Below are positions 1 to 64,000 of a stretch of 64,000 bases of DNA, in pieces. The stretch comes from Bombyx mori. Taxonomy: Eukaryota > Arthropoda > Insecta > Lepidoptera > Bombycidae. The DNA lies in the NCBI RefSeq assembly GCF_030269925.1, contig NC_085124.1, forward strand, positions 5,394,001-5,458,000, in the 5' to 3' direction. The notes under the pieces were generated by a model. That model was not told the DNA's origin and ran no database searches. It saw only the letters and a list, made by a program, of their open reading frames with translations. Within the stretch, counting starts at the first letter, position 1; each line of letters opens with the position of its first letter. The translations under genes were made by a program, and so were the position numbers.

Positions 1-310
1 TCCTCTGTATGATTTTCGTCAATATTTTATAAAAACTACCTTTAAAAAGGGGTGTTTTTATTTTATAAACACGCCAAACATAACCTTGTAATGTTCTGAA
101 CAATACATATAAAGTGAAAAAGGTTTTGAAATCTAAAAGAGTTGTTTAGTAAAATTTACTTAGTAGAGCTCAAAGCTTTTTGTTATAAGATGGTTACTAG
201 AGCTAATGGGCATCGTTACATGCCAAAAAACATGTCTTGAATCGTGAGATTGAATTTTCTATTCAATTAGAGTAAAGAAAACTTTCGCTTTTGATACGCT
301 ATGCAAATAA
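1..310. other. AT-rich intronic sequence
   Basis: No exon, RNA gene or recognised repeat is visible. It lies in the TMEM151 intron downstream of exon D; the next exon is expected beyond the left edge. Confidence 0.6.
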
Positions 311-553
311 CTTTTTTATATTTTATTGCTTAGATGTGTGGACGAGCTCACAGCCCACCTGGTGTTAAGTGGTTACTGGAGCCCATAGAGATCTACGACG
401 TAAATGCGCCACCCACTTTGAGATATAAGTTCTAAGATCTCGGTACAACGGCTGCCCCACCCTTCAAACTGAAACGCATTACTGCTTCACGGCAGAAATA
501 GGCAGGGTGGTGGTCCCTACCCGCGCGGACTCACAAGAGGTCCTACCACCATA
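311..553 (-). mobile_element. Bm1 SINE, 3' part
   Basis: The sequence starts at the reversed A-tail and AATAAAA..-type end (tttattgcttag on the plus strand) and runs through the Bm1 body to the block gaggtcctaccacc. The tRNA-like head is missing, so the copy is 5'-truncated. Bm1 is the abundant tRNA-derived SINE of Bombyx. Confidence 0.9.
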
Positions 554-595
554 AGTTTGCAATGTTATCGATCAGTCTATCACTATTTATTTGTA

Positions 596-1058
596 ATAGT
601 GGCCCCACAGTAGTCGAGATTCGACTATAATTAATTGAAATTATAAGTTTAAACATTATTATGGTTCTATTGTCAAACACTATTATATTTCGATAATATA
701 ATCACAGTATTCCGCCAAAACTGCACTATAGATCAATAATATTAAAGACAAACAATATTAATATATTTTCTATCCGACCACAGATTTTAAACAATAACAA
801 AAGTTTCCCAATTGACAGTAAACAATGAGTATATTTTTATGTATGTTCTGTGTTAAATACATGGTAGTGTGTGTAATGTTTTCTTTATTGATTTAAAGTA
901 TCTTTTATGCATTATTTTTTAAAAAAAATTAGCATTGTGCACTCCTTCTCTATATTCTCTATAAGTGTGAGAAATTTCATACTCCTCCGTCCGCGCAATT
1001 TACGTAAAAAGGGATACAAAGTTTTTGCTTCACGTTTATATATATATTAATATATAGA
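596..1058 (-). mobile_element. Non-autonomous Helitron (Lep1-like), copy 1
   Basis: Read on the minus strand the element begins TCTATATATTAATA and ends in a hairpin about 15 bases before a CTAG-type terminus (here CTAT). There is no open frame. It is about 460 bp. Copies with the same ends lie at 13051, 58565 and 59528. The 5' TC, 3' hairpin, CTRR end and insertion between A and T without duplication are Helitron hallmarks. This copy begins at base +7 of the intron after exon D. Confidence 0.8.
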
Positions 1059-1064
1059 TGTTAC

Positions 1065-1230
1065 CACTGGCAGCTTCGATGTTGGCGAAAGCGAAACCCT
1101 TGCTGAACCGGACTTTGGTGATGGGCGTCTTGGTGTCCAGCACGAGATTCCTGGAGGCGTCACGTTGTCCACAACAGGCGTGCGCAAATGATGTACTGGC
1201 GCTGTGCGTGTTCACTCTCTCGTAGTACAC
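1065..1230 (-). CDS. TMEM151: TMEM151-like membrane protein, exon D
   Basis: This exon is about 166 bp, phase 0 in and phase 1 out. The acceptor is TTCGTTCGCCAG. The first codons, VYYERVNTHSAS, continue exon C exactly as in the family (TTTQ|VY.ERVNTH). Then come a CG..D.S.....L pattern (CCGQRDASRNLVL) and the core KVRFSKGFAFANIEAAS, matching the family's R.RF.K.F.FA..EAE. The donor is taken as G|GTAACA at 1064-1063; an alternative donor three bases earlier (CCA|GTGG) cannot be excluded. A Helitron begins six bases into the intron. The family continues after this point with a segment around QRARFF, and no exon for it is visible in bases 1-595, so the remaining exons lie outside the window. Confidence 0.92.
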
Positions 1231-1348
1231 CTGGCGAACGAAATGTATCCAGTGGGACTATATATGCAGGGTCCATTATAAACCGATTGGCTTAAAGCAA
1301 AATAAAAAAAACTTACGAAAATCTTTTGTATTCTGTAAAATATATTTT

Positions 1349-1662
1349 TTTATTTTTTATTGCTTAGGTGGATGGATGAGCTCACAGCCCACCTGATGTT
1401 AAGTGGTTACTGGAGCCCATAGACATCTACAACGTAAATGCGCCACCCACCTCGAGATATAAGTTCTAAGGTCTCACTATAGTCACAACGGCTACCCCAC
1501 CCTTCGAACCGAAACGCATTACTGCTTCACGGCGGAAATAGGCGGGGTGGTGGTACCTACCCGTGCGGACTCCCAAGAGGTCCTACCATCAGTGATTACG
1601 CAAATTAGAATTTTGCGGGTTTGGTTTTTATTACACGATGTTATTCCTACACCGTAAAAATC
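1349..1662 (-). mobile_element. Bm1 SINE, most of the body
   Basis: A minus-strand copy from the A-tail through the ggtcctaccatca block and on into the region linking body and tRNA head (ttttgcgggtttgg, then tattacacgatgttatt). The tRNA-like head is lost where a second, oppositely oriented Bm1 fragment starts. Confidence 0.88.
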
Positions 1663-1678
1663 ATTGGTAGCTGGCTTT

Positions 1679-1797
1679 TGGAAGCCGTCGGATAAGACGT
1701 CCAGCATTTAAGTTGTAGATGTCTATGGGCTCCGGTAACCAGTTAACAACAAATGAGCTGTGAGCTCATCCACATATCTAAGCAATAAAATATATCG
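1679..1797 (+). mobile_element. Bm1 SINE fragment with internal deletion
   Basis: Part of the tRNA-like head (ggataagacgtcc) is joined directly to the 3' end of the body (ttgtagatgtctatgggctcc to aagcaataaaa). It sits head to head with the preceding minus-strand copy, forming an inverted pair. Confidence 0.78.
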
Positions 1798-2050
1798 AAT
1801 ACTCGAGGAGAAATTGGAAATCTATTGCGGATTAGGCAAGGCATATAATATCCTTGAGACATTAATCTATATTCGAATACTGTGAGGGTTTGTCGTATCA
1901 ATGTTACCCCGGTGAGAGATACCCTTATTGAAGCAATACAATTAAATAGGCGTAGTGATACGGTCACGAACTATTTGTGAACCGATGTTGAGACAGATAA
2001 TCGAATTCATCAAAATTAAATATGGAATATCTACAAATTGTGAATTTCGA

Positions 2051-2489
2051 AGTCGTCGTGGCCTAAAGGATAAGACGTCCGGTGCATTCGTATCTAGCGA
2101 TGCACCGGTGTTCGAATCCCGCAGGCGGGTACCAATTTTTCTAATGAAATACGTACTTAACAAATGTTCACGATTGACTTCCACGGTGAAGGAATAACAT
2201 CGTGTAATAAAAATCAAGCCGGCAAAATTATAATTTGCGTAATTACTGGTGGTAGGACCTCTTGTGAGTCCGCACGGGTAGGTACCACCGCCCCGCCTAT
2301 TTCTGCCGTGAAGCAGTAACGCGTTTCGGTTTGAAGGGTGGGGCAGCCGTTATAACTATACTGAGACCTTAGAACTTATATCTCAAGGTGTGTGGCGCAT
2401 TTACGCTGTAGATGTCTATGGGCTCCAGTAACCACTTAACACCAGGTGGGCTGTGAGCTCGTCCACACATTTAAGCAATAAAAAAATAA
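2051..2489 (+). mobile_element. Full-length Bm1 SINE with tRNA-like head
   Basis: This is the most complete Bm1 in the window, about 440 bp. The head carries an A box (tggcctaaagga, 2059-2070) and a B box (gtgttcgaatcc, 2108-2119) of the internal RNA polymerase III promoter. The body follows with the tactggtggtaggacctc block, and the 3' end reads aagcaataaaaaaataaaa. It lies between exons D and C of the TMEM151 gene. It is presumably transcribable by Pol III, but mobilisation needs LINE proteins from elsewhere. Confidence 0.93.
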
Positions 2490-2834
2490 AAATGCACCTT
2501 TCTTTGCAAAATCTCAATATTTCTTTAAATTCACGTCCAAAAGAAGGACGGGATTTAAAAAAAGAAAACGGAACTAAATTAATTTTATTATTTAAATCAT
2601 CACGACACTGTATACTATTGCTTGCTCATCTTTGTATCTCAGTTTAAATTCAACATTGAATAAAGATCGCATCGGGAGACCAATTATGAAATTCCAACAC
2701 CTCATCGACCCGAAGAGTTCTTGTTCACCGGCAAATTAATCTTTCAGCCAATTACAGTGCCGTTAAAATAGAAATCAAGTCGAGGCAAAGTTAGAATTTA
2801 AATTCGCATCGAAATTTAGATTTACTCGAAGCTA

Positions 2835-2936
<102 letters not shown>

Positions 2937-2994
2937 TCAAAATGTCTTTCAAATCGATAAAATGTTATCAAACGGTTGGTCACTTTTAAACTGT

Positions 2995-3270
2995 TATAGA
3001 TGATGACCGAGCTTTTGATAACGCCATCTTGTTGTTTCTTAATACGGTTAGTTGCCCTCAATTAAGAAAAATAGTATTATTATTCACCAATAGATGTCGG
3101 AAAGAGTTGATTATTGAAAACACGAATAAAACAACATTTTCTGAAAATAAATCGTAGCTAGATCGATTTATCGCCCCCGAAATCCCCTGTATACTAAATT
3201 TTATGCAAATCGTTGGAGCCGTTTCCGAGATTCAGATTATATATATACAAGAATTGCTCGTTTAAAGGTA
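2995..3270 (+). repeat. Dispersed repeat, copy 1 (matches 35845-36150 inverted)
   Basis: The stretch ending gttggagccgtttccgagat...gaattgctcgtttaaagg is present again in opposite orientation near 36 kb, with substitutions and small indels over about 270 bp. The class was not determined; the AT-rich end resembles ends of short lepidopteran retroposons. Confidence 0.7.
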
Positions 3271-4226
3271 TAAGATTTCTCCGCTGAAAAAAAAATGCGA
3301 ACATATCACCACAGCGGATGGCAAAAAGGTATTTTAAAACTGGTAAAATCGAAAAAACTTTTATCGTGCGATTATGGCCTCATTTTTAAAATAGATAAAT
3401 TTTAATTATTATTTTGGAGACCTAAACAGTATTTCCAATGCTATCATGTCTTTAAAGGTTTCGAATTTTAAATTTAAAAACGCAATTGGAGATGCATGTC
3501 GCATGTATTTCGTAATAATGTCTCACTATGTTTCAACTTGAACGCAGGAACATTCCCATTTTAATTAATGCCCGCGATTCACACCCGCAGGTGGCGGCGC
3601 TATGGAAAAGCTCCCTTCGTGTATGCCGCAAGTATTTGACAAATAATAACAGAAGGGGAATCCCCCGCGATTTAATTGGAAACTCGTAGGGAATTCCATG
3701 AATTTTGTGTGCGAGCTGAAAAATTTGCTTTATAATTTACATTTTTTTGAGAAAGCTTCAGTCAGCTCTTTGTTAAATTATACTAATGTCGTGAAAGTTC
3801 TTAGTTTTGTGCCATATAGACGGACTAGCTCTTTTGAATTTTATATAACGACTATCCCATCTAATAAAGCCGAAACTCATGATCACTTCACGGCAAAAAT
3901 AGCTAGAGCATTGGCACAAACCAGTTTTTTTGTCTACCTATCTGTTTATAGAGTGAAGCAGCTATTTTAGCTTCATCATGGCCAGTGGACGAGCTGAACC
4001 AAATCCAACTCGTGCGAATAAAACAATCGAACACCCAAAATAGCAGTTGAGTTGAATGGCAGTAGCTAGACCTATGAGTTACAACCATACGGCCCAAGTT
4101 GAATATGCGACAATATTCTGTCCAGAACTAATTTCACCAAAGAGTAAGATAGAAATTTCATAATTTAAATGGAATTTGACTTAATGTCGACTTAATTTCG
4201 ATGGCATTCGCGTAGTTATCTGTGTA
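3271..4226. other. Intronic sequence without recognised features
   Basis: AT-rich, with only short unsupported open frames (longest about 90 codons, no recognisable motif). Nothing else is seen. Confidence 0.5.
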
Positions 4227-4252
4227 GTAGTAGTAGTAGTAGTAGTATTTAG
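4227..4252. repeat. (AGT)n microsatellite
   Basis: Eight tandem gta/agt triplets. Confidence 0.9.
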
Positions 4253-4442
4253 TAAACTCAACAGATAACCTAAATAAAATAAAAATAAAACTTTGGTCTG
4301 TGAACTCGGCAACATCTGTAGACCAACTTCTTTGGCAATATAGATCTATTTTTTCTACTTATTGTTGTAGATAATGATTTAGAATAGTTTTAAATTTTCT
4401 TTGTTACATTTTACATAAATAGGCCTTACTTTATTATACATA

Positions 4443-5575
4443 GGCGGCACTGAAAATTTCGGGAATTAACGAAGTGACACAACATTAATATTTAAAAATG
4501 TATTTATTGCTTTTCGAAGTATTCTCCGCGAAATTTGACACATTTTTCCATACGATGGAACCAATCATTGAAGCAACCATTCCATTCGGAAGTTGGGGTC
4601 TCCAAAATGGCCGTTTTGTAGGCGTCCACAGCTTCTTCAGGTGATGAAAATCTCTGTCCACGCAATTTATTCTTTATTTTAGGGAAAGTATAGAAATCAT
4701 TAGGGCTTAGGTCGGGGCTGTACGGCGAATGGTCTAATAATACTATGTTCTCTTGCTCTAAAAACTCTTTTGTTCTGTGCGCGGTGTGAGAACTCGCATT
4801 GTCCACCATTTTTTTGGCAACACTCCGTGAACGAACAATTTTTGTTGGCTTTAACTCATTTTCGAACACCCAAACTCGTGACTGGTTTTTTTGTTTCGGG
4901 TTCGTACGCGTATATCCAGGATTCGTCACCTGATACAATGTTGTATACAGTATTAGAGGATCCTGCGTGGAATCTTTTGAGAGTTCTGACGCACCAAGTA
5001 ACGCGAGCCGCTTTTTGCTCTTCACAGAGCGAATGCGGTATCCATCGGGAAAACAACTTTTTTACACCTAATTGTTCATGCAAGATTATTTGTATTTGAC
5101 TCATGCCAATGTCTAAAGTTGCCTGAATTTCGCGGTATGTCACATGTCGATCTTCCTCAATCAGCTTACGCACAGCATCAACGTTTTCTTGGGTGACTGC
5201 AGTTTTTGGACGACCTTGACGGGGATCATCACTGAGCTTGACACGTCCACGTTGAAACTCAGCAAACCAGCGATAAATTGTGGTTTTGGATGGGGCTTCA
5301 TCACCAAATGCAGAAATCATCCGGTCAACGCACTGTTTTTGTGTTAAACCACTTCGAAAGTCATAATAAATCATCGCTCTTGAATTTTCTCGAGTCAATT
5401 CCATTTTCTCAACGACTAAACAAGTTTGACAAAACCTCGCGACAAGACCGAGAATCTTTTTTTAAATAAATAAATGGTATTCGATTTTTAAAACCAAGGA
5501 GTTTTCAATTAAAAAGATTTTAATATGACAGGAACAATGGAAATATTCCATTCCCGATACTTTTAGTGCAGCCTC
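4443..5575 (-). mobile_element. mariner transposon, defective copy
   Basis: The element is bounded by imperfect terminal inverted repeats (GGCGGCACTGAAAATTTCGGG at the left; right end GGCTGCACTAAAAGTATCGGG in reverse), next to TA dinucleotides. The interior is one minus-strand transposase gene that is broken twice. A second copy of the family begins at 63217. It lies in the intron between exons B and C of the TMEM151 gene. Confidence 0.88.
4504..5404 (-). pseudogene. mariner transposase, frameshifted and internally deleted
   Basis: The N-terminal frame begins MELTRENSRAMIYYDFRSG, holds the paired helix-turn-helix DNA-binding region, and reaches GDESWIYAYEPETK with the first catalytic aspartate. 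A run of seven A instead of six then shifts the frame. The C-terminal frame resumes at SRVWVFENELKPTK and has the motifs DNASSHTAH and SPDLSPNDFY, giving the D34D spacing of true mariners. Compared with the copy near 63.9 kb, about 50 codons between KKMV and DNASSH are missing. The protein cannot be active. Confidence 0.92.
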
Positions 5576-5576
5576 T

Positions 5577-5917
5577 ATAACACTATTATTTAACGGGTTC
5601 TTGCCAAGGGCTTAATAATTCCTGATAATTCGGCGATGTAGCAAACGCAAATGATCATATTAGTGGTATCTATTTAAAACCTTAGATTTTAAGGACTACA
5701 TATTTAAATCTAAAAAACTTCTGATTATAGGTTTCACACCCAGACTTTTCTATTTCAACGTGGACTTTGATTTAATTTGAAAAAATATAATTTTGTATAC
5801 CGAAGAACAGAACTATATTAACAATATTATTTTATTTATCAGTGAAAGATTTATCACGCAAGCTGCTTCTTGAATGTATAGATTCCTGGGATTATAAATT
5901 GGGGTTTCGGGGCGTGA
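5577..5917. other. Sequence between mariner and LINE
   Basis: AT-rich, no gene or recognised repeat seen. Confidence 0.5.
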
Positions 5918-6753
5918 TCACTTTCAAATTCAAATTCAAATTCAAATTCAAATTCAAAATCATTTATTTCAACTTGGATGTCATCAAAAACACACTTGTT
6001 GAATGTCAAAATGTAAAAGAAAATGTTAACTCTACCACCGGTTCCAAAAAAGCCACAGTCCTGAGAAGAACCGGCGAAACAAACTCAGCGGGCTTTTTTA
6101 TGTATTTTCTCAACTATTTTCTTCTTTTTTTTTTTAAACAAGAAAACATATTTACAGTATACAAAAAGACAAGTCAAAAAAATACAATTCAAATAAATAA
6201 TAATAATAATGAAAAATGAAAAGGCCAGGAGCGAACGCCTCATTCCCACGTAGTGCCATCTAGTAAAAAATCCTTAACTTTATAATATGCCTTGTTGCAC
6301 AAACGTTCCTTGACAGTTTTCTTAAATCTATGAACAGGTAGTAGTTGAACGTTTTGTGGGATCTTGTTGAAAAGTTGTACACCCAGCCCCCTGAAAGAGT
6401 TGCTTATTTTCTTAATTCGAGCCGCCGGCAACGCAAGCCTATGTTTGTTCCTAGTGTTCACATTATGCAAATCGCAGACTCTGGGGAATTCTACAATGTT
6501 TTTACGCACGTACAATAAATTTTCAAAAATGTATTGGGACGCTAAAGTTAGAATTTTGATTTCCTTAAACTTGTCCCTCAAGGATTCCCTCGGGTGCATA
6601 TTATAAATAGCACAAATAGCCCTCTTCTGCAGGATGAAAATTGTTTCGACATCGGCAGCATTGCCCCACAGCAAAATGCCATAGGACATAACACTATGAA
6701 AATAACTGAAATAAACTAGACGTGCCGTATCTTCATCAGTATACGTTCGTATT
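5918..6753 (-). mobile_element. 5'-truncated LINE (CR1/Jockey group)
   Basis: The 3' end is a run of (TTTGAA) repeats (5918-5966 on the plus strand as attcaa units), a known tail style for non-LTR elements of this kind. Upstream are the 3' UTR and the C-terminal coding part. The 5' truncation is near 6753. Confidence 0.85.
6240..6750 (-). pseudogene. LINE reverse transcriptase, C-terminal fragment
   Basis: The frame reads TDEDTARLVYFSYFHSVMSY, then GILLWGNAADVETIFILQKRAI, typical of the region just after the reverse transcriptase fingers and thumb in CR1/Jockey-type LINEs. It ends with a basic C-terminus, FRGLGVQLFNKIPQNV..., with stop near 6240. No polymerase active-site motif is included. 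The rest of the protein was lost by 5' truncation. Confidence 0.88.
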
Positions 6754-7137
6754 TTTTTTTACCGCAAACGCTGCAGATTTATATATTGCGCGCTTTATAT
6801 ATTGGATGACGGATACATTTTATGTTAAATGTAAATTTATAGTGAAGAGATTTTAGAACGCGTATCCGATTCTGATGAATTACCAAACGTAATACAGTCG
6901 GATTAAGAGCCGATATTTAACTCATCAAATAAAAGCTATCTAAGTGCTGACTGACAAAAGTAGATGAAATTAATTGTGTTATTCGCGCAAGGGTTTTTTT
7001 ATTTAAGAGTAAAGCTTCTAGGTAAACAAAAGGTATGTTGTCAATGGAGACGGATTCTGTTCTGGACCTCAATGATATTGTTTTCGTTTGTTAACCAAGA
7101 AAATAAAGATGCGGCGACAGAGGGTTCCAAATACCAC
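6754..7137. other. Unassigned sequence
   Basis: AT-rich; no supported feature. Confidence 0.5.
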
Positions 7138-7320
7138 TTATTTATTTATTTATTTATTTAATCAACAATGTTTCAACAGCACTTAACTAGACACAGGGTA
7201 CAGAGGATGTTTTTCACAAACATGAGCCAATTAAAGAAAAACATTATGTTTCCAAAAAATGTTAACATGATTAATGAACACAGGTAGTCCAACTAAGGTA
7301 TAGGTAAGGCAATTAAATAG
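7138..7320 (-). mobile_element. Possible LINE 3' end with (TAAA)n tail
   Basis: On the minus strand a 3' UTR-like stretch ends in several TAAA units (ttta repeats at 7138-7161). This resembles the tails of CR1/Jockey LINEs, but no coding part is seen, so the assignment is tentative. Confidence 0.35.
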
Positions 7321-7856
7321 GTAGATAAATTTTGTCGAATGATAACTTGCAGAATAAGTTTGAATCTGATTGTGTTGTGTCGATGTGTGTAAGTGCGTGT
7401 AAGTGCGTGTGAGTGTATAAAGTGGTTGGTTTACATGGACGCTCAGTATGTGATATGTGACTTCATTCTCATTATAACAGTTAAGAAATTGTAGACGAGA
7501 ATATCGTTGGAGGTGTAGTAGAAGAGTTTGAGTTTCATCGCCGTCTCGCGATAATAACAAAGCCAAGAGCCGTTCTGCTTATTATACTAATCAATTTTGT
7601 AAAAAATGTTCATGTTAAGCTTTGAATTTTTTTTTATTTAAAAAACCACTGACACAGTCGCGACACTTCATGCAAATACACAGGACATCTTGCCCCTTAG
7701 GTATTGAATTTCCATGTCAATATTATCTCCTGGCAGTGGAATCCTCGTTGTGTTGTGATCATGAACTCAAGTAACCCCTTAACATGAAATGACCTAACCC
7801 GATCTGCCTATTATCTTAGCTAATAAATAAATGAATATAAAATATTCCTGACTCAC

Positions 7857-8060
7857 CAAACCCTTGGAGTGGCATTCCTCATTGCATGAACCCTTGCAGA
7901 TACTGCAGCCACGTCAACTCTCTTCGTCAGCTGGATCCTGGCAGTGCTGTGATAGCACTCGACCAAATAGACCAAATATAATAATAATACGAACGCAATA
8001 GGAATGTATGCGTATCCAACGTCGCAGGGTGACTCGCGTACCGTTCGCTTGATGGGGTGC
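7857..8060 (-). CDS. TMEM151: TMEM151-like membrane protein, exon B (second transmembrane helix)
   Basis: This 204-bp exon has acceptor TTTTCTCTCCATCAG and consensus donor GTGAGT, phase 2 in and 2 out. The 67 whole codons contain the family motif SPCDVGYAYIP, a hydrophobic helix IPIAFVLLLYLVYLV, the conserved VEC after it, and then a hydrophilic stretch with RVDVAAVSARV and ATPRVW. In vertebrate TMEM151 the same order is seen (SPC..GY.YIPLAF, YLVECWHC, RVDV, ATP..WW). The final TG joins the first G of exon C to give tryptophan, followed by a second tryptophan, which recreates the family's WWKA motif across the junction. That agreement is strong evidence that the exons belong together. The intron to exon A is about 13.6 kb and holds the Tc1 and RTE elements. 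Confidence 0.95.
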
Positions 8061-8177
8061 CTGATGGAGAGAAAACTAATTTAGACGTAAAATATAATAG
8101 CAATGTTTGTACACTTTTGATCAACACTAGCTATAGCCAAAATTTGGCTGAACTATTATAGATTATACACATTATAG

Positions 8178-8456
8178 GATCGTCGTTGCCTAAAGCATAA
8201 CAGGCTCGCTGTAGTTGTATTGGGCGATGTGTTTACCCTTTGTGTTCAAATCCCGCAAGCAAGTAGTATATTTTCTAAGAAAATGCGTACTTAACACGTG
8301 TTCTTAAACGAGTTTCAAGCTGAAGGAAAAACATTGACTATAAAATCAAACCCGCAATTTTATGGTATTGCATACATAGATATGTACCGGCATACTGCCT
8401 ATTTCTACTGTGAAATAATCATGTATTCTGCTTAAACAATTTTTGGGGGGGCAGTG
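8178..8456 (+). mobile_element. Old, degenerate Bm1 SINE
   Basis: The order tRNA-like head (cgtcgttgcctaaagcataa, ttcaaatcccgcaag), linker (gcgtacttaac, tcaaacccgcaattttat) and body start (gcctatttctactgtgaa) matches Bm1, with many substitutions and a deleted 3' end. Confidence 0.75.
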
Positions 8457-8479
8457 AAGTCGACTCATTCAAAAAATAA

Positions 8480-8849
8480 AAAGATGTGTGGTGTCGTGGG
8501 ACACCGGATAGGAACGAAGTTCCTTATTATAAAAATATTAATTTTATGTTTTATCCGAGGTATAAAGAAAATAAAACTGGAGGTTTCGCAACAACCCATG
8601 GTCATTCGGTAACGTGCGAACTTATTTTGGTACACTTCATTCACTATTGTTTGCATAAGAGTTAGTGTATTGCGCAAACGAACGCTCTGAGATCGTGGTC
8701 AATGAATGATAAAAAATATGTTAGTTTTTGTACGTTATTACGAAGTTAAGTCGTACACTTTGTGCATTACTAATAAAAATATTACGTTACGGACGTTTTT
8801 TTCCCGGTTAGGGTACCCCTCCGCATCGTTCCATAAGGAACTTCGTTCC
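8480..8849 (-). repeat. MITE-like dispersed repeat, copy 1
   Basis: A 370-bp unit shared with 41476-41825 and 54775-55146. Both ends carry the near-palindrome GGAACGAAGTTCCTTAT in inverted orientation, and one side has an extra hairpin sequence gtgtcgtgggacac. Two divergent open frames (about 70 and 50 codons) recur among copies. The family is not one I can name. An R1-clade LINE is inserted 12 bp downstream. Confidence 0.75.
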
Positions 8850-8860
8850 AAAACATTTAT

Positions 8861-8868
8861 AACTAAAC

Positions 8869-8870
<2 letters not shown>
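8861..8870. repeat. Target-site duplication, left side of R1-clade LINE
   Basis: aactaaacgg (extendable by tt) recurs at 10517-10526 on the other side of the LINE. Confidence 0.9.
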
Positions 8871-8901
<31 letters not shown>

Positions 8902-10516
8902 TCAGGAGGAAATCGCCGGACTTCCGCCCTTCACTGGGGATGAAGGGCGGGGCATGTCGGAGTCGAACCGACTAAAACCTCCTGTCTCTCAACAACCAAC
9001 GTCCAAACCTCGCATGAGACAAAACTCATGAAAAGGCAAAAGGGGGGAAAGTGAAGCGTTTAGTGCGGAGCACATCTCTCCCATCACCCTCCCCCTCGGG
9101 ACGCCGGACTGGCGGTCGTCGGCGCCACGACCACCAGCCCTCTCGGTCGGCAGGCTATCCGAAGCCCGCCTAGATGGCGCCGGTTAGAATGGTCTATCCT
9201 ACGGAATACCCCGCTGGGTCAGAACCAGCGTGGGTTGAGGATAGCCGGCCTTCCATCACCCGGATGCTCATGCATAAAACGCGTGCAGAGCAGCTTGCAC
9301 GTCGTCTTCTTAGGCCCCCTTCGCCGGTCCCCAGGCCGACATGTGAGGGGACCCGAAACACTTAGAGGGCCAGGGCTTGGGCGATATCCGCCTCCCTGGC
9401 CCCCGCTCGACGGCGGCGGGCCTGTGCGTCTCTCACGCGCCCCGCCGCCTCCTTCTGCGAGATGGTGCACTCGCAGAAGTCGAGCATCGCCTTCCACGAC
9501 TCGTCGTCACCGAGCATCGATGCCACAACACTCGGCAACGACAAGTCGTTTCCTATTTTTGCGACGAGGACACGGCGCCACCCCTCCCATGCGGGGCAGG
9601 CGACGAGCGTGTGCTCCGCCGTGTCCAAGTCGCAACCACAATGGTGGCACTCTGCCGTCGGCTCGGCTCGGATCCGGTGCAGGAACTCACCGAAGCAACC
9701 ATGCCCAGTGAGCACCTGCGTGAGCCGGAAAGTGAGGCGTCCTCTGTCACGATTCACCCAGTTCACAAGAACCGGGCGAATCGCCTCGACGGTCCTACGA
9801 CCAGCCGAAGGATCGGCCAGCCGTCTAGACCATGACTCCAGTACGGACCGCCGAGATTGGGCCCTCCGCGCTCTGACCACACTGGGGCTGGGACGCGCCA
9901 CGCCCCGTACACGAAGGTCAGCCCGCCACTGATAGTCAGCAGCGAGCGCCTCCGCCTCCAGGACCCAAGGCGGCGTCCCAGCCAGTACACACGCCGCCTC
10001 GAAAGAGATGGTGCGATAACCACGGATGACCCTGACCGCGATGGTGCGTTGCGGCCGTTGCAGCAGCTTCGCTACCCCCACGGCCAGGGACTGGCCCCAC
10101 ACGGGCGCCCCGTATAGGGCCATTGATCGCACCACCCCTGTATAGAGACGGCGCGTCACCTGGTCAGGCCCCCCAACATTGGGAAGGAGCCGGCTTAACG
10201 CGCCGGCCACCCCCAACAAACGAGGGACCAGATTCTGAAAGTGAGCACGGAAGGTCCAACGACTGTCTAGAATGAGGCCGAGGTACTTCAACTGCACCCC
10301 GACCCCGATACGGACGCCTCCAACCACGATATGGGCATCGACAGGTGGCACTCTCCGGGGCCTGTGGAACCACATGGCCTCGGATTTACTGAGCGCCACG
10401 TCGAGGCCCAATCTCCTGATTTTGCCGACGACATGCGCCACCCCAGCCGTAGCAAGACGGGCAGACTCAGCAAAACTCCCCCCCCGGGCCACGACCAACG
10501 TGTCGTCTGCGTAACA
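8871..10516 (-). mobile_element. R1-clade non-LTR retrotransposon, 5'-truncated
   Basis: A GC-rich island in AT-rich DNA, with a 30-base poly(A) tail (T run at 8871-8900) and a 3' UTR of about 460 bp. A perfect 10-bp (12 with tt) target-site duplication flanks it. Only the end of the reverse transcriptase and the C-terminal zinc knuckle are retained. A 3' UTR fragment of the same family is at 22083-22345. The family belongs with R1/TRAS/SART-type elements by its C-terminal organisation; a finer name cannot be given. Confidence 0.93.
9362..10516 (-). pseudogene. R1-clade reverse transcriptase, C-terminal 384 residues
   Basis: The element-derived frame starts at CYADD, so only the active-site motif YADD and what follows remain. 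After it come the thumb region (LKYLGLILDSRW), a connection region (GAPVWGQSL), the conserved AGTPPW..EAEALAADY block, and a zinc knuckle CHHCGCDLDTAEHTLVAC near residues 315-335. The stop is at 9362. The frame is uninterrupted. An apparent start at 10546 adds ten residues that come from host DNA and the target-site duplication. Without the upstream polymerase motifs the protein cannot function. Confidence 0.93.
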
Positions 10517-10526
10517 AACTAAACGG
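10517..10526. repeat. Target-site duplication, right side of R1-clade LINE
   Basis: aactaaacgg, identical to 8861-8870. Confidence 0.9.
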
Positions 10527-10528
10527 TT

Positions 10529-11407
10529 AACCATATATGACATCATCTTATAATTAGTGTTTTGATTGAAGTGAATTAATGTTGTAATTACTAGAATCTA
10601 TTTATTGAATTTAAGTAAGATCTTTTCAAACTACTTTTTAGATTGTTTTTTGTTTGTTTGTGTCCTATATATGTGTATACGCTGGAAGCATTCGCGATGC
10701 GCGTCGTTTATTTGAATTGAAACTTTGTACAGTTGCTGTTGGCACTTTAGGAAATATTTTTGGCATAGTGCCATCAACTCAACCCGCCAGTAGTTGCAAT
10801 TAAATTGCCTGTTTCATATAAAATTTCGCGATAGTTGTAAGGTCGTAACATTTTAGTTTCGTCGGATTAGGAAATGCCTTCGGGTGAAATTAAGTTCCGT
10901 ATTGTAACTTAAATGTGAACGAAGCTACAACGTACGATGTCATTTCCACAGCTCAGTGTCTGCCCACACATTATCGTAATGGAAGGCCTATAAGAATTGT
11001 AGGGTTGGGCATTGTATGAATATTTTAATTATATAAATCCTGAAAGTAAATGAGGAATTGTTTGAGATGACCTCAAATCTATCGTCTCTATTATACAAAC
11101 GCAAAACCTCCAAATGGAGCCAGAATACGTGGAACCACTTTCATCCAGAGTCCATTTCCAGATATTATTATTGGCTTTTATAAATATCTAAATGTTATAA
11201 TGTAAAGCAATAAAAAATCCGTCAACATTGTCTCTTCATCGCTATGTCCTTCAAAAGTGGTTTTGAAAAATGGGCAAGCATAGCTCTTTGACCTTTCTGG
11301 TGTACAAGACCGCATAATCATTAGTAGGAGCACATTCTGTTGTATTTAAAAAACAATCAATCTAACACATGTATAAAATTCAGTTAGATTTACAAATGTG
11401 AATGAAC
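10529..11407. other. Intronic sequence without recognised features
   Basis: AT-rich, no gene or repeat recognised. Confidence 0.5.
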
Positions 11408-11780
11408 AAATCTGGTATACGACGCTGATCACCTCGAGTGCCTACTTCTGCATCCCCTTCACCTGTAGTGATAGTAACCTCATTTGATTTGCCTACCAAT
11501 TCGTTTACATTTACAGTCGAAGAGGAATTCAATGTGCATATGAGTCTATAAGGCCATTGATGAAAAAATCTGGTATACGACGCTGATCACCACGAGGGAT
11601 TACTTCTGCTTCCCCTTCATCTGTAGTGATAGTAACCTCATTTTATTTGACTACCAATTCATTCACATTTACGGTCGAAGGGAAATTAAAAAAATCTGAT
11701 ATACGACGCTGATCACCTCGAGTAATTACTTCTGCTTCCACTTCATCTGTAGTAATAGTAACCTCATTTTACTTGCCTAG
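11408..11780 (-). repeat. Three degenerate direct repeats with coding-like minus strand
   Basis: Three units (about 11408-11530, 11566-11686, 11690-11780) share atctggtatacgacgctgat and gtagtgatagtaacctcatt. On the minus strand each unit reads NEVTITT.E..AEV..RGDQRR in frame, ending DFF or DLF. Stops separate the units, so this is not one gene now. The origin is unknown. Confidence 0.7.
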
Positions 11781-11879
11781 CGCTTCCACGAAGTGTTATT
11801 TTGGATAATGGCATTAGGGCAATTTGGTAGTCCGAATGGATCTTATTTTCCTGCTTGTTTTTCAAAAGACTGATATAGA

Positions 11880-12080
11880 CGGATGAACGAGCTCATGATC
11901 CATTGACACTATGAGAACGTCCTCCTCACCCACATTGACATATGAAGTCTTAGTCAAAATTGTGCCAGACTCTCCCAATCTGCTAATCCACTAATAATTA
12001 TAATACATGACAGCTTTGTTACCACCTCGTGCAGACTCCATAATGAGCCGTAAACTCACATTAAATACTACCTTATGGCA
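11880..12080 (-). mobile_element. Very degenerate Bm1-like fragment
   Basis: Scattered matches in Bm1 order (gatgaacgagctca, then cacccacattgacatatgaagtctta, then cgtgcagactc). Low similarity makes this tentative. Confidence 0.4.
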
Positions 12081-12612
12081 GTTTTTCGAAACATAATAAT
12101 AATGAATACTGACTTATTCGACTATAGTAAACATTTATAAATATATCTAAATATACCTAAATTTATTAAGCAGTTCTGCTTATTCAGATATGTATTTTAA
12201 TCTGACAAAGCCAAAATTAGTTGTGACCTCCGTTCCAAACATTGCTTTAAAGCCGATTCGCAATACGGTGAAATCAATTAATCGAGTTTTCATTTTCAAT
12301 CACACGGTAAAATGTTCGTATTTTATCTTCAGGGCCTTTTTTTCATTCTGGCCAGCCCTAAAATATATCTCCAAAAATGTTTGCCTCGTGCTACGCATTA
12401 AGGAACAACACTGTAATCCAAATCGTCATAAACGTGATTCCGAATAAAATTATCATTAAGCATATCCATTACAATTAATTAATAAAACAGAAAAATCTAA
12501 AATAACTTTAGTTAGCTCTAATGTTATCGTTATTAAAGTAAACATAAGGTATAGCGATGAAAATTTCTGTTTGAATTAAACTTATCTGTTATTACTATTC
12601 TAATCGTTGTAT
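12081..12612. other. Intronic sequence without recognised features
   Basis: Contains an unsupported 85-codon open frame; nothing recognisable. Confidence 0.45.
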
Positions 12613-12725
12613 TCATGGTGGTGGTGGACAGGGGAAAGTGGAAAAACATCTTAAGATTGATGAAGCTCATGGGTGATGGTGGTCACGACCCTCAGACATG
12701 AGGAACACGATTCGAGGAGGAGGAG
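12613..12725 (+). mobile_element. LINE 3' end fragment (RTE-like C-terminus)
   Basis: ggtcacgaccctcag followed by an atgagga and a gaggaggag tail matches the ends at 33180 and 57750, where it closes a WR/WKK-rich RTE-like C-terminus. Confidence 0.6.
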
Positions 12726-12729
12726 TTAT

Positions 12730-13050
12730 TACAGACAAGCTTAGATTATGAAGTATGGATTATTGTCCATACTCATAGTATGGGAAAGCGAGTTTATTTA
12801 TAACTTTTATCGTCACAATTGCTCAGCATTTTCACAGGTTCAGAAAAGCATGTATGTATTCAAAAAGAAATACCATTCCCAGGATAAAATAAATTTTATA
12901 CGTTATGGTGACCAAAACCTCACGTAAAAGCTATATAAAAAAAATCTAGCTGTCCATTACACATTCTCTTAAATACATCTAAAGTTTGATTTGCTTATTC
13001 TAGCATTTGACAATATTATTACTCGTAGACACAAATGTATTTTTATAAGT
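12730..13050. other. Unassigned sequence
   Basis: Nothing recognised. Confidence 0.5.
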
Positions 13051-13464
13051 ATAGAGGTCCCGCAGTAGTCGAAATTCGACTATAGTTAATTGGAATTGTA
13101 AGTTTGTACACTATTATGATTGTATTTTATACTTCTATAATCACAAATTCCGCCAAGACTACACTATAAAAAATATTAACAAAGACAAACAATATTTAAT
13201 CTCAATTTGACAACAGACGTCAAGAACAAAAGTTTGACAATAAATAGTATGCATGCGTGTGTGCGTCAAATACATGGTATGTAGTGTGTGTAATGTTTTT
13301 TTTATTGATTTAATGTATCTTTTATGCATTATTTTAAAAAGATATTAGCATTGTGCACTTCTTCTCTATATTCTCTATAAGTGTGGAAAATTTCATACTC
13401 CTCGGTCCGCGCAATTTTCGTAAAAAGGGATACAAAGTTTTTGCTTCGCGTATTAATATATAGA
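13051..13464 (-). mobile_element. Non-autonomous Helitron (Lep1-like), copy 2
   Basis: Same family as 596-1058. The minus strand begins TCTATATATTAATACG. The 3' subterminal hairpin TAGTCGAAATTCGACTA (13066-13082) is a perfect 8-bp stem with a one-base loop, followed by the short terminal stretch ending in CTAT-type bases. About 414 bp, no coding capacity. Confidence 0.85.
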
Positions 13465-14214
13465 TTATTAACGCGAAAAATAGCTAGCAAAATTATAAAC
13501 AGTTAGCCTATGTTATATGCAAAATCATTGTTCTCTTCTATACGGTAAATGTAAATTTCCTCTGCGTACATAAGTCGTTAAATGCCTCACAAGACATTCC
13601 TATTTTATGTCTCAAGAAATGTTTTAAGTCTGTTATCTGGATTAAAAAACCATGTAAGCGCGGTGCGCACAAGGCAATAATGGCTTGGTATCCTCCACAT
13701 TTACCCATTCACTGTCTTTTTAACTGAGTTCCAAAAAAGGGGGAATGTTCTCAATTCGACTGTATTTTTTATGGGTTCTAAAACTTTTTTCTAGGTGAAC
13801 TGATTTTGATGATTATTTTTTAATCGAAATCTGGCGATTCCGATGTGGTATTATTTTTATCAATTGTATCAAGTTCCGATTAGTAGTTTTTAAGTTATGC
13901 CTAATAATTCATATTTCATTGACTTTGATTACATTTTTGGCACTCTTAATTCATTTTATTGAAGTGATAAGTATTATTGTTGTCCAATTTTTTAAATAAC
14001 AATCTTCAAAAAGGTTACAATAAATAAAAATGGGAAAATACTAGATATTCGCATAACATAACTTTTATTTAAGCGAAATGTATATTCTGTTTTCATTAAA
14101 AAATAATATCGTTATTTGGGCGTTCCTTATACGCAGAAATTATTAAAAATATTTGTTTTAATTGATTAAAAGACATACGTAGTTTGTGTATCATATGATA
14201 ATAAGCAGTAAGGA
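13465..14214. other. Intronic sequence; part may be an old repeat
   Basis: Near 13780-13900 the words aggtgaa, gattttgatgatt and agttccgatt recur around 52565-52660. Otherwise nothing is seen. Confidence 0.4.
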
Positions 14215-14525
14215 CTTTTTTTTTTCCTACCCAAGCTGATAGCCTTTAGAGGCTACTTCAGCGTAACCGTGGCTAGTAGGTGAGCTCACGGGGCTCAAAC
14301 CTGATGACGATGCTAACACGAACCCTAGCAAGGGCCGTGCTTCGCAGAATCTACCACCGGATCGGAAACGCGACCCACTGAGAAGATCCGGCGAGAAACT
14401 CAGTGGGCTGTGTCTGAGAGCTAGTTTACTCGTCGAGCCCTTCGTCGCAAGCGACGGGTTCGACGAGAACGGTGACCGGTGCTTGAAGTACCTAAAAGCA
14501 CCGTTAGTGGAAGTGAGGACCTTGA
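14215..14525 (-). mobile_element. Jockey-like LINE 3' UTR with conserved hairpin
   Basis: A minus-strand 3' UTR ending in a poly(A) (T run at 14217-14225). It holds the stem CCCACTGAG...CTCAGTGGG (about 14374-14407). The same UTR occurs at 27880, 34185, 37725 and, joined to a LINE C-terminal frame, at 42490. This copy contains UTR only. Confidence 0.75.
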
Positions 14526-14922
14526 TATCAATTGAATCCTAAATACGATCTAGTCTCGTTATGACTTCGAATAGATGAGGGTCGTAACAAAATTGATTTT
14601 ATATGAAAAAACGGGCGCAAATATTTCTTCATAACAGAGATGTATGTAATATTGACACAAAAATGTACACAGAGAACAGAAATATCAATACGATTCACAT
14701 ATGTACACACATTCACGATTCAACAAATGTACTCTAATTAGAGTTGAGAAAAACTACACAAAGTTTAAATCTACTGGTTTGGAATTTACTTATTGAATAA
14801 AGTTAAAATATTACTAATTAGGAATTGCATTTTTTTTTACACGATACACAGCTATCAAATCTACAAATGTTAAGAAATTAGAGAAAGAAGCAATGAATTC
14901 TACACAATTGTATGTACATACA

Positions 14923-14924
14923 TA
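14923..14924. repeat. TA target duplication, left end of Tc1-like element
   Basis: TA flanks the terminal repeat; its partner is at 16640-16641. Confidence 0.9.
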
Positions 14925-16639
14925 CAGTCGTGGTCAACTAATTAGGGACATTCAAGATAGTGAAGGGCTATAACCGGTTATGTACATTTAAATATAAAAC
15001 CCTATTGATTTCTCAGCACCTATTATTTGCATAATGTGGTCCGATTATTATGCTATAAATGGCTGTAAATAAAAGATTTAATAAATAGAAAAAGTATTTA
15101 ATATCAAAGATTAAACATGTATTAAATATTAAGGTACAATTCTGTAGTGGACATTTAATTAAGGACAGTAAAGTATAATGAAAAATACAGTTACACAAAA
15201 CTTATAATCTTCAGTGTTATAATATCTTTAACAGCTCCATTTTATTACGTGTTAAATCAGTACCCAGTAGCAAAACCTTTGTTAGTAATTACCGCTTGAC
15301 ACCGATGTGGCATAGACATTATCAGTTTTTGACATGTTTCGACAGGAATGTTTGCCCATGCCTCACAAAAAGCTTCATGTAGTTCATCCAAATTTGTATT
15401 ACGATAAGTGGCAACTTTTTTCTTGATTTCGTGCCAAAGGTGCTCAATTGGGTTGAGGTCCGGGCTATTTGCTGACCACTCTAGCACCGATACAAACTGA
15501 CTGGTAAGAAACGACTTGACTGAATGGGCGGTATGTTTCGGGTCGTTATCCTGCTGAAACGCCCATATAATAGGGAGATGCTCCTCAGCATAGGGAAGCA
15601 TAGTTTCTTCCAATATTGCCTTGTATTGATGTTGGTCTAAGTTACCCTGAACATTCCTCACAGGTCCCACTCCACGTCCAGAAAATGAACCCCATATTTT
15701 AATGTTTCCACCGCCATGTTTCACCTGTTTTTTTGTGAATCTTGGATTCGTTTCCGCTTTTACAGGACGCCGTACATATTGCCTTCCATCTGAAGAAATC
15801 AAATTAACCTTGGTCTCGTCAGAAAAAAGTACATGTTGCCATTGGGCGAAGGTCCAATGTCCATATTTACGTGCAAATGGCAAACGAGCATTTCTATGTT
15901 CTTTCTTCAACAACGGTACTTTGCGAGCCACTCTTCCGAACAACCCTGCTTCTACCAAACGTCGTCGAATGGTCCTCGCAGATACACCGGCTCTTTCGTT
16001 TGCCCCAAACACTTCGTGTTTAATTAAAATAAAGCCTAGAAACGGATCTTTCTTAGCTAACCTGGTTATCATTCTATCTGCTTGCGGAGTCGTTTTTCTC
16101 GATATTTTTGTTCTGGACACATTTAAAGCTGTGTTATAGCGCTTGAAATGTTGCACTGCATTGCATACCATAGTTTTTGAACAATTTAAATGTTGTGCTA
16201 TCCTTCGGTATGACCAACCACGCTCGACAAACTTCATGATAATTTTTCGTAGTGTTGGATCGCAACTTTTATTTTTGCCCATTTTTCTTCAAAATAATTC
16301 TCAAAACTTAAAATAAAAAATCTGGATTGCCGCCAAAACGACCACTAAACAATAAGAAAAGAAACAAAAAAGTATTAAAATTCCAATTTAGAAATTAGAA
16401 CGCATTACCTCAGTGTCCCTAATTAAATGGCCAGCCAGCATTCTTTGAACCAATAGCACTATGATATTGTATCAGCTATACTGTAAAGAGGTTTAATGTT
16501 TAAGAAGTTGTTATTGTTTGTATAATCGCGCACATAAATGACTAATTACACTTACATGTAAAAGATATGGAATATTGCTAAGACTCGTTGGAAAATAAAA
16601 AAAATATTCACAATTTGGCTAATTAGTTGACCACGACTG
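14925..16639 (-). mobile_element. Tc1-like DNA transposon, apparently complete
   Basis: The 1,715-bp element has perfect outer inverted repeats CAGTCGTGGTCAACTAATTAG at both ends and TA target duplications. A second, related sequence lies about 200 bp inside each end (left 15147-15168 gtggacatttaattaagga; right 16411-16433, reversed). It has the same orientation as its own outer repeat, giving the IR/DR architecture of some Tc1 families. One full transposase gene fills the interior. Confidence 0.95.
15257..16282 (-). CDS. Tc1-like transposase, intact 341 residues
   Basis: This enzyme cuts and inserts the element at TA. The start is MGKNKSCDPTLRK. Residues about 10-110 form two helix-turn-helix DNA-binding domains (SYRRIAQHLNCSKTMV; GVSARTIRRRLVEAGL). 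The catalytic core has the DD34E triad: D in FSDETKVNL, D in QQDNDPKHTA, and E in PDLNPIEHLW. The length is the usual 340 or so, with no stop or frameshift. It ends NKGFATGY. The DNA-binding domains, catalytic residues and both ends are present, so this copy may encode active enzyme or be a recent arrival. The gene is in the TMEM151 intron, in the same orientation. Confidence 0.96.
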   Translation of the reverse strand: MGKNKSCDPTLRKIIMKFVERGWSYRRIAQHLNCSKTMVCNAVQHFKRYNTALNVSRTKISRKTTPQADRMITRLAKKDPFLGFILIKHEVFGANERAGVSARTIRRRLVEAGLFGRVARKVPLLKKEHRNARLPFARKYGHWTFAQWQHVLFSDETKVNLISSDGRQYVRRPVKAETNPRFTKKQVKHGGGNIKIWGSFSGRGVGPVRNVQGNLDQHQYKAILEETMLPYAEEHLPIIWAFQQDNDPKHTAHSVKSFLTSQFVSVLEWSANSPDLNPIEHLWHEIKKKVATYRNTNLDELHEAFCEAWANIPVETCQKLIMSMPHRCQAVITNKGFATGY

Positions 16640-16641
16640 TA

Positions 16642-17530
16642 TATGGCCTCAGTTTTCACTATCATCACAAAAACAATACTTATCAGATTTTCAATGAATT
16701 TTTAATTTTTTATATGACAATTGAATTTTCTGATTCCCAATTTACTTTTCAATTGATTGAAATTAATTTGTTGGATGATTAAATATATCACTTTTAGAAA
16801 TAAGACCTAAGGTTCTAAATAGCGCATATTACTTTAAGTCGTACGGGTACCATCTTCCACCCTATTTCTATCGGGGTAAGACAGTCTTTATCACAATGCT
16901 AATAATATTTTTACCTCATGTCTTACGGTGAGAGACGGCATTGTTTTTCTACCTTATATAAGGTTCAATAGCCCCTTTATTATTATATACTATATTAATT
17001 AACCGGGTGAGCTCGGACTATCGACAACAAAAAGTCAAGAAGACAACAATAGCCCTTAAATAACATTTAATTAATAACAGGATACAATGTTTTCCGTGAA
17101 ATCATCAACAAGTTTCGAGGATTTTGAGGATACAAGATAAAGCTTAAGTAAGAAAGGACAATTGAATTATTTCCTTTGTAAAATGCTTCGCAAACTTATT
17201 CATATTCGAATTACTTACTCTGAGAATCTTGAACTTTCCGCGAGTGAGTTTCATCTCAGATGTGCGGGTTACATTGAGGATTTGTATCTTACGAAAACTT
17301 TTCAAAGGAAATAAATTGGGATCTATAATTTATAATCACGGCTTTCATGAGAGAAGTGAAGTACTGACTTTTATGCTTTTTTCTTTTGTTTTGTATTTAA
17401 TTATCTCCACTAGACTCCGTATTATAATGCCAGAGACGAGCTGAATTCTCTGGAATAATTTAGTTAAGCTCTGGTCATTGTTTTTTTCGCCCGAAATGAA
17501 AACAATAAAAAAAGTCGAACTCTGATAAGT
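16642..17530. other. Intronic sequence, one decayed Bm1 trace
   Basis: At 16838-17010 a few words (cgggtaccatcttccaccctatttct, tcatgtcttacggtg) follow plus-strand Bm1 order. The rest is unassigned AT-rich DNA. Confidence 0.4.
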
Positions 17531-17665
17531 TTTTTTTCTTTTTTTTTATTGCCCTTGTAGGCAGACGAGCATACGGCTCACCTGATAGTGAGTGGTTACC
17601 GTCGCCCATGGACTTCAGCAATGCCAGTGGCAGAGCCAAGCCGCTGCCTACCGCAAAAGTTTTCG
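17531..17665 (-). mobile_element. LINE 3' UTR fragment, tail to RLW-type C-terminus family
   Basis: A reversed poly(A) then attgcccttgtaggcagacgagcat...gccaagccgctgcctacc. The same UTR is joined to a coding end (LPRTIRLWNELP) at 27000 and 60020. Confidence 0.8.
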
Positions 17666-17920
17666 AATAAGCGAAATTATTAAGAGGAATATTTTTTTAT
17701 ACATATCAAACTTTAAACTGTTTTAAAAGAATGGTGAAGGAACACTACTTATCTGCTTAGTGCTGTTTGTTTGCATCATCATTTATTATTTCCATACTGT
17801 TGATATATTATGTGTATGTAAGTATATTAGTATGTATTGTATGTATTGTATGTAAGTATGTATATTGGTATATAATTGGTATATATTTCATATTATATGT
17901 AAACGGTATATATTTTGTTT

Positions 17921-17930
17921 ATTGTATGTA
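17921..17930. repeat. Target-site duplication, left of RTE LINE
   Basis: attgtatgta, repeated at 20785-20794. The neighbourhood has other attgtatgta copies, but these two sit exactly at the element borders. Confidence 0.8.
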
Positions 17931-20768
17931 CTGGCCCTGGTGACATACAACGTGCGCACTTTGAGGTTGGACGAGAAGCTAATAGAGCTGGAAGAAGAAA
18001 TGAACAAGTTGCGCTGGGACGTTATTGGTTTATCGGAGATCCGAAGAGAGGGGGAGGATACGAAAACCTTACAGTCCGGCCACTTGTTCTACTGCCGGGA
18101 GGGAGAACAGAAGTCCCAAGGTGGTGTTGGGTTTATCGTCCACAAATCTCTCATAAACAACATTGTGGCCATCGAGAGTGTGTCGAGTAGGGTAGTATAC
18201 CTTGTCCTCAAAATCTCAAAGCGGTATTCGCTGAAGATTGTACAGGTATACGCCCCATCAACGTCACATCCAGACGATGAAGTGGAAGCTACGTATGAGG
18301 ACATTAGTAGGGCCATACGTAACTCCCAATCACACTTTACCGTTGTTATGGGAGATTTCAATGCAAAACTGGGCCGTAGAGGCGATGATGAGTTGAAAGT
18401 GGGGCCATTTGGATTTGGGCAGCGGAATCCCAGAGGACAGATGCTGGCGGACTTTATGGAGAAGGAAGGACTCTTTATGATGAATTCTTTCTTCAAGAAG
18501 CCGCCACAACGGAAATGGACCTGGTTGAGTCCCGACGGTGTAACAAGAAATGAAATCGACTTCATCATGAGCACCAACAGACAGATATTCAACGATGTCT
18601 CTGTGATCAACAGTGTTAAAACAGGAAGTGATCACCGAATCGTCAGAGGCATGTTGAATATCAATGTCAGACTGGAAAGATCGCGTCTGATGAAGTCAAC
18701 GCTTCGACCGTCGAATGCACAAATCCAAAACCCCGAGAGCTTTCAACTCGAATTGGCTAATCGCTCCGAATGGCTAAACAGCTGCGCATCAGTGGACGAT
18801 GTAAACAGCAGGCTGGTAGAGACTGTCCGTACGGTAGGGTCCAAATTTTTCAAAACCCACCGTAAGAATAGACCTCAGAAACTATCCGACCGCACCCGAA
18901 ACCTCATGGCTAGTCGACGTTTGATGACGCTCCAAACTTCGGAGGACGCTGAGTCATATAGGCAACTCAATAGACATATCATGAAGTCCTTGCGACACGA
19001 CCTACGCTCCTTTAATACTCAGCGTATCAAAGAGACGATTGAGCGAAACCAAGGCTCTAAAGTGTTCGCAAGAGACGCTTCTATTGGGCAAAGCCAGCTG
19101 ACGAAGCTGAAGACCGAAGATGGACGTGTAACGTCGAATAAGTCAGAGGTCCTGCGGGAGATAGAGAGGTTCTACATGCAGCTGTTTACCTCGGTCTCAA
19201 CTGAACCGCAAGGTTTAGCTGCAGACCCTAGAGCCAAGCTAACCCGACACTACACCGAAGACATCCCAGACATCAGCCTGTACGAGATTAGGATGGCTCT
19301 CAAACAGCTTAAGAATAACAAGGCACCGGGCGAGGATGGAATTACTACGGAGCTTCTGAAAGCGGGCGGGACGCCTGTACTGAAAGTCCTTCAGAAGCTC
19401 TTCAATTCCTCTTTGCTCGATGGAAAACCGCCACAGGCATGGAGCAGGGGTGTTGTGATCCTGTTCTTCAAAAAAGGTGACAAAACCTTATTGAAGAACT
19501 ATAGGCCCATAGCACTGCTGAGCCATGTCTACAAGCTGTTCTCGAGAGTCATCACGAAGCGTCTCGAACACAGGTTTGATGACTTCCAGCCTACCGAACA
19601 AGCCGGTTTCCGAAAAGGCTACAGTACCATAGACCACATACATACGCTGCGGCAGATTGTACAGAAGACCGAAGAGTACAATCGGCCATTATGCTTAGCG
19701 TTTGTGGACTATGAGAAAGCCTTTGATTCCGTCGAAACATGGGCGGTCCTTAGATCTCTCCAGCGGTGCCGTATTGAACACCGGTACATCGAAGTATTGA
19801 AGTGTTTGTATAATAACGCCACCATGTCAGTCCGAGTACAGGAGCATTGCACGAAGGAAATCCCTGTAAAAAGAGGAGTGAGACAGGGAGATGTGATATC
19901 TCCGAAACTGTTTATCACTGCTCTGGAGGATTCCTTCAAGCTTCTGGAATGGCAAGGACTTGGCATCAATATTAACGGCGAATACATCACTCATCTTCGG
20001 TTTGCCGATGACATCGTGGTCATGGCAGAGTCGCTGGAAGATTTAGGGCGTATGCTCGGTGACCTCAGTAGGGTTTCTCAACAAGTGGGTCTTAAAATGA
20101 ACATGGACAAAACAAAAATCATGTACAATGTCCATGTTGCACCCACCATAGTTACTGTTGGGAGCTCTACTCTTGAAGTTGTTGACGAATATATATACCT
20201 AGGACAGGCAGTCCGATTAGGTAGGTCCAACTTTGAGAGAGAGGTCAGTAGACGGATCCAACTCGGCTGGGCAGCGTTCGGTAAACTGCACAACGTCTTC
20301 TCGTCCAAAATACCTCAGTGCCTTAAGACAAAGGCGTACAACCAATGTGTGTTACCAGTGATGACTTACGGCTCGGAGACGTGGTGCTTCACTAGGGATC
20401 TTTTTAGAAGGCTCAAAGTCGCGCAGCGAGCTATGGAGAGGGCTATGCTCGGCATTTCTCTACGTGATCGAATCCGAAATGAGGAGATCCGTAGAAGAAC
20501 GAAGGTTGCTGACATAGCCCGTAGAATTAGTGAACTGAAGTGGCAATGGGCCGGCCACATAGCACGAAGAGAGGACGGTCGATGGGGCAGAAAGATCCTG
20601 GAGTGGCGACCACGTACTGGCAAGCGCAGTGTGGGACGGCCACCTACTAGATGGACCGACGACCTAGTAAAAAGCGCTGGGTCTCGTTGGATGCAGGTGG
20701 CAATGAACCGGTCGCACTGGAAATCTATTGGAGAGGCCTATGTTCAGCAGTGGACGGCGATAGGCTGA
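17931..20768 (+). CDS. RTE endonuclease/reverse transcriptase, 945 codons
   Basis: The protein nicks DNA and copies its own RNA at the nick. Element codons start LALVTYNVRTL. The apurinic-type endonuclease has its asparagine (YNVRT), glutamate (GLSEIRREG), VYAPS, GDFNA and SDHRI motifs in the first 240 residues. The reverse transcriptase follows at about 430-740: KAPGEDGI, YRPIALLS, AGFRKGYSTIDH, DYEKAFDSV, GVRQGDVISP and active site RFADDIVVMAES. The C-terminus has WAGHIARRED and GRPPTRWTDD. There is no stop or frameshift. The nearest upstream ATG (17865) lies in host DNA and adds 22 unrelated residues, so the native start was probably lost by slight 5' truncation. Confidence 0.95.
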   Translation: MALVTYNVRTLRLDEKLIELEEEMNKLRWDVIGLSEIRREGEDTKTLQSGHLFYCREGEQKSQGGVGFIVHKSLINNIVAIESVSSRVVYLVLKISKRYSLKIVQVYAPSTSHPDDEVEATYEDISRAIRNSQSHFTVVMGDFNAKLGRRGDDELKVGPFGFGQRNPRGQMLADFMEKEGLFMMNSFFKKPPQRKWTWLSPDGVTRNEIDFIMSTNRQIFNDVSVINSVKTGSDHRIVRGMLNINVRLERSRLMKSTLRPSNAQIQNPESFQLELANRSEWLNSCASVDDVNSRLVETVRTVGSKFFKTHRKNRPQKLSDRTRNLMASRRLMTLQTSEDAESYRQLNRHIMKSLRHDLRSFNTQRIKETIERNQGSKVFARDASIGQSQLTKLKTEDGRVTSNKSEVLREIERFYMQLFTSVSTEPQGLAADPRAKLTRHYTEDIPDISLYEIRMALKQLKNNKAPGEDGITTELLKAGGTPVLKVLQKLFNSSLLDGKPPQAWSRGVVILFFKKGDKTLLKNYRPIALLSHVYKLFSRVITKRLEHRFDDFQPTEQAGFRKGYSTIDHIHTLRQIVQKTEEYNRPLCLAFVDYEKAFDSVETWAVLRSLQRCRIEHRYIEVLKCLYNNATMSVRVQEHCTKEIPVKRGVRQGDVISPKLFITALEDSFKLLEWQGLGININGEYITHLRFADDIVVMAESLEDLGRMLGDLSRVSQQVGLKMNMDKTKIMYNVHVAPTIVTVGSSTLEVVDEYIYLGQAVRLGRSNFEREVSRRIQLGWAAFGKLHNVFSSKIPQCLKTKAYNQCVLPVMTYGSETWCFTRDLFRRLKVAQRAMERAMLGISLRDRIRNEEIRRRTKVADIARRISELKWQWAGHIARREDGRWGRKILEWRPRTGKRSVGRPPTRWTDDLVKSAGSRWMQVAMNRSHWKSIGEAYVQQWTAIG

Positions 20769-20784
20769 AATGATGATGATGATG
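17931..20784 (+). mobile_element. RTE-clade LINE, nearly full coding length
   Basis: The 2,854-bp insertion is bounded by a perfect 10-bp duplication. It ends in an (ATG) repeat tail (20769-20784), the usual end of RTE elements, with almost no 3' UTR. The 5' end starts inside the coding frame, just before the endonuclease. Confidence 0.93.
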
Positions 20785-20794
20785 ATTGTATGTA
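20785..20794. repeat. Target-site duplication, right of RTE LINE
   Basis: attgtatgta, the partner of 17921-17930. Confidence 0.8.
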
Positions 20795-21479
20795 TATATT
20801 TTCTATAATGTATTATCTATAGTACACCGCAACATACCTGCAATATTTTTTATATTTTCCAGAATTTCTATAAATTAAACGGTTGTCTGGAAGCTGCCGG
20901 TATCTGCTTTTTTTTGATTGTTTTTTGAATGTAAATTGTGTTTTGGTGTGCAATAAAGTGTATTCTCTCTCTCTCTCTCTCTCTCTCAATTTTTACCAGT
21001 AAATACAAGAGGGTATAAATTTAAATTAATCAAAGACACATGTATAAGCTCAAAAACTCAGATAACATCCATGAGTACAATTCTGTGTAAATAGGTATAT
21101 ACAAACGGTGTTGCTCGTAAATACAAATGGGTTTTCGATATTTTTATTATTGTTATAAAAATAATAGATTAAGTATGCGCGTGTGAAACTATGACAAGTT
21201 AATCCAGTAATATATTCAGTCTCGCCACCTGACTAAAACATAATAAATCTGTAGTATAAAAACACGCTGAAAATTATCTTTCAATTTCAGATCTATATAC
21301 ATAAATCATATATTTTATGTAATAAATAAGTATTTATTTATTTGTGAATGATCATCAGGACTTACTAATAAAAATTTAAAATAAACACAATTTACTGTTG
21401 CAACTCTAATCAAATGTAATTACAGAATGCCATAAAAAGAAGAAAAAAAACTAGTAGTTTATATAATATAAACCGGGTT
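20795..21479. other. Intronic sequence with a (CT)n microsatellite
   Basis: A run of about eleven CT units is at 20966-20987. No other feature. Confidence 0.7.
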
Positions 21480-21560
21480 CAATGGCGTACATTGGACGAG
21501 ACCTACATATGTATATCCAGCAGTGGAAAGCTGTGGGTCGACGATGATCACAGCCAAACC
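21480..21560 (+). mobile_element. RTE LINE 3' end fragment
   Basis: The words tggacgagacctacat...atccagcagtggaaagctgtggg match the last codons of RTE elements (here compare VQQWTAIG at 20750), followed by a gatgat tail. Confidence 0.65.
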
Positions 21561-21685
21561 AATAAGAACACATACGGAATACTACGGACGATTTTGTTCC
21601 GCGAGTATGACAACTGTACCTACAGTATTCGAAATATCGGTAATAATATTAGAATGGCAATAATTAAATTAGTAATAATACTTAC

Positions 21686-21834
21686 TTGCTGAAATCGATG
21701 AGGTCTCGATCGATCTCAGCTGTATTGCACCAAGCGACGGAGCCTAGGCACCCCGCGATCATGAGGGTCAGCATGAAGCACTTCCAATTACCTTCGCGGC
21801 GTAACACTCCTCCCAAACTCTGCTGTCGTGGACG
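21686..21834 (-). CDS. TMEM151: TMEM151-like membrane protein, exon A (first transmembrane helix)
   Basis: This is a 149-bp internal exon. A pyrimidine-rich acceptor ending TTCCTTCACAG precedes it and the consensus donor GTAAGT follows, with phase 0 in and phase 2 out. All 49 codons are open. They read RPRQQSLGGVLRREGNWKC, then a hydrophobic helix FMLTLMIAGCLGSVAWC, then an acidic stretch NTAEIDRDL. The QQSL..L.RE..WKC..LTL.I.GCLG.VAWC pattern is the N-terminal signature of TMEM151 proteins. Basic residues before the helix suggest the N-terminus is cytoplasmic. The family has two membrane helices; vertebrate TMEM151A is neuronal and linked to paroxysmal kinesigenic dyskinesia, but its biochemical role is not established. 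The leftover AA joins the first base of exon B to make a lysine codon. GC content is well above the flanking intron. Confidence 0.93.
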
Positions 21835-21909
21835 CTGTGAAGGAAAACGTAATAATTATATCACGCTACGGTGAAAATTTTAGAACAAGATATGAAATCA
21901 TATCACTAC

Positions 21910-22021
21910 ATAGTATTTTTTTTTATTGCTTAGATGGGTGGACGAGCTCACAGCCCACCTGGTGTTAAGTGGTTTCTGGAGCCCATAGACATCTACAACG
22001 TAAATGCGCCACCCACCTCGA
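21910..22021 (-). mobile_element. Bm1 SINE, 3' fragment
   Basis: From the reversed tail (ttttttttattgcttag) to gccacccacctcg; the rest of the body is missing where Helitron-like sequence begins. Confidence 0.88.
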
Positions 22022-22520
22022 AAACAAATATAAACAAGTATAAAACAAAGTCGCTTTCTCTGTCCCTATATCCCTATGTATGCCGAACGAGAGGGCTGGT
22101 GGTCGTGGCGCCGACGACCGCCAGTCCGGCGTCCCGAGAGGGAGGGTGATGGGAGAGATGTGCTCTGCACTAAGCGCTTCACTTTCCTCCCTTTGCCTTT
22201 TCATGAGCTCTGTCTCATGCGAGGTTTGGAAGCTGGTTGTTGAGCGACAGGAGGTTTTAGTCGGTTCGACTCCGACATGCCCCGCCCTCCATCCCCAGTG
22301 AAGGGCGGAAGTCCGGCGATTTCTCCCTGAACAAAAAAAAATAAAATATCCCCATGTATGCTTAATTCTTTAAAACTACGCACCGGATTTTGATGCGGTT
22401 TTTTTAAATATATAGAGTGATTGAAGAGAAAGGTTTATATGTATAATAACATCCATTAAATAGTGGAGAAATCAATAATAAATTACAGTTTCCGAAGTGA
22501 AACGAGGGCGGGTCGCTAGT
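22022..22520 (+). mobile_element. Helitron-like element split by a LINE insertion
   Basis: The pieces 22022-22082 and 22346-22520 belong together. The right piece ends cgagggcgggtcgctag before a T, the same 3' end as the Helitron at 63451 read in reverse. The 5' end with TCTATACT is missing. A 15-bp target duplication (one mismatch) marks the LINE insertion inside it. Confidence 0.7.
22083..22345 (+). mobile_element. R1-clade LINE, 3' UTR only
   Basis: This is nearly identical to the 3' UTR of the 8871-10516 element, from tatgccgaacgagagggct to a poly(A). It is flanked by atatccctatgtatg (22068-22082) and atatccccatgtatg (22346-22360), the target duplication. It contains tagtcggttcgactccga, which resembles a tRNA T-arm/B box. 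Extreme 5' truncation left only the UTR. Confidence 0.88.
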
Positions 22521-22675
22521 GTAAAATAGACTGAAGAAATATTATATTATAACTTCAGGCGCCTAGTGTCAATTAGTTTCCGGAATTCATGAGTATCATA
22601 ACATAATCAACTTATTTTCAATAAAAGTTTTTTTCCATAATTTTTTTCCATTCCTACTCGTCTATTGGTTTTTTT

Positions 22676-22900
22676 TGCTTAGATGGGTGGAAGTGCTCAC
22701 AGCCCACCTGGTATTAAGTGGTTACTGGAGCCCATAGACATCTACGATGTAAATGCGCCACCCACCTTGAGATATAAGTCCTAAGGTCTCAGTATGGTTA
22801 CAACGGCTGCTCCAACCGAAACGCATTACTGCTTTACGGCAGAAATAGGCGGGGTGGTGGTACCTACCCCTGCGGACTCACAATAGGTCCTACCACCAGT
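22676..22900 (-). mobile_element. Bm1 SINE, body without head
   Basis: From ttttttttgcttagatgggtgg to ggtcctaccaccagta; about 225 bp, with a small deletion at gctgctccaaccgaaacg. Confidence 0.9.
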
Positions 22901-24159
22901 AAAAAAAGTTGGATACCTTAAAGTTGCTGAAAACCTTGTTTAATTTAATGAAAATTTCAAAAGAGTCTTTCGTGGTACACTTATTACTCAACCTTGTCGG
23001 AAAAATATTCACACCGGCATTTGAAATCGGGTATTCAAATAATCTAAAACAGGCACGCGATCTTATCAGAATTACAAAATACCGAAAGAAAAATATGTTA
23101 CAGTATAAATATTCTATGAAAATGGAAAAGAAAAAGTGGATTAATAAGGAAAATCGGTCGGCTTCAAAATAACTTCATCGAAGTGTGAAGAAAGCGTTTG
23201 GATGTGTTTGTTTGGTAGGAGTACCTTTACAGGGAGGCCCGATCGAGCGATTGGTCCCTTGCTGTTTACATTGCCCTAATAATTTCACCGTGACCCGCGC
23301 TCGGTCACCAAATATTTTCCCAACTAATTAAACACTTTCCTAATTTACTATATTGCTACGGTCGGGACGACAATTTGGCGTTCCTTTTAATAGTTCAATT
23401 TAGATAATTAGAACTAATTTTATTTCAAAGCAAACTACTAAGACCCTTTTTCTCTCTTTATATTATTTCTTATTATAGATATAAATTATAAAAAAATATG
23501 TGATTACATAGTTGAAAAAAACAACTGAATTAAGTTCATTTTGTCTAATTATTAAGAGCTTAAATAAAGAGAATCGGATTTATTCGATATTTCGCACAGT
23601 ACGGGTTTTAGTAGACTCTTTAGTATGAAAAAAAATTATATTTTGAACTCTGTTCAACCGTGTCGGGTTCTATAAGGAACATACACACATCGACTAAATG
23701 TAATCTAGTAAGAGTAATTGCTAATAAGTGCGCAACATAATCATTCTCGTACGCTAAACTTTGAAACTGCACTCAGAAACGCAATATACACGTAAAGAAA
23801 AACCTTTATCATTTAAAACTCTTTAGTTTTTAAAAAGGATTTTTCTTCCGTGTCGTTCAGTATCATGGAGGGTTTTTCATTGAGTAAAAAGAGAGTTCTG
23901 TTTAATTTATTAATATTGTTTAATTTTTAATATTAATTTTAAAAGAGATTAAGGCCTTTAAGTGTTGTTTTCTTATTATATAACAGAAAACCCAATTAAG
24001 TCCTTTATTGTTTATTCATTTTGAAATACTCCATATTATTATTATATGTATACATATAAGCTTTTCGTTCAATTTGAGATTCACTGACCTATTATACCCG
24101 TAACCGGATAATAAAAACTGTAAGCTCCTGCGCTTATTGTATGGCTTTTATTATTTTAA
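22901..24159. other. Unassigned AT-rich sequence
   Basis: An 87-codon lysine-rich open frame (22909-23172) has no recognised motif or splice context. Nothing else is seen. Confidence 0.45.
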
Positions 24160-24445
24160 CGGCCGTCAGATGTAGTGGTAAGTGACATGGTCACTACACA
24201 AGGGGGTCGCGGGTTCGAATTCCGCCAAGGGAAGATATTTGTATGATAAATATAAATGTCTTTTCCAGGGTTATGGATGTATATTAAATATGTGTATGTG
24301 TATAATAAAAATCTTATATTTATATCCGTTATCTGGTACCTGTAACAAAAGTTCTTTACAAACTTATCACGGGACCAGTTAACGCGGCGTGACTGTTTGT
24401 AAATATTTATTTATTATTTATTATTATTATTTATTATTTATTTTA
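24160..24445 (+). mobile_element. Second tRNA-derived SINE family
   Basis: The head (ccgtcagatgtagtggtaag, then cgcgggttcgaattcc) has an A box near 24169-24182 and a B box at 24211-24223. It is unlike Bm1. The body ends gttaacgcggcgtgactg and the tail is (TTATT/TTA)n to about 24445. It is about 285 bp. The tRNA head is not followed by a tRNA-like 3' end, so it is not a gene. Confidence 0.82.
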
Positions 24446-24544
24446 TAAAAATTTTGGTAAATATAAATACACATGTATGTGTATTGTTTTTGTTTTAATT
24501 ACTAATAAATTCATAATTATCTATTTAGAAATGGATCTAATAAT

Positions 24545-24690
24545 TTAGACTATTTAGCTTGTATGTAAACACTTCAATCAGCTATATATGGCGAACGATC
24601 CAGCTCCGAAGGACCCCAAAGCACGTCATTACGGATCCTCTCGATCCATTAACGATACTTTTAGGCACCAGAATTATATATAATTTAATT
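24545..24690 (+). mobile_element. Jockey-like LINE C-terminal fragment
   Basis: The frame reads WRTIQLRRTPKHVITDPLDP, then LTILLG. This matches the C-terminus at 42490-42734, which reads KHVLSDPPGPLLVLLG. No other part of the LINE is present. Confidence 0.7.
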
Positions 24691-24758
24691 TTACATTTAA
24701 TACCATCTATTGGCGATATTCAAATAATTCTACCACATAGTGTAAGAGAACAATTATT

Positions 24759-25136
24759 GTAGGCGAAGTGTTAAGTTTCACAACCAAAATTTTTGTAGGC
24801 GAAGTGTTAAGTTTCACAACCACAATTTTCGTAGGCGAAGTGTTAAGTTTCACAACCACAATTTTCGTAGGCGAAGTGTTAAGTTTCACAACCACAATTT
24901 TCGTAGGCGAAGTGTTAAGTTTCACAACCAAAATGTTTGTAGGCGAAGTGTTAAGTTTCACAACCAAAATGTTTGTAGGCGAAGTGTTAAGTTTCACAAC
25001 CACAATTTTCGTAGGCGAAGTGTTAAGTTTCACAACCAAAATTTTCGTAGGCGAAGTGTTAAGTTTCACAACCACAATTTTCCTAGGCGAAGTGTTAAGT
25101 TTCACAACCACAATTTTCGTAGGCGAAGTTTTAATG
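24759..25136. repeat. 36-bp minisatellite, 10.5 units
   Basis: Ten full units and a partial one, each gtaggcgaagtgttaagt followed by ttcacaacca and a variable aaattttt/caattttc ending. Because 36 is divisible by three and no frame has a stop, long frames exist on both strands (12-residue periods such as VGEVLSFTT and VKLNTSPTK). There is no evidence that either is translated. Confidence 0.95.
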
Positions 25137-25827
25137 ATAGTAAAGATCAACACAAACAAGAGTCGACGAATCGACGAAGATTGCGAAAAAGAATCAACGA
25201 AGAATGCAGACGCCGTGTCGTCGCGTCATATCAGTTGACCGTTGAACCCGTGTGTTAGCTAGTTTTATTTGAGTAACGATGCGCGTCGAAGAATCTAGAG
25301 TAGAAAAACATTCCAACAGAGATCGTTTATTTATTTATTTGCATTACCGTTTTCGAGACATTTTTCCATTCGCTGATATACGACACTATGACAAAAATAC
25401 TACATAGTTTCATAGGTTTAGAAATTCGACGAAACAATTATTTAGAAAGTAAAAAAAGATTTAAGTGAAATTATCAAACCGAAAATTTTACAGTTCGAAA
25501 TACTAAATTGAAAAAAAAAATCATTAAAGTAGTAGTTAGTACCTCTTGAGGGATCGCAAAAAGTTGGATCGTTAAAATTTGTTTCAAATTTGTTCTGATT
25601 CAGACGAGAACGAGGCATACTGATCAGGATAAAAAAAAAAAAACAAAATTCGAAGTGAAGCAAATTTCTGATAAAGTGAATCAGCGAAACCGGGTTGAAT
25701 ATTAATGTTTTGTTTATTCATAGAACTGTTATCGAAATCATGCTAGAATTTTACAATACGTTAATAAATATTATTTTAAAATTCTAATTTTAGCATTCTT
25801 ATTCTAATAGGTTATATAACGTACGAA
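25137..25827. other. Unassigned sequence
   Basis: Continuation of the flank of the minisatellite; no gene or repeat recognised. Confidence 0.45.
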
Positions 25828-25840
25828 ATTGCAGTTTAGA

Positions 25841-26246
25841 CTTTTTGGCGGGAACGTGAGGAGTGAAGTTGTGTGATTTGTTTTATTTTGTTTATTTAGT
25901 GTTTCTTTAGGTTTAAATGTGTAATAACGGTGGTTTATTAACTGTTTAGTATCTGTGGAAGTGCAAAAATGTCGGAAAATAAAACAAAACTGCTGGACGT
26001 AATTTCTCGGGATCCTCCAAAAAGTCCCCTGAAAAAGTCTCAGTAAAAGACCATCATTTTATTGAGATTATATTTCATCCCATATCATCTCATTTAATTT
26101 CATCCCAGTTGATTAATGTCTCAAATTAATCATCTTGATTTCATTTCACTCCATATTGTAATTTTTCATAAAATTAAGAATATAAATTAAGGCATGACTT
26201 AAAGGTCTTAGTTACCAGGTCATAAAATCCCTTAAAAATAATAATA
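25841..26246 (+). mobile_element. Short non-autonomous retroposon, copy 1
   Basis: About 405 bp, beginning ctttttggcgggaacgtgag and ending ccaggtcataaaatccctta plus an A-rich tail. It is flanked by attgcagtttaga (25828-25840) and attgccgtttaga (26247-26259), a 13-bp duplication with one mismatch. A 25-codon frame (MSENKTKLLDV...) lies at 25970-26047. A second copy is at 35274. It looks like a LINE 5' UTR and ORF start joined to a 3' UTR. Confidence 0.8.
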
Positions 26247-26259
26247 ATTGCCGTTTAGA

Positions 26260-26989
26260 ATAAAAACAGTTCTTAATTATTTGTATCAAATAAAATATGC
26301 ATTTCTGCCAACGAAGTGCCAATTTTTCTTCTTGAAAAAGTCAGATGTCTGGGAGTCATAAACTCTTCAAAAGCATTTTATGCTCCTGCCTATCGGGTAT
26401 TGAATTTATCCCTGCCAAAAAGTTATCCAAACTTTGGAAAAGTAGAAATCTGCCGGCGCAAAGTCTGGTGAGTCCGATGGATAACGCAAAACTTCCAACC
26501 CTAGCTCTCGTCTTGTAGCTTTGAGATCCAAAATTAACTTATACAAATATTTTACATTTATTAATCCACAGCAAATTTTCAACGAAACTTTGAGGATACG
26601 ATGGTAATAACACCGTTTCAGTCGAAGGTCGTCTGACGTAAACTTTCTAATCGTTTTTCAGAGTTGTCAGTTGGAAACAGCACTTTTATTACTCCAGTAT
26701 TTTGACTATCATGAATTCTAAACTATATAGATAATTAAATCTTAAGACTTTTGTGGAATGCATCACTTAATGAAATATGAAAAATGATTCACCCAAGAAA
26801 AGCTTAAATTATGCAAAGAAATGCAATTCATTCAAGTCCGTTTCACGGGGATTGAGTCATTACAAAAGTTTATTCCAGTCGCTGGGTTGGCACATTTTGA
26901 GTTACCTTTTTATGTTTTAAACATAAATTTTAGGTATTTTATGCATTTCAAAGATAAAGGTGAAGATTTTTTTTGTCAACTTCGAAAGG
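26260..26989. other. Unassigned sequence
   Basis: No gene or known repeat recognised. Confidence 0.45.
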
Positions 26990-27430
26990 AGTATTTTTTT
27001 TTTATTGCCCTTGTAGGCAGACGAGCTTACGGCTCACCTGATGGTGAGCTGTTACCGTCGCCCATGGACTTCAGCAATGCCAAGGAAAGAGCCAAGCCGC
27101 TGGCTACCGTTAAGTGCTCCCAACAAGCCTTGCTCCACAAGAAGAACATGTCATAGCGCTCGGGAAACACCGTGGAGGGGAGCTCATTCCAAAGTCGGAT
27201 GGTACGTGGCAAAAAACAAATCTCTGAAAACGCACTGTGAATGACTGCAGTGGCTCCAGGTAGTATGCATGAACCCTACTCCGAATAAATGGTTTGAATT
27301 AAAAAAAGTCCATGTAAGAACATGCAGTTTGAAGTGAGAAACTACTACCAACGCCATTATGTGCCTTGTGTGGATAGAGGAATTACGACTATCCTGCTTA
27401 TTTCTCACAGCCTAAGAGATTGACCTTGTA
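26990..27430 (-). mobile_element. LINE 3' end with coding remnant (RLWNELP family)
   Basis: A reversed poly(A) and UTR (27000-27110) follow a minus-strand C-terminus, MPRTIRLWNELPSTVFPERY (27212 downwards). Upstream remnants in shifted frames (SQCVFRDLFFATYHP) extend to about 27430. The xxLWNxLP motif near the end is typical of Jockey/CR1-superfamily LINE proteins. The frame is broken. Confidence 0.82.
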
Positions 27431-27439
27431 TTTCGAGAT

Positions 27440-27515
27440 AAACTTATTTATTTACCAGTTAACGAAATTAAGACCCACCTAGCGTTAAGTGGCTACCGGA
27501 ACCCATAGACATTTT
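27440..27515 (-). mobile_element. Bm1 fragment, decayed
   Basis: aagacccacctagcgttaag and ggctaccggaacccatagac match the 3' part of Bm1. Confidence 0.65.
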
Positions 27516-27879
27516 ATGATTTTATGTGTTATCATACGATGTAATTTCTTTACGAAATTTCGCGAGCCTTTATCACGTACGTATTTAATTAGAAAAAGTA
27601 GTCGTTAGCAGGATAAGAGGCGTTAAAGCCACAATGACCTCTGCCGTTTAGTGGCATTCACGCTGTGATGTCCATATTTACTAATTACTATTTTATACCA
27701 GACAGGCCGAAAGCTTATCTGCTCATTTACAAAAGATCGTTTCGCTGTTGCTCATAAGTAGTGCCGTAATTGAATCGGAGAAAACAAACATAACTATAAA
27801 TTAAGAAATCTGTAACTCACTTTTTTGTAAAAAACAATATAAGTTTTTTCTTATCCGACCACAACCGGGCAACGCAAAG
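27516..27879. other. Unassigned sequence
   Basis: Nothing recognised. Confidence 0.5.
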
Positions 27880-28400
27880 CCGCCATCTCCTGGCCTCATT
27901 CTCCATGCTTTTAGGTCTCTCAAACACCGGTCACCATCCAAGAGTTCGACGAGCGAACTAACCCACAAACACAGCCCACTGAGTTTCTCGCCGGATCTTC
28001 TCAGTGGGTTGTAGATCCGGTGGTAGATTCTGCGAAGCACTACTTTTGCTAGCGTTTTTTTTTATTGCTTAGACGAGCTCACAGCCCACCTGGTGTTAAG
28101 TGGTTACTGGAGCCCATAGACATCTACAAAGTAAATGCGCCACCCACCTCGAGATATAAGTTCTAAGATCTCAGTATAGTTACAACGGCTACCCCACCCT
28201 TCGAACCGAAACGCATTACTGCTTCACGGCGGAAATAGGCGGGGTGGTGGTACCTACCCGTGCGGATTCCCAAGAGGTCCTACCACCAGTGAAAAGCGTT
28301 AGCAAATTCTTTCAGGCTAAGCCCGTGAGCTCACCTTTTCGTCCGGGCGTAGCTGGAATACCCTCTTAAGCTACCAACGAATAGGTAGGGGGAAAAAATG
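27880..28400 (+). mobile_element. Jockey-like LINE 3' UTR interrupted by Bm1
   Basis: Plus-strand UTR with the hairpin cccactgag...ctcagtggg (27982-28015 region) and cttttgctagcg at the break, resuming with agcgttagcaaattc after the SINE and ending near a poly(A)-like gggggaaaaaa. The short agcgtt overlap is the likely duplication. Confidence 0.75.
28053..28292 (-). mobile_element. Bm1 SINE inserted in a LINE UTR
   Basis: From tttttttttattgcttag to gaggtcctaccaccagt; close to the family consensus. Confidence 0.92.
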
Positions 28401-29040
28401 ATAGAAGCTTTTATAAAAGGCGACGTAAATCCGGATAAAAGTTAAAAATCAAAATACGTAATAATAAATTGGCCAAATTTTAATCTAAAACAAGAACAGG
28501 CCCCTGTCAATCACAATCGTTTGTTAATTAATTTGTATCTTCAAGTCAATCTGAGTTGCGAACTCCTGAGTAGTCTTCAAGATTGCGAAATAGTTTTTGA
28601 AATAACTTCGTTTTAATTATTGTACTTACTATATAAACATAATAAAATTAAAATATGTTTCGTATTAAAGACGGATAGTGGGTATAACGTGGCATTAATC
28701 AGTGCAAGCTGTTGTAACATGTGATAAATTCATCCTAGATCGGACAGTTATATTGTTCATATTAATTATTGCATTTTCCTTCGACAGTAACGCTTAGCGC
28801 GTTGTCTTTCTTCATTCACGCTGTCGTAGCAAGGATTACCGTAATGACCAACAAAAGGACCGAACAAAAGCCTTCTGTGACATAAACTGTGCATCCGGTG
28901 ACCAAGACGTATTGTAATACGAGCCGTGCTCCAGAAAGGAACCCATTTGTCAGGGCTTTGAACAACAATACAATAAGACAAACGTACGCTTCGTAATTTT
29001 ATAGTTTAGTTAGTACATGAGAAACAGAATACTGAATCTA
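28401..29040. other. Unassigned sequence with one open frame
   Basis: A 71-codon minus frame (28766-28981) contains HRMHSLCHRRLLFGPFVGHY and is compositionally coding-like, but I recognise no family and no splice sites. A LINE remnant is possible. Confidence 0.35.
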
Positions 29041-29042
29041 GT

Positions 29043-29246
29043 TTTTTATTTATTTATTGCTTAGATAAGCGGACGAGCTCACGGCCCACCTGGTGTTGCG
29101 TAGCTACCGGAACCCATAGACATCTACAACGTAAATGCCGCCACCACCGAGCAGTATAGTACAACGGCTGCCCCACCCTTCAAACCGAAACGCATTACTG
29201 CTTCACGGCAGAAATAGGCAGGGTGGTGTTACCTACCCGTGCGGAC
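29043..29246 (-). mobile_element. Outer Bm1 SINE, left part
   Basis: Runs from tttatttattgcttag to ctacccgtgcggac, where a second Bm1 begins. Its last bases (gacgtcctaccactagta) reappear at about 29705-29724. Confidence 0.88.
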
Positions 29247-29695
29247 TTTTTTTTTTTATTGCTTAGATGAGTGGACGAGCTCACAGCCCACCTGGTGTTA
29301 AGTGGTTACTGGAGCCCATAGACATCTACAACGTAAATGCGCCACCCACCTTGAGATATAAGTTCTAAGGTCTCAATTATAGTTACAACGGCTGCCCCAC
29401 CCTTCAAAACGAAACGCATTACTGCTTCACGGCAGAAATAGGCAGGGTGGTGGTACTTACCCGTGCGGACTCACAAGAGGTCCTACCACCAGTAATTACG
29501 CAAATTATAATTTTGCGGGTTTCATTTTTATTACACGATGTTATTCCTTCACCGTGGAAATCAATCGTGAACATTTGTTGAGTACGTATTTCATTAGAAA
29601 AATTGGTACCCGCCTGCGGGATTCGAACACCGGTGCATCGCTCAACACGAATGCACCGGACGTCTTATCTGTTAGGCCACGACGACTTCAAAGAC
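29247..29695 (-). mobile_element. Full-length Bm1 SINE nested in a Bm1
   Basis: The minus strand carries the tRNA-like head (reverse of aggccacgacgactt at about 29675-29690), B box (ggattcgaacacc), linker, body and tail. It split an older Bm1. Confidence 0.93.
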
Positions 29696-29734
29696 CAGAC
29701 TGACCAGACGTCCTACCACTAGTAAAAGTTAGCG

Positions 29735-30220
29735 CAAAAATCGCTTTAATATAGATTCTTCTGGTCTAAGTACATGAAGATGCTTGACAAAAACACCTTT
29801 GATGTGTGCAAATAATGTTTAAGAGCACATTAAGTTAAATGACGCATTTACGCCGAAATTATATAATATTTAAACTATGAAAAAATAAAAAAAGGTACAA
29901 TAATTCGAAGGAGAGATTTGTCAAAGAAATATTTATACGCATCGTTTCACATTGACGCCTACAGAATTCGGAGGTACAGGACCGATCTCATTAACCGAAT
30001 TAAATGCGGTACTTCGCCCCTTTCTCACTCAACAGCCACAAAGGACTTTCCACTACATAATTCTTGAGATAACTTTGAACCGCTTTGAATCTCCGGCTAT
30101 AAATAAGTATTCGCTTTTGTGAATTATATTTTGAGAGTTGTTCTGTTAATTTAATTGTCCATACTACCATATCTCGTAATGATTGAAATTGTTTTAATTG
30201 GTCAAAAAATTTATGGTGCC
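29735..30220. other. Unassigned sequence
   Basis: Nothing recognised. Confidence 0.5.
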
Positions 30221-30440
30221 TGTAGCAAAAAAATCAACGTGGTATGGACATGTGATGCGTAGAGAGAAGATGCTTGTGACTAGGAGATGTATGAAAATGG
30301 TAGTGCAAAGTAGAGGGGAAGAGGTCGACCGAAAAATACATGGATGGAGTGTGTGAATGACGATATGAGAGAGAGAGAGAGGAATAAGAGTTGAGATGAC
30401 GACCCCACCTAGTGGGATAAGGTGGAGAAAAAAAAAAAGA
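30221..30440 (+). mobile_element. RTE-like LINE C-terminal remnant
   Basis: The frame WYGHVMRREKMLVTRR and later a ccccacctagtgggataaggtgg end followed by A-rich gaagaa tail are typical of RTE-like 3' ends in Lepidoptera. A (GA)n run is at 30366-30383. Several stops break it. Confidence 0.7.
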
Positions 30441-30597
30441 AGAATACTACTGTCAACTTTAAGACGAATTCAATTTAAATATAATTGAATTTGGAATGGC
30501 AGACATACCACCATGCATAGCTTAATCGCTTTACAACTGAACTAGGAAAATAAATATAGTCTTTTAATCTTAACTTTTCGTCAATATAGAAATATAC

Positions 30598-30718
30598 ATT
30601 TTTTTATTGCCCGTGCAAGCAGACGAGCATACGGCCCACCTGATGGTAAGTGGTTACCGTCGCTCATGGACGTCAGCAATGCCACGGACAGAGCCAAGCC
30701 GCTGCGTACCGCTAAAGA
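30598..30718 (-). mobile_element. LINE 3' UTR fragment (RLWNELP family)
   Basis: Reversed poly(A), attgcccgtgcaagcagacg, and gccaagccgctgcgtacc; matches 17531-17665. Confidence 0.8.
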
Positions 30719-31318
30719 TACGAATAAATCGATTTAATAATACAAACAGTCGGAATAATAAATTAATTAATCGCATGCAATCAATTAGCATTAGTTTCCT
30801 TCACAAGTTGCGCCATTACGCAAATAGATCAAACTCTCTGAAGACATTCAAAAGCAAATTGAGCTCTATTAACATTCGTTCTGTGTCTATATATGTATGT
30901 AAGAAGGTATTAGTAACACATCGCCCACGAGGTCGTGCGATGCTTTATGCCATAATATTAATCAATCATGTCTAACAAAACCGTGTTCATACAATTTTCT
31001 TTTTAAAACGTGTTTCATTAAATATATATTTTTTAATTGCTCGTAGAAGTTTTAAATATTATTAATTGTATCAATACAAAAAGTGTTGATTTGGCATTTA
31101 GGAAAATATCAACATGTAAATTGTACTATTATTATTTATAGTTTATTTCAGTTTTTTTTTAAACCATAACATTTTGTTAGTAAGAATTACTTGTAATCTA
31201 TGTTAGTAATTTAAAAATCTAACACGTAACTATCAGACATATATTATAATATAATCATTACATTTTATTTTTTCTTGCAAGTGCCTGCTCCTAAGGCTAT
31301 TAATCAGCAGTCCCTCGA
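30719..31318. other. Unassigned sequence
   Basis: An open frame continues from the LINE fragment to 30975 but has no motif; nothing else. Confidence 0.45.
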
Positions 31319-31476
31319 TTAGTGCGAGTTATTTCACGTTCTCGATAACGTAAAAGTGAAGCTAAATTTGTATGGAGATGGAACCTTTGCCTACGTATGC
31401 CGCTAGGGGCGCTGTTCCAACTTCAAACAAATTTGAGCTAACTTTTACGCTATCGAGATAGATAAACTCACACTAA
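31319..31476. mobile_element. MITE with 50-bp inverted ends
   Basis: Left ttagtgcgagttatt...aagctaaatttg (31319-31370) and right caaatttgagctaac...actcacactaa (31428-31476) are imperfect inverted repeats of about 50 bp around a 57-bp core with ccgctaggggcgctg. No coding capacity. The transposase source is unknown. Confidence 0.82.
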
Positions 31477-32127
31477 GCATATTATAGAAGACTGTTGCCA
31501 CTGTCCCGCACTCGACGCAATAGCGATGCACTTCTCTTCCGCATTATTGCAAAGAAGTCATCGGTGTGAGATTTTGTATGTATATGATTTTGTAGGTGTC
31601 TGTTATTGCAATTTCGATAAAAAATTCAGCCAAAAAAAAATCGGTTTCGTGACCCAGGATTGACAATGTCGAAATTTGTGTTAAACGCGCTTAAAATTCA
31701 TGTCACGTATTTCGGAGAGGCGCTCTTCTCATGTCTGCCCTCGTCTGTGTGTTTAATCAGCTCGGATCTTGTACAAATACATCCGTGTAAAGTTTCTGTA
31801 ATATTAATCGTATTATTGTGATGTGACTTTCTCAATTTTAGAATTAGGTATACACACTAATTCTAGCCGGTTTTGAAAATATATAATAATCATAATTTAT
31901 TTATTTCTCTCTTAAAATTATAGTATAAATACAAATAGATATTAACCTTATAATTGATTTTGTAAGCCTTTGAAAGAGCTCAAGTCTGTAATAGGTTCAA
32001 AGACCTGTATTACTGATCTCCAGGCTCCCTCCTTCGTAACATAGATTAAGTTAGGTTAAGTTGTGAACAGATGCTGTGGACTAGTATTGAGAGATCATTA
32101 GGTGTTATCATATAAGAAGGTCATTAT
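31477..32127. other. Unassigned sequence
   Basis: AT-rich, nothing recognised. Confidence 0.5.
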
Positions 32128-32136
32128 GTGTGTGTG

Positions 32137-32173
<37 letters not shown>

Positions 32174-32190
32174 GCGCATGCATGCATGTT
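32128..32190. repeat. (GTGC)n microsatellite
   Basis: Tandem gtgt/gtgc then gcgc and atgc units. Confidence 0.92.
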
Positions 32191-32633
32191 GTATTGTGTA
32201 TGTGTGAGTATCTGCATCTATGTGTGTTCTTTATTACTCTTACATAGGTATGAGTATTTAATTGATATGAAATGTTTTTTATGATACTTTTTAAATTCTG
32301 TACCTAACATAGTTTTTTATGTAATTTTTCCGATCAAAAATAATGCGTTTCAATATGAAGATTGGAATAACTGTTCCTGGAACTGGAATACCACTTCAAA
32401 TTTCAATCTCAAAGTGAGTGGCGACATCCACTTTTGTGATCGCTATGAATTCCGAAAACCATTTAACACCAGGTCGTATATTTAATACAATATCTACTAC
32501 AAATATACATCAACGGTCCATAAAATATATACATTAATTTTAGTTAATTGTTATTGAAAAGGCTGAGCAAATAATATTCAAATTCTACGACTCGCAAAAC
32601 CGAACCTTACATACGATGCAAATTTATTTGTCA
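32191..32633. other. Unassigned sequence
   Basis: No supported feature. Confidence 0.5.
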
Positions 32634-32634
32634 C

Positions 32635-32905
32635 TAGCTGACCCGGCAGACTTCGTAGTGCCTCAAACGATAAATAAAAGACCTATATAAGCTTTTGTAT
32701 AAAATAAACTTAACGTCCGACGGGGGACACATCAAAGGAAAAACCAAATTGTTATTTTTATTTAATTACGAGAATTTGCATATTTATCTACCTTTTAAAC
32801 CTTCTCTGGACTTCCACACATAATTCAAGACCAAAATTAGCCAAATCGGTCCAGCCGTTCTCGAGTTTTAGCGAGACTAACGAACAAGAAGATTATAGAG
32901 ATTAT
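32635..32905 (-). mobile_element. Non-autonomous Helitron-like element, second family
   Basis: The plus strand begins ctagctgacccggcagac and ends gcgagactaacgaac...tatagaga before a T. Read in reverse it starts TCTCTATAATC and ends CTAG before T, as expected for a Helitron. It differs from the family at 596. Confidence 0.65.
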
Positions 32906-33009
32906 TTTAATGATAAACTGTGAACTATGTAAAACTTCGTCCGAGACTAAGATGTGATCAAATTACGGAGCAATCTTCGAGTACCCGTGGAGATCCGGGC
33001 ATAAACTAA

Positions 33010-33245
33010 CTTTAATTAGCTGTCCGATGGCGGTCCGAACACGGTGCGTTGACTGTCGTCACCTAAAACTCAATCTGCGGGAATTAAAATCGTTTGGTTC
33101 GTATGATTCCACGTTTCACAACGCCCTCCACACTGCCAGAGACAAGAATATATGGAGAAAGATCGTGCTTGCGAAGGTGATACAAAAGGGTGGTCACGAC
33201 CCTCAGCAATGAGGAATACGACGCAAGGAGGGTTCGTATTACATA
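33010..33245 (+). mobile_element. RTE-like LINE C-terminal remnant
   Basis: The frame TARDKNIWRKIVLAKVIQKG, then GHDPQQ and stop, followed by a aaggagg tail, matches the ends at 12613 and 57595. Confidence 0.75.
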
Positions 33246-33334
33246 TTAACAAATAGTATATTTGGCCTCATAACTTATTCACTTAGACCATTATAATATT
33301 AGACAGTACCTTCCAAACGAATTGAATCAATCGT

Positions 33335-33372
33335 AGCCTAAAGCTCGTCTATCCATCTAAGCAATAAAAAAA
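33335..33372 (+). mobile_element. Bm1 3' tip, plus orientation
   Basis: aagctcgtctatccatctaa and the poly(A); abuts a minus-strand Bm1, tail to tail. Confidence 0.7.
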
Positions 33373-33375
33373 AAG

Positions 33376-33596
33376 TCCGAGCTCACGGCCCACCCGGAGT
33401 TAAGCGGTAACCGGAGCCTATAGACATCTACAACGTAAATTCTGCCACCTACCTTGTGATATAAGTTTTAAAGTGTCAGTATAGTTACAACGCCTACCCC
33501 ACCCTTCAAACCAAAACGCATTACTGCTTCACGGCAGAAATAGGCAGGGTAGCGGTACCTACCCGTGCGGACTCACAAGAGGTTCTACCACCAGTA
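33376..33596 (-). mobile_element. Bm1 SINE lacking its tail
   Basis: From gagctcacggcccac to gaggttctaccaccagta. The usual tail bases are missing at the junction with the opposite fragment. Confidence 0.88.
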
Positions 33597-34184
33597 AAAC
33601 TTAAAATATAACGTAAAATATATGATTTAAGTCATTCAATTATCATCTAATCACTTACGAAATCCTGAGATTGCTAATTTTAACGACTCGTCCAGTTTTA
33701 GGAGCCCTCTGATTGAGAGCTAATGATGATTGGCAGGATTAACTAATGGCTACGGAAGTGCTCTTGACAGACCGACCGTTGTTCTTGTGTTCAATGAAAC
33801 TTGTTTGGAAATGCTTTATGTAAGTGCATTGTCGTGTTAAATTCTAGAATAAAAGCCATTTACTGTACAATACACTCGTTTCTCTCACAATAATAAAAGC
33901 ATTGAGTTAAAAATCACGATCAAAATCCAGCTGTTTCATGCGCGGCTCTTGGGATGACGCTCTCGAGAAAGCTTGATTCAACACTTATTCGTTTTTAGTT
34001 TTTAAAAAATCTTACCAACGTACCTATATCTATGTGACGTCTTTGTTGACGAGTTATCGCAAATGGCAGCCTGTTAACAACGTTTTAACAACGTTCATGT
34101 AAACTGCCAGTACAGACGGGTATTGTGCCTTAAGCGTAGAAGCTCGACGAGAGAAACTAATCCATAGACACCATAGATACACCG
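33597..34184. other. Unassigned sequence
   Basis: Nothing recognised. Confidence 0.5.
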
Positions 34185-34440
34185 AGCCGCGTTTATACTA
34201 GGACGCCTCTATCCTATTGCGACGAAGGGTTCGGCGAGTAAATTTACCCACAAACACAGCTCACTGAGTTTTTCGCCGGTTGTTCTCAGTGGGTCGCGAT
34301 TCTGATTTCAGTTTTAGATTCTAAGCACTACTCTTGCTAGGGCTAGTGTTGGTGAGTTCTCTAAAATGAAGCCCGTGAGCTTAAATATAATAGCTAGGAT
34401 AGCCTTTTAGATTGGCAGCGAATAGGTTAGGTTAAAAAAA
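34185..34440 (+). mobile_element. Jockey-like LINE 3' UTR
   Basis: Hairpin ctcactgag...ctcagtggg, then gctagggctagtgttgg, agcccgtgagct and a terminal ggttaggttaaaaaaa. Same UTR as 14215-14525. Confidence 0.72.
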
Positions 34441-35273
34441 TCAGACGCATAATGCTCGTCTGTATTGCAATTGCAATAAAATTTAGAAGTAGAGGTTTTG
34501 GTGGTTGACTATGTTTATTAGATCTGATAGATCAATGCGCTGGGAACTCAGTCAATTTACGTATAAGGCAAAATATAAAATATGTATATGAGACTAGTCA
34601 CGAGATTGTTTTGTCATTATACCTACTATTATTTTCAATATTTCGAATACTTTTTATTTCTTTTCTAAACAGTAAAAGTCAAATTGTTTTAATTACGAAC
34701 CTAAGAATATACTGAACATACTAATATTATTAGTATAATACGTAAAATGTTGTAATATTAATTTCACTGATAAGTTTTCGCGTATTACCGACATAATAAT
34801 ATGTATTAATTTGTCAACTGTGTTAGTATCAACCGTAACTCAAGTGGAAAGCGGTTTGATGATCCCAAACTTTATTTACCTATATCGGGACGGTCTGGAC
34901 TGAATCATACAATAATCAACTTAATTAAAATCAATTTGGTCTTACTTGGCCATTGTGGCGTGTTCGTCCGAACTGACAGAAACTTCCACAGATGGCCACT
35001 GTAGTTCCGTACAGTGTAGTATTGAATGTACACTGTAGTATTAGAATATTATGTAGAATGTACACTGTAGAATGTCTTATATAACTAAAAACTTTCTATA
35101 AATCAGCTAACGATACCTTGGATATTCAAGAATCTTATTCTACTTTATAGGTAGGTAATTGATTTCGCGAGAAAAATATGACAGGAAAAAATAATAGCAC
35201 AGCCCCAAAACGATGTTAAAATTCTTGTACGTCAGTGATCTGTGGTCAAATCACAATAAATAATGGCAAGGGA
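34441..35273. other. Unassigned AT-rich sequence
   Basis: No feature beyond a short local duplication of tacactgtagta near 35010-35070. Confidence 0.5.
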
Positions 35274-35675
35274 CTTTTTGGCGGGAACGCGAGGAGTGAA
35301 GTTGTGTGATTTGTTTTATTTTGTCTATTTAGTGTTTCTTCGGGTATAAATGTGTAATAATGGTGGTTTATTAACTGTTTAATATCTGTGAAAGTGCACA
35401 AATGTGGGAAAATGAAACAAAGCCGCTGGACGTAACTTCTCGGGATCCTCCAAAAAGTCCACTGAAAAAATCTTAGTAAATGTCCACCATTTTACTGAGA
35501 TTATATTTCATCCCATTTCATTTCATTTAATTTCATCCCAGTTGATTAATGTCTCAAATTAATCATCTTCATTTCATTTCACTCCATAATATCATTTTTC
35601 ATAAAAATATGAATATAAATTAAAATAAGACATGACCTAAAGGTCTTAGTTACCAGGTCATAAAATCCATTAAAA
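35274..35675 (+). mobile_element. Short non-autonomous retroposon, copy 2
   Basis: About 90 percent alike to 25841-26246 by eye over the whole length, including the small frame (here MWENETKPLDVTSRDPPKSP) without shift. A target duplication is not clear. Confidence 0.78.
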
Positions 35676-35844
35676 AAAGTCAGTTCTTTTATAATTTTTT
35701 TAAAATTAATTGCCTCAATGGTCATGATTAGAACAAACACTCTTAGGAGTTATAGTCTTGTTTGTCAATGTGGTGTTTCATAATCCGAACATGTTTTCAA
35801 AGATATAGTAGGTACCGTACTTAGTTCGTGAAAAATTATAAATC

Positions 35845-36150
35845 TTATACCTTTAAACGAGCAATTCTTGTATACATATATATAATCTGAATCTCGGAAA
35901 CGGCCCCAACGATTTTTATACAATTTAGTGTACAGGGGATTTTGGGGGCGATAAATCGATCTAATTAGCGATTAAACAGTAATAGCTACGATTTATTTTC
36001 AGAAAATATTGTTTTGTTCGTGTTTTCAATAATCAACTTTATCGATAATGAACTTTAATGAACTTCTCGACATCTATTGGCGAATAATAATACTATTTTT
36101 CTTAATTGAGAGCAACTAACTGCTTTAAAGACACAACAAAACGGCGTTAT
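35845..36150 (-). repeat. Dispersed repeat, copy 2
   Basis: Inverted counterpart of 2995-3270 (ctttaaacgagcaattcttg, then ctgaatctcggaaacgg). Confidence 0.7.
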
Positions 36151-37199
36151 CAAAAAAGCATGCGTATACTTATGTACGCGCGTAAGAAGTTATACTTTAT
36201 TTTTATTAAATTTATTTCTTTTTTTTTAAATATTAAATAATTAATAATACATATTTAACGTTAATAATTCAATAATATTTAGTATGAATTATATTAAATA
36301 ATGATTTTCTCATTTATATTACTAAAAAATTAATGCTAATAACACTTTTTTTTACGAGTGTACATGCGCGAAAGTTCACCTGCGGCTATATTCAGACTCG
36401 CCAAGTTATGTCAGTCGTATTGTAATCTAATTAAAACTGTAACTTCATTTCTGTTAATTTCACTCTCATCAATTTTTCATAACGCGCCTAAAGAAGTACA
36501 ACTTAAAAAAAACCGAGCAAAGCTCATCGTCTAGTTATTTATAATTGAACGGACTATATTGATGAAAGCAGCACTATGTCACAGATTAAAATTTTTGAGG
36601 CAACGGCTCCATTTTCTTCATGCCTCTGATGATGTCATCCTTGAAAAGCGCGGATATTGTGAATGCTTAAGAAAAGTTTAAATAACTTTATTAAATTAGT
36701 CTATAGGTATATTTAAAAAAAGTTTTATAAAAATCACACCCTTTTTTAACCAATGCCCATTAAACGGTAATTTGCACTATATTACCATATAGACGAATAG
36801 TACCTTACAGGCCACGTAAATCACATAATGTTTGAAACAACGAAATGTTTCGTAAATAAAAACGCGAGATTAAGCCGTAAAAATACTTTTTATTATGTCT
36901 ACGACTATCGGAAACCGAAGGACATACTACAGTCTTAACTAGTTAAAATATATATGATGTAAAAACTAGCTAACTAGCTAGCTAGTACTCAAACACGATG
37001 GCAAAACAGACGAAACTGAGTTATCAAACAGTTGGTTGTTCGAATCGTTGTAATCTCATTTCGTTGCGCCAAGAGGGTCGAGTAATAGGGTCGTATGTTG
37101 TCGTGAGCTGACGAAACTAATTTTCTCATGACGCACCGGGAAAAGGTGTCGTTGCGATGTAAAGGTTTTTAGTCAGAGCAATTCCCTTTAAGGTTTCCT
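36151..37199. other. Unassigned AT-rich sequence
   Basis: Contains aaccgagcaaagctc at about 36512-36526, a word common at ends of lepidopteran retroposons, and a gctagcta run near 36970. Otherwise nothing. Confidence 0.45.
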
Positions 37200-37347
37200 T
37201 TTTTTTGTTTTTTTTATTGACAGATGGGTGGACGAGCTCACAGCCCACCTGGTGTTAAGTGGTTACTGGAGCCCATAGACATCCACAACGTAAATGCGCC
37301 ACCCACCTTGAGATATAAGTTCTAAGGTCTCAGTATAGTTACATACA
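37200..37347 (-). mobile_element. Bm1 SINE, 3' part
   Basis: From the reversed tail to ggtctcagtatagttac, then unrelated sequence. Confidence 0.9.
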
Positions 37348-37724
37348 TAGTATAGTTTCTAAGAAAATCGCTTGTTTTTCTAACGGTACTGAATTATTTT
37401 CGAATTCACGTTAATATCACGGTGGACTGTTTAAAAACACGTGAAGTCTTTGTACCGTCAGGTAAAAAAAAAGGGGCAGCTATTTCAATAAGCGACCTTT
37501 TTGCTGGCAATGGACGGCTCAACTATAGTTTTAATTGATTATTCGACAGCCCAAGTGGAATTTCGTCACCCATTCTGAAACATGAAATTGAAGTCTGATA
37601 TTGGGGCAACTGTTGTTCTTACAAACAAGAATGAGCGATTTCTTTACAGAAATGCGTATGACAATCTTACGGGCTCTTACAGATATCATATTATAGAAAA
37701 GATGTTGTTTATTAAGCGTGTGTT

Positions 37725-37862
37725 CGTTTTTTTTTCCCTACCTTAACTGGTAACCTTGGAGGGTTTTGCCAGCGTAACCGAGCGGGTAGGTGAGCTCACG
37801 GGACTCAAACCGGAGGACGTTGCTAACACTAGCCCTAGCAAGGGCAGTGCTTCGCAGTGTGC
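37725..37862 (-). mobile_element. Jockey-like LINE 3' UTR, end only
   Basis: T run, ccctaccttaactggtaacc and gggcagtgcttcgcag match the end of 14215-14525; truncated before the hairpin. Confidence 0.72.
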
Positions 37863-38713
37863 AATCGTGAGAACAATCCAAAGTACCAAAGTACCTGTCT
37901 CAGGATAGAAAAAAATGACATGACCAGCAAATACTTATCAGAATAATATCTGACAGCGTCGACCTCGGTCACGAATGGCTCGCCTTTGTTTGGTTATCCG
38001 GATCAGTGTCAAGTAGAATCCGGTTACCTCAATACATTACATCACAACGAGCAACACTTCGAGTCCAAGGGAGCAGCGTCTTTCAACAAAATGAACGTGA
38101 GTAGGCATTTTCATTTTATGAAGCCACCGTTGCTAGCTTCGTATTTTAAAAGTTGATAATTATCTAAGATCGGAAAATCAAGAAAAGCTCATGAATTATA
38201 ATCAAGGTATCATTGATTTACTTAGCACGTTGGGCATTATTGTTTCTCCCTCTGGCCTATCATATTTAAATATAATATAATAAATATATATTATAGTAAA
38301 ATGAGGACTACAGAGCAATTTTAATTCTTTCATTTAAAATAGTCAAACATCATACTTAAGGTTGTTAAATATTAAATCGAGTAAGTTGATCTTAAAATTA
38401 AATGTGGTGTTATATGGAAAACTACTCAGAGTTAGTAATCAATGATTGAACCGTTCTAGTTCTTAAAGGTGGAAAATAAAACGTAACTAATATAGGTCAC
38501 CAGGTCACTATTGAGGTGCAGTAATAAACGCGAATAAGTTAACTTTGTGTGTGTGCTTCGGCAAATTCCGGGCTACCAACGTAACGAAACTTTTGAATAT
38601 ATTCCTTTCTTTTTGTTACCACAACAATATAATTGATTTAAATATAAATACTGATCGAATTAACTGCAAAACTTCTTGATACTTGAGGTAGCAAAATTAA
38701 TTTAATTTTTTTT
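37863..38713. other. Unassigned sequence
   Basis: Nothing recognised. Confidence 0.5.
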
Positions 38714-38966
38714 AATTACTGGTGGTAGGACCTCTTGTGAGTCCGCACGGGTAGCTACCACCAACCCGCTTATTTCTGCCGTGAAGCAATAATGCGTTTC
38801 GGGTTGAAGGGCGGGGCAGCCGTTGTAACTATACTGAGACCTTAGAACTCGTATCTCAAGGTGGATGGCGGCATTTACGTTGTAGATATCTATGGGCTCC
38901 AGTAACCACCAGGTGGGCTGTGAGCTCGTCCACCCATCTAAGCAATAAAAATAAAATAAAAAAACA
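38714..38966 (+). mobile_element. Bm1 SINE, body and tail
   Basis: Starts aattactggtggtaggacc and ends aagcaataaaaataaaataaa; tRNA-like head absent. Confidence 0.92.
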
Positions 38967-39790
38967 TTGCATTACGTAATGATTCATAGCGTAACTGAAT
39001 ACAACGTGGCATTTGTTCGATTGAAATTTTTAAGTTCCTAAAATCACCCAGAATTTTCTTGTTTATAATACAATATTTTGTATTGTAATATACTTTGCTA
39101 TTATAAGATAAGAAGGTAGAAAAAGGTTTCATGTCAAAATATGAAACATAAGAAGTAACTGTGGAGTGGAAGAACAAGTCTTAATTTTATTTTGAAAGCC
39201 AGAACTGAACGCCGGCGGATGTGGGCGTAATAACAGGAGATTTATAACTTTATTGGAACAAATTACTTGCTCACCGGGTTTTCCTTTTTGAAAGGTAAGA
39301 TTTCTTTAATTTTATTTAGTGCATGTAGCATACTATAACTTTTATTATATCGCTAGTTTTTCGATGTGATCTTAAATGAAAATGATCTATCAGGGTATTA
39401 GAAGATTTTACGCCAATCCCAAGTCTACCTTGCCAGGAAAGCTTCGTGGGGCTGGGAGCCTGACATTAACCGGGTGTCGGAACAAAATATAACAGTGATA
39501 CATGCTGTGCGGACGGATTTGTTGTACGAAGTCGAGAGGCAAATTAGTAATACTGTTTATTATTATTCATATACCAGGTACTTATTACGAATCTGAAGTC
39601 GATACTATTATAATTAACATTTGTTTCTATCGCAATAATGACTTGTTTTAACTGTTAGAATTACACGGAGTAAGAAGGCAAAGATTGACGCTTTTGAAAT
39701 GGGGTGTTGTTAGATGTTGCGAATTCTATGGATTGCACGTCGGACCAACTTATCCATTCTGAAGTAACTCGGTATTACTATAAGGGTAAC
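38967..39790. other. Unassigned sequence
   Basis: A 79-codon minus frame beside the Bm1 tail has no motif. Nothing else. Confidence 0.45.
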
Positions 39791-40055
39791 CGCTGTCTGC
39801 TTCCAGATTATTCTCAAGTACTTCAGTCACATCGCTCGTAGAGATTCTGATAACATAAAGAAGCTTATGGTGGTCGGTTTAGTTGACGGGAGAAGATCAC
39901 GCGGTCGCTCACTTATCCGCTGGTCAGAATTGATAAAGACGCTCACCGGCCTGCCAATAACCGACGCTATAAAGATCGCGGAGGATACGAAGACATGGAG
40001 AAACATAGTGCTCAACACTTCAGCAATGAAGATACCTAATAAGAAGAACTGTTAG
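39791..40055 (+). mobile_element. RTE-like LINE C-terminal remnant
   Basis: The frame YFSHIARRDSDNIKKLMVVG, then GRRSRGRSLIRWSELIK and EDTKTWRNIV, is the RTE-family C-terminus (compare GHIARRED...GRPPTRWTDD at 20550-20660). It is 5'-truncated. Confidence 0.85.
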
Positions 40056-40073
40056 GAAAATAACTGTTAGGTT

Positions 40074-40317
40074 TTTACTGGTGGTAGGACCTCTTGTGAG
40101 TCCGCACGGATAGGTACCACCACCCTGCCTATTTCTGCCGTGAAGCAGTAATGCGTTTCGGTTTGCAGGGTGGGGCAGCCGTTGTAACTATACTTGAGAC
40201 CTTAGAACTCATATTTCAAGGTGGGTGGCGGCATTTACGTTGTGGATGTCTATGGGCTCCAGTAACCACTTAACACCAGGTGGGCTGTGAGCTCGCCCAC
40301 TCATCTAAACAAAAAAA
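40074..40317 (+). mobile_element. Bm1 SINE, body and tail
   Basis: tactggtggtaggacctc to catctaaacaaaaaaaa; head absent. Confidence 0.92.
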
Positions 40318-41019
40318 AATGTTTACTGCTCAATATCGGCCCATATTCTACTGTGCTATGTACATACATCAGATACATACTATGTGCAAGACAAGAAGAA
40401 ACACACTCGGACCTTGAACTAAGGTACCTTTAATGAAAATACATCATTTCGACACCTAATGAAATTTGGTATGTTTGTTAATGTCACTAACCACTTAGCC
40501 AATGAGGTGTTTCATTTAGCAGATGTGGTGACTATGCCAAATACACAAGATTTTGAAAAACTCTATACTGCCTAGTTTTTCTGCTAGCCAGTCGTGTGTT
40601 TCGGCTTGAAAGTTAAGAGAGCCGTGATGCATTTATATTCTAGATTTCAGCCTCACGTCTTAGGGTGGGTGAAAATTGGTCTAGTTATGGTCTGTCTTTT
40701 AGCAACAGATACACCGTGAGCTGTTTCTTCACTAATTAAAACAATAAAAAAATAATGAAAGATAAGCTTGAAAAATATTAATAGAATTCGACTACCTACT
40801 CTGTGGCAGCAAAGCAATTCAGCGCCAACGCTCATTAAGAATAATAAACGATGCCCGAACAGGGAGAGTTGATGCAGTCAAGTCACGTCCCCTGAAGCCG
40901 ATCGATCCCTGAATATATAACTGACCAAAGCGTTTGTTTACGAGACTACCCCGATCGTTATTTGGATACCGAATTAGTACCGTTACCCAGTCACATTTCT
41001 ACATTTGTCTATTATTTGT
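40318..41019. other. Mostly unassigned; decayed Bm1 at 40590-40755
   Basis: At 40590-40755 the order ttcggcttgaaag, cctcacgtcttagggtgggtg, gtgagct and acaataaaaaa follows plus-strand Bm1 with heavy decay. The rest has no feature. Confidence 0.45.
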
Positions 41020-41215
41020 TGCTAGTTCCACGGTGTTTCCCAAACGCTATGACATGTCCCTCTTCAAACGAGGCTTGTGGAGAGTATTAAGCGATAGGCG
41101 GCGGCTTGGCTCTGCCCCTGGCAATGCTGAAGTCCATGGGCGATTGTAACCACTCACCATCAGGTGGGTCGTATGCTCGTTCGTCTGCCTACAAGCGCAA
41201 TAAAAAAAAAATTTT
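41020..41215 (+). mobile_element. LINE 3' end (RLWNELP family)
   Basis: The frame STVFPKRYDMSLFKRGLWRV is followed by the UTR ggcggcttggctctgccc and caagcgcaataaaaaaaa. Plus-strand relative of 26990 and 60018. Confidence 0.82.
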
Positions 41216-41400
41216 TTTTTAGCACGATTGAAATACAGGGTGCTCGTAAAGAAGATCATTCTCGTGGAAACACGGAAATCACAACAATGGAGACAATATA
41301 CATTTACTATCCCTTTCCAATTTGGTGAAGCCGCAGTGTAACGCGAAGATAGTTGGCAGACGCCGACCTTGGAAACTGTTGATTTCGATTATTTTTAAAT

Positions 41401-41468
41401 TGTTATGTCTATGGGCTCCGCTAGCCATTGAATACCATGTCAGCTAAAAGCTCGTCGGCCCATCTATT
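41401..41468 (+). mobile_element. Bm1 3' fragment, decayed
   Basis: atgtctatgggctccgctag to gctcgtcggcccatcta. Confidence 0.7.
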
Positions 41469-41475
41469 TTATTTT

Positions 41476-41825
41476 GGAACGAAGTTCCTTATGGGTCGAT
41501 GCGGAGGGGTACCCTAACCGGGAAAAAACGTCCGTAACGTAAGATTTTTATTAGTAATGCACACAGTGTACGATTTAACTTTGTAATAACGTACAAATTA
41601 GTATTGCACACAGTGTACGACTTAACTTTGTAATAACGTACAAAAAATTAATTTTTTTTATCATTGACCACGATCTCAGAGCGTTCGTTTGCGCAATACA
41701 CTAACTCTCTGGGTTGTTGCGAAACCTCAGTTTTATTTTCTTTATACTCGAATAGAACTTAAAATTAATATTTTTATAATAAGGAACTTCGTTCCTATAC
41801 GGTGTCCCACGACACCCCACATCTT
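41476..41825 (+). repeat. MITE-like dispersed repeat, copy 2
   Basis: Starts GGAACGAAGTTCCTTAT and ends with its inverse plus ggtgtcccacgacacc. It has an internal deletion (about 60 bp after cactaactct) and a local duplication of acacagtgtacga relative to the other copies. Confidence 0.78.
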
Positions 41826-42224
41826 TTTATTTTATTTTATTTGGAAGACAAACAGTGAACTTAAACTGTATAAAGTAAAATAGAAATAAAATATGAAATA
41901 TAAAAAATAAAATGAAATATGCTTCTAAAAAAAAAAAAAACCCGGATCAATAGTGATACTGTTATTGACATTTCTTCAGTAAACACATAAGTTGCTTGTT
42001 CAAAGAATCTCTGTATTCTTTCCATAATTCGCTCCCGTGAGTTCCGTGAGACTAACCGCCCGGAATCGTGTTTCCTGTAAGGTGTTTTGTTTTCTTTTGT
42101 TTTCCTTTATACGCAGATTCAATAAAAAATACCAAGCTGTTTTGTGTGTGTACAATAGGAAAAGTCGGATTGGTTTATTTAGACGTATGTTTGCGTTGAG
42201 AAATAGACACAGACGCAGCTTGAA
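41826..42224. other. Unassigned sequence
   Basis: Nothing recognised. Confidence 0.5.
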
Positions 42225-42489
42225 CGTTTTTTATTGCATAGACGGGTGAACAATCTCACAGGCTACCTGGTTAAATTAATTTTAATTAGATACATAGTTA
42301 ATAATTATTAACAAACATTACTAATGTAAATTAAATTAAAGGTTACTGGGACCTATATAATGCCGTCCCTACGTGAATGCTGTCGTCCACGTTGGGACAG
42401 GAAATCTATCTCTAAGTCGCTAAACGACTGTCCCATCCTTCAAATAAGAACGTTCCTGCTTCACGGCAGAAACAGACACTGTGGTGATA
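42225..42489 (-). mobile_element. Decayed Bm1 with internal insertion
   Basis: gttttttattgcatagacgggtgaac and tgcttcacggcagaaacagacactgtggtg match the two ends of the body; about 60 bp of AT-rich sequence interrupts it. Confidence 0.6.
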
Positions 42490-42790
42490 CTTGAAGTGAT
42501 ACTTGAAGAGCCTAAAAGCACCAAGAGTGGACCCGGGGGATCCGACAAGACATGTTTTGGAGGAGGGCGGCTTTGCTTTGCCCCGTCGTTTGAGTCGGAT
42601 ATGTAGTTAGCAGTGGCCACGATAAGAGGATTATCGTGCCGCGCTGCTTTTTCAAAGTAGCGCTCTGACGCTTTTCTAAGATACTTACGTACAGGTTCTA
42701 GATTTAGCTCGTCGTGAAGATTTACATTCCTCACGCACCAGAAATTGTGTTGCAGAAGGCCTATATCCCGTTTTATAATATAGGAGTAAC
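42490..42790 (-). pseudogene. Jockey-like LINE C-terminus and start of 3' UTR
   Basis: The minus frame LHDELNLEPVRKYLRKASER, then AARHDNPLIVATANY and PPKHVLSDPPGPLLVL, is the C-terminus of a Jockey-type reverse transcriptase protein. The following aggctcttcaagt stretch links it to the 3' UTR seen at 14500. The rest of the UTR and the upstream domains are missing. Confidence 0.78.
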
Positions 42791-44215
42791 GTATAGTTTG
42801 AATTAGAAACCAGGTGCAAAATTTAAAAAAATATAATGAGGTTCGTAATTGCGCTAAATTATATAAGCCGTATTAAACGTATGTAGTACATATTTGGGTG
42901 GTTTTACGTGTATGTATGTACATATAGGTGAGTAGTGTGAAGCGAAATTTAGCTACAAGGTTTTTTTACCTTCGAGACCGAGAGTTTTCTAATGTCGACG
43001 TACGATGTTATAAGCATATGGAAATGGAAATGTTATAAGCATATGGCCCTTTGGAAGGCATTTTGAAAAGGTAGTACGGATAGAAGGAGTTTTTTTTTTA
43101 AAACCTCGATCTTTGCTCAGAGTTACGCATTCAGCTGTTAGTGTAGAAGTGATTTTCAAAGATACCCTCATTTCCCGCCATTCTGCTGTTTCAGCCATGA
43201 TATTTTTACTGTTCTCGTAGGCAACCTTCTTACTTTTTGGACTGACGGATGATTGAATTGTTTCACTACAACTAGCGTTCACTGGACTTGACAAATCTAA
43301 AGATTAAAATTAATTTCGTGTATTATACATTTCTCATTTGCTGTGTCTAAGACATTTCTTTTCTTATAAAGCTGAAAAAAACGTTCCCTAAATGTTTTGT
43401 TTAATAACAATTCGTAAATAGCAACTCTATTGATAGACAAGTAATAAGCTATGGCTGTTGTATGTGTATTTTGATGTATCTACTTCGTGTCCCAAATTTG
43501 GTAGTGAATTTCCCTTAATAATAATAAGAATAATAAAATCAATTACTGCCTTTCACACTAAATAAAATATAGAAAAGAAAAGAAAACAAGAAAAAGGCAA
43601 AAGGAGATGGCTCAGCTAATGTTGTTCAAAGTCGATAAATCGAACAGCGCTGATTTTCAGTCACCCCCGTTTCCCTTTGGTACATTGCGGGAATGAAGGC
43701 TAGGTACGTGTGTACAGACTTAGAACATAGTATAAAAAAGTATAAAAATAAAAAAAGAAACAAAACAAAAATGGTCCCTAGTAAATAACTACCATATAGA
43801 ACTTTTCGACCCATAAACGCCATGGAAATAAAATCAATAATATAAGATCAAACCGCTACCTATTATTTCGAACTATAGACGCGTTCAACAAAATTACATT
43901 ATTTGAACGTGATACATAAATTGAAGTGTCGGTTTCCGATACCAGGAATATTAAAATTGAGGGACGGCGTCGAAAACAAATTGAGCAGTCGTTTTTTTTA
44001 TTTTCCTCATACAAACCAGATTTACTGAGAGAATAACATTATAATTTTGCGACGTATTTTCTGAGTTACTTTCATTATTTACTGTGTGACTGTGAGTGAC
44101 TGTTGCTAAATGTACGAGAAACGCCCATTTTTTAAACTACTCAACATCACCATTCATCAGTTGATGGTACTATGGCAAAAACCTCCTCATAAATGCCAAC
44201 AACATATTTGGTAAG
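42791..44215. other. Unassigned AT-rich sequence
   Basis: A 101-codon minus frame (42989-43294) contains a duplicated tgttataagcatatgg stretch and no motif. Nothing supported. Confidence 0.45.
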
Positions 44216-44355
44216 TTTCACATTAATCGAATGATGATGATGATGACGATGGAGGATGAGGCGAGCCGAAGACCGGGCTCAGTAGTATAGATTGAGAGAG
44301 GTCTATGTCCAGCAGTGGATGACTGTGGGCTGATGATGATGACGATGACGACATT
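44216..44355 (+). mobile_element. RTE LINE 3' end with (GAT/GAC)n tail
   Basis: gaggtctatgtccagcagtgg then actgtgggctgatgatgatg: the last codons and tail of an RTE element; a second gatgatgatgatgac run precedes it. Confidence 0.75.
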
Positions 44356-44493
44356 GATCGAGTAATCCATATGTAAGTGCGTAGATTACGAACAAAATTC
44401 ATTTTTTAATGTTAAATCTAAATTTCCTTGTCATGTGTGCCATCATAGCTTTCTTTTTTTTCCATAAAATGGTTGGTTTTGGTATGGTTGGTT

Positions 44494-44732
44494 GGTTTTT
44501 TTTTGCCTAGATGGTTTGACGAGCTCACCACCTGGTGTTAAGTGGTTACCAGAGCTCATACACATCTACAACGTCAATACCGCCACCCATCTTGAGACAT
44601 GAGTTCTAAGGTCTCACTTTTAACAGTACAAGGGCTGCCCCGCCCTTCAAACCGAACCGCAGTACTGATTCACAGCCGAAATAGGCAGGGTGGTGGTATA
44701 TACCCGGGCGGACTCACAAGACGTTCTACGCG
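44494..44732 (-). mobile_element. Bm1 SINE, diverged body
   Basis: From ttttttttgcctagatgg to ggactcacaagacgttcta. Confidence 0.87.
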
Positions 44733-44790
44733 TTTGCTAACGCTAATAAAGTTTTCGCGCTTTGACTTGAAGGGTTCGCGTGTGACATGT

Positions 44791-45123
44791 TTTTACTGGT
44801 GGTAGGACCTCTTGTGAGTCCGCGCGGGTAGGTACCACCGCCCTGCCTATTTCTGCCGCGAAGCAGTAATGCGTTTCGGTTTGAAGGGTGGGGCAGCCGT
44901 TGTAACTATACTGAGATCTTAGAACTTATATCTCAAGGTGGGTGGCGCATTTACGTTGTAGAATGTCCATGAGCTCCAGTAACCACTTAACACCACGTGG
45001 GCTGTGAGCTCGTGGACCCATCTAAGCAATAAAAAAAAAAGATCATGGACAACTGAATTAATCAAATAAATACATATCCAGGTTCAACTGACTGACTTAT
45101 CAAGGCCACTGACTCTAATAACT
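44791..45123 (+). repeat. Inverted relative of the 373-bp array unit (Bm1 plus flank)
   Basis: A plus-strand Bm1 body (44791-45040) is followed by gatcatggacaactgaatta...cactgactctaataact. That is the reverse complement of the array spacer and has the same Bm1/flank junction. This Bm1 keeps the 30-bp block (cccttcaaaccgaaacg...) that the array Bm1 lacks, so it is closer to the ancestral state. Confidence 0.85.
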
Positions 45124-45449
45124 TGACTTTTAGATAATGGGCTTCAAGCATATACTCAAATTATTATAAAGTAAAAATATTACATTCATATAAAAATCGA
45201 ATAGCCTACCTGCGACAGTCGTAGGAGAGCGACTCGTGGCTAAAACTTTTACCTTTGTCAAGTAAATTCAATGCTTCTCTTCCAGGATAACTCATTTACT
45301 CTCAGTACGTGCAGTAATGGAATAACTGGGATGGAATAAATATGTTTGTGGAGTTTACCAACATATTAAATAGAGAAATTTTGCAATTGTTATTTGCTAG
45401 TGAATCGTAAAAGTTTTGAATTTTATTTTATGCCTCTTGTTTTTTTTTA
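45124..45449. other. Unassigned sequence
   Basis: Nothing recognised. Confidence 0.5.
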
Positions 45450-45645
45450 TGATTGAAGGATTACTGGGGGCCCGGATGCCTTTTCAGTTTCAGGACAGGT
45501 AGGCGAGCAAAGGCTCAGCCAGGGGCGCCTCCGAAGAAGATCTAAGAACTCAAGAGCAACTGCTTCGCGAATGAATCTACTACCGGATCGGGATCGCGCC
45601 CACTGAGAAGATCCGTCGAGTAACTCAGCGAGCAGATGCATGGGC
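45450..45645 (-). mobile_element. LINE 3' UTR remnant with hairpin
   Basis: cccactgagaagatccgtcgagtaactcagcga resembles the hairpin block of the Jockey-like UTR; the surrounding sequence is diverged. Confidence 0.55.
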
Positions 45646-45720
45646 TCTTATTGTGCATATTATTATGTGGTTAGTTTCAAATTTTAATCCATACGACGAG
45701 GATATACATATATAATAGAT

Positions 45721-46099
45721 TTTTTTTTATTGCTTAGATTGGTGAACGAGCTCACAGCCCACCTGGTGTTAAGTGGTTACTGGAACCCATAGACATCTAC
45801 AACGTAAATGCGCCATCCACCTTGAGATATAAGTTCTAAGGTTTTAGTATAGTTACAACGGCTACCCCACGGCAGAAATAGGCGGGGTGGTGGTACTTAC
45901 CCGTGCAGACTCACAAGAAGTCCTACCACCAGTAAAGTAGATATTTTAAGTGGTTTTTATTCGTCTAACTTTGACCAAGGCTTTATATACTAATTTAGCA
46001 TTATTAGAGTTATTAGAGTCAGTGGCCTTGATAAGTCAGTCAGTTGAACCTGGATATGTATTTATTTGTATAATTCAGTTGTCCATGATCTCTTTTTTT
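45721..46099 (-). repeat. Array unit 1 (diverged Bm1 plus spacer)
   Basis: Bm1 body with the 30-bp deletion, then agtaaagtagatattttaag and the spacer to catgatctcttttttt. It differs from later units in the Bm1 (gcttagattggtgaac, not gcttatatgggtggac). A 701-bp insertion separates it from unit 2. Confidence 0.92.
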
Positions 46100-46800
46100 G
46101 GAGTTTACTCCTTAAGAATCGATTTACATATATAGGCCCGGGGTATGAAAATTATGGGGACCAAAATCGTACTAGAGAGTATAGCATGTCACACGAAATG
46201 CGTTATGCGCCTGATTGGCTGATGGTGATGCGTGCGCGCGCCAATCAGGAGCCAACGCGCGGCCGCGTTATCGCAGGTGACGCCGGGCTGCTGCGCCGGC
46301 AGTCCGCCACAAAGCCTCGTACTGATCGCGCGTTTCTCTCATTATTGTATTTTCATATATTTGTTAGTCGTTTGTTTTGTGTCTCGTTAATTTGTTAATA
46401 ATCTGTAGTGTATCGTGTTGTCGTAATATAGAACTATTTCTCGTATTGTTTCGTTTAATTTACCGACATCGTTTTGCTTGTGGCCGGACGCCGTTCGGGT
46501 TCGATTCCTGAACGTATCAACTGTTAGTGGGTTGATACCCGAATATAACCCGCTACAAATCATTTATTAATAAAGCTTATTAAATATAAACAATTCCTTC
46601 TATCAGTGAATGGACAACTTATATATTAATTGTAAAAGTGAATTATATAGACTTACTTAATTACCGCATCCACGTGTTCCGCAACTCCCGGATCATTCTC
46701 ACTAGAATACGTAACTTCCATATTTTACTGTATTCAACTGACACAAATTTATATTTATATCCAGTAAACTCCAGTCGTGCGTCGGAGCGGACACACACAC
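46100..46800. mobile_element. 701-bp insertion in the array, possibly a solo LTR
   Basis: The insertion lies between T runs, so its target duplication is ambiguous. It has a GC-rich promoter-like part (46185-46320) with a 10-bp inverted repeat CCTGATTGGC/GCCAATCAGG (46210-46219, 46240-46249), a pair of opposed CCAAT boxes. An AATAAA lies at 46569, and a hairpin gtatcaac/gttgatac near 46516-46540. These resemble an LTR with U3, R and U5, but the ends are not TG...CA and no internal retrotransposon is seen. The identity is inferred. Confidence 0.4.
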
Positions 46801-48573
46801 TTTTTTTTATTGCTTATATGGGTGGACGAGCTCACAGCCCACGTAGTGTTAAGTGGTTACTGGAGCCCATGGACATTCTACAACGTAAATGCGCCACCCA
46901 CCTTGAGATATAAGTTCTAAGATCTCAGTATAGTTACAACGGCTACCCCACGGCAGAAATAGGCGGGGTGGTGGTACTTACCCGTGCAGACTCACAAGAA
47001 GTCCTACCACCAGTAAAGTAGATATTTTAAGTGGTTTTTATTCGTCTAACTTTGACCAAGGCTTTATATACTAATTTAGCATTATTAGAGTTATTAGAGT
47101 CAGTGGCCTTGATAAGTCAGTCAGTTGAACCTGGATATGTATTTATTTGTATAATTCAGTTGTCCATGATCTCTTTTTTTTATTGCTTATATGGGTGGAC
47201 GAGCTCACAGCCCACGTAGTGTTAAGTGGTTACTGGAGCCCATGGACATTCTACAACGTAAATGCGCCACCCACCTTGAGATATAAGTTCTAAGATCTCA
47301 GTATAGTTACAACGGCTACCCCACGGCAGAAATAGGCGGGGTGGTGGTACTTACCCGTGCAGACTCACAAGAAGTCCTACCACCAGTAAAGTAGATATTT
47401 TAAGTGGTTTTTATTCGTCTAACTTTGACCAAGGCTTTATATACTAATTTAGCATTATTAGAGTTATTAGAGTCAGTGGCCTTGATAAGTCAGTCAGTTG
47501 AACCTGGATATGTATTTATTTGTATAATTCAGTTGTCCATGATCTCTTTTTTTTATTGCTTATATGGGTGGACGAGCTCACAGCCCACGTAGTGTTAAGT
47601 GGTTACTGGAGCCCATGGACATTCTACAACGTAAATGCGCCACCCACCTTGAGATATAAGTTCTAAGATCTCAGTATAGTTACAATGGCTGCCCCACGGC
47701 AGAAATAGGCGGGGTGGTGGTACTTACCCGTGCAGACTCACAAGAAGTCCTACCACCAGTAAAGTAGATATTTTAAGTGGTTTTTATTCGTCTAACTTTG
47801 ACCAAGGCTTTATATACTAATTTAGCATTATTAGAGTTATTAGAGTCAGTGGCCTTGATAAGTCAGTCAGTTGAACCTGGATATGTATTTATTTGTATAA
47901 TTCAGTTGTCCATGATCTCTTTTTTTTATTGCTTATATGGGTGGACGAGCTCACAGCCCACGTAGTGTTAAGTGGTTACTGGAGCCCATGGACATTCTAC
48001 AACGTAAATGCGCCACCCACCTTGAGATATAAGTTCTAAGATCTCAGTATAGTTACAATGGCTGCCCCACGGCAGAAATAGGCGGGGTTGTGGTACATAC
48101 CCGTGCAGACTCACAAGAAGTCCTACCACCAGTAAAGTAGATATTTTAAGTGGTTTTTATTCGTCTAACTTTGACCAAGGCTTTATATACTAATTTAGCA
48201 TTATTAGAGTTATTAGAGTCAGTGGCCTTGATAAGTCAGTCAGTTGAACCTGGATATGTATTTATTTGTATAATTCAGTTGTCCATGATCTCTTTTTTTT
48301 ATTGCTTATATGGGTGGACGAGCTCACAGCCCACGTAGTGTTAAGTGGTTACTGGAGCCCATGGACATTCTACAACGTAAATGCGCCACCCACCTTGAGA
48401 TATAAGTTCTAAGATCTCAGTATAGTTACAATGGCTGCCCCACGGCAGAAATAGGCGGGGTTGTGGTACATACCCGTGCAGACTCACAAGAAGTCCTACC
48501 ACCAGTAAAGTAGATATTTTAAGTGGTTTTTATTCGTCTAACTTTGACCAAGGCTTTATATACTAATTTAGCA
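46801..48573 (-). repeat. 373-bp tandem array, units 2-6
   Basis: Four full units (46801, 47174, 47547, 47920) and a partial one (48293-48573). Each is a Bm1 body with the same 30-bp deletion plus a 170-bp spacer. Units are nearly identical. Units 4-6 share atggctgcc, and units 5-6 share gttgtggtacatac, so copies were added stepwise. The identical 62-codon frames in each unit are by-products, not genes. Confidence 0.95.
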
Positions 48574-48811
48574 CTGCCACGTTATTCAGTTTGCAAGTCG
48601 AATGCTTGCTCAGATGTTTGCGAGACATAGTTATATTTTTATTAATTGGACGATACGGGTTTCCAACCCCGGTCTCAAGTAACTACCACCGGATTATCAT
48701 TTCTTCAACATTGGCCTTTAGTATTAACTATAACGCTTACTGCAATTCTTACTTGAGTAATGTGATAATACACCTTATACTCATCACCTTGTCTTTTTCT
48801 GCCTCAAAGTT

Positions 48812-50111
48812 ACCACGAGGTTCGGCAGTAAGAGCAGTAGTTTCGCCGGGACGCCCCCCTGGGACCTGGAGGCGGAAGCGCTCGCTGCGGATTACGCGTG
48901 GCGATGCGATCTTTGCTCCAGGGGGGAGCCGCGTCCTGGCGCGGCGGAAGTTCGAGCGCGGAAGCTTCAATCTCGGCGTGCCGTGCTCGAGGCGTGGTCT
49001 CGCCGCCTGGCGGACCCCGCCTACGGGCGACGGACCGTCGAGGCGATCCGCCCGGTCCTCTCGGACTGGGTGAATCGCGACCGAGGACGTCTCACCTTCC
49101 GAGCGACACAGGTGCTCACGGGACACGGCTGTTTCGGTCGCTACCTGCACCTTGTCGCCCGGAGGGAGCCGACGCCGAAGTGCCACCACTGCAGTGGCTG
49201 CAACGAGGACACGGCGGAGCACACGCTCGCGTACTGCCCCGCTTTCGCGGAGCAGCGCCGCGTCCTCGTTGCAAAAATAGGACCGGACTTGTCGCTTCCG
49301 ACCGTCGTGGCTACGATGCTCGGCAGCGACGAGTCCTGGCAGGCGATGCTCGACTTCTGCGAGTCCACCATCTCGCAGAAGGAGGCGGCGGAACGGGAGA
49401 GGGAGAGCTCTTCTTCCCTCTCGGCGCCGTGCCGCCGCCGTCGGGCCGGGGGTCGGAGGAGGGCGTTTGTCCAGCTCCAGCCCCTATGAGGAGGCAGTCT
49501 CCTCCCGGTGATGGTCACGGGGCGACCTAAGGGGGTTGAGGCTGCGCCGCACGCTACCGTCACTCTAGCGCGCTGGCACCAGGAGGACGGGACGGCGCGT
49601 CGGCGGCTGCGGACTGCGATGCGGTCCGCATTTTCGTCGTCGCTGTCGTCGCCGAACATACTGTTGAAGAGCAACCCGGTCGGCGGTGTATCGCGTTCCG
49701 ACCCGGCAGGCTGGTTCTGGCCCAGCGGGGTATCCCGGAACACCAGCGGCACCGCCCGGGCGGCCTGGTAGGGCCGCCGTACCGCGGAGACCGACGTCGT
49801 TGGTCGTCGACTATCGCCTCGACGACCCGTCGGTCGGGCGTCCTCGGGGTGGCGCCGCGTGTCTGGTTGTAGTGTTGACCGCGGGAACCCCCCTACTCTG
49901 AACGGGTTCTGACCCCGGACGGAGATCGGACGTCGGGTGTAAGAGTGCAGGGGAGTCGTTTAGTGGGTGGGCCCTAAAATCCTTGGGCCCGCGATCTGCT
50001 CTCAACACCTGCAGATCGTTGAGTCTCACATACCCCGCGCGGCCCCTAGGCGCGGGGACCTCGCAGGAGGTTCGGCCCCCGGCCCGAAAAAAAAAAAAAA
50101 AAAAAAAAAAA
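48812..50111 (+). mobile_element. R1-clade LINE 3' end, second family
   Basis: A GC-rich block starting near 48812, with 600 bp of 3' UTR (49490-50086) and a poly(A) at 50087-50111. The protein is close to the 8.9 kb element but the UTR is unrelated, so it is a different family. The target duplication was not found. Confidence 0.9.
48855..49489 (+). pseudogene. R1-clade reverse transcriptase, C-terminal 211 residues
   Basis: The frame starts at AGTPPWDLEAEALAADYAW, continues LEAWSRRLADPAYGRRTVEA and TFRATQVLTGHGCFGRYLH, and has the zinc knuckle CHHCSGCNEDTAEHTLAYC. It ends at 49489. A frame change near 48853 separates it from VRAVV upstream. The polymerase domain is absent. Two extra residues in the knuckle (SG) distinguish it from the first element. 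Confidence 0.92.
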
Positions 50112-50112
50112 G

Positions 50113-50457
50113 TAGTTAAGATTACAGCTGATTCTTCCACTTATGTTTCAGAAGACAGGGGGCATTACAGCAATTATTATCAAAATTTGGTAGATCATGG
50201 CTATATAAAGTTGGGCGGCTTTAATTATAAAACCAATATGACTTTTAGCTTTAGTTCCTTGTAATTTGACTTTGTTAAAACTAATAGTAGACTTCGGCTC
50301 CGCTACTTCTCCTTGTTGGAGTCCGGTCGCATTTAAGCAGAGTTTTATAGTTTTGAACGTGCTTGTGAAACTTTATACCGCAAACAAGAAGTTTACATCC
50401 TAATAGTACTATTCATACTTGCTCCTTTATTTTGAGACTACTGAGATATGTATAATG
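50113..50457. other. Unassigned sequence
   Basis: Nothing recognised. Confidence 0.5.
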
Positions 50458-50624
50458 TATTTTTTTTTATTGCTGTTTCGGGTGAACGAGCTCGTAGCCT
50501 ACCTGGTGTTAGGTGGTTATCGGAGCCCATAGACATTAACGACGTAAAGGCTGCTCCTTAAAAATGACTACTTAAAAATGACTACTTACTAAACCTAACT
50601 TGAGACATGAGTTCTAAAATAATA

Positions 50625-51196
50625 GGTTGGGGAAAAAGTCTTTTCGCATTATAATAGTATGTATGAACTTGTAATAAAATCTCTTTGTCTATCCTATTTA
50701 ATACGCAACAAGGTAATGCTGTGTGTGTGGTGGGATTGGAAGGGCATTATTCATTATGAGCTATTACCACCAGGCAGGACCATCGATTTTGAACTCTACT
50801 GCGAACAACTGATGAGATTAAAGCAAGAAATTGAGAGAAAGCGGCCGGAATTAATCAACAGAAGGGGTGTGGTTTTTCATCATGATAACGCTAGACCTCA
50901 CACATCTTTAGCCGCTCAGCAAAAGTCAAGAGAGCTTGGTTGGGAGGTGTTAATGCATCCGCCGTATAGTCCTGACCTTGCACCTTCAGATTTCCACATG
51001 TTTCGGTCTCTTCAGAATTCTTTAGGCTGTGTCTGGTTAACATCACGAGAGGACTGCCAAAACCAATTGTCGCGGTATTTTGATCAGAAGCCCCAAAATT
51101 TCTATAGCAATGAGATCATGTCCCTACCTACAAGATGGCAAAAAGTTATCGAACAAAATGGTACCTACATACTTCAGTTAAACTTTTTCCCTAACC
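50625..51196 (+). mobile_element. mariner deletion derivative, second family
   Basis: Ends GGTTGGGGAAAAAGTC (left) and GGTTAGGGAAAAAGTT (right, reversed) are next to TA at 50623-50624 and 51197-51198. At 572 bp it is less than half the usual mariner length. Confidence 0.88.
50700..51180 (+). pseudogene. mariner transposase, C-terminal half
   Basis: The frame begins at VMLCVWWDWKGIIHYELLP, carries the second aspartate in FHHDNARPHTS and the third in YSPDLAPSDFHMF (34 residues apart), and ends WQKVIEQNGTYIL. The DNA-binding half and the first catalytic aspartate are deleted, so it is inactive. The sequence is unlike the 4.5 kb mariner. Confidence 0.92.
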
Positions 51197-51312
51197 TATT
51201 ACAACAGCTGCCTTACCCTTCCTACCGGAACACATTACTGCTTCACGGCAGGAATAGGTAGAGTGTTTGTACCTACCCGTGCGTGATCACAAGATGCTCT
51301 ACCAGCAAAATA

Positions 51313-52470
51313 CTAGTATTGAAATATCTTTGTATTTTAGCAGGAAAATTATAATGACAGCATTAACAACTTATTTGAAATGAATGAACGGGATCTATAA
51401 TGACGATTTAAATTCTGCGTACGTGGAATAAGCGGTGTGAAGTAGTGATTTCAACAACATCACGATGTCGAATATGATGACTTTAAATTTGAGATCTATA
51501 TCTTTTGTCAATGGAATTGGATTATTTGCAAATTAGACTAACTTATAATTTCTTATATTTTATATGACATTGGAAAATTTTTTTTATTAGATTTGATTCA
51601 ATAAAAAAGCCCTTATACTTACATTTTACAATATGTTTTAATAACATACTGTAAGCATATTGTAATTATGTTTATAATTACTGACGCGACAGCCCGAAAA
51701 AACTCCACAAAAAATAACTATTATGCCAGGGTTTTCTCTTGTAGAGTTCTGCATATTTTGTTGAAGTGTAGTTAGGTTGGGATTTCAAGTGTCATTTTGA
51801 ACAAACGCGTACAAACTACTGCTGTCTGAAAGTATGTATATATGTGTGCTCATAAAGGAATAACTTTACACCGCAACACTAGAGCTCACAGAGGAGTTCT
51901 TGTTTAAGCCTTTTTAGCCTTATTCTGCAAATTAAAAGTAACAATGTAAAATAAACCATTTTACCGTTCAATCTTTTTAATGTTATTTTATTATCTTAAT
52001 TGAATTCAAATCAATGCTATTATTTAATTCATTTCAAAATAAGACTCGTCAAATGCTTCTTGTTTTAAAACCGCGCTAATCATGATAATGCATGAAATTT
52101 TTCTACAATAGCTTAAACTGTATTCGTGTCTTTCCTTGTGTTTGAAGTTGGCAGTCAATGCAAAACAAATAACGCGTTGTAATTATTTATAGGCTAAATA
52201 TAGGTACATATCACTTAAATCAGGCAATGTTATAAATTTGAAAATTTAGTAATAGCTTTGATATTTTCAGTACTACAGCTCAATGCATTTTTAACAGATA
52301 TTCTAGTATTGTAAACATTCTTGAACATACACAATTAGTTACTGTGCTTGAGTCGACTTGACGAGAGGAAAGGCAAGAGCGGCGGTCACCGACTCCAAAT
52401 ATAACAATAATTGTAACTACATTATATTATTATCGTTACATTAAGTTAGAGAAGAAAACGCAATTATTTT
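51313..52470. other. Unassigned AT-rich sequence
   Basis: No gene or repeat recognised. Confidence 0.5.
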
Positions 52471-52545
52471 GGAACGAAGTTCCTTATGGGACGATGCGTA
52501 GGGGTACCCTAACCGGGAAAAAACGGCCGTAACGTAAGATTTTAT
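52471..52545 (+). repeat. MITE-like dispersed repeat, truncated copy 4
   Basis: GGAACGAAGTTCCTTAT to cgtaacgtaagatttta, only the first 75 bp of the family. Confidence 0.75.
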
Positions 52546-53465
52546 GTTTGCTACCTCATAACTTTTGACTAGGTGAATCGATTTTGATGATTCTTTTTTA
52601 TTAGAACGCTGATGCTTTTCGTGTAGTCTCATTTCAATTTAGTCCAGTTCTGATAATGGTATCCATGAGAAAACCATATAAGCCTTAAATTTGTATTTAG
52701 TACGTGCGCGACCAATAGTTAAATAACTCAATATCACGCCAACCGATTTCGATGATTATTGTTTTTAGTGCATATTCATTTGTTTTGGAATAGTTTTTTC
52801 TGAAGGCGATTTTTTTTTGTTTTGTTAAAAAAATTGTTTATTATAAATAAACACTTAAATCGTTTCCCAACTTTCATAAAAAAATATCTCCGTAGGTTAA
52901 AGGACAAATATAGACAGACTTGTGAATTTTTGTGAAATATGATAATACAATTGACCGACCGTTTCTCAAAGCTTATGTCATCATAACTTAGTAAAGTAAT
53001 GAATTATTGTCAATAAAATAGCTGCATGTGGCAAAGAATGCCACGAATGTTAGCCCTTAAAGGACAAAGTTTGAGAGCGTGTAGTCGGTGTCTAAACTGC
53101 CAATAAATTGTATCCACCCTCTTTTCTTTTCCTTGCTAAAATATTTTCGCTCTACCTAATGTATTTTTTATATTATGCTTATCTTCTATGGTTAACTTAA
53201 GTTAACTGGGTCAGTAGGTAAACGGTGTTGAAGTAAGATGATTTCTTTTCCCTGATACGCATCAGTGTTTGGAATTGTGTAAATGATGATGAACCTTAAA
53301 AAAAATCTGTCACCGTAACTTTGAGAATCTGATCAATTGAGGGCTGAAGCATAGAAATACAATTTTGATTTTCATTTACATCGAAAGAAGTACATTTTGT
53401 ATATAGGGAGAATAACATAAATATGCCTTTATTTCATTATTTTCAACACTGGGTAACGGGTATTT
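52546..53465. other. Unassigned; part shared with 13.8 kb
   Basis: gactaggtgaatcgattttg and gatgattctttttta near 52568-52600 recall 13790-13830, an old repeat of unknown class. The rest is AT-rich. Confidence 0.4.
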
Positions 53466-53627
53466 ATATATATTTTTTTTTTGTCGTTAAGATGGGTGGA
53501 CGAACTCACAGCACACCTGGTGCTAAGTGGTTACTGGAGCCCATAGACATCTACAACGTAAATGCGCCGCCCAACTTGAGATATAAGTTCTAAGATCTCA
53601 GTATAATCCTTACAACGGCTTGTTTGG
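53466..53627 (-). mobile_element. Bm1 SINE, 3' part
   Basis: ttttttttttgtcgttaagatggg to ctcagtataatccttacaacggct. Confidence 0.87.
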
Positions 53628-54107
53628 ATTATGTCGCGACCAAAAATGGCTGAAAAGGGCAATAAGTAACTGAACAAAGTAGCACGTATACATTCTAATC
53701 AAATGTAAATAAACTACGATAAAACAGTTTTTCCGCCACCTATTATTACAAACAACAGAAACTATTGAACATCGTGAAACTATTCGTTTGCTTGAATTTC
53801 GGTAACATTACAGAGTTAAATAAACAGGGTTACGATTGAATACGTATTCGTTCGTCATCAGTGAAACATTCAAAACTAATTATACCTATTATTCCTCGAG
53901 CGGTTCAAGTATACAGATTCTCCGATATAATGAATATTGAGACACGCGAGAAACACTAAATAATTTCCAGTAACACAAAGCACCAAATTTTCACTGAAAG
54001 ACGCTTGAGTCGCTCATTTCTAACAAACAGCAAAGGAAAATATGACCTTGTAGTGAAGGTTGAAGCGGAAATGAGCTCCCGTTCACGAGCTGTCGTACTG
54101 AACTTAC
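53628..54107. other. Sequence downstream of the candidate first exon
   Basis: Intronic if the exon at 54108 is real; otherwise unassigned. Confidence 0.4.
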
Positions 54108-54134
54108 CTTGAAGACATTAAGGTCAATACTCAT
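54108..54134 (-). CDS. TMEM151: Candidate first coding exon of the TMEM151-like gene
   Basis: On the minus strand an ATG opens nine codons (MSIDLNVFK) that end in AAG directly followed by GTAAGTT, an excellent donor. The junction is phase 0, as exon A requires. A stop lies in frame immediately upstream of the local sequence, consistent with 5' UTR or with a splice acceptor (TTTTGTATAG) just before it. Known family members have a short, poorly conserved N-terminus before the QQSL motif, so similarity cannot confirm this. If real, the intron to exon A is about 32 kb. This is an inference from splice signals and phase only. Confidence 0.35.
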
Positions 54135-54195
54135 CCACACGACCTATACAAAACCGATGAATACACCATGACATATAATTAAAAGTATTGTTTGT

Positions 54196-54390
54196 GAATT
54201 TCTGCCGTGTAGCAGTAATACGTTTCGGTTTGAAGGTTGGGGCAGCCGTTGTAACTATACTTGAGACCTTAGATCTTATATCTCAAGGTGAGTGGCGCAT
54301 TTACGTTGTAGATGTCTATGGACTCCAGTAACCACTTAACACCAGGTGGGCTGTGTGCTCGTCCACTCATATAAGCAATAAAAAAAAACT
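54196..54390 (+). mobile_element. Bm1 SINE, 3' part
   Basis: tttctgccgtgtagcagtaa to catataagcaataaaaaaaa. Confidence 0.9.
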
Positions 54391-54774
54391 TGCAAGTGAA
54401 TCGAAATTTGGCAGACTTAAATATTCAGATTTGTTTTTCAACAGGTTTAAAATATTCGAATCAGTTTTTGTTATCTTCTGTCGTGTGTAAAGTTTCTAAA
54501 ATATTCGGGCGATTCGAATAATTTCACGTTCGGGACAACACTGAATTGCAAATTATGGATTTTGGGAACAAGGTCAAGCGTAAAATTCAGTTTCGGTTTG
54601 AATAATTAATTGTAAGGTAATGTAATGTCACGTAAACATACCAACCTATATGTTGAGAATTTATCACAAATTAGCTATAATTAATGCCTTCATATGCAGG
54701 TTATTTGGGCAAGGTTATATTTTCGGTGGGTAGAGAGAGATATATAGAGTTATTGAGCTTTGTTCATTTTTTTT
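54391..54774. other. Unassigned sequence
   Basis: AT-rich; upstream of the candidate first exon on the minus strand, but no promoter motif stands out. Confidence 0.4.
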
Positions 54775-55146
54775 GGAGCGAAGTTCCTTATGATACGTTG
54801 CGGAGGGGTACCCTAACCGGGAAAGAAACGTCCGTAACGTAAGATTTTTATAAGTAATGCACAAAGTGTACGACTTAACTTTGTAATAACGTACAAAAAA
54901 TAACATCTTTTTTTATCATTCATTGACCACGATCTCAGAGCGTTCGTTTGCGCAATACACTAAATCTTATGCAAACAACCGTGAATGAAGTGTACCACAA
55001 TAAGTTCGCACTTTACCGAATGACGTTGGCTTATTGCGAAACCTCCAGTTTTATTTTCTTTATACCTCGAATACAACTTAAAATTAATATTTTTATAATA
55101 AGGAACTTCGTACCTATCCGGTGTCCCACGACATCACATATCTTTT
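54775..55146 (+). repeat. MITE-like dispersed repeat, copy 3
   Basis: Complete copy of the family described at 8480-8849, same order of ends; tail directly abuts a LINE UTR. Confidence 0.78.
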
Positions 55147-55262
55147 TTTTTGTTGCTGTTTAAGCAGACGATCATACGGCCCACCTGATGGTAAGTGGTT
55201 ACCGTCGCTCATGGACGTCAGCAATGCCAGGGGCAGAGCCACGCCGCTACCTACCGTTAAAT
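55147..55262 (-). mobile_element. LINE 3' UTR fragment (RLWNELP family)
   Basis: T run, gctgtttaagcagacgatcat and gccacgccgctacctacc. Confidence 0.8.
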
Positions 55263-56649
55263 ACTTTCTATAAGTTCAAAGAGTACCTATGCTCATTCAA
55301 GAGTATTCAAAAGCTTCAAGAGTGTGCTCATTAATTTGATTTCTTTGTTTGATACAATAAATAAAAACTGTTAAGTGGATGTGCGTTTTTTTGTGCCGGT
55401 GGTCGAATCTCCTCCGAGGTCTCCACGCCTAGGGGTTGACTAATGACTTGGATAAAAAGTCGTGAATTTTTTATATCGTTCCGAGGCCTAGATAAATATC
55501 TCACAAATTTATTGCCATTTTTGAATCCTTTCGTATATGGAAAAACACAAAGGACTTAGATCGGAGGGTCTGGCAATGTTTTCTGAAGGATAATCTTCTC
55601 GTGATTTCCCGTCATTGTATTACAGTTCATAGAGAGCACTTATCTAGAGAATTTCATTAGTCGGCTGATAATATTTTGCGAATGAAATTGCCTCACTAAA
55701 TAGTTTATGAGGAGCAGAAACACGCATAAAAGATACGAACCTGAGGAAATGTGATTAACAACGATAATATGTTTATGGTGATACCTAGCACGGACCTCTT
55801 GATAAGGTAATGATAATCACCGTTCGTTGGTCCAACAACGGATATTTACCAACGTGACCCCACCTTGAGACGTGAGGTCAAAGTCTCAATTTTATTGTTC
55901 AATTTCGGTCTCACACTTCAAGCCGGAACGTATGACTGCTTTGCGGCAGTAATAGGCAAGGTAGTAAAATTTAGCATGATCTTAAACTTCATACAACCAA
56001 ATACAACAATCCCAGCATTGTTTTACAATAGAATATACTGAAGGCTCAAATAAACTTTTAATACCTATTCAAATTCACCGTACTCCAGTTTCGCTCGGTG
56101 GTTTACTCTCTGAAACTGACAACGTAAATTCAGTTATTACAGCTGAAAGTCTTGTTTACATCATCAAAGTTTGACATTAAACAAGAAAGGACTCTTACAT
56201 TTTTTTAAGTATGTTAAGGGATAACGTGACGCATTTTTTGGTAAATGATTCGCAATTTTGTAATAGTTTATTCAAAATGGATTCTCTCAATTTAAATCTC
56301 AAAGGCAGGGAACTATAAATATCTCATGGATAGTGGAAGTCCTACCTGATTCTAATAAACCCCTAAAACTCAGCCGATGATCACCAAAATCGCAATTGTT
56401 TCAAACGGGAACGTTAGATTGCTTCACAACGGAAATAGGCGGGAGTATGGGTATATATATAACTCATGTGGGTTTATATTATGGATCTTGGCGGACGAAT
56501 AGGTACGACCATCCTGTCTATTTCTGTTACGGAACAGGAAACTTAGACTACAAGTCTGGATGGTGGCTTTAATATTGTGATATTTATGGCCTAACGAGTC
56601 CATTTTAATAGACATCTAATAAAGGCTCTCTGCCATCTGCTAACAACGT
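55263..56649. other. Unassigned with two decayed Bm1 traces
   Basis: At 55850-55975 (caccttgagacgtgagg, ttcaagccggaacgtatgactgctttgcgg) and 56400-56600 (attgcttcacaacggaaatagg, then an opposite-strand ctgtctatttctgttacgg) old Bm1 sequence is visible. The rest has no feature. Confidence 0.45.
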
Positions 56650-56890
56650 GCTATACGCTTCTTTGGACACCTCATGCGGTCTCCAAGATATGAATTAGAG
56701 AAGCCCATAACTTTAGGGCGCATAGAGGGCAAGCGCGCCGTGGGTAAAACACCAGCCAAAGGGTCAGATCTGGTTAAAAAATGGTTGGTGGTAGTCTATA
56801 CCATGTGGTCCATGCTACCCATGATCGAACACTATGAAGGAAATTCACATGTGGTCGCGATCCACAGCAGTGAAGGAGAATCATAAAAAT
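56650..56890 (+). mobile_element. RTE-like LINE C-terminal remnant
   Basis: FFGHLMRSPRYELEKPITLG, then RIEGKRAVGKTPAKG and SDLVKKW; same architecture as other RTE-like C-termini here but a different family from the 17.9 kb element. Confidence 0.75.
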
Positions 56891-57309
56891 CGTAAATTAC
56901 AAACAAAAAACTATTACTGAAATGAAAGCACACTCGAGCCCATTGATGTAAACAAGTTTCGAGAATTGGAGCAATGGAGAAGCCGAACAAGACAAATAAA
57001 TATGTAAATGTTTGGGAGTTGCGGCTCCATTAACAATACAGAAATGGGAACAATTGTACAGGCAAATAACCGGAAAGTATTTGTTTGTTCACATAGATTA
57101 CTATTTGGTTATGGAAACAATAGTGCTTTCTTCGGTTTACGTGAGTCGTAAGCATAATTAGAACCATACTAAAAGACGGATTACGCTGTGACAATGGAAA
57201 CTATAAAATGGGCGAAACATCGGAAATAATATTATAAAATATAATGCCAAAAAAAGTAGTTAAATTATTTAGAAATGTTTTAATTTATTCTTCTTTCATT
57301 AAGATGTGT
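56891..57309. other. Unassigned sequence
   Basis: Nothing recognised. Confidence 0.5.
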
Positions 57310-57455
57310 TTTTTATTGCACTGCAAAGAGATGTAATGATGAGCTCCCAGCCCGTCTGGCGTGTGTTATCGCCCAATTTGAGCCATAGAGTTAAACTCTT
57401 AATTGCTTTCAGATTACGACAGCTCGATTTGGAACCGGGATGAGACAGGTACGAT
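57310..57455 (-). mobile_element. Decayed Bm1
   Basis: gttttttattgcactgcaaag, gatgagctcccagcccgtctgg and tgagccatagagttaaactct follow Bm1 order with many changes. Confidence 0.55.
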
Positions 57456-57594
57456 AAACCGACAACCATTAACATGTTTATGAATGTAGATTTCTTTTTA
57501 TAAAACGATTTTTGTTACGTCATCGTGGACTTCATTACAACGTTATACCAGGCACAATATTACTTAAAAACGAATTAACCGAATATTACGACAC

Positions 57595-57785
57595 ACTACA
57601 GTAGAAGGAAAGAGAGGTCGAGGAAGATCGCCAACCAGGTGGACGGACATTGTCAAGGAGGCCACAAACACCAGCGTCCCGGGCGCCATTACGCAGGCCG
57701 AATGCAGGCAACATTGGAAGAAGCTGGTGCAAAAACTAGACCAAGGTAGTCACGACCCTTAGTAATGAGGAAGCGACGAAGAAGA
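57595..57785 (+). mobile_element. RTE-like LINE C-terminal remnant
   Basis: The frame VEGKRGRGRSPTRWTDIVKE, then QAECRQHWKKLVQKLD and GSHDP, then stops and a (GAA)n tail. Confidence 0.85.
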
Positions 57786-58564
57786 AGACAGTTGCGACTC
57801 ACCGATTAGGAGCGAATCGGAAAAATGAATATACTAAAATTTGTTTGCGTTTTCCGTCAAAACTGTCAAGTGTCTTCTGACAGGGGACGTGATTTGTGTT
57901 TCCGTTCAAAAGATTCAGGGGTCGGAAACAATTTTCTGTTTAGTAACGATCCTCTCAATTATATATTTTCCTCCGAAAGCTTGGATGTTTTTCAAAACAA
58001 AATAGTTCGGACCGCAGGAATATTTTCACCATTTTATTTTGTTTTATCTATTACTGTCTCGTAAGTAGTGGAGAGGGAATTAATATCTAAGAGAAACACT
58101 TAAATTTATTATCCTAGGTCCTGTAGGTTTGTAGTTATGGATTTTTTTTATATTAAGATAAAATTGTCGTACAAATAACACAAAATTTAAAATTTACAAA
58201 ATCTATTACTATAGATCGGCTCTGACAGTAAAATGCGAAAAGAAATATTAAAAGTCTTCAGTTTTATTTTATTAATTAATATTGATTTCATCTGCAGCTA
58301 AATTTTACAAAGAAAGCATGCAGTTGTTCACCATTTCAAAATATAACATGTAATAATATTTCAAACACCAACGAGTGCCAAAAAAGTATATGTGTATGTA
58401 TGTGTGTATAAAACAAATGTTTCCTTTTAGGTTTGTCTAACGTGCACTAAAACATCGTCTATTTAAAATTGATTTAAAGCTTGATATAGCTATTGTTCAC
58501 ACTTTAAGAACCATGAACGTACATTACGCTTGAGTAGTTTCGACGGAAGAGCGAATTTTATAAA
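57786..58564. other. Unassigned sequence
   Basis: A 79-codon plus frame (57825-58064) has no motif or splice support. Confidence 0.45.
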
Positions 58565-58971
58565 CTAGTGGTCCCGCAGTTGTCGAAATTCGACTATAAT
58601 TAATAGAAATTATAAGTTTGAAAATTATTATGATTCTATTGTCAAGTTCTATAATCACAGGAAAATATTAATAACGACAAACAATAGATATTTAATCTAT
58701 TCTCAATTTGACCAATATGAAAAGTTTGACAATAAACAAACAGTATGCATGCGTGTGTGTGTGTCTAATACATGGTAGTATGTGTAATGTTTTTTTTTAT
58801 CGCTATATTGTATTTCTTATGTATAATTGAAAAAAAAATGAGCATTCTTCGCTTCTTCTCTATATTCTCAATAAGTGTGAGAAATTTCATACTCCTCCGT
58901 CCGCACAATTTTAGAATTTTAGAATTTTAAAAAAGGATCCATAGTTTTTACTTCACGTATTAATATATAGA
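58565..58971 (-). mobile_element. Non-autonomous Helitron (Lep1-like), copy 3
   Basis: Starts ctagtggtcccgcag on the plus strand and ends attaatatataga before a T. The 3' hairpin is present with one change. Shorter than the others through an internal deletion. Confidence 0.85.
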
Positions 58972-59160
58972 TTTTTTTTATTGGTTCGAAGGGTGGACCG
59001 TGGTGGAAGTGGTTACCGAAGCCCATAGACATCTACAAGGTAAATACCGCCACCCACCTTGAGACATGAGTTCGAAACCTCCGTTTTTACAGTACAACGG
59101 CCGCCCCGCCCTTCAAACCGAAACGCATTACTGCTTCAGGGCAGAAATAGGCAAAATTAA
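58972..59160 (-). mobile_element. Bm1-related SINE fragment
   Basis: ttttttttattggttcgaagg, cccatagacatctacaagg, ttactgcttcagggcagaaatagg; inserted at or beside the Helitron end. Confidence 0.8.
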
Positions 59161-59527
59161 ACGCGAGGTACGACCGGGTTCTTAACGGAAACTAGTTTTT
59201 AATTAAAATTTACGACAGCATTAAGGTTCGTGTAAAAATTTTACCACAAAACTCAAGTTTATTCATATATGTGTAGGACACAAATTCGTATGCGGCGTAG
59301 AACAATAAGTCCCGGAGATTTTCGTGTTACGATCTGTGCACTCCATTCTTCAGCACGAGGTTGTGTCGGCTGAAAATGGAACGCGCGTATGTAAATGTGC
59401 GGATCGGTGCATTCCGAGGAAGATTGGAACGTACACGTGCCTTAGGAATTGAGTAGCTGCTTTTTTTTTTTTGACAAACAGCGGCTTTGTACATATTTTT
59501 GACGACTTTTTCTAAATTTCTATATTA
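59161..59527. other. Unassigned sequence
   Basis: No feature seen. Confidence 0.5.
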
Positions 59528-59952
59528 CTAGTGTTCCCGCGGTAGTCGAAATTCGACTATAATTAATTGAAATTATAAGTTTGAACATTATTATGGTTAT
59601 ATTGTCAAAAACTATTATACTTTCTATAATAACAGATTCCGCCAAGACTACACTATAGACAAATAATATTAAAGACAAACAATATTAATCTATTCTCAAT
59701 TTGACCACAGACTTTAAACAATAACAAAAGTTTGACAATAAACACAGTACGTAGATATATATGTGTTTGTGTCAAATACATGTTAGTGTGTGTGTGTAAA
59801 GTTTTTTATTGATTTAATGCATTATATAAAAAAATTGCATTCTGCACTACTTCTCTATATTCTACAAAGTGTCGGAAATTTCATACTCTTCTGTCCGCGC
59901 AATTTTCGTAAAAAGGGATACAAAGTTTTTGCTTCACGTATTAATATATAGA
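59528..59952 (-). mobile_element. Non-autonomous Helitron (Lep1-like), copy 4
   Basis: The best-preserved copy, 425 bp. The plus strand starts CTAG after A and ends TATAGA before T. It carries the hairpin TAGTCGAAATTCGACTA. No target duplication, as expected. Confidence 0.88.
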
Positions 59953-60017
59953 TAATTTTGATCGTCTAATATTAGTTCTGTCGAATACACGCAATCCGAT
60001 ATTCTCATCGTGCATTA

Positions 60018-60325
60018 TGTTTTTCTTATTGCCTTTGTAGGCAGACGAGCATACGGTCTACCTGATGGTAAGTGGTCACCGTCGCTCATGGACATCAACA
60101 ATGCCAGGAGCAGAGCCAAGCCGCTACCTACCAATAAGTAGTCTCCGCAAGCCTCGTTTGAAGAAGGACATGTCATAGCGCTCGGGAAACACCGTGAAGG
60201 GGAGTTCATTCCAAAGCCGGATGGTACGTGGCAAAAAAGATCTTTGGAAACGCACTGTGGATGAACGCTCTGAGGGATATGTGTAAACAATCAACTCTGT
60301 TGTGACATTTGTACTGAGCACTACT
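60018..60325 (-). mobile_element. LINE 3' end with coding remnant (RLWNELP family)
   Basis: UTR (60020-60125), then minus-strand C-terminus SFLPRTIRLWNELPFTVFPE, RYDMSFFKRGLRRLLIGR with stop. This is the cleanest copy of the family in the window; 5'-truncated near 60325. Confidence 0.87.
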
Positions 60326-61609
60326 ATATTTGTAATTAAAGAATAGAATCTGGTGAGTCTGTAATTTGAAAAAAAGTAATTGAAATAAAAAAGGGTTTAT
60401 TAAAGAAGAGTTCCTAACAGAACATTAACGAGTGATTTTTAGAATCATTTTCTGTCTGTGTATTTTTTTGATGGTGCGCATCTCCGAAATTAGGGAATGT
60501 AGTTTTCACCTGTTAGATGTTCTGCATGTCTGTCACTTTTCCGTGACTAAGCCATTGACTAATTTTTTCGAAATCGTTAAGAAGTACCTATTTCCTAGGA
60601 AAAAAGCTAGTAGTCACTTTATATTTAGAATAAGGAACTATATATTGCTAAATATTTTGATAAAAAAAGCTGTGGGTCTATGTTAGCTATCAAAATATAC
60701 ATGAAGATAAGTTGTTTTTAATGATACAAGTTTATGATCATCATGCAGCAAATTTACGTCCTACATGCAAGGCAATATTGGCTCGATATCTTATGGTTCA
60801 TTAGAACATACGGCAAACATTCATTGATCTCATTGTCAACTTCAATTCCACCGCCAATTTAGAAACCTTAAGGTGCTAACACTTTATATTTTAAAACCTC
60901 ACTAACCCATAAGTTTCGAGAGATTTCAGTTAAAATCCATCCATTCATACATGCTAGCTTAGCTTTTAACACTAGATTAATCTACAGTGGAGCCTTCAAA
61001 GCGACAGAGAACCAATCAGGGGCCAGTATACGTTGCATAGCCGACTGGATTCAATTAAATTATACGAGATTGACGGAAACATAATGGAAGGTTTGATGGA
61101 AATAATATAATTTACCAGGCAACATTGTATTAACATGTTTTAAAGTAAAATATAAAATAAGTTTAATTGAGAAATTAGTTTTGTATATTTGCTATCGATT
61201 GATATATTTGCATTGTATCAAAAAAAATATTTCATAAATTGCGAATTCCAACTGACAATGGATATTATTTATATATCGTTTCTATTTTCTTATGTTGAAT
61301 GGTGAAATACAATAGAGATCTTCGGCAGTCCCTTGGAGTAACCAACTCTTGTACTTGTGATTTAAGTTAGTATACTTTCTCCTTTTAACTATTTACAAAT
61401 GCTTAACAAACGTAACTATCATAAGGTTTTTTTTATGTTATGCACTATTTTCTGTGCATTACGTGTAGTCATCATTTGCTCGTATTTGTATACTGAACAT
61501 TAACCTCTTATTAAACGTGCGATTTAACTCGTTCGAATTATACGCTTCTCACCCCATTTCTGCCAATATTTACACTAACTAGATACCTACGATATGTATT
61601 TTTTTGTGT
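60326..61609. other. Unassigned AT-rich sequence
   Basis: An 84-codon plus frame (60432-60686) has no recognisable motif. Nothing else. Confidence 0.45.
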
Positions 61610-62030
61610 TTCATAAAAATAAAAAAAGACGTGTGGCACTCGGGGACTGCCGCGGTAAAGCTATTGCAAAGCATTTTTTATCAACTTATGTAATTACAAT
61701 TAAACAATAATAATTTAATATTAAAACAATAATAAAAATAAGACCACGCTACATTTATAAACATTAACAAAAGCAAAACATTAACTGTCCCCTTCACACT
61801 CATAAGCTAGACCGCGTGAGAGAGAGATGGGCAGAGCTTTCATGATGCTCATGCAGTGCGACGTCACGCCGCGCGCTTATTCACAAACACTACACCAGCG
61901 CAACGTGTGAATGTGTTGGACGCGAGCTACATAGTAGGCGTAGTGGGAGTGTCAGGTTATTTTCGTTACGGAATTTCTTGATTCAGTCGCCGCGCTCAAG
62001 GCCCGCGATAGAAGCTATGCAATAGCTTAA
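61610..62030. other. CG-rich segment, promoter or repeat
   Basis: Starts near gtgtggcactcggggactgccg and has a CG-rich core (61810-62010) with gacgtcacgccgcgcgc, a CRE-like site. gctattgca occurs near both ends in opposite orientation, suggesting a repeat with inverted ends. No coding frame. Confidence 0.35.
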
Positions 62031-62689
62031 AAATAAAATCGATTGATATGATTGAGTAAAAATCAGTTAGCTAGAAACTTCTTAATTTTATACCAGACAA
62101 AGAGCCCCCAAAAGTAAATTATGTTAAAAGACAAGTTTATTTATAATATTAGCTATAGGAATGAAGCACTGACTTAATTAGAGACAAAGTCAACTTAAAA
62201 CCGAACAAAGAGAAAAGCGAAGGGAGCAAAATATGTTGAATGAATGAACACAACTTGATCGGTCATATTTCGGTAGAATTGAGAAGATTCGTAAAAATAA
62301 ATTTGTAGATTCCGTTTAAAAACAACTTTGATGATTGGATTTATTATTCATAAAAGTAAATAATCAATATTTACCTTTCATTATAATATATTTCGACACC
62401 AGCCTAAATCCTATTTAATACAGAACTTAAATACATATAATATATAATAACATAAACGAAATGTCGAAATTTCGTAGCGACATATTTCAAACAAATATTA
62501 TGTTTTATTGAAAAAAAAAAGACAAGTAAACGAAGTTGTTTTCCTTCTAATTATAAAAGAAAATGTAATTTACACATTTAATATAACAATTTATGGAAAT
62601 ATTTTTTATAAGGTGTTGAAATTTCCATTAAAACTTACACTGTCGTCATTTGTACCACTATTTTGTTTCATCTAATATAATGTAATTTA
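62031..62689. other. Unassigned AT-rich sequence
   Basis: Nothing recognised. Confidence 0.5.
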
Positions 62690-62825
62690 TTTATTTATTA
62701 AGTTGCACCAACAAAGTGATCATCGATACAAAACATTCAACAATTTACAAAAGTTCATGGCAGATGTCACCTCAATTATAGGTACAATCGACAGGGCATT
62801 AACAATAAAAAATAAATAAATATAG
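62690..62825 (-). mobile_element. Possible LINE 3' end with (TAAA)n tail
   Basis: Minus-strand tail of taaataaataaa after ...gtgcaact; resembles CR1-type LINE 3' ends. No coding part. Confidence 0.4.
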
Positions 62826-63216
62826 AACTAAGATTTGATTACATTTGATTGATTGCTTAAGATTACGTTATATTTAATTGGGAAATGATCCGCGACAGAT
62901 TTTTCCTGTAAGTTGTGAGACAATTAGAAAAAACATCTATTTCACTTAAAATTAATTATAATGCAACATAGTCGAAGAATCTGAATGATCATGCTGGATG
63001 GAATGATGGTTGGATTAAAAAATCTGTGTGATGATTTGAACTAGATATTACGTAATTGGTATTGTGATTTTGCTATGACATTGCTATGATATTGCTTTGA
63101 CACCCTACTGTATTATTTGCGACGACGGTAAACATCTTTAGGATTATCCATTGTTCCCCATAAATCTCAATATTATCAGTAATTTTACGCCGTATTACCA
63201 AGATCTTCAATACATA
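62826..63216. other. Unassigned sequence
   Basis: Nothing recognised. Confidence 0.5.
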
Positions 63217-63450
63217 GGCGGCACTGAAAATTTCGGGAATTAACGAAGTGACACAACATTACTATTTAAAAATGTATTTAGTGCTTTTCGAAGTATTCTC
63301 CGCGAAATTTGACACATTTTTCCATACGATGGAACCAATCATTGAACCAACCATTCCATTCGGAAGTTGGGGTCTCCAAAATGGCCGTTTTGTAGGCGTC
63401 CACAGCTTCTTCAGGTGATGAAAATCTCTGTCCACGCAATTTATTCTTTA

Positions 63451-63665
63451 CTAGCGACCCGCCCTCGCTTCACTTCGGAAACATTAAAACAAACATGAAA
63501 CCAAAAAAAATAAAATAAAAAAAATATAAAAAAAAAAGTAGCCTATGTTCATCAGGGACAATGTCGGCTTCTAATGGAAAAAGAATTTTTCAAATCGGTC
63601 CAGTAGTTTCGGAGCCTATTCGAAACAAACAAACAAATCTTTCCTCTTTATAATATTAGTATAGA
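63451..63665 (-). mobile_element. Non-autonomous Helitron (Lep1-like) inside mariner
   Basis: 215 bp. Read on the minus strand it begins TCTATACTAATATTATAAAG and ends with a hairpin AGCGA-GGGCGGG-TCGCT and CTAG. The first mariner copy shows the uninterrupted target (tcttta|ttttaggg), so the insertion is exactly between A and T with no duplication. Confidence 0.93.
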
Positions 63666-64000
63666 TTTTAGGGAATGTATAGAAATCATTAGGGCTTAGG
63701 TCGGGGCTGTACGGCGAATGGTCTAATAATTCTATGTTTTCTTGCTCTAAAAACTCTTTTATTCTGTGCGCGGTGTGAGAACTCGCATTGTCGTGATAGA
63801 GGATGATGCGGCGGTTGCAGTTCTCTTTACGGAGTTCAGAAACGACCTGTGGCAAACAAATGCTAGCATACCATTCTGCATTAACCGTTCTTTGTCCCTC
63901 AAGAGGAATAGTCGTAACATGGCCGGTTTTGGAGACAAACGTGGCCACCATTTTTTTTGCAACACTCCGTGAACGAACAATTTTTGTTGGCTTTAACTCG
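63666..64000 (-). pseudogene. mariner transposase, interrupted by Helitron
   Basis: The visible part reads, from the edge inwards, ELKPTKIVRSRSVAKKMVAT, FVSKTGHVTTIPLEGQRTV and NAEWYASICLPQVVSELRKE, then the second catalytic aspartate in LYHDNASSHTAH and the third in SPDLSPNDFYTFPKI. The Helitron then breaks the frame before the C-terminus, which continues at 63450-63290. No frameshift is seen in the part visible before the Helitron. Confidence 0.92.

Follow-up and report, generated by a model that had tools for sequence, protein, structure and literature searches.

The question raised by this locus of Bombyx mori is whether four short exons, scattered on the minus strand over about 21 kb of a transposon-rich region, belong to one gene of the TMEM151 family, and in which form or forms this gene is spliced. 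We analysed a stretch of 64,000 nucleotides (the window) and numbered the encoded residues after P0114, a transmembrane protein 151B-like of Bombyx mandarina with 596 aa (NCBI, UniRef). The features of the gene are as follows:

21686..21834, minus strand: coding exon A, P0114 residues 18-66 and two bases of codon 67, with the first membrane helix
8061..21685, minus strand: intron A-B, 13,625 bases given the proximal acceptor, containing the transposon-like ORFs 17856-20768, 15257-16288 and 9362-10597
8061..8075, minus strand: candidate addition of 15 bases to the 5' end of exon B, through a second acceptor AG
7857..8060, minus strand: coding exon B, starting with the last base of codon 67 and ending two bases into the first W of WWKA, with the second membrane helix
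2923..7856, minus strand: intron B-C, 4,934 bases, containing a mariner-like transposase remnant
2838..2922, minus strand: coding exon C, completing WWKA and ending at the Q of TTTQ
1231..2837, minus strand: intron C-D, 1,607 bases
1065..1230, minus strand: coding exon D, from VYYERVN to EAAS and one base of residue 219

The translation of the joined exons (the join) matched the Pfam family TMEM151 (PF14857) at E = 2.7e-88, with a score of 297.2 bits (cut-off 27). This alignment of 201 residues is a single stretch over profile positions 2-201 of 428. Full-length P0114 scored 477.1 bits; it also contains the part that matches profile positions 202-428, the second half, which lies outside the window. 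Comparison of P0114 with the window by tblastn showed 201 of 201 identical residues at P0114 positions 18-218, across all three junctions; the remaining 395 residues of P0114 fall outside the window. The profile match and this identity rule out a chance join of four exons. The Heliothis virescens protein P0112 is 98.5% identical to the join, and vertebrate TMEM151B proteins were found with the join as query; vertebrate TMEM151A and TMEM151B are placed in the same Pfam family in the available text of PMC6987440. The TMEM151 assignment of the original prediction, which had been proposed for comparison with protein and profile databases, is thus borne out by the strong PF14857 match, the identity to P0114 and the TMEM151-named homologues.

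The protein search with the join revealed 84 proteins at E <= 0.001 among 328 candidates. Because it is limited to proteins whose length is 0.55-1.75 times that of the query, the search was repeated with a Schistocerca protein (P0001; 333 proteins among 7,998 scored candidates, the best 120 of the 333 being used) and with P0114 (843 proteins among 7,989 candidates, the best 120 of the 843 being used). An alignment of 55 sequences showed 28 invariant columns, 21 of them within P0114 positions 18-218, the part encoded in the window, with the WWKA region included. Since the join equals P0114 over these positions, it carries the invariant TMEM151 residues.

The exon structure agrees with this identity. 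Each of the four exons is directly preceded by AG and directly followed by GT on the minus strand at the predicted coordinates, and the exon lengths of 149, 204, 85 and 166 bases give phases that fit. Joined as A+B+C+D they stay open over all 201 codons in one frame, whereas both other frames contain stops, and the phase left over after exon D fits E219 of P0114. The split codon between exons B and C yields V-W-W-K-A, as had been proposed. It had also been pointed out that long open frames alone would miss the gene, and exons A and C indeed lie under longer unrelated frames (57 aa for A against 68 aa on the plus strand; 34 aa for C against 79 aa), while for exons B and D their own frame is the longest at that place. 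The splice sites had all been called good. For the donors this holds for A and B: a simple consensus score places them among the best 1.5% and 1.6%, respectively, of all GT sites on the minus strand. The donors of C and D are weaker by the same score (best 6.9% and 10.8%). Among the four acceptors, that of exon D has the poorest tract, with 56% pyrimidine.

P0114 may itself be a gene model computed from the same genome, and its identity to the join is then no independent proof of splicing. Two further moth proteins bear on this point. P0206 and P0213 (source lgn) derive from contigs of 2,497 and 2,783 bases that code for 619 and 624 residues, which leaves no space for introns as long as those found here. 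Judged by this shortness alone, the contigs probably represent spliced transcripts from a related moth. All five tested joint strings, among them the A-B, B-C and C-D joints of the window, are present in the two proteins.

The abundance of transposon remnants in the region, and the fact that only part of the gene is in view, could also fit a decayed TMEM151 duplicate that no longer works as a gene. We regard such a pseudogene as highly improbable, given that the exons carry 201 codons without a stop and intact splice sites, are still separated by introns, and match a database protein at every one of 201 residues. The window almost certainly holds four inner coding exons of the silkmoth TMEM151 gene, with the exon structure listed above.

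This gene is already annotated and already known, since the databases hold a TMEM151B-like protein of Bombyx identical over the 201 residues. A silkworm gene of this name had also been recorded earlier: the available text of PMC6070717 lists a Bombyx mori TMEM151B-like protein (gi|827551130) in a 17-entry table of proteins that co-precipitated with BmYki3 in BmN cells, a list that alone does not prove an interaction. The entry is given there with 72.9 kDa compared to 67.5 kDa computed for P0114, so that it represents either a longer model or another gene. A search of the open-licence literature for TMEM151 together with Bombyx found no paper. The original prediction therefore stands in its family, borders, phases, WWKA motif and helices; it was incomplete in leaving out the existing annotation, the restriction to inner exons and a second acceptor at exon B.

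The window comprises only the inner part of the gene, which extends past both window ends, as neither residues 1-17 nor residues 219-596 of P0114 were found in it. For residues 1-17, six short motifs gave no match in the six frames of the window, and ungapped scoring of the window reached at best 22 (minus strand) and 23 (plus strand) against a self-score of 88. Beyond residue 218, none of six motifs matched in the window; residues 219-298, scored as four 20-residue pieces, reached at best 34 against self-scores of 98-121, and tblastn of the whole P0114 against the window gave nothing better than E = 6.7 past residue 218. Some distant homologues produced tblastn alignments past the exon D donor (e.g. 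P0161, 1233-790, 34% identity, gapped); these were taken as overextension, P0114 giving none there.

Between exon A and the high end of the window lie 42,166 bases. As residues 1-17 were not found within this distance, more than 42 kb of first intron probably precede exon A, except in the case of a first exon broken up into smaller pieces, which could escape the search. If residues 1-17 form a single exon, exons A to D are coding exons 2-5. In this gene structure the first coding exon is located upstream of exon A, probably more than 42 kb off, the pre-mRNA is spliced over introns of 13,625, 4,934 and 1,607 bases, and residues 219-596 are encoded by exons past the low end of the window. For human TMEM151A, the available text of PMC11250761 gives 468 residues, two exons and two putative membrane segments; the four coding exons seen of the silkmoth gene, by comparison, are spread over about 21 kb.

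The three exact junctions were read correctly from raw sequence in a region rich in transposons. Inside intron A-B, a 970-codon frame at 17856-20768 (plus strand; RVT_1 E = 1.1e-34, Exo_endo_phos E = 1.5e-12) is a non-LTR retroelement on the strand opposite to the TMEM151 gene. The same intron holds a 343-codon Tc-type transposase frame at 15257-16288 (minus strand; HTH_Tnp_Tc3_2 E = 4e-17, DDE_3 E = 1.3e-11). Mariner-like remnants were found at 4504-5461 (minus strand), in two overlapping frames with HTH_48 of the Mos1 type (E = 1.4e-10) and DDE_3 below the cut-off (E = 0.00024), and at 50626-51261 (plus strand; Transposase_1 E = 4.7e-19). GC-rich reverse-transcriptase-like remnants, alike by eye, are located at 9362-10597 (minus strand; RVT_1 E = 0.0012, below the cut-off) and 48749-49489, where the frame 48761-49486 (plus strand) had no Pfam match. 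The latter remnant adjoins a tandem array at 46800-48573 (373-base unit, 4.8 copies, 99% matches). A 36-base minisatellite at 24750-25134 (10.7 copies, 95% matches) leaves several frames open. A full-length match to Rfam mir-2807 (RF01912), which we take to be a Bombyx microRNA family, was detected at 31357-31440 (plus strand; 75.8 bits, cut-off 54). The one paper found under this name concerns the silkworm, and the match makes Bombyx the most likely source of the window, whereas the residues of the join by themselves would not separate the species, given the 98.5% identity of P0112 from Heliothis virescens.

Hydropathy analysis of P0114 revealed peaks at residues 36-54, 84-102 and 272-290. 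The first two are encoded in the window and correspond to the two hydrophobic helices expected for this part; the third lies outside it. In a structure model of P0114, residues 33-55 and 85-102 form helices and residues 271-292 a kinked pair; strands, mostly of high confidence, lie within 131-306, and a long tail is of low confidence. The product would comprise about 596 residues, with a conserved beta-rich region placed between the last two of its three hydrophobic segments. The available text of PMC6987440 likewise treats TMEM151A and TMEM151B as three-span, brain-enriched, uncharacterised proteins. Foldseek comparison of two structure models with the PDB gave no significant match, and no channel or enzyme fold was recognised from the structure models, which excludes nothing.

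Suggestions for the function come from the vertebrate protein. In COS-7 cells, human TMEM151A was localised to the ER; the mouse gene is highly expressed in the CNS, and TMEM151A variants cause paroxysmal kinesigenic dyskinesia by loss of function, with attacks in four of eight homozygous knock-out mice (PMC8437987). By analogy, we tentatively propose that the silkmoth protein may be an ER membrane protein that supports neuronal excitability and binds partners through its beta-rich region. Its role in neurons would be to help keep excitability normal, perhaps by assisting calcium handling as an accessory factor. The authors of the human study surmised that the protein acts as a calcium channel of the ER or as a partner of calcium sensors, the channel being suggested by the ER location and the patients' response to carbamazepine (PMC8437987). 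It seems to us unlikely that TMEM151, instead of being an accessory membrane protein, itself forms an ion channel, for instance for ER calcium.

Inspection of the A-B joint revealed the second acceptor. The DNA before exon B reads ATTAG/TTTTCTCTCCATCAG/GCACCCC and contains two AGs exactly 15 bases apart. Translated from the distal AG, DFSKHPIKR becomes DFSNFLSIRHPIKR, with five residues gained and the frame kept; these would lengthen the short loop that connects the first and second membrane helices. Of 377 acceptor-like sites in the window, two have an AG at a distance of exactly 15 bases upstream, and by its letters the exon B site is one of the two.

Homologous proteins vary at this very joint. 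Among 252 collected proteins, 63 had an A-B joint that could be read by motif, and of these 43 showed the short form, 17 a five-residue insert and three a longer insert. The insert rows read FSNFVSVRH (11), FSSFMHLRN (2), LHTFFSRRF (2), LNTFMSIRY (1) and FSNFMSIRH (1) and belong to Spodoptera, Helicoverpa, Chrysodeixis, Arctia, Loxostege, Cydia and Vanessa. They do not represent 17 independent events, because several are isoforms or near-duplicates within one species and most resemble computed models. A second five-residue insert, YSHLY after YMVA, separates Spodoptera and Helicoverpa isoforms (P0211, P0212, P0213, P0222 etc.); it is present in the transcript-like P0213 and absent from P0206, and its site lies beyond the window.

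The silkmoth might nevertheless make the short form only, with the second AG being an unused part of the pyrimidine tract that the proximal acceptor needs in any case. P0114, the Bombyx protein found, shows one form only and, like P0206 and P0213, has the short joint, as do most of the homologue rows. A second Bombyx form could be hidden within the P0114 cluster, which has two members, as the protein database was clustered at 90% identity. The inserts, on the other hand, sit exactly at the A-B joint in seven genera, several of them as isoforms within one species, and an AG at -15 is rare in the window. We consider splicing to the short form only possible, if doubtful, and lean on balance towards two TMEM151 forms in moths and butterflies, made through two conserved acceptors spaced by 15 bases, where the pyrimidine tract of the proximal one doubles as coding sequence for five residues, with the silkmoth carrying the same pair. 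In the silkmoth, the second AG of exon B is probably usable as an acceptor as well. Among the open-licence papers listed in our searches, judged by title and start of abstract, none describes paired acceptors in TMEM151.

The paired acceptors pose a small and directly testable isoform question, and they are the sole point of the locus worth a small follow-up. If two forms are made, the five optional residues in the loop would vary an otherwise nearly unchanging protein. Loss of TMEM151A underlies a human movement disorder (PMC8437987), and the insect orthologue may offer a simple place to study its mechanism.
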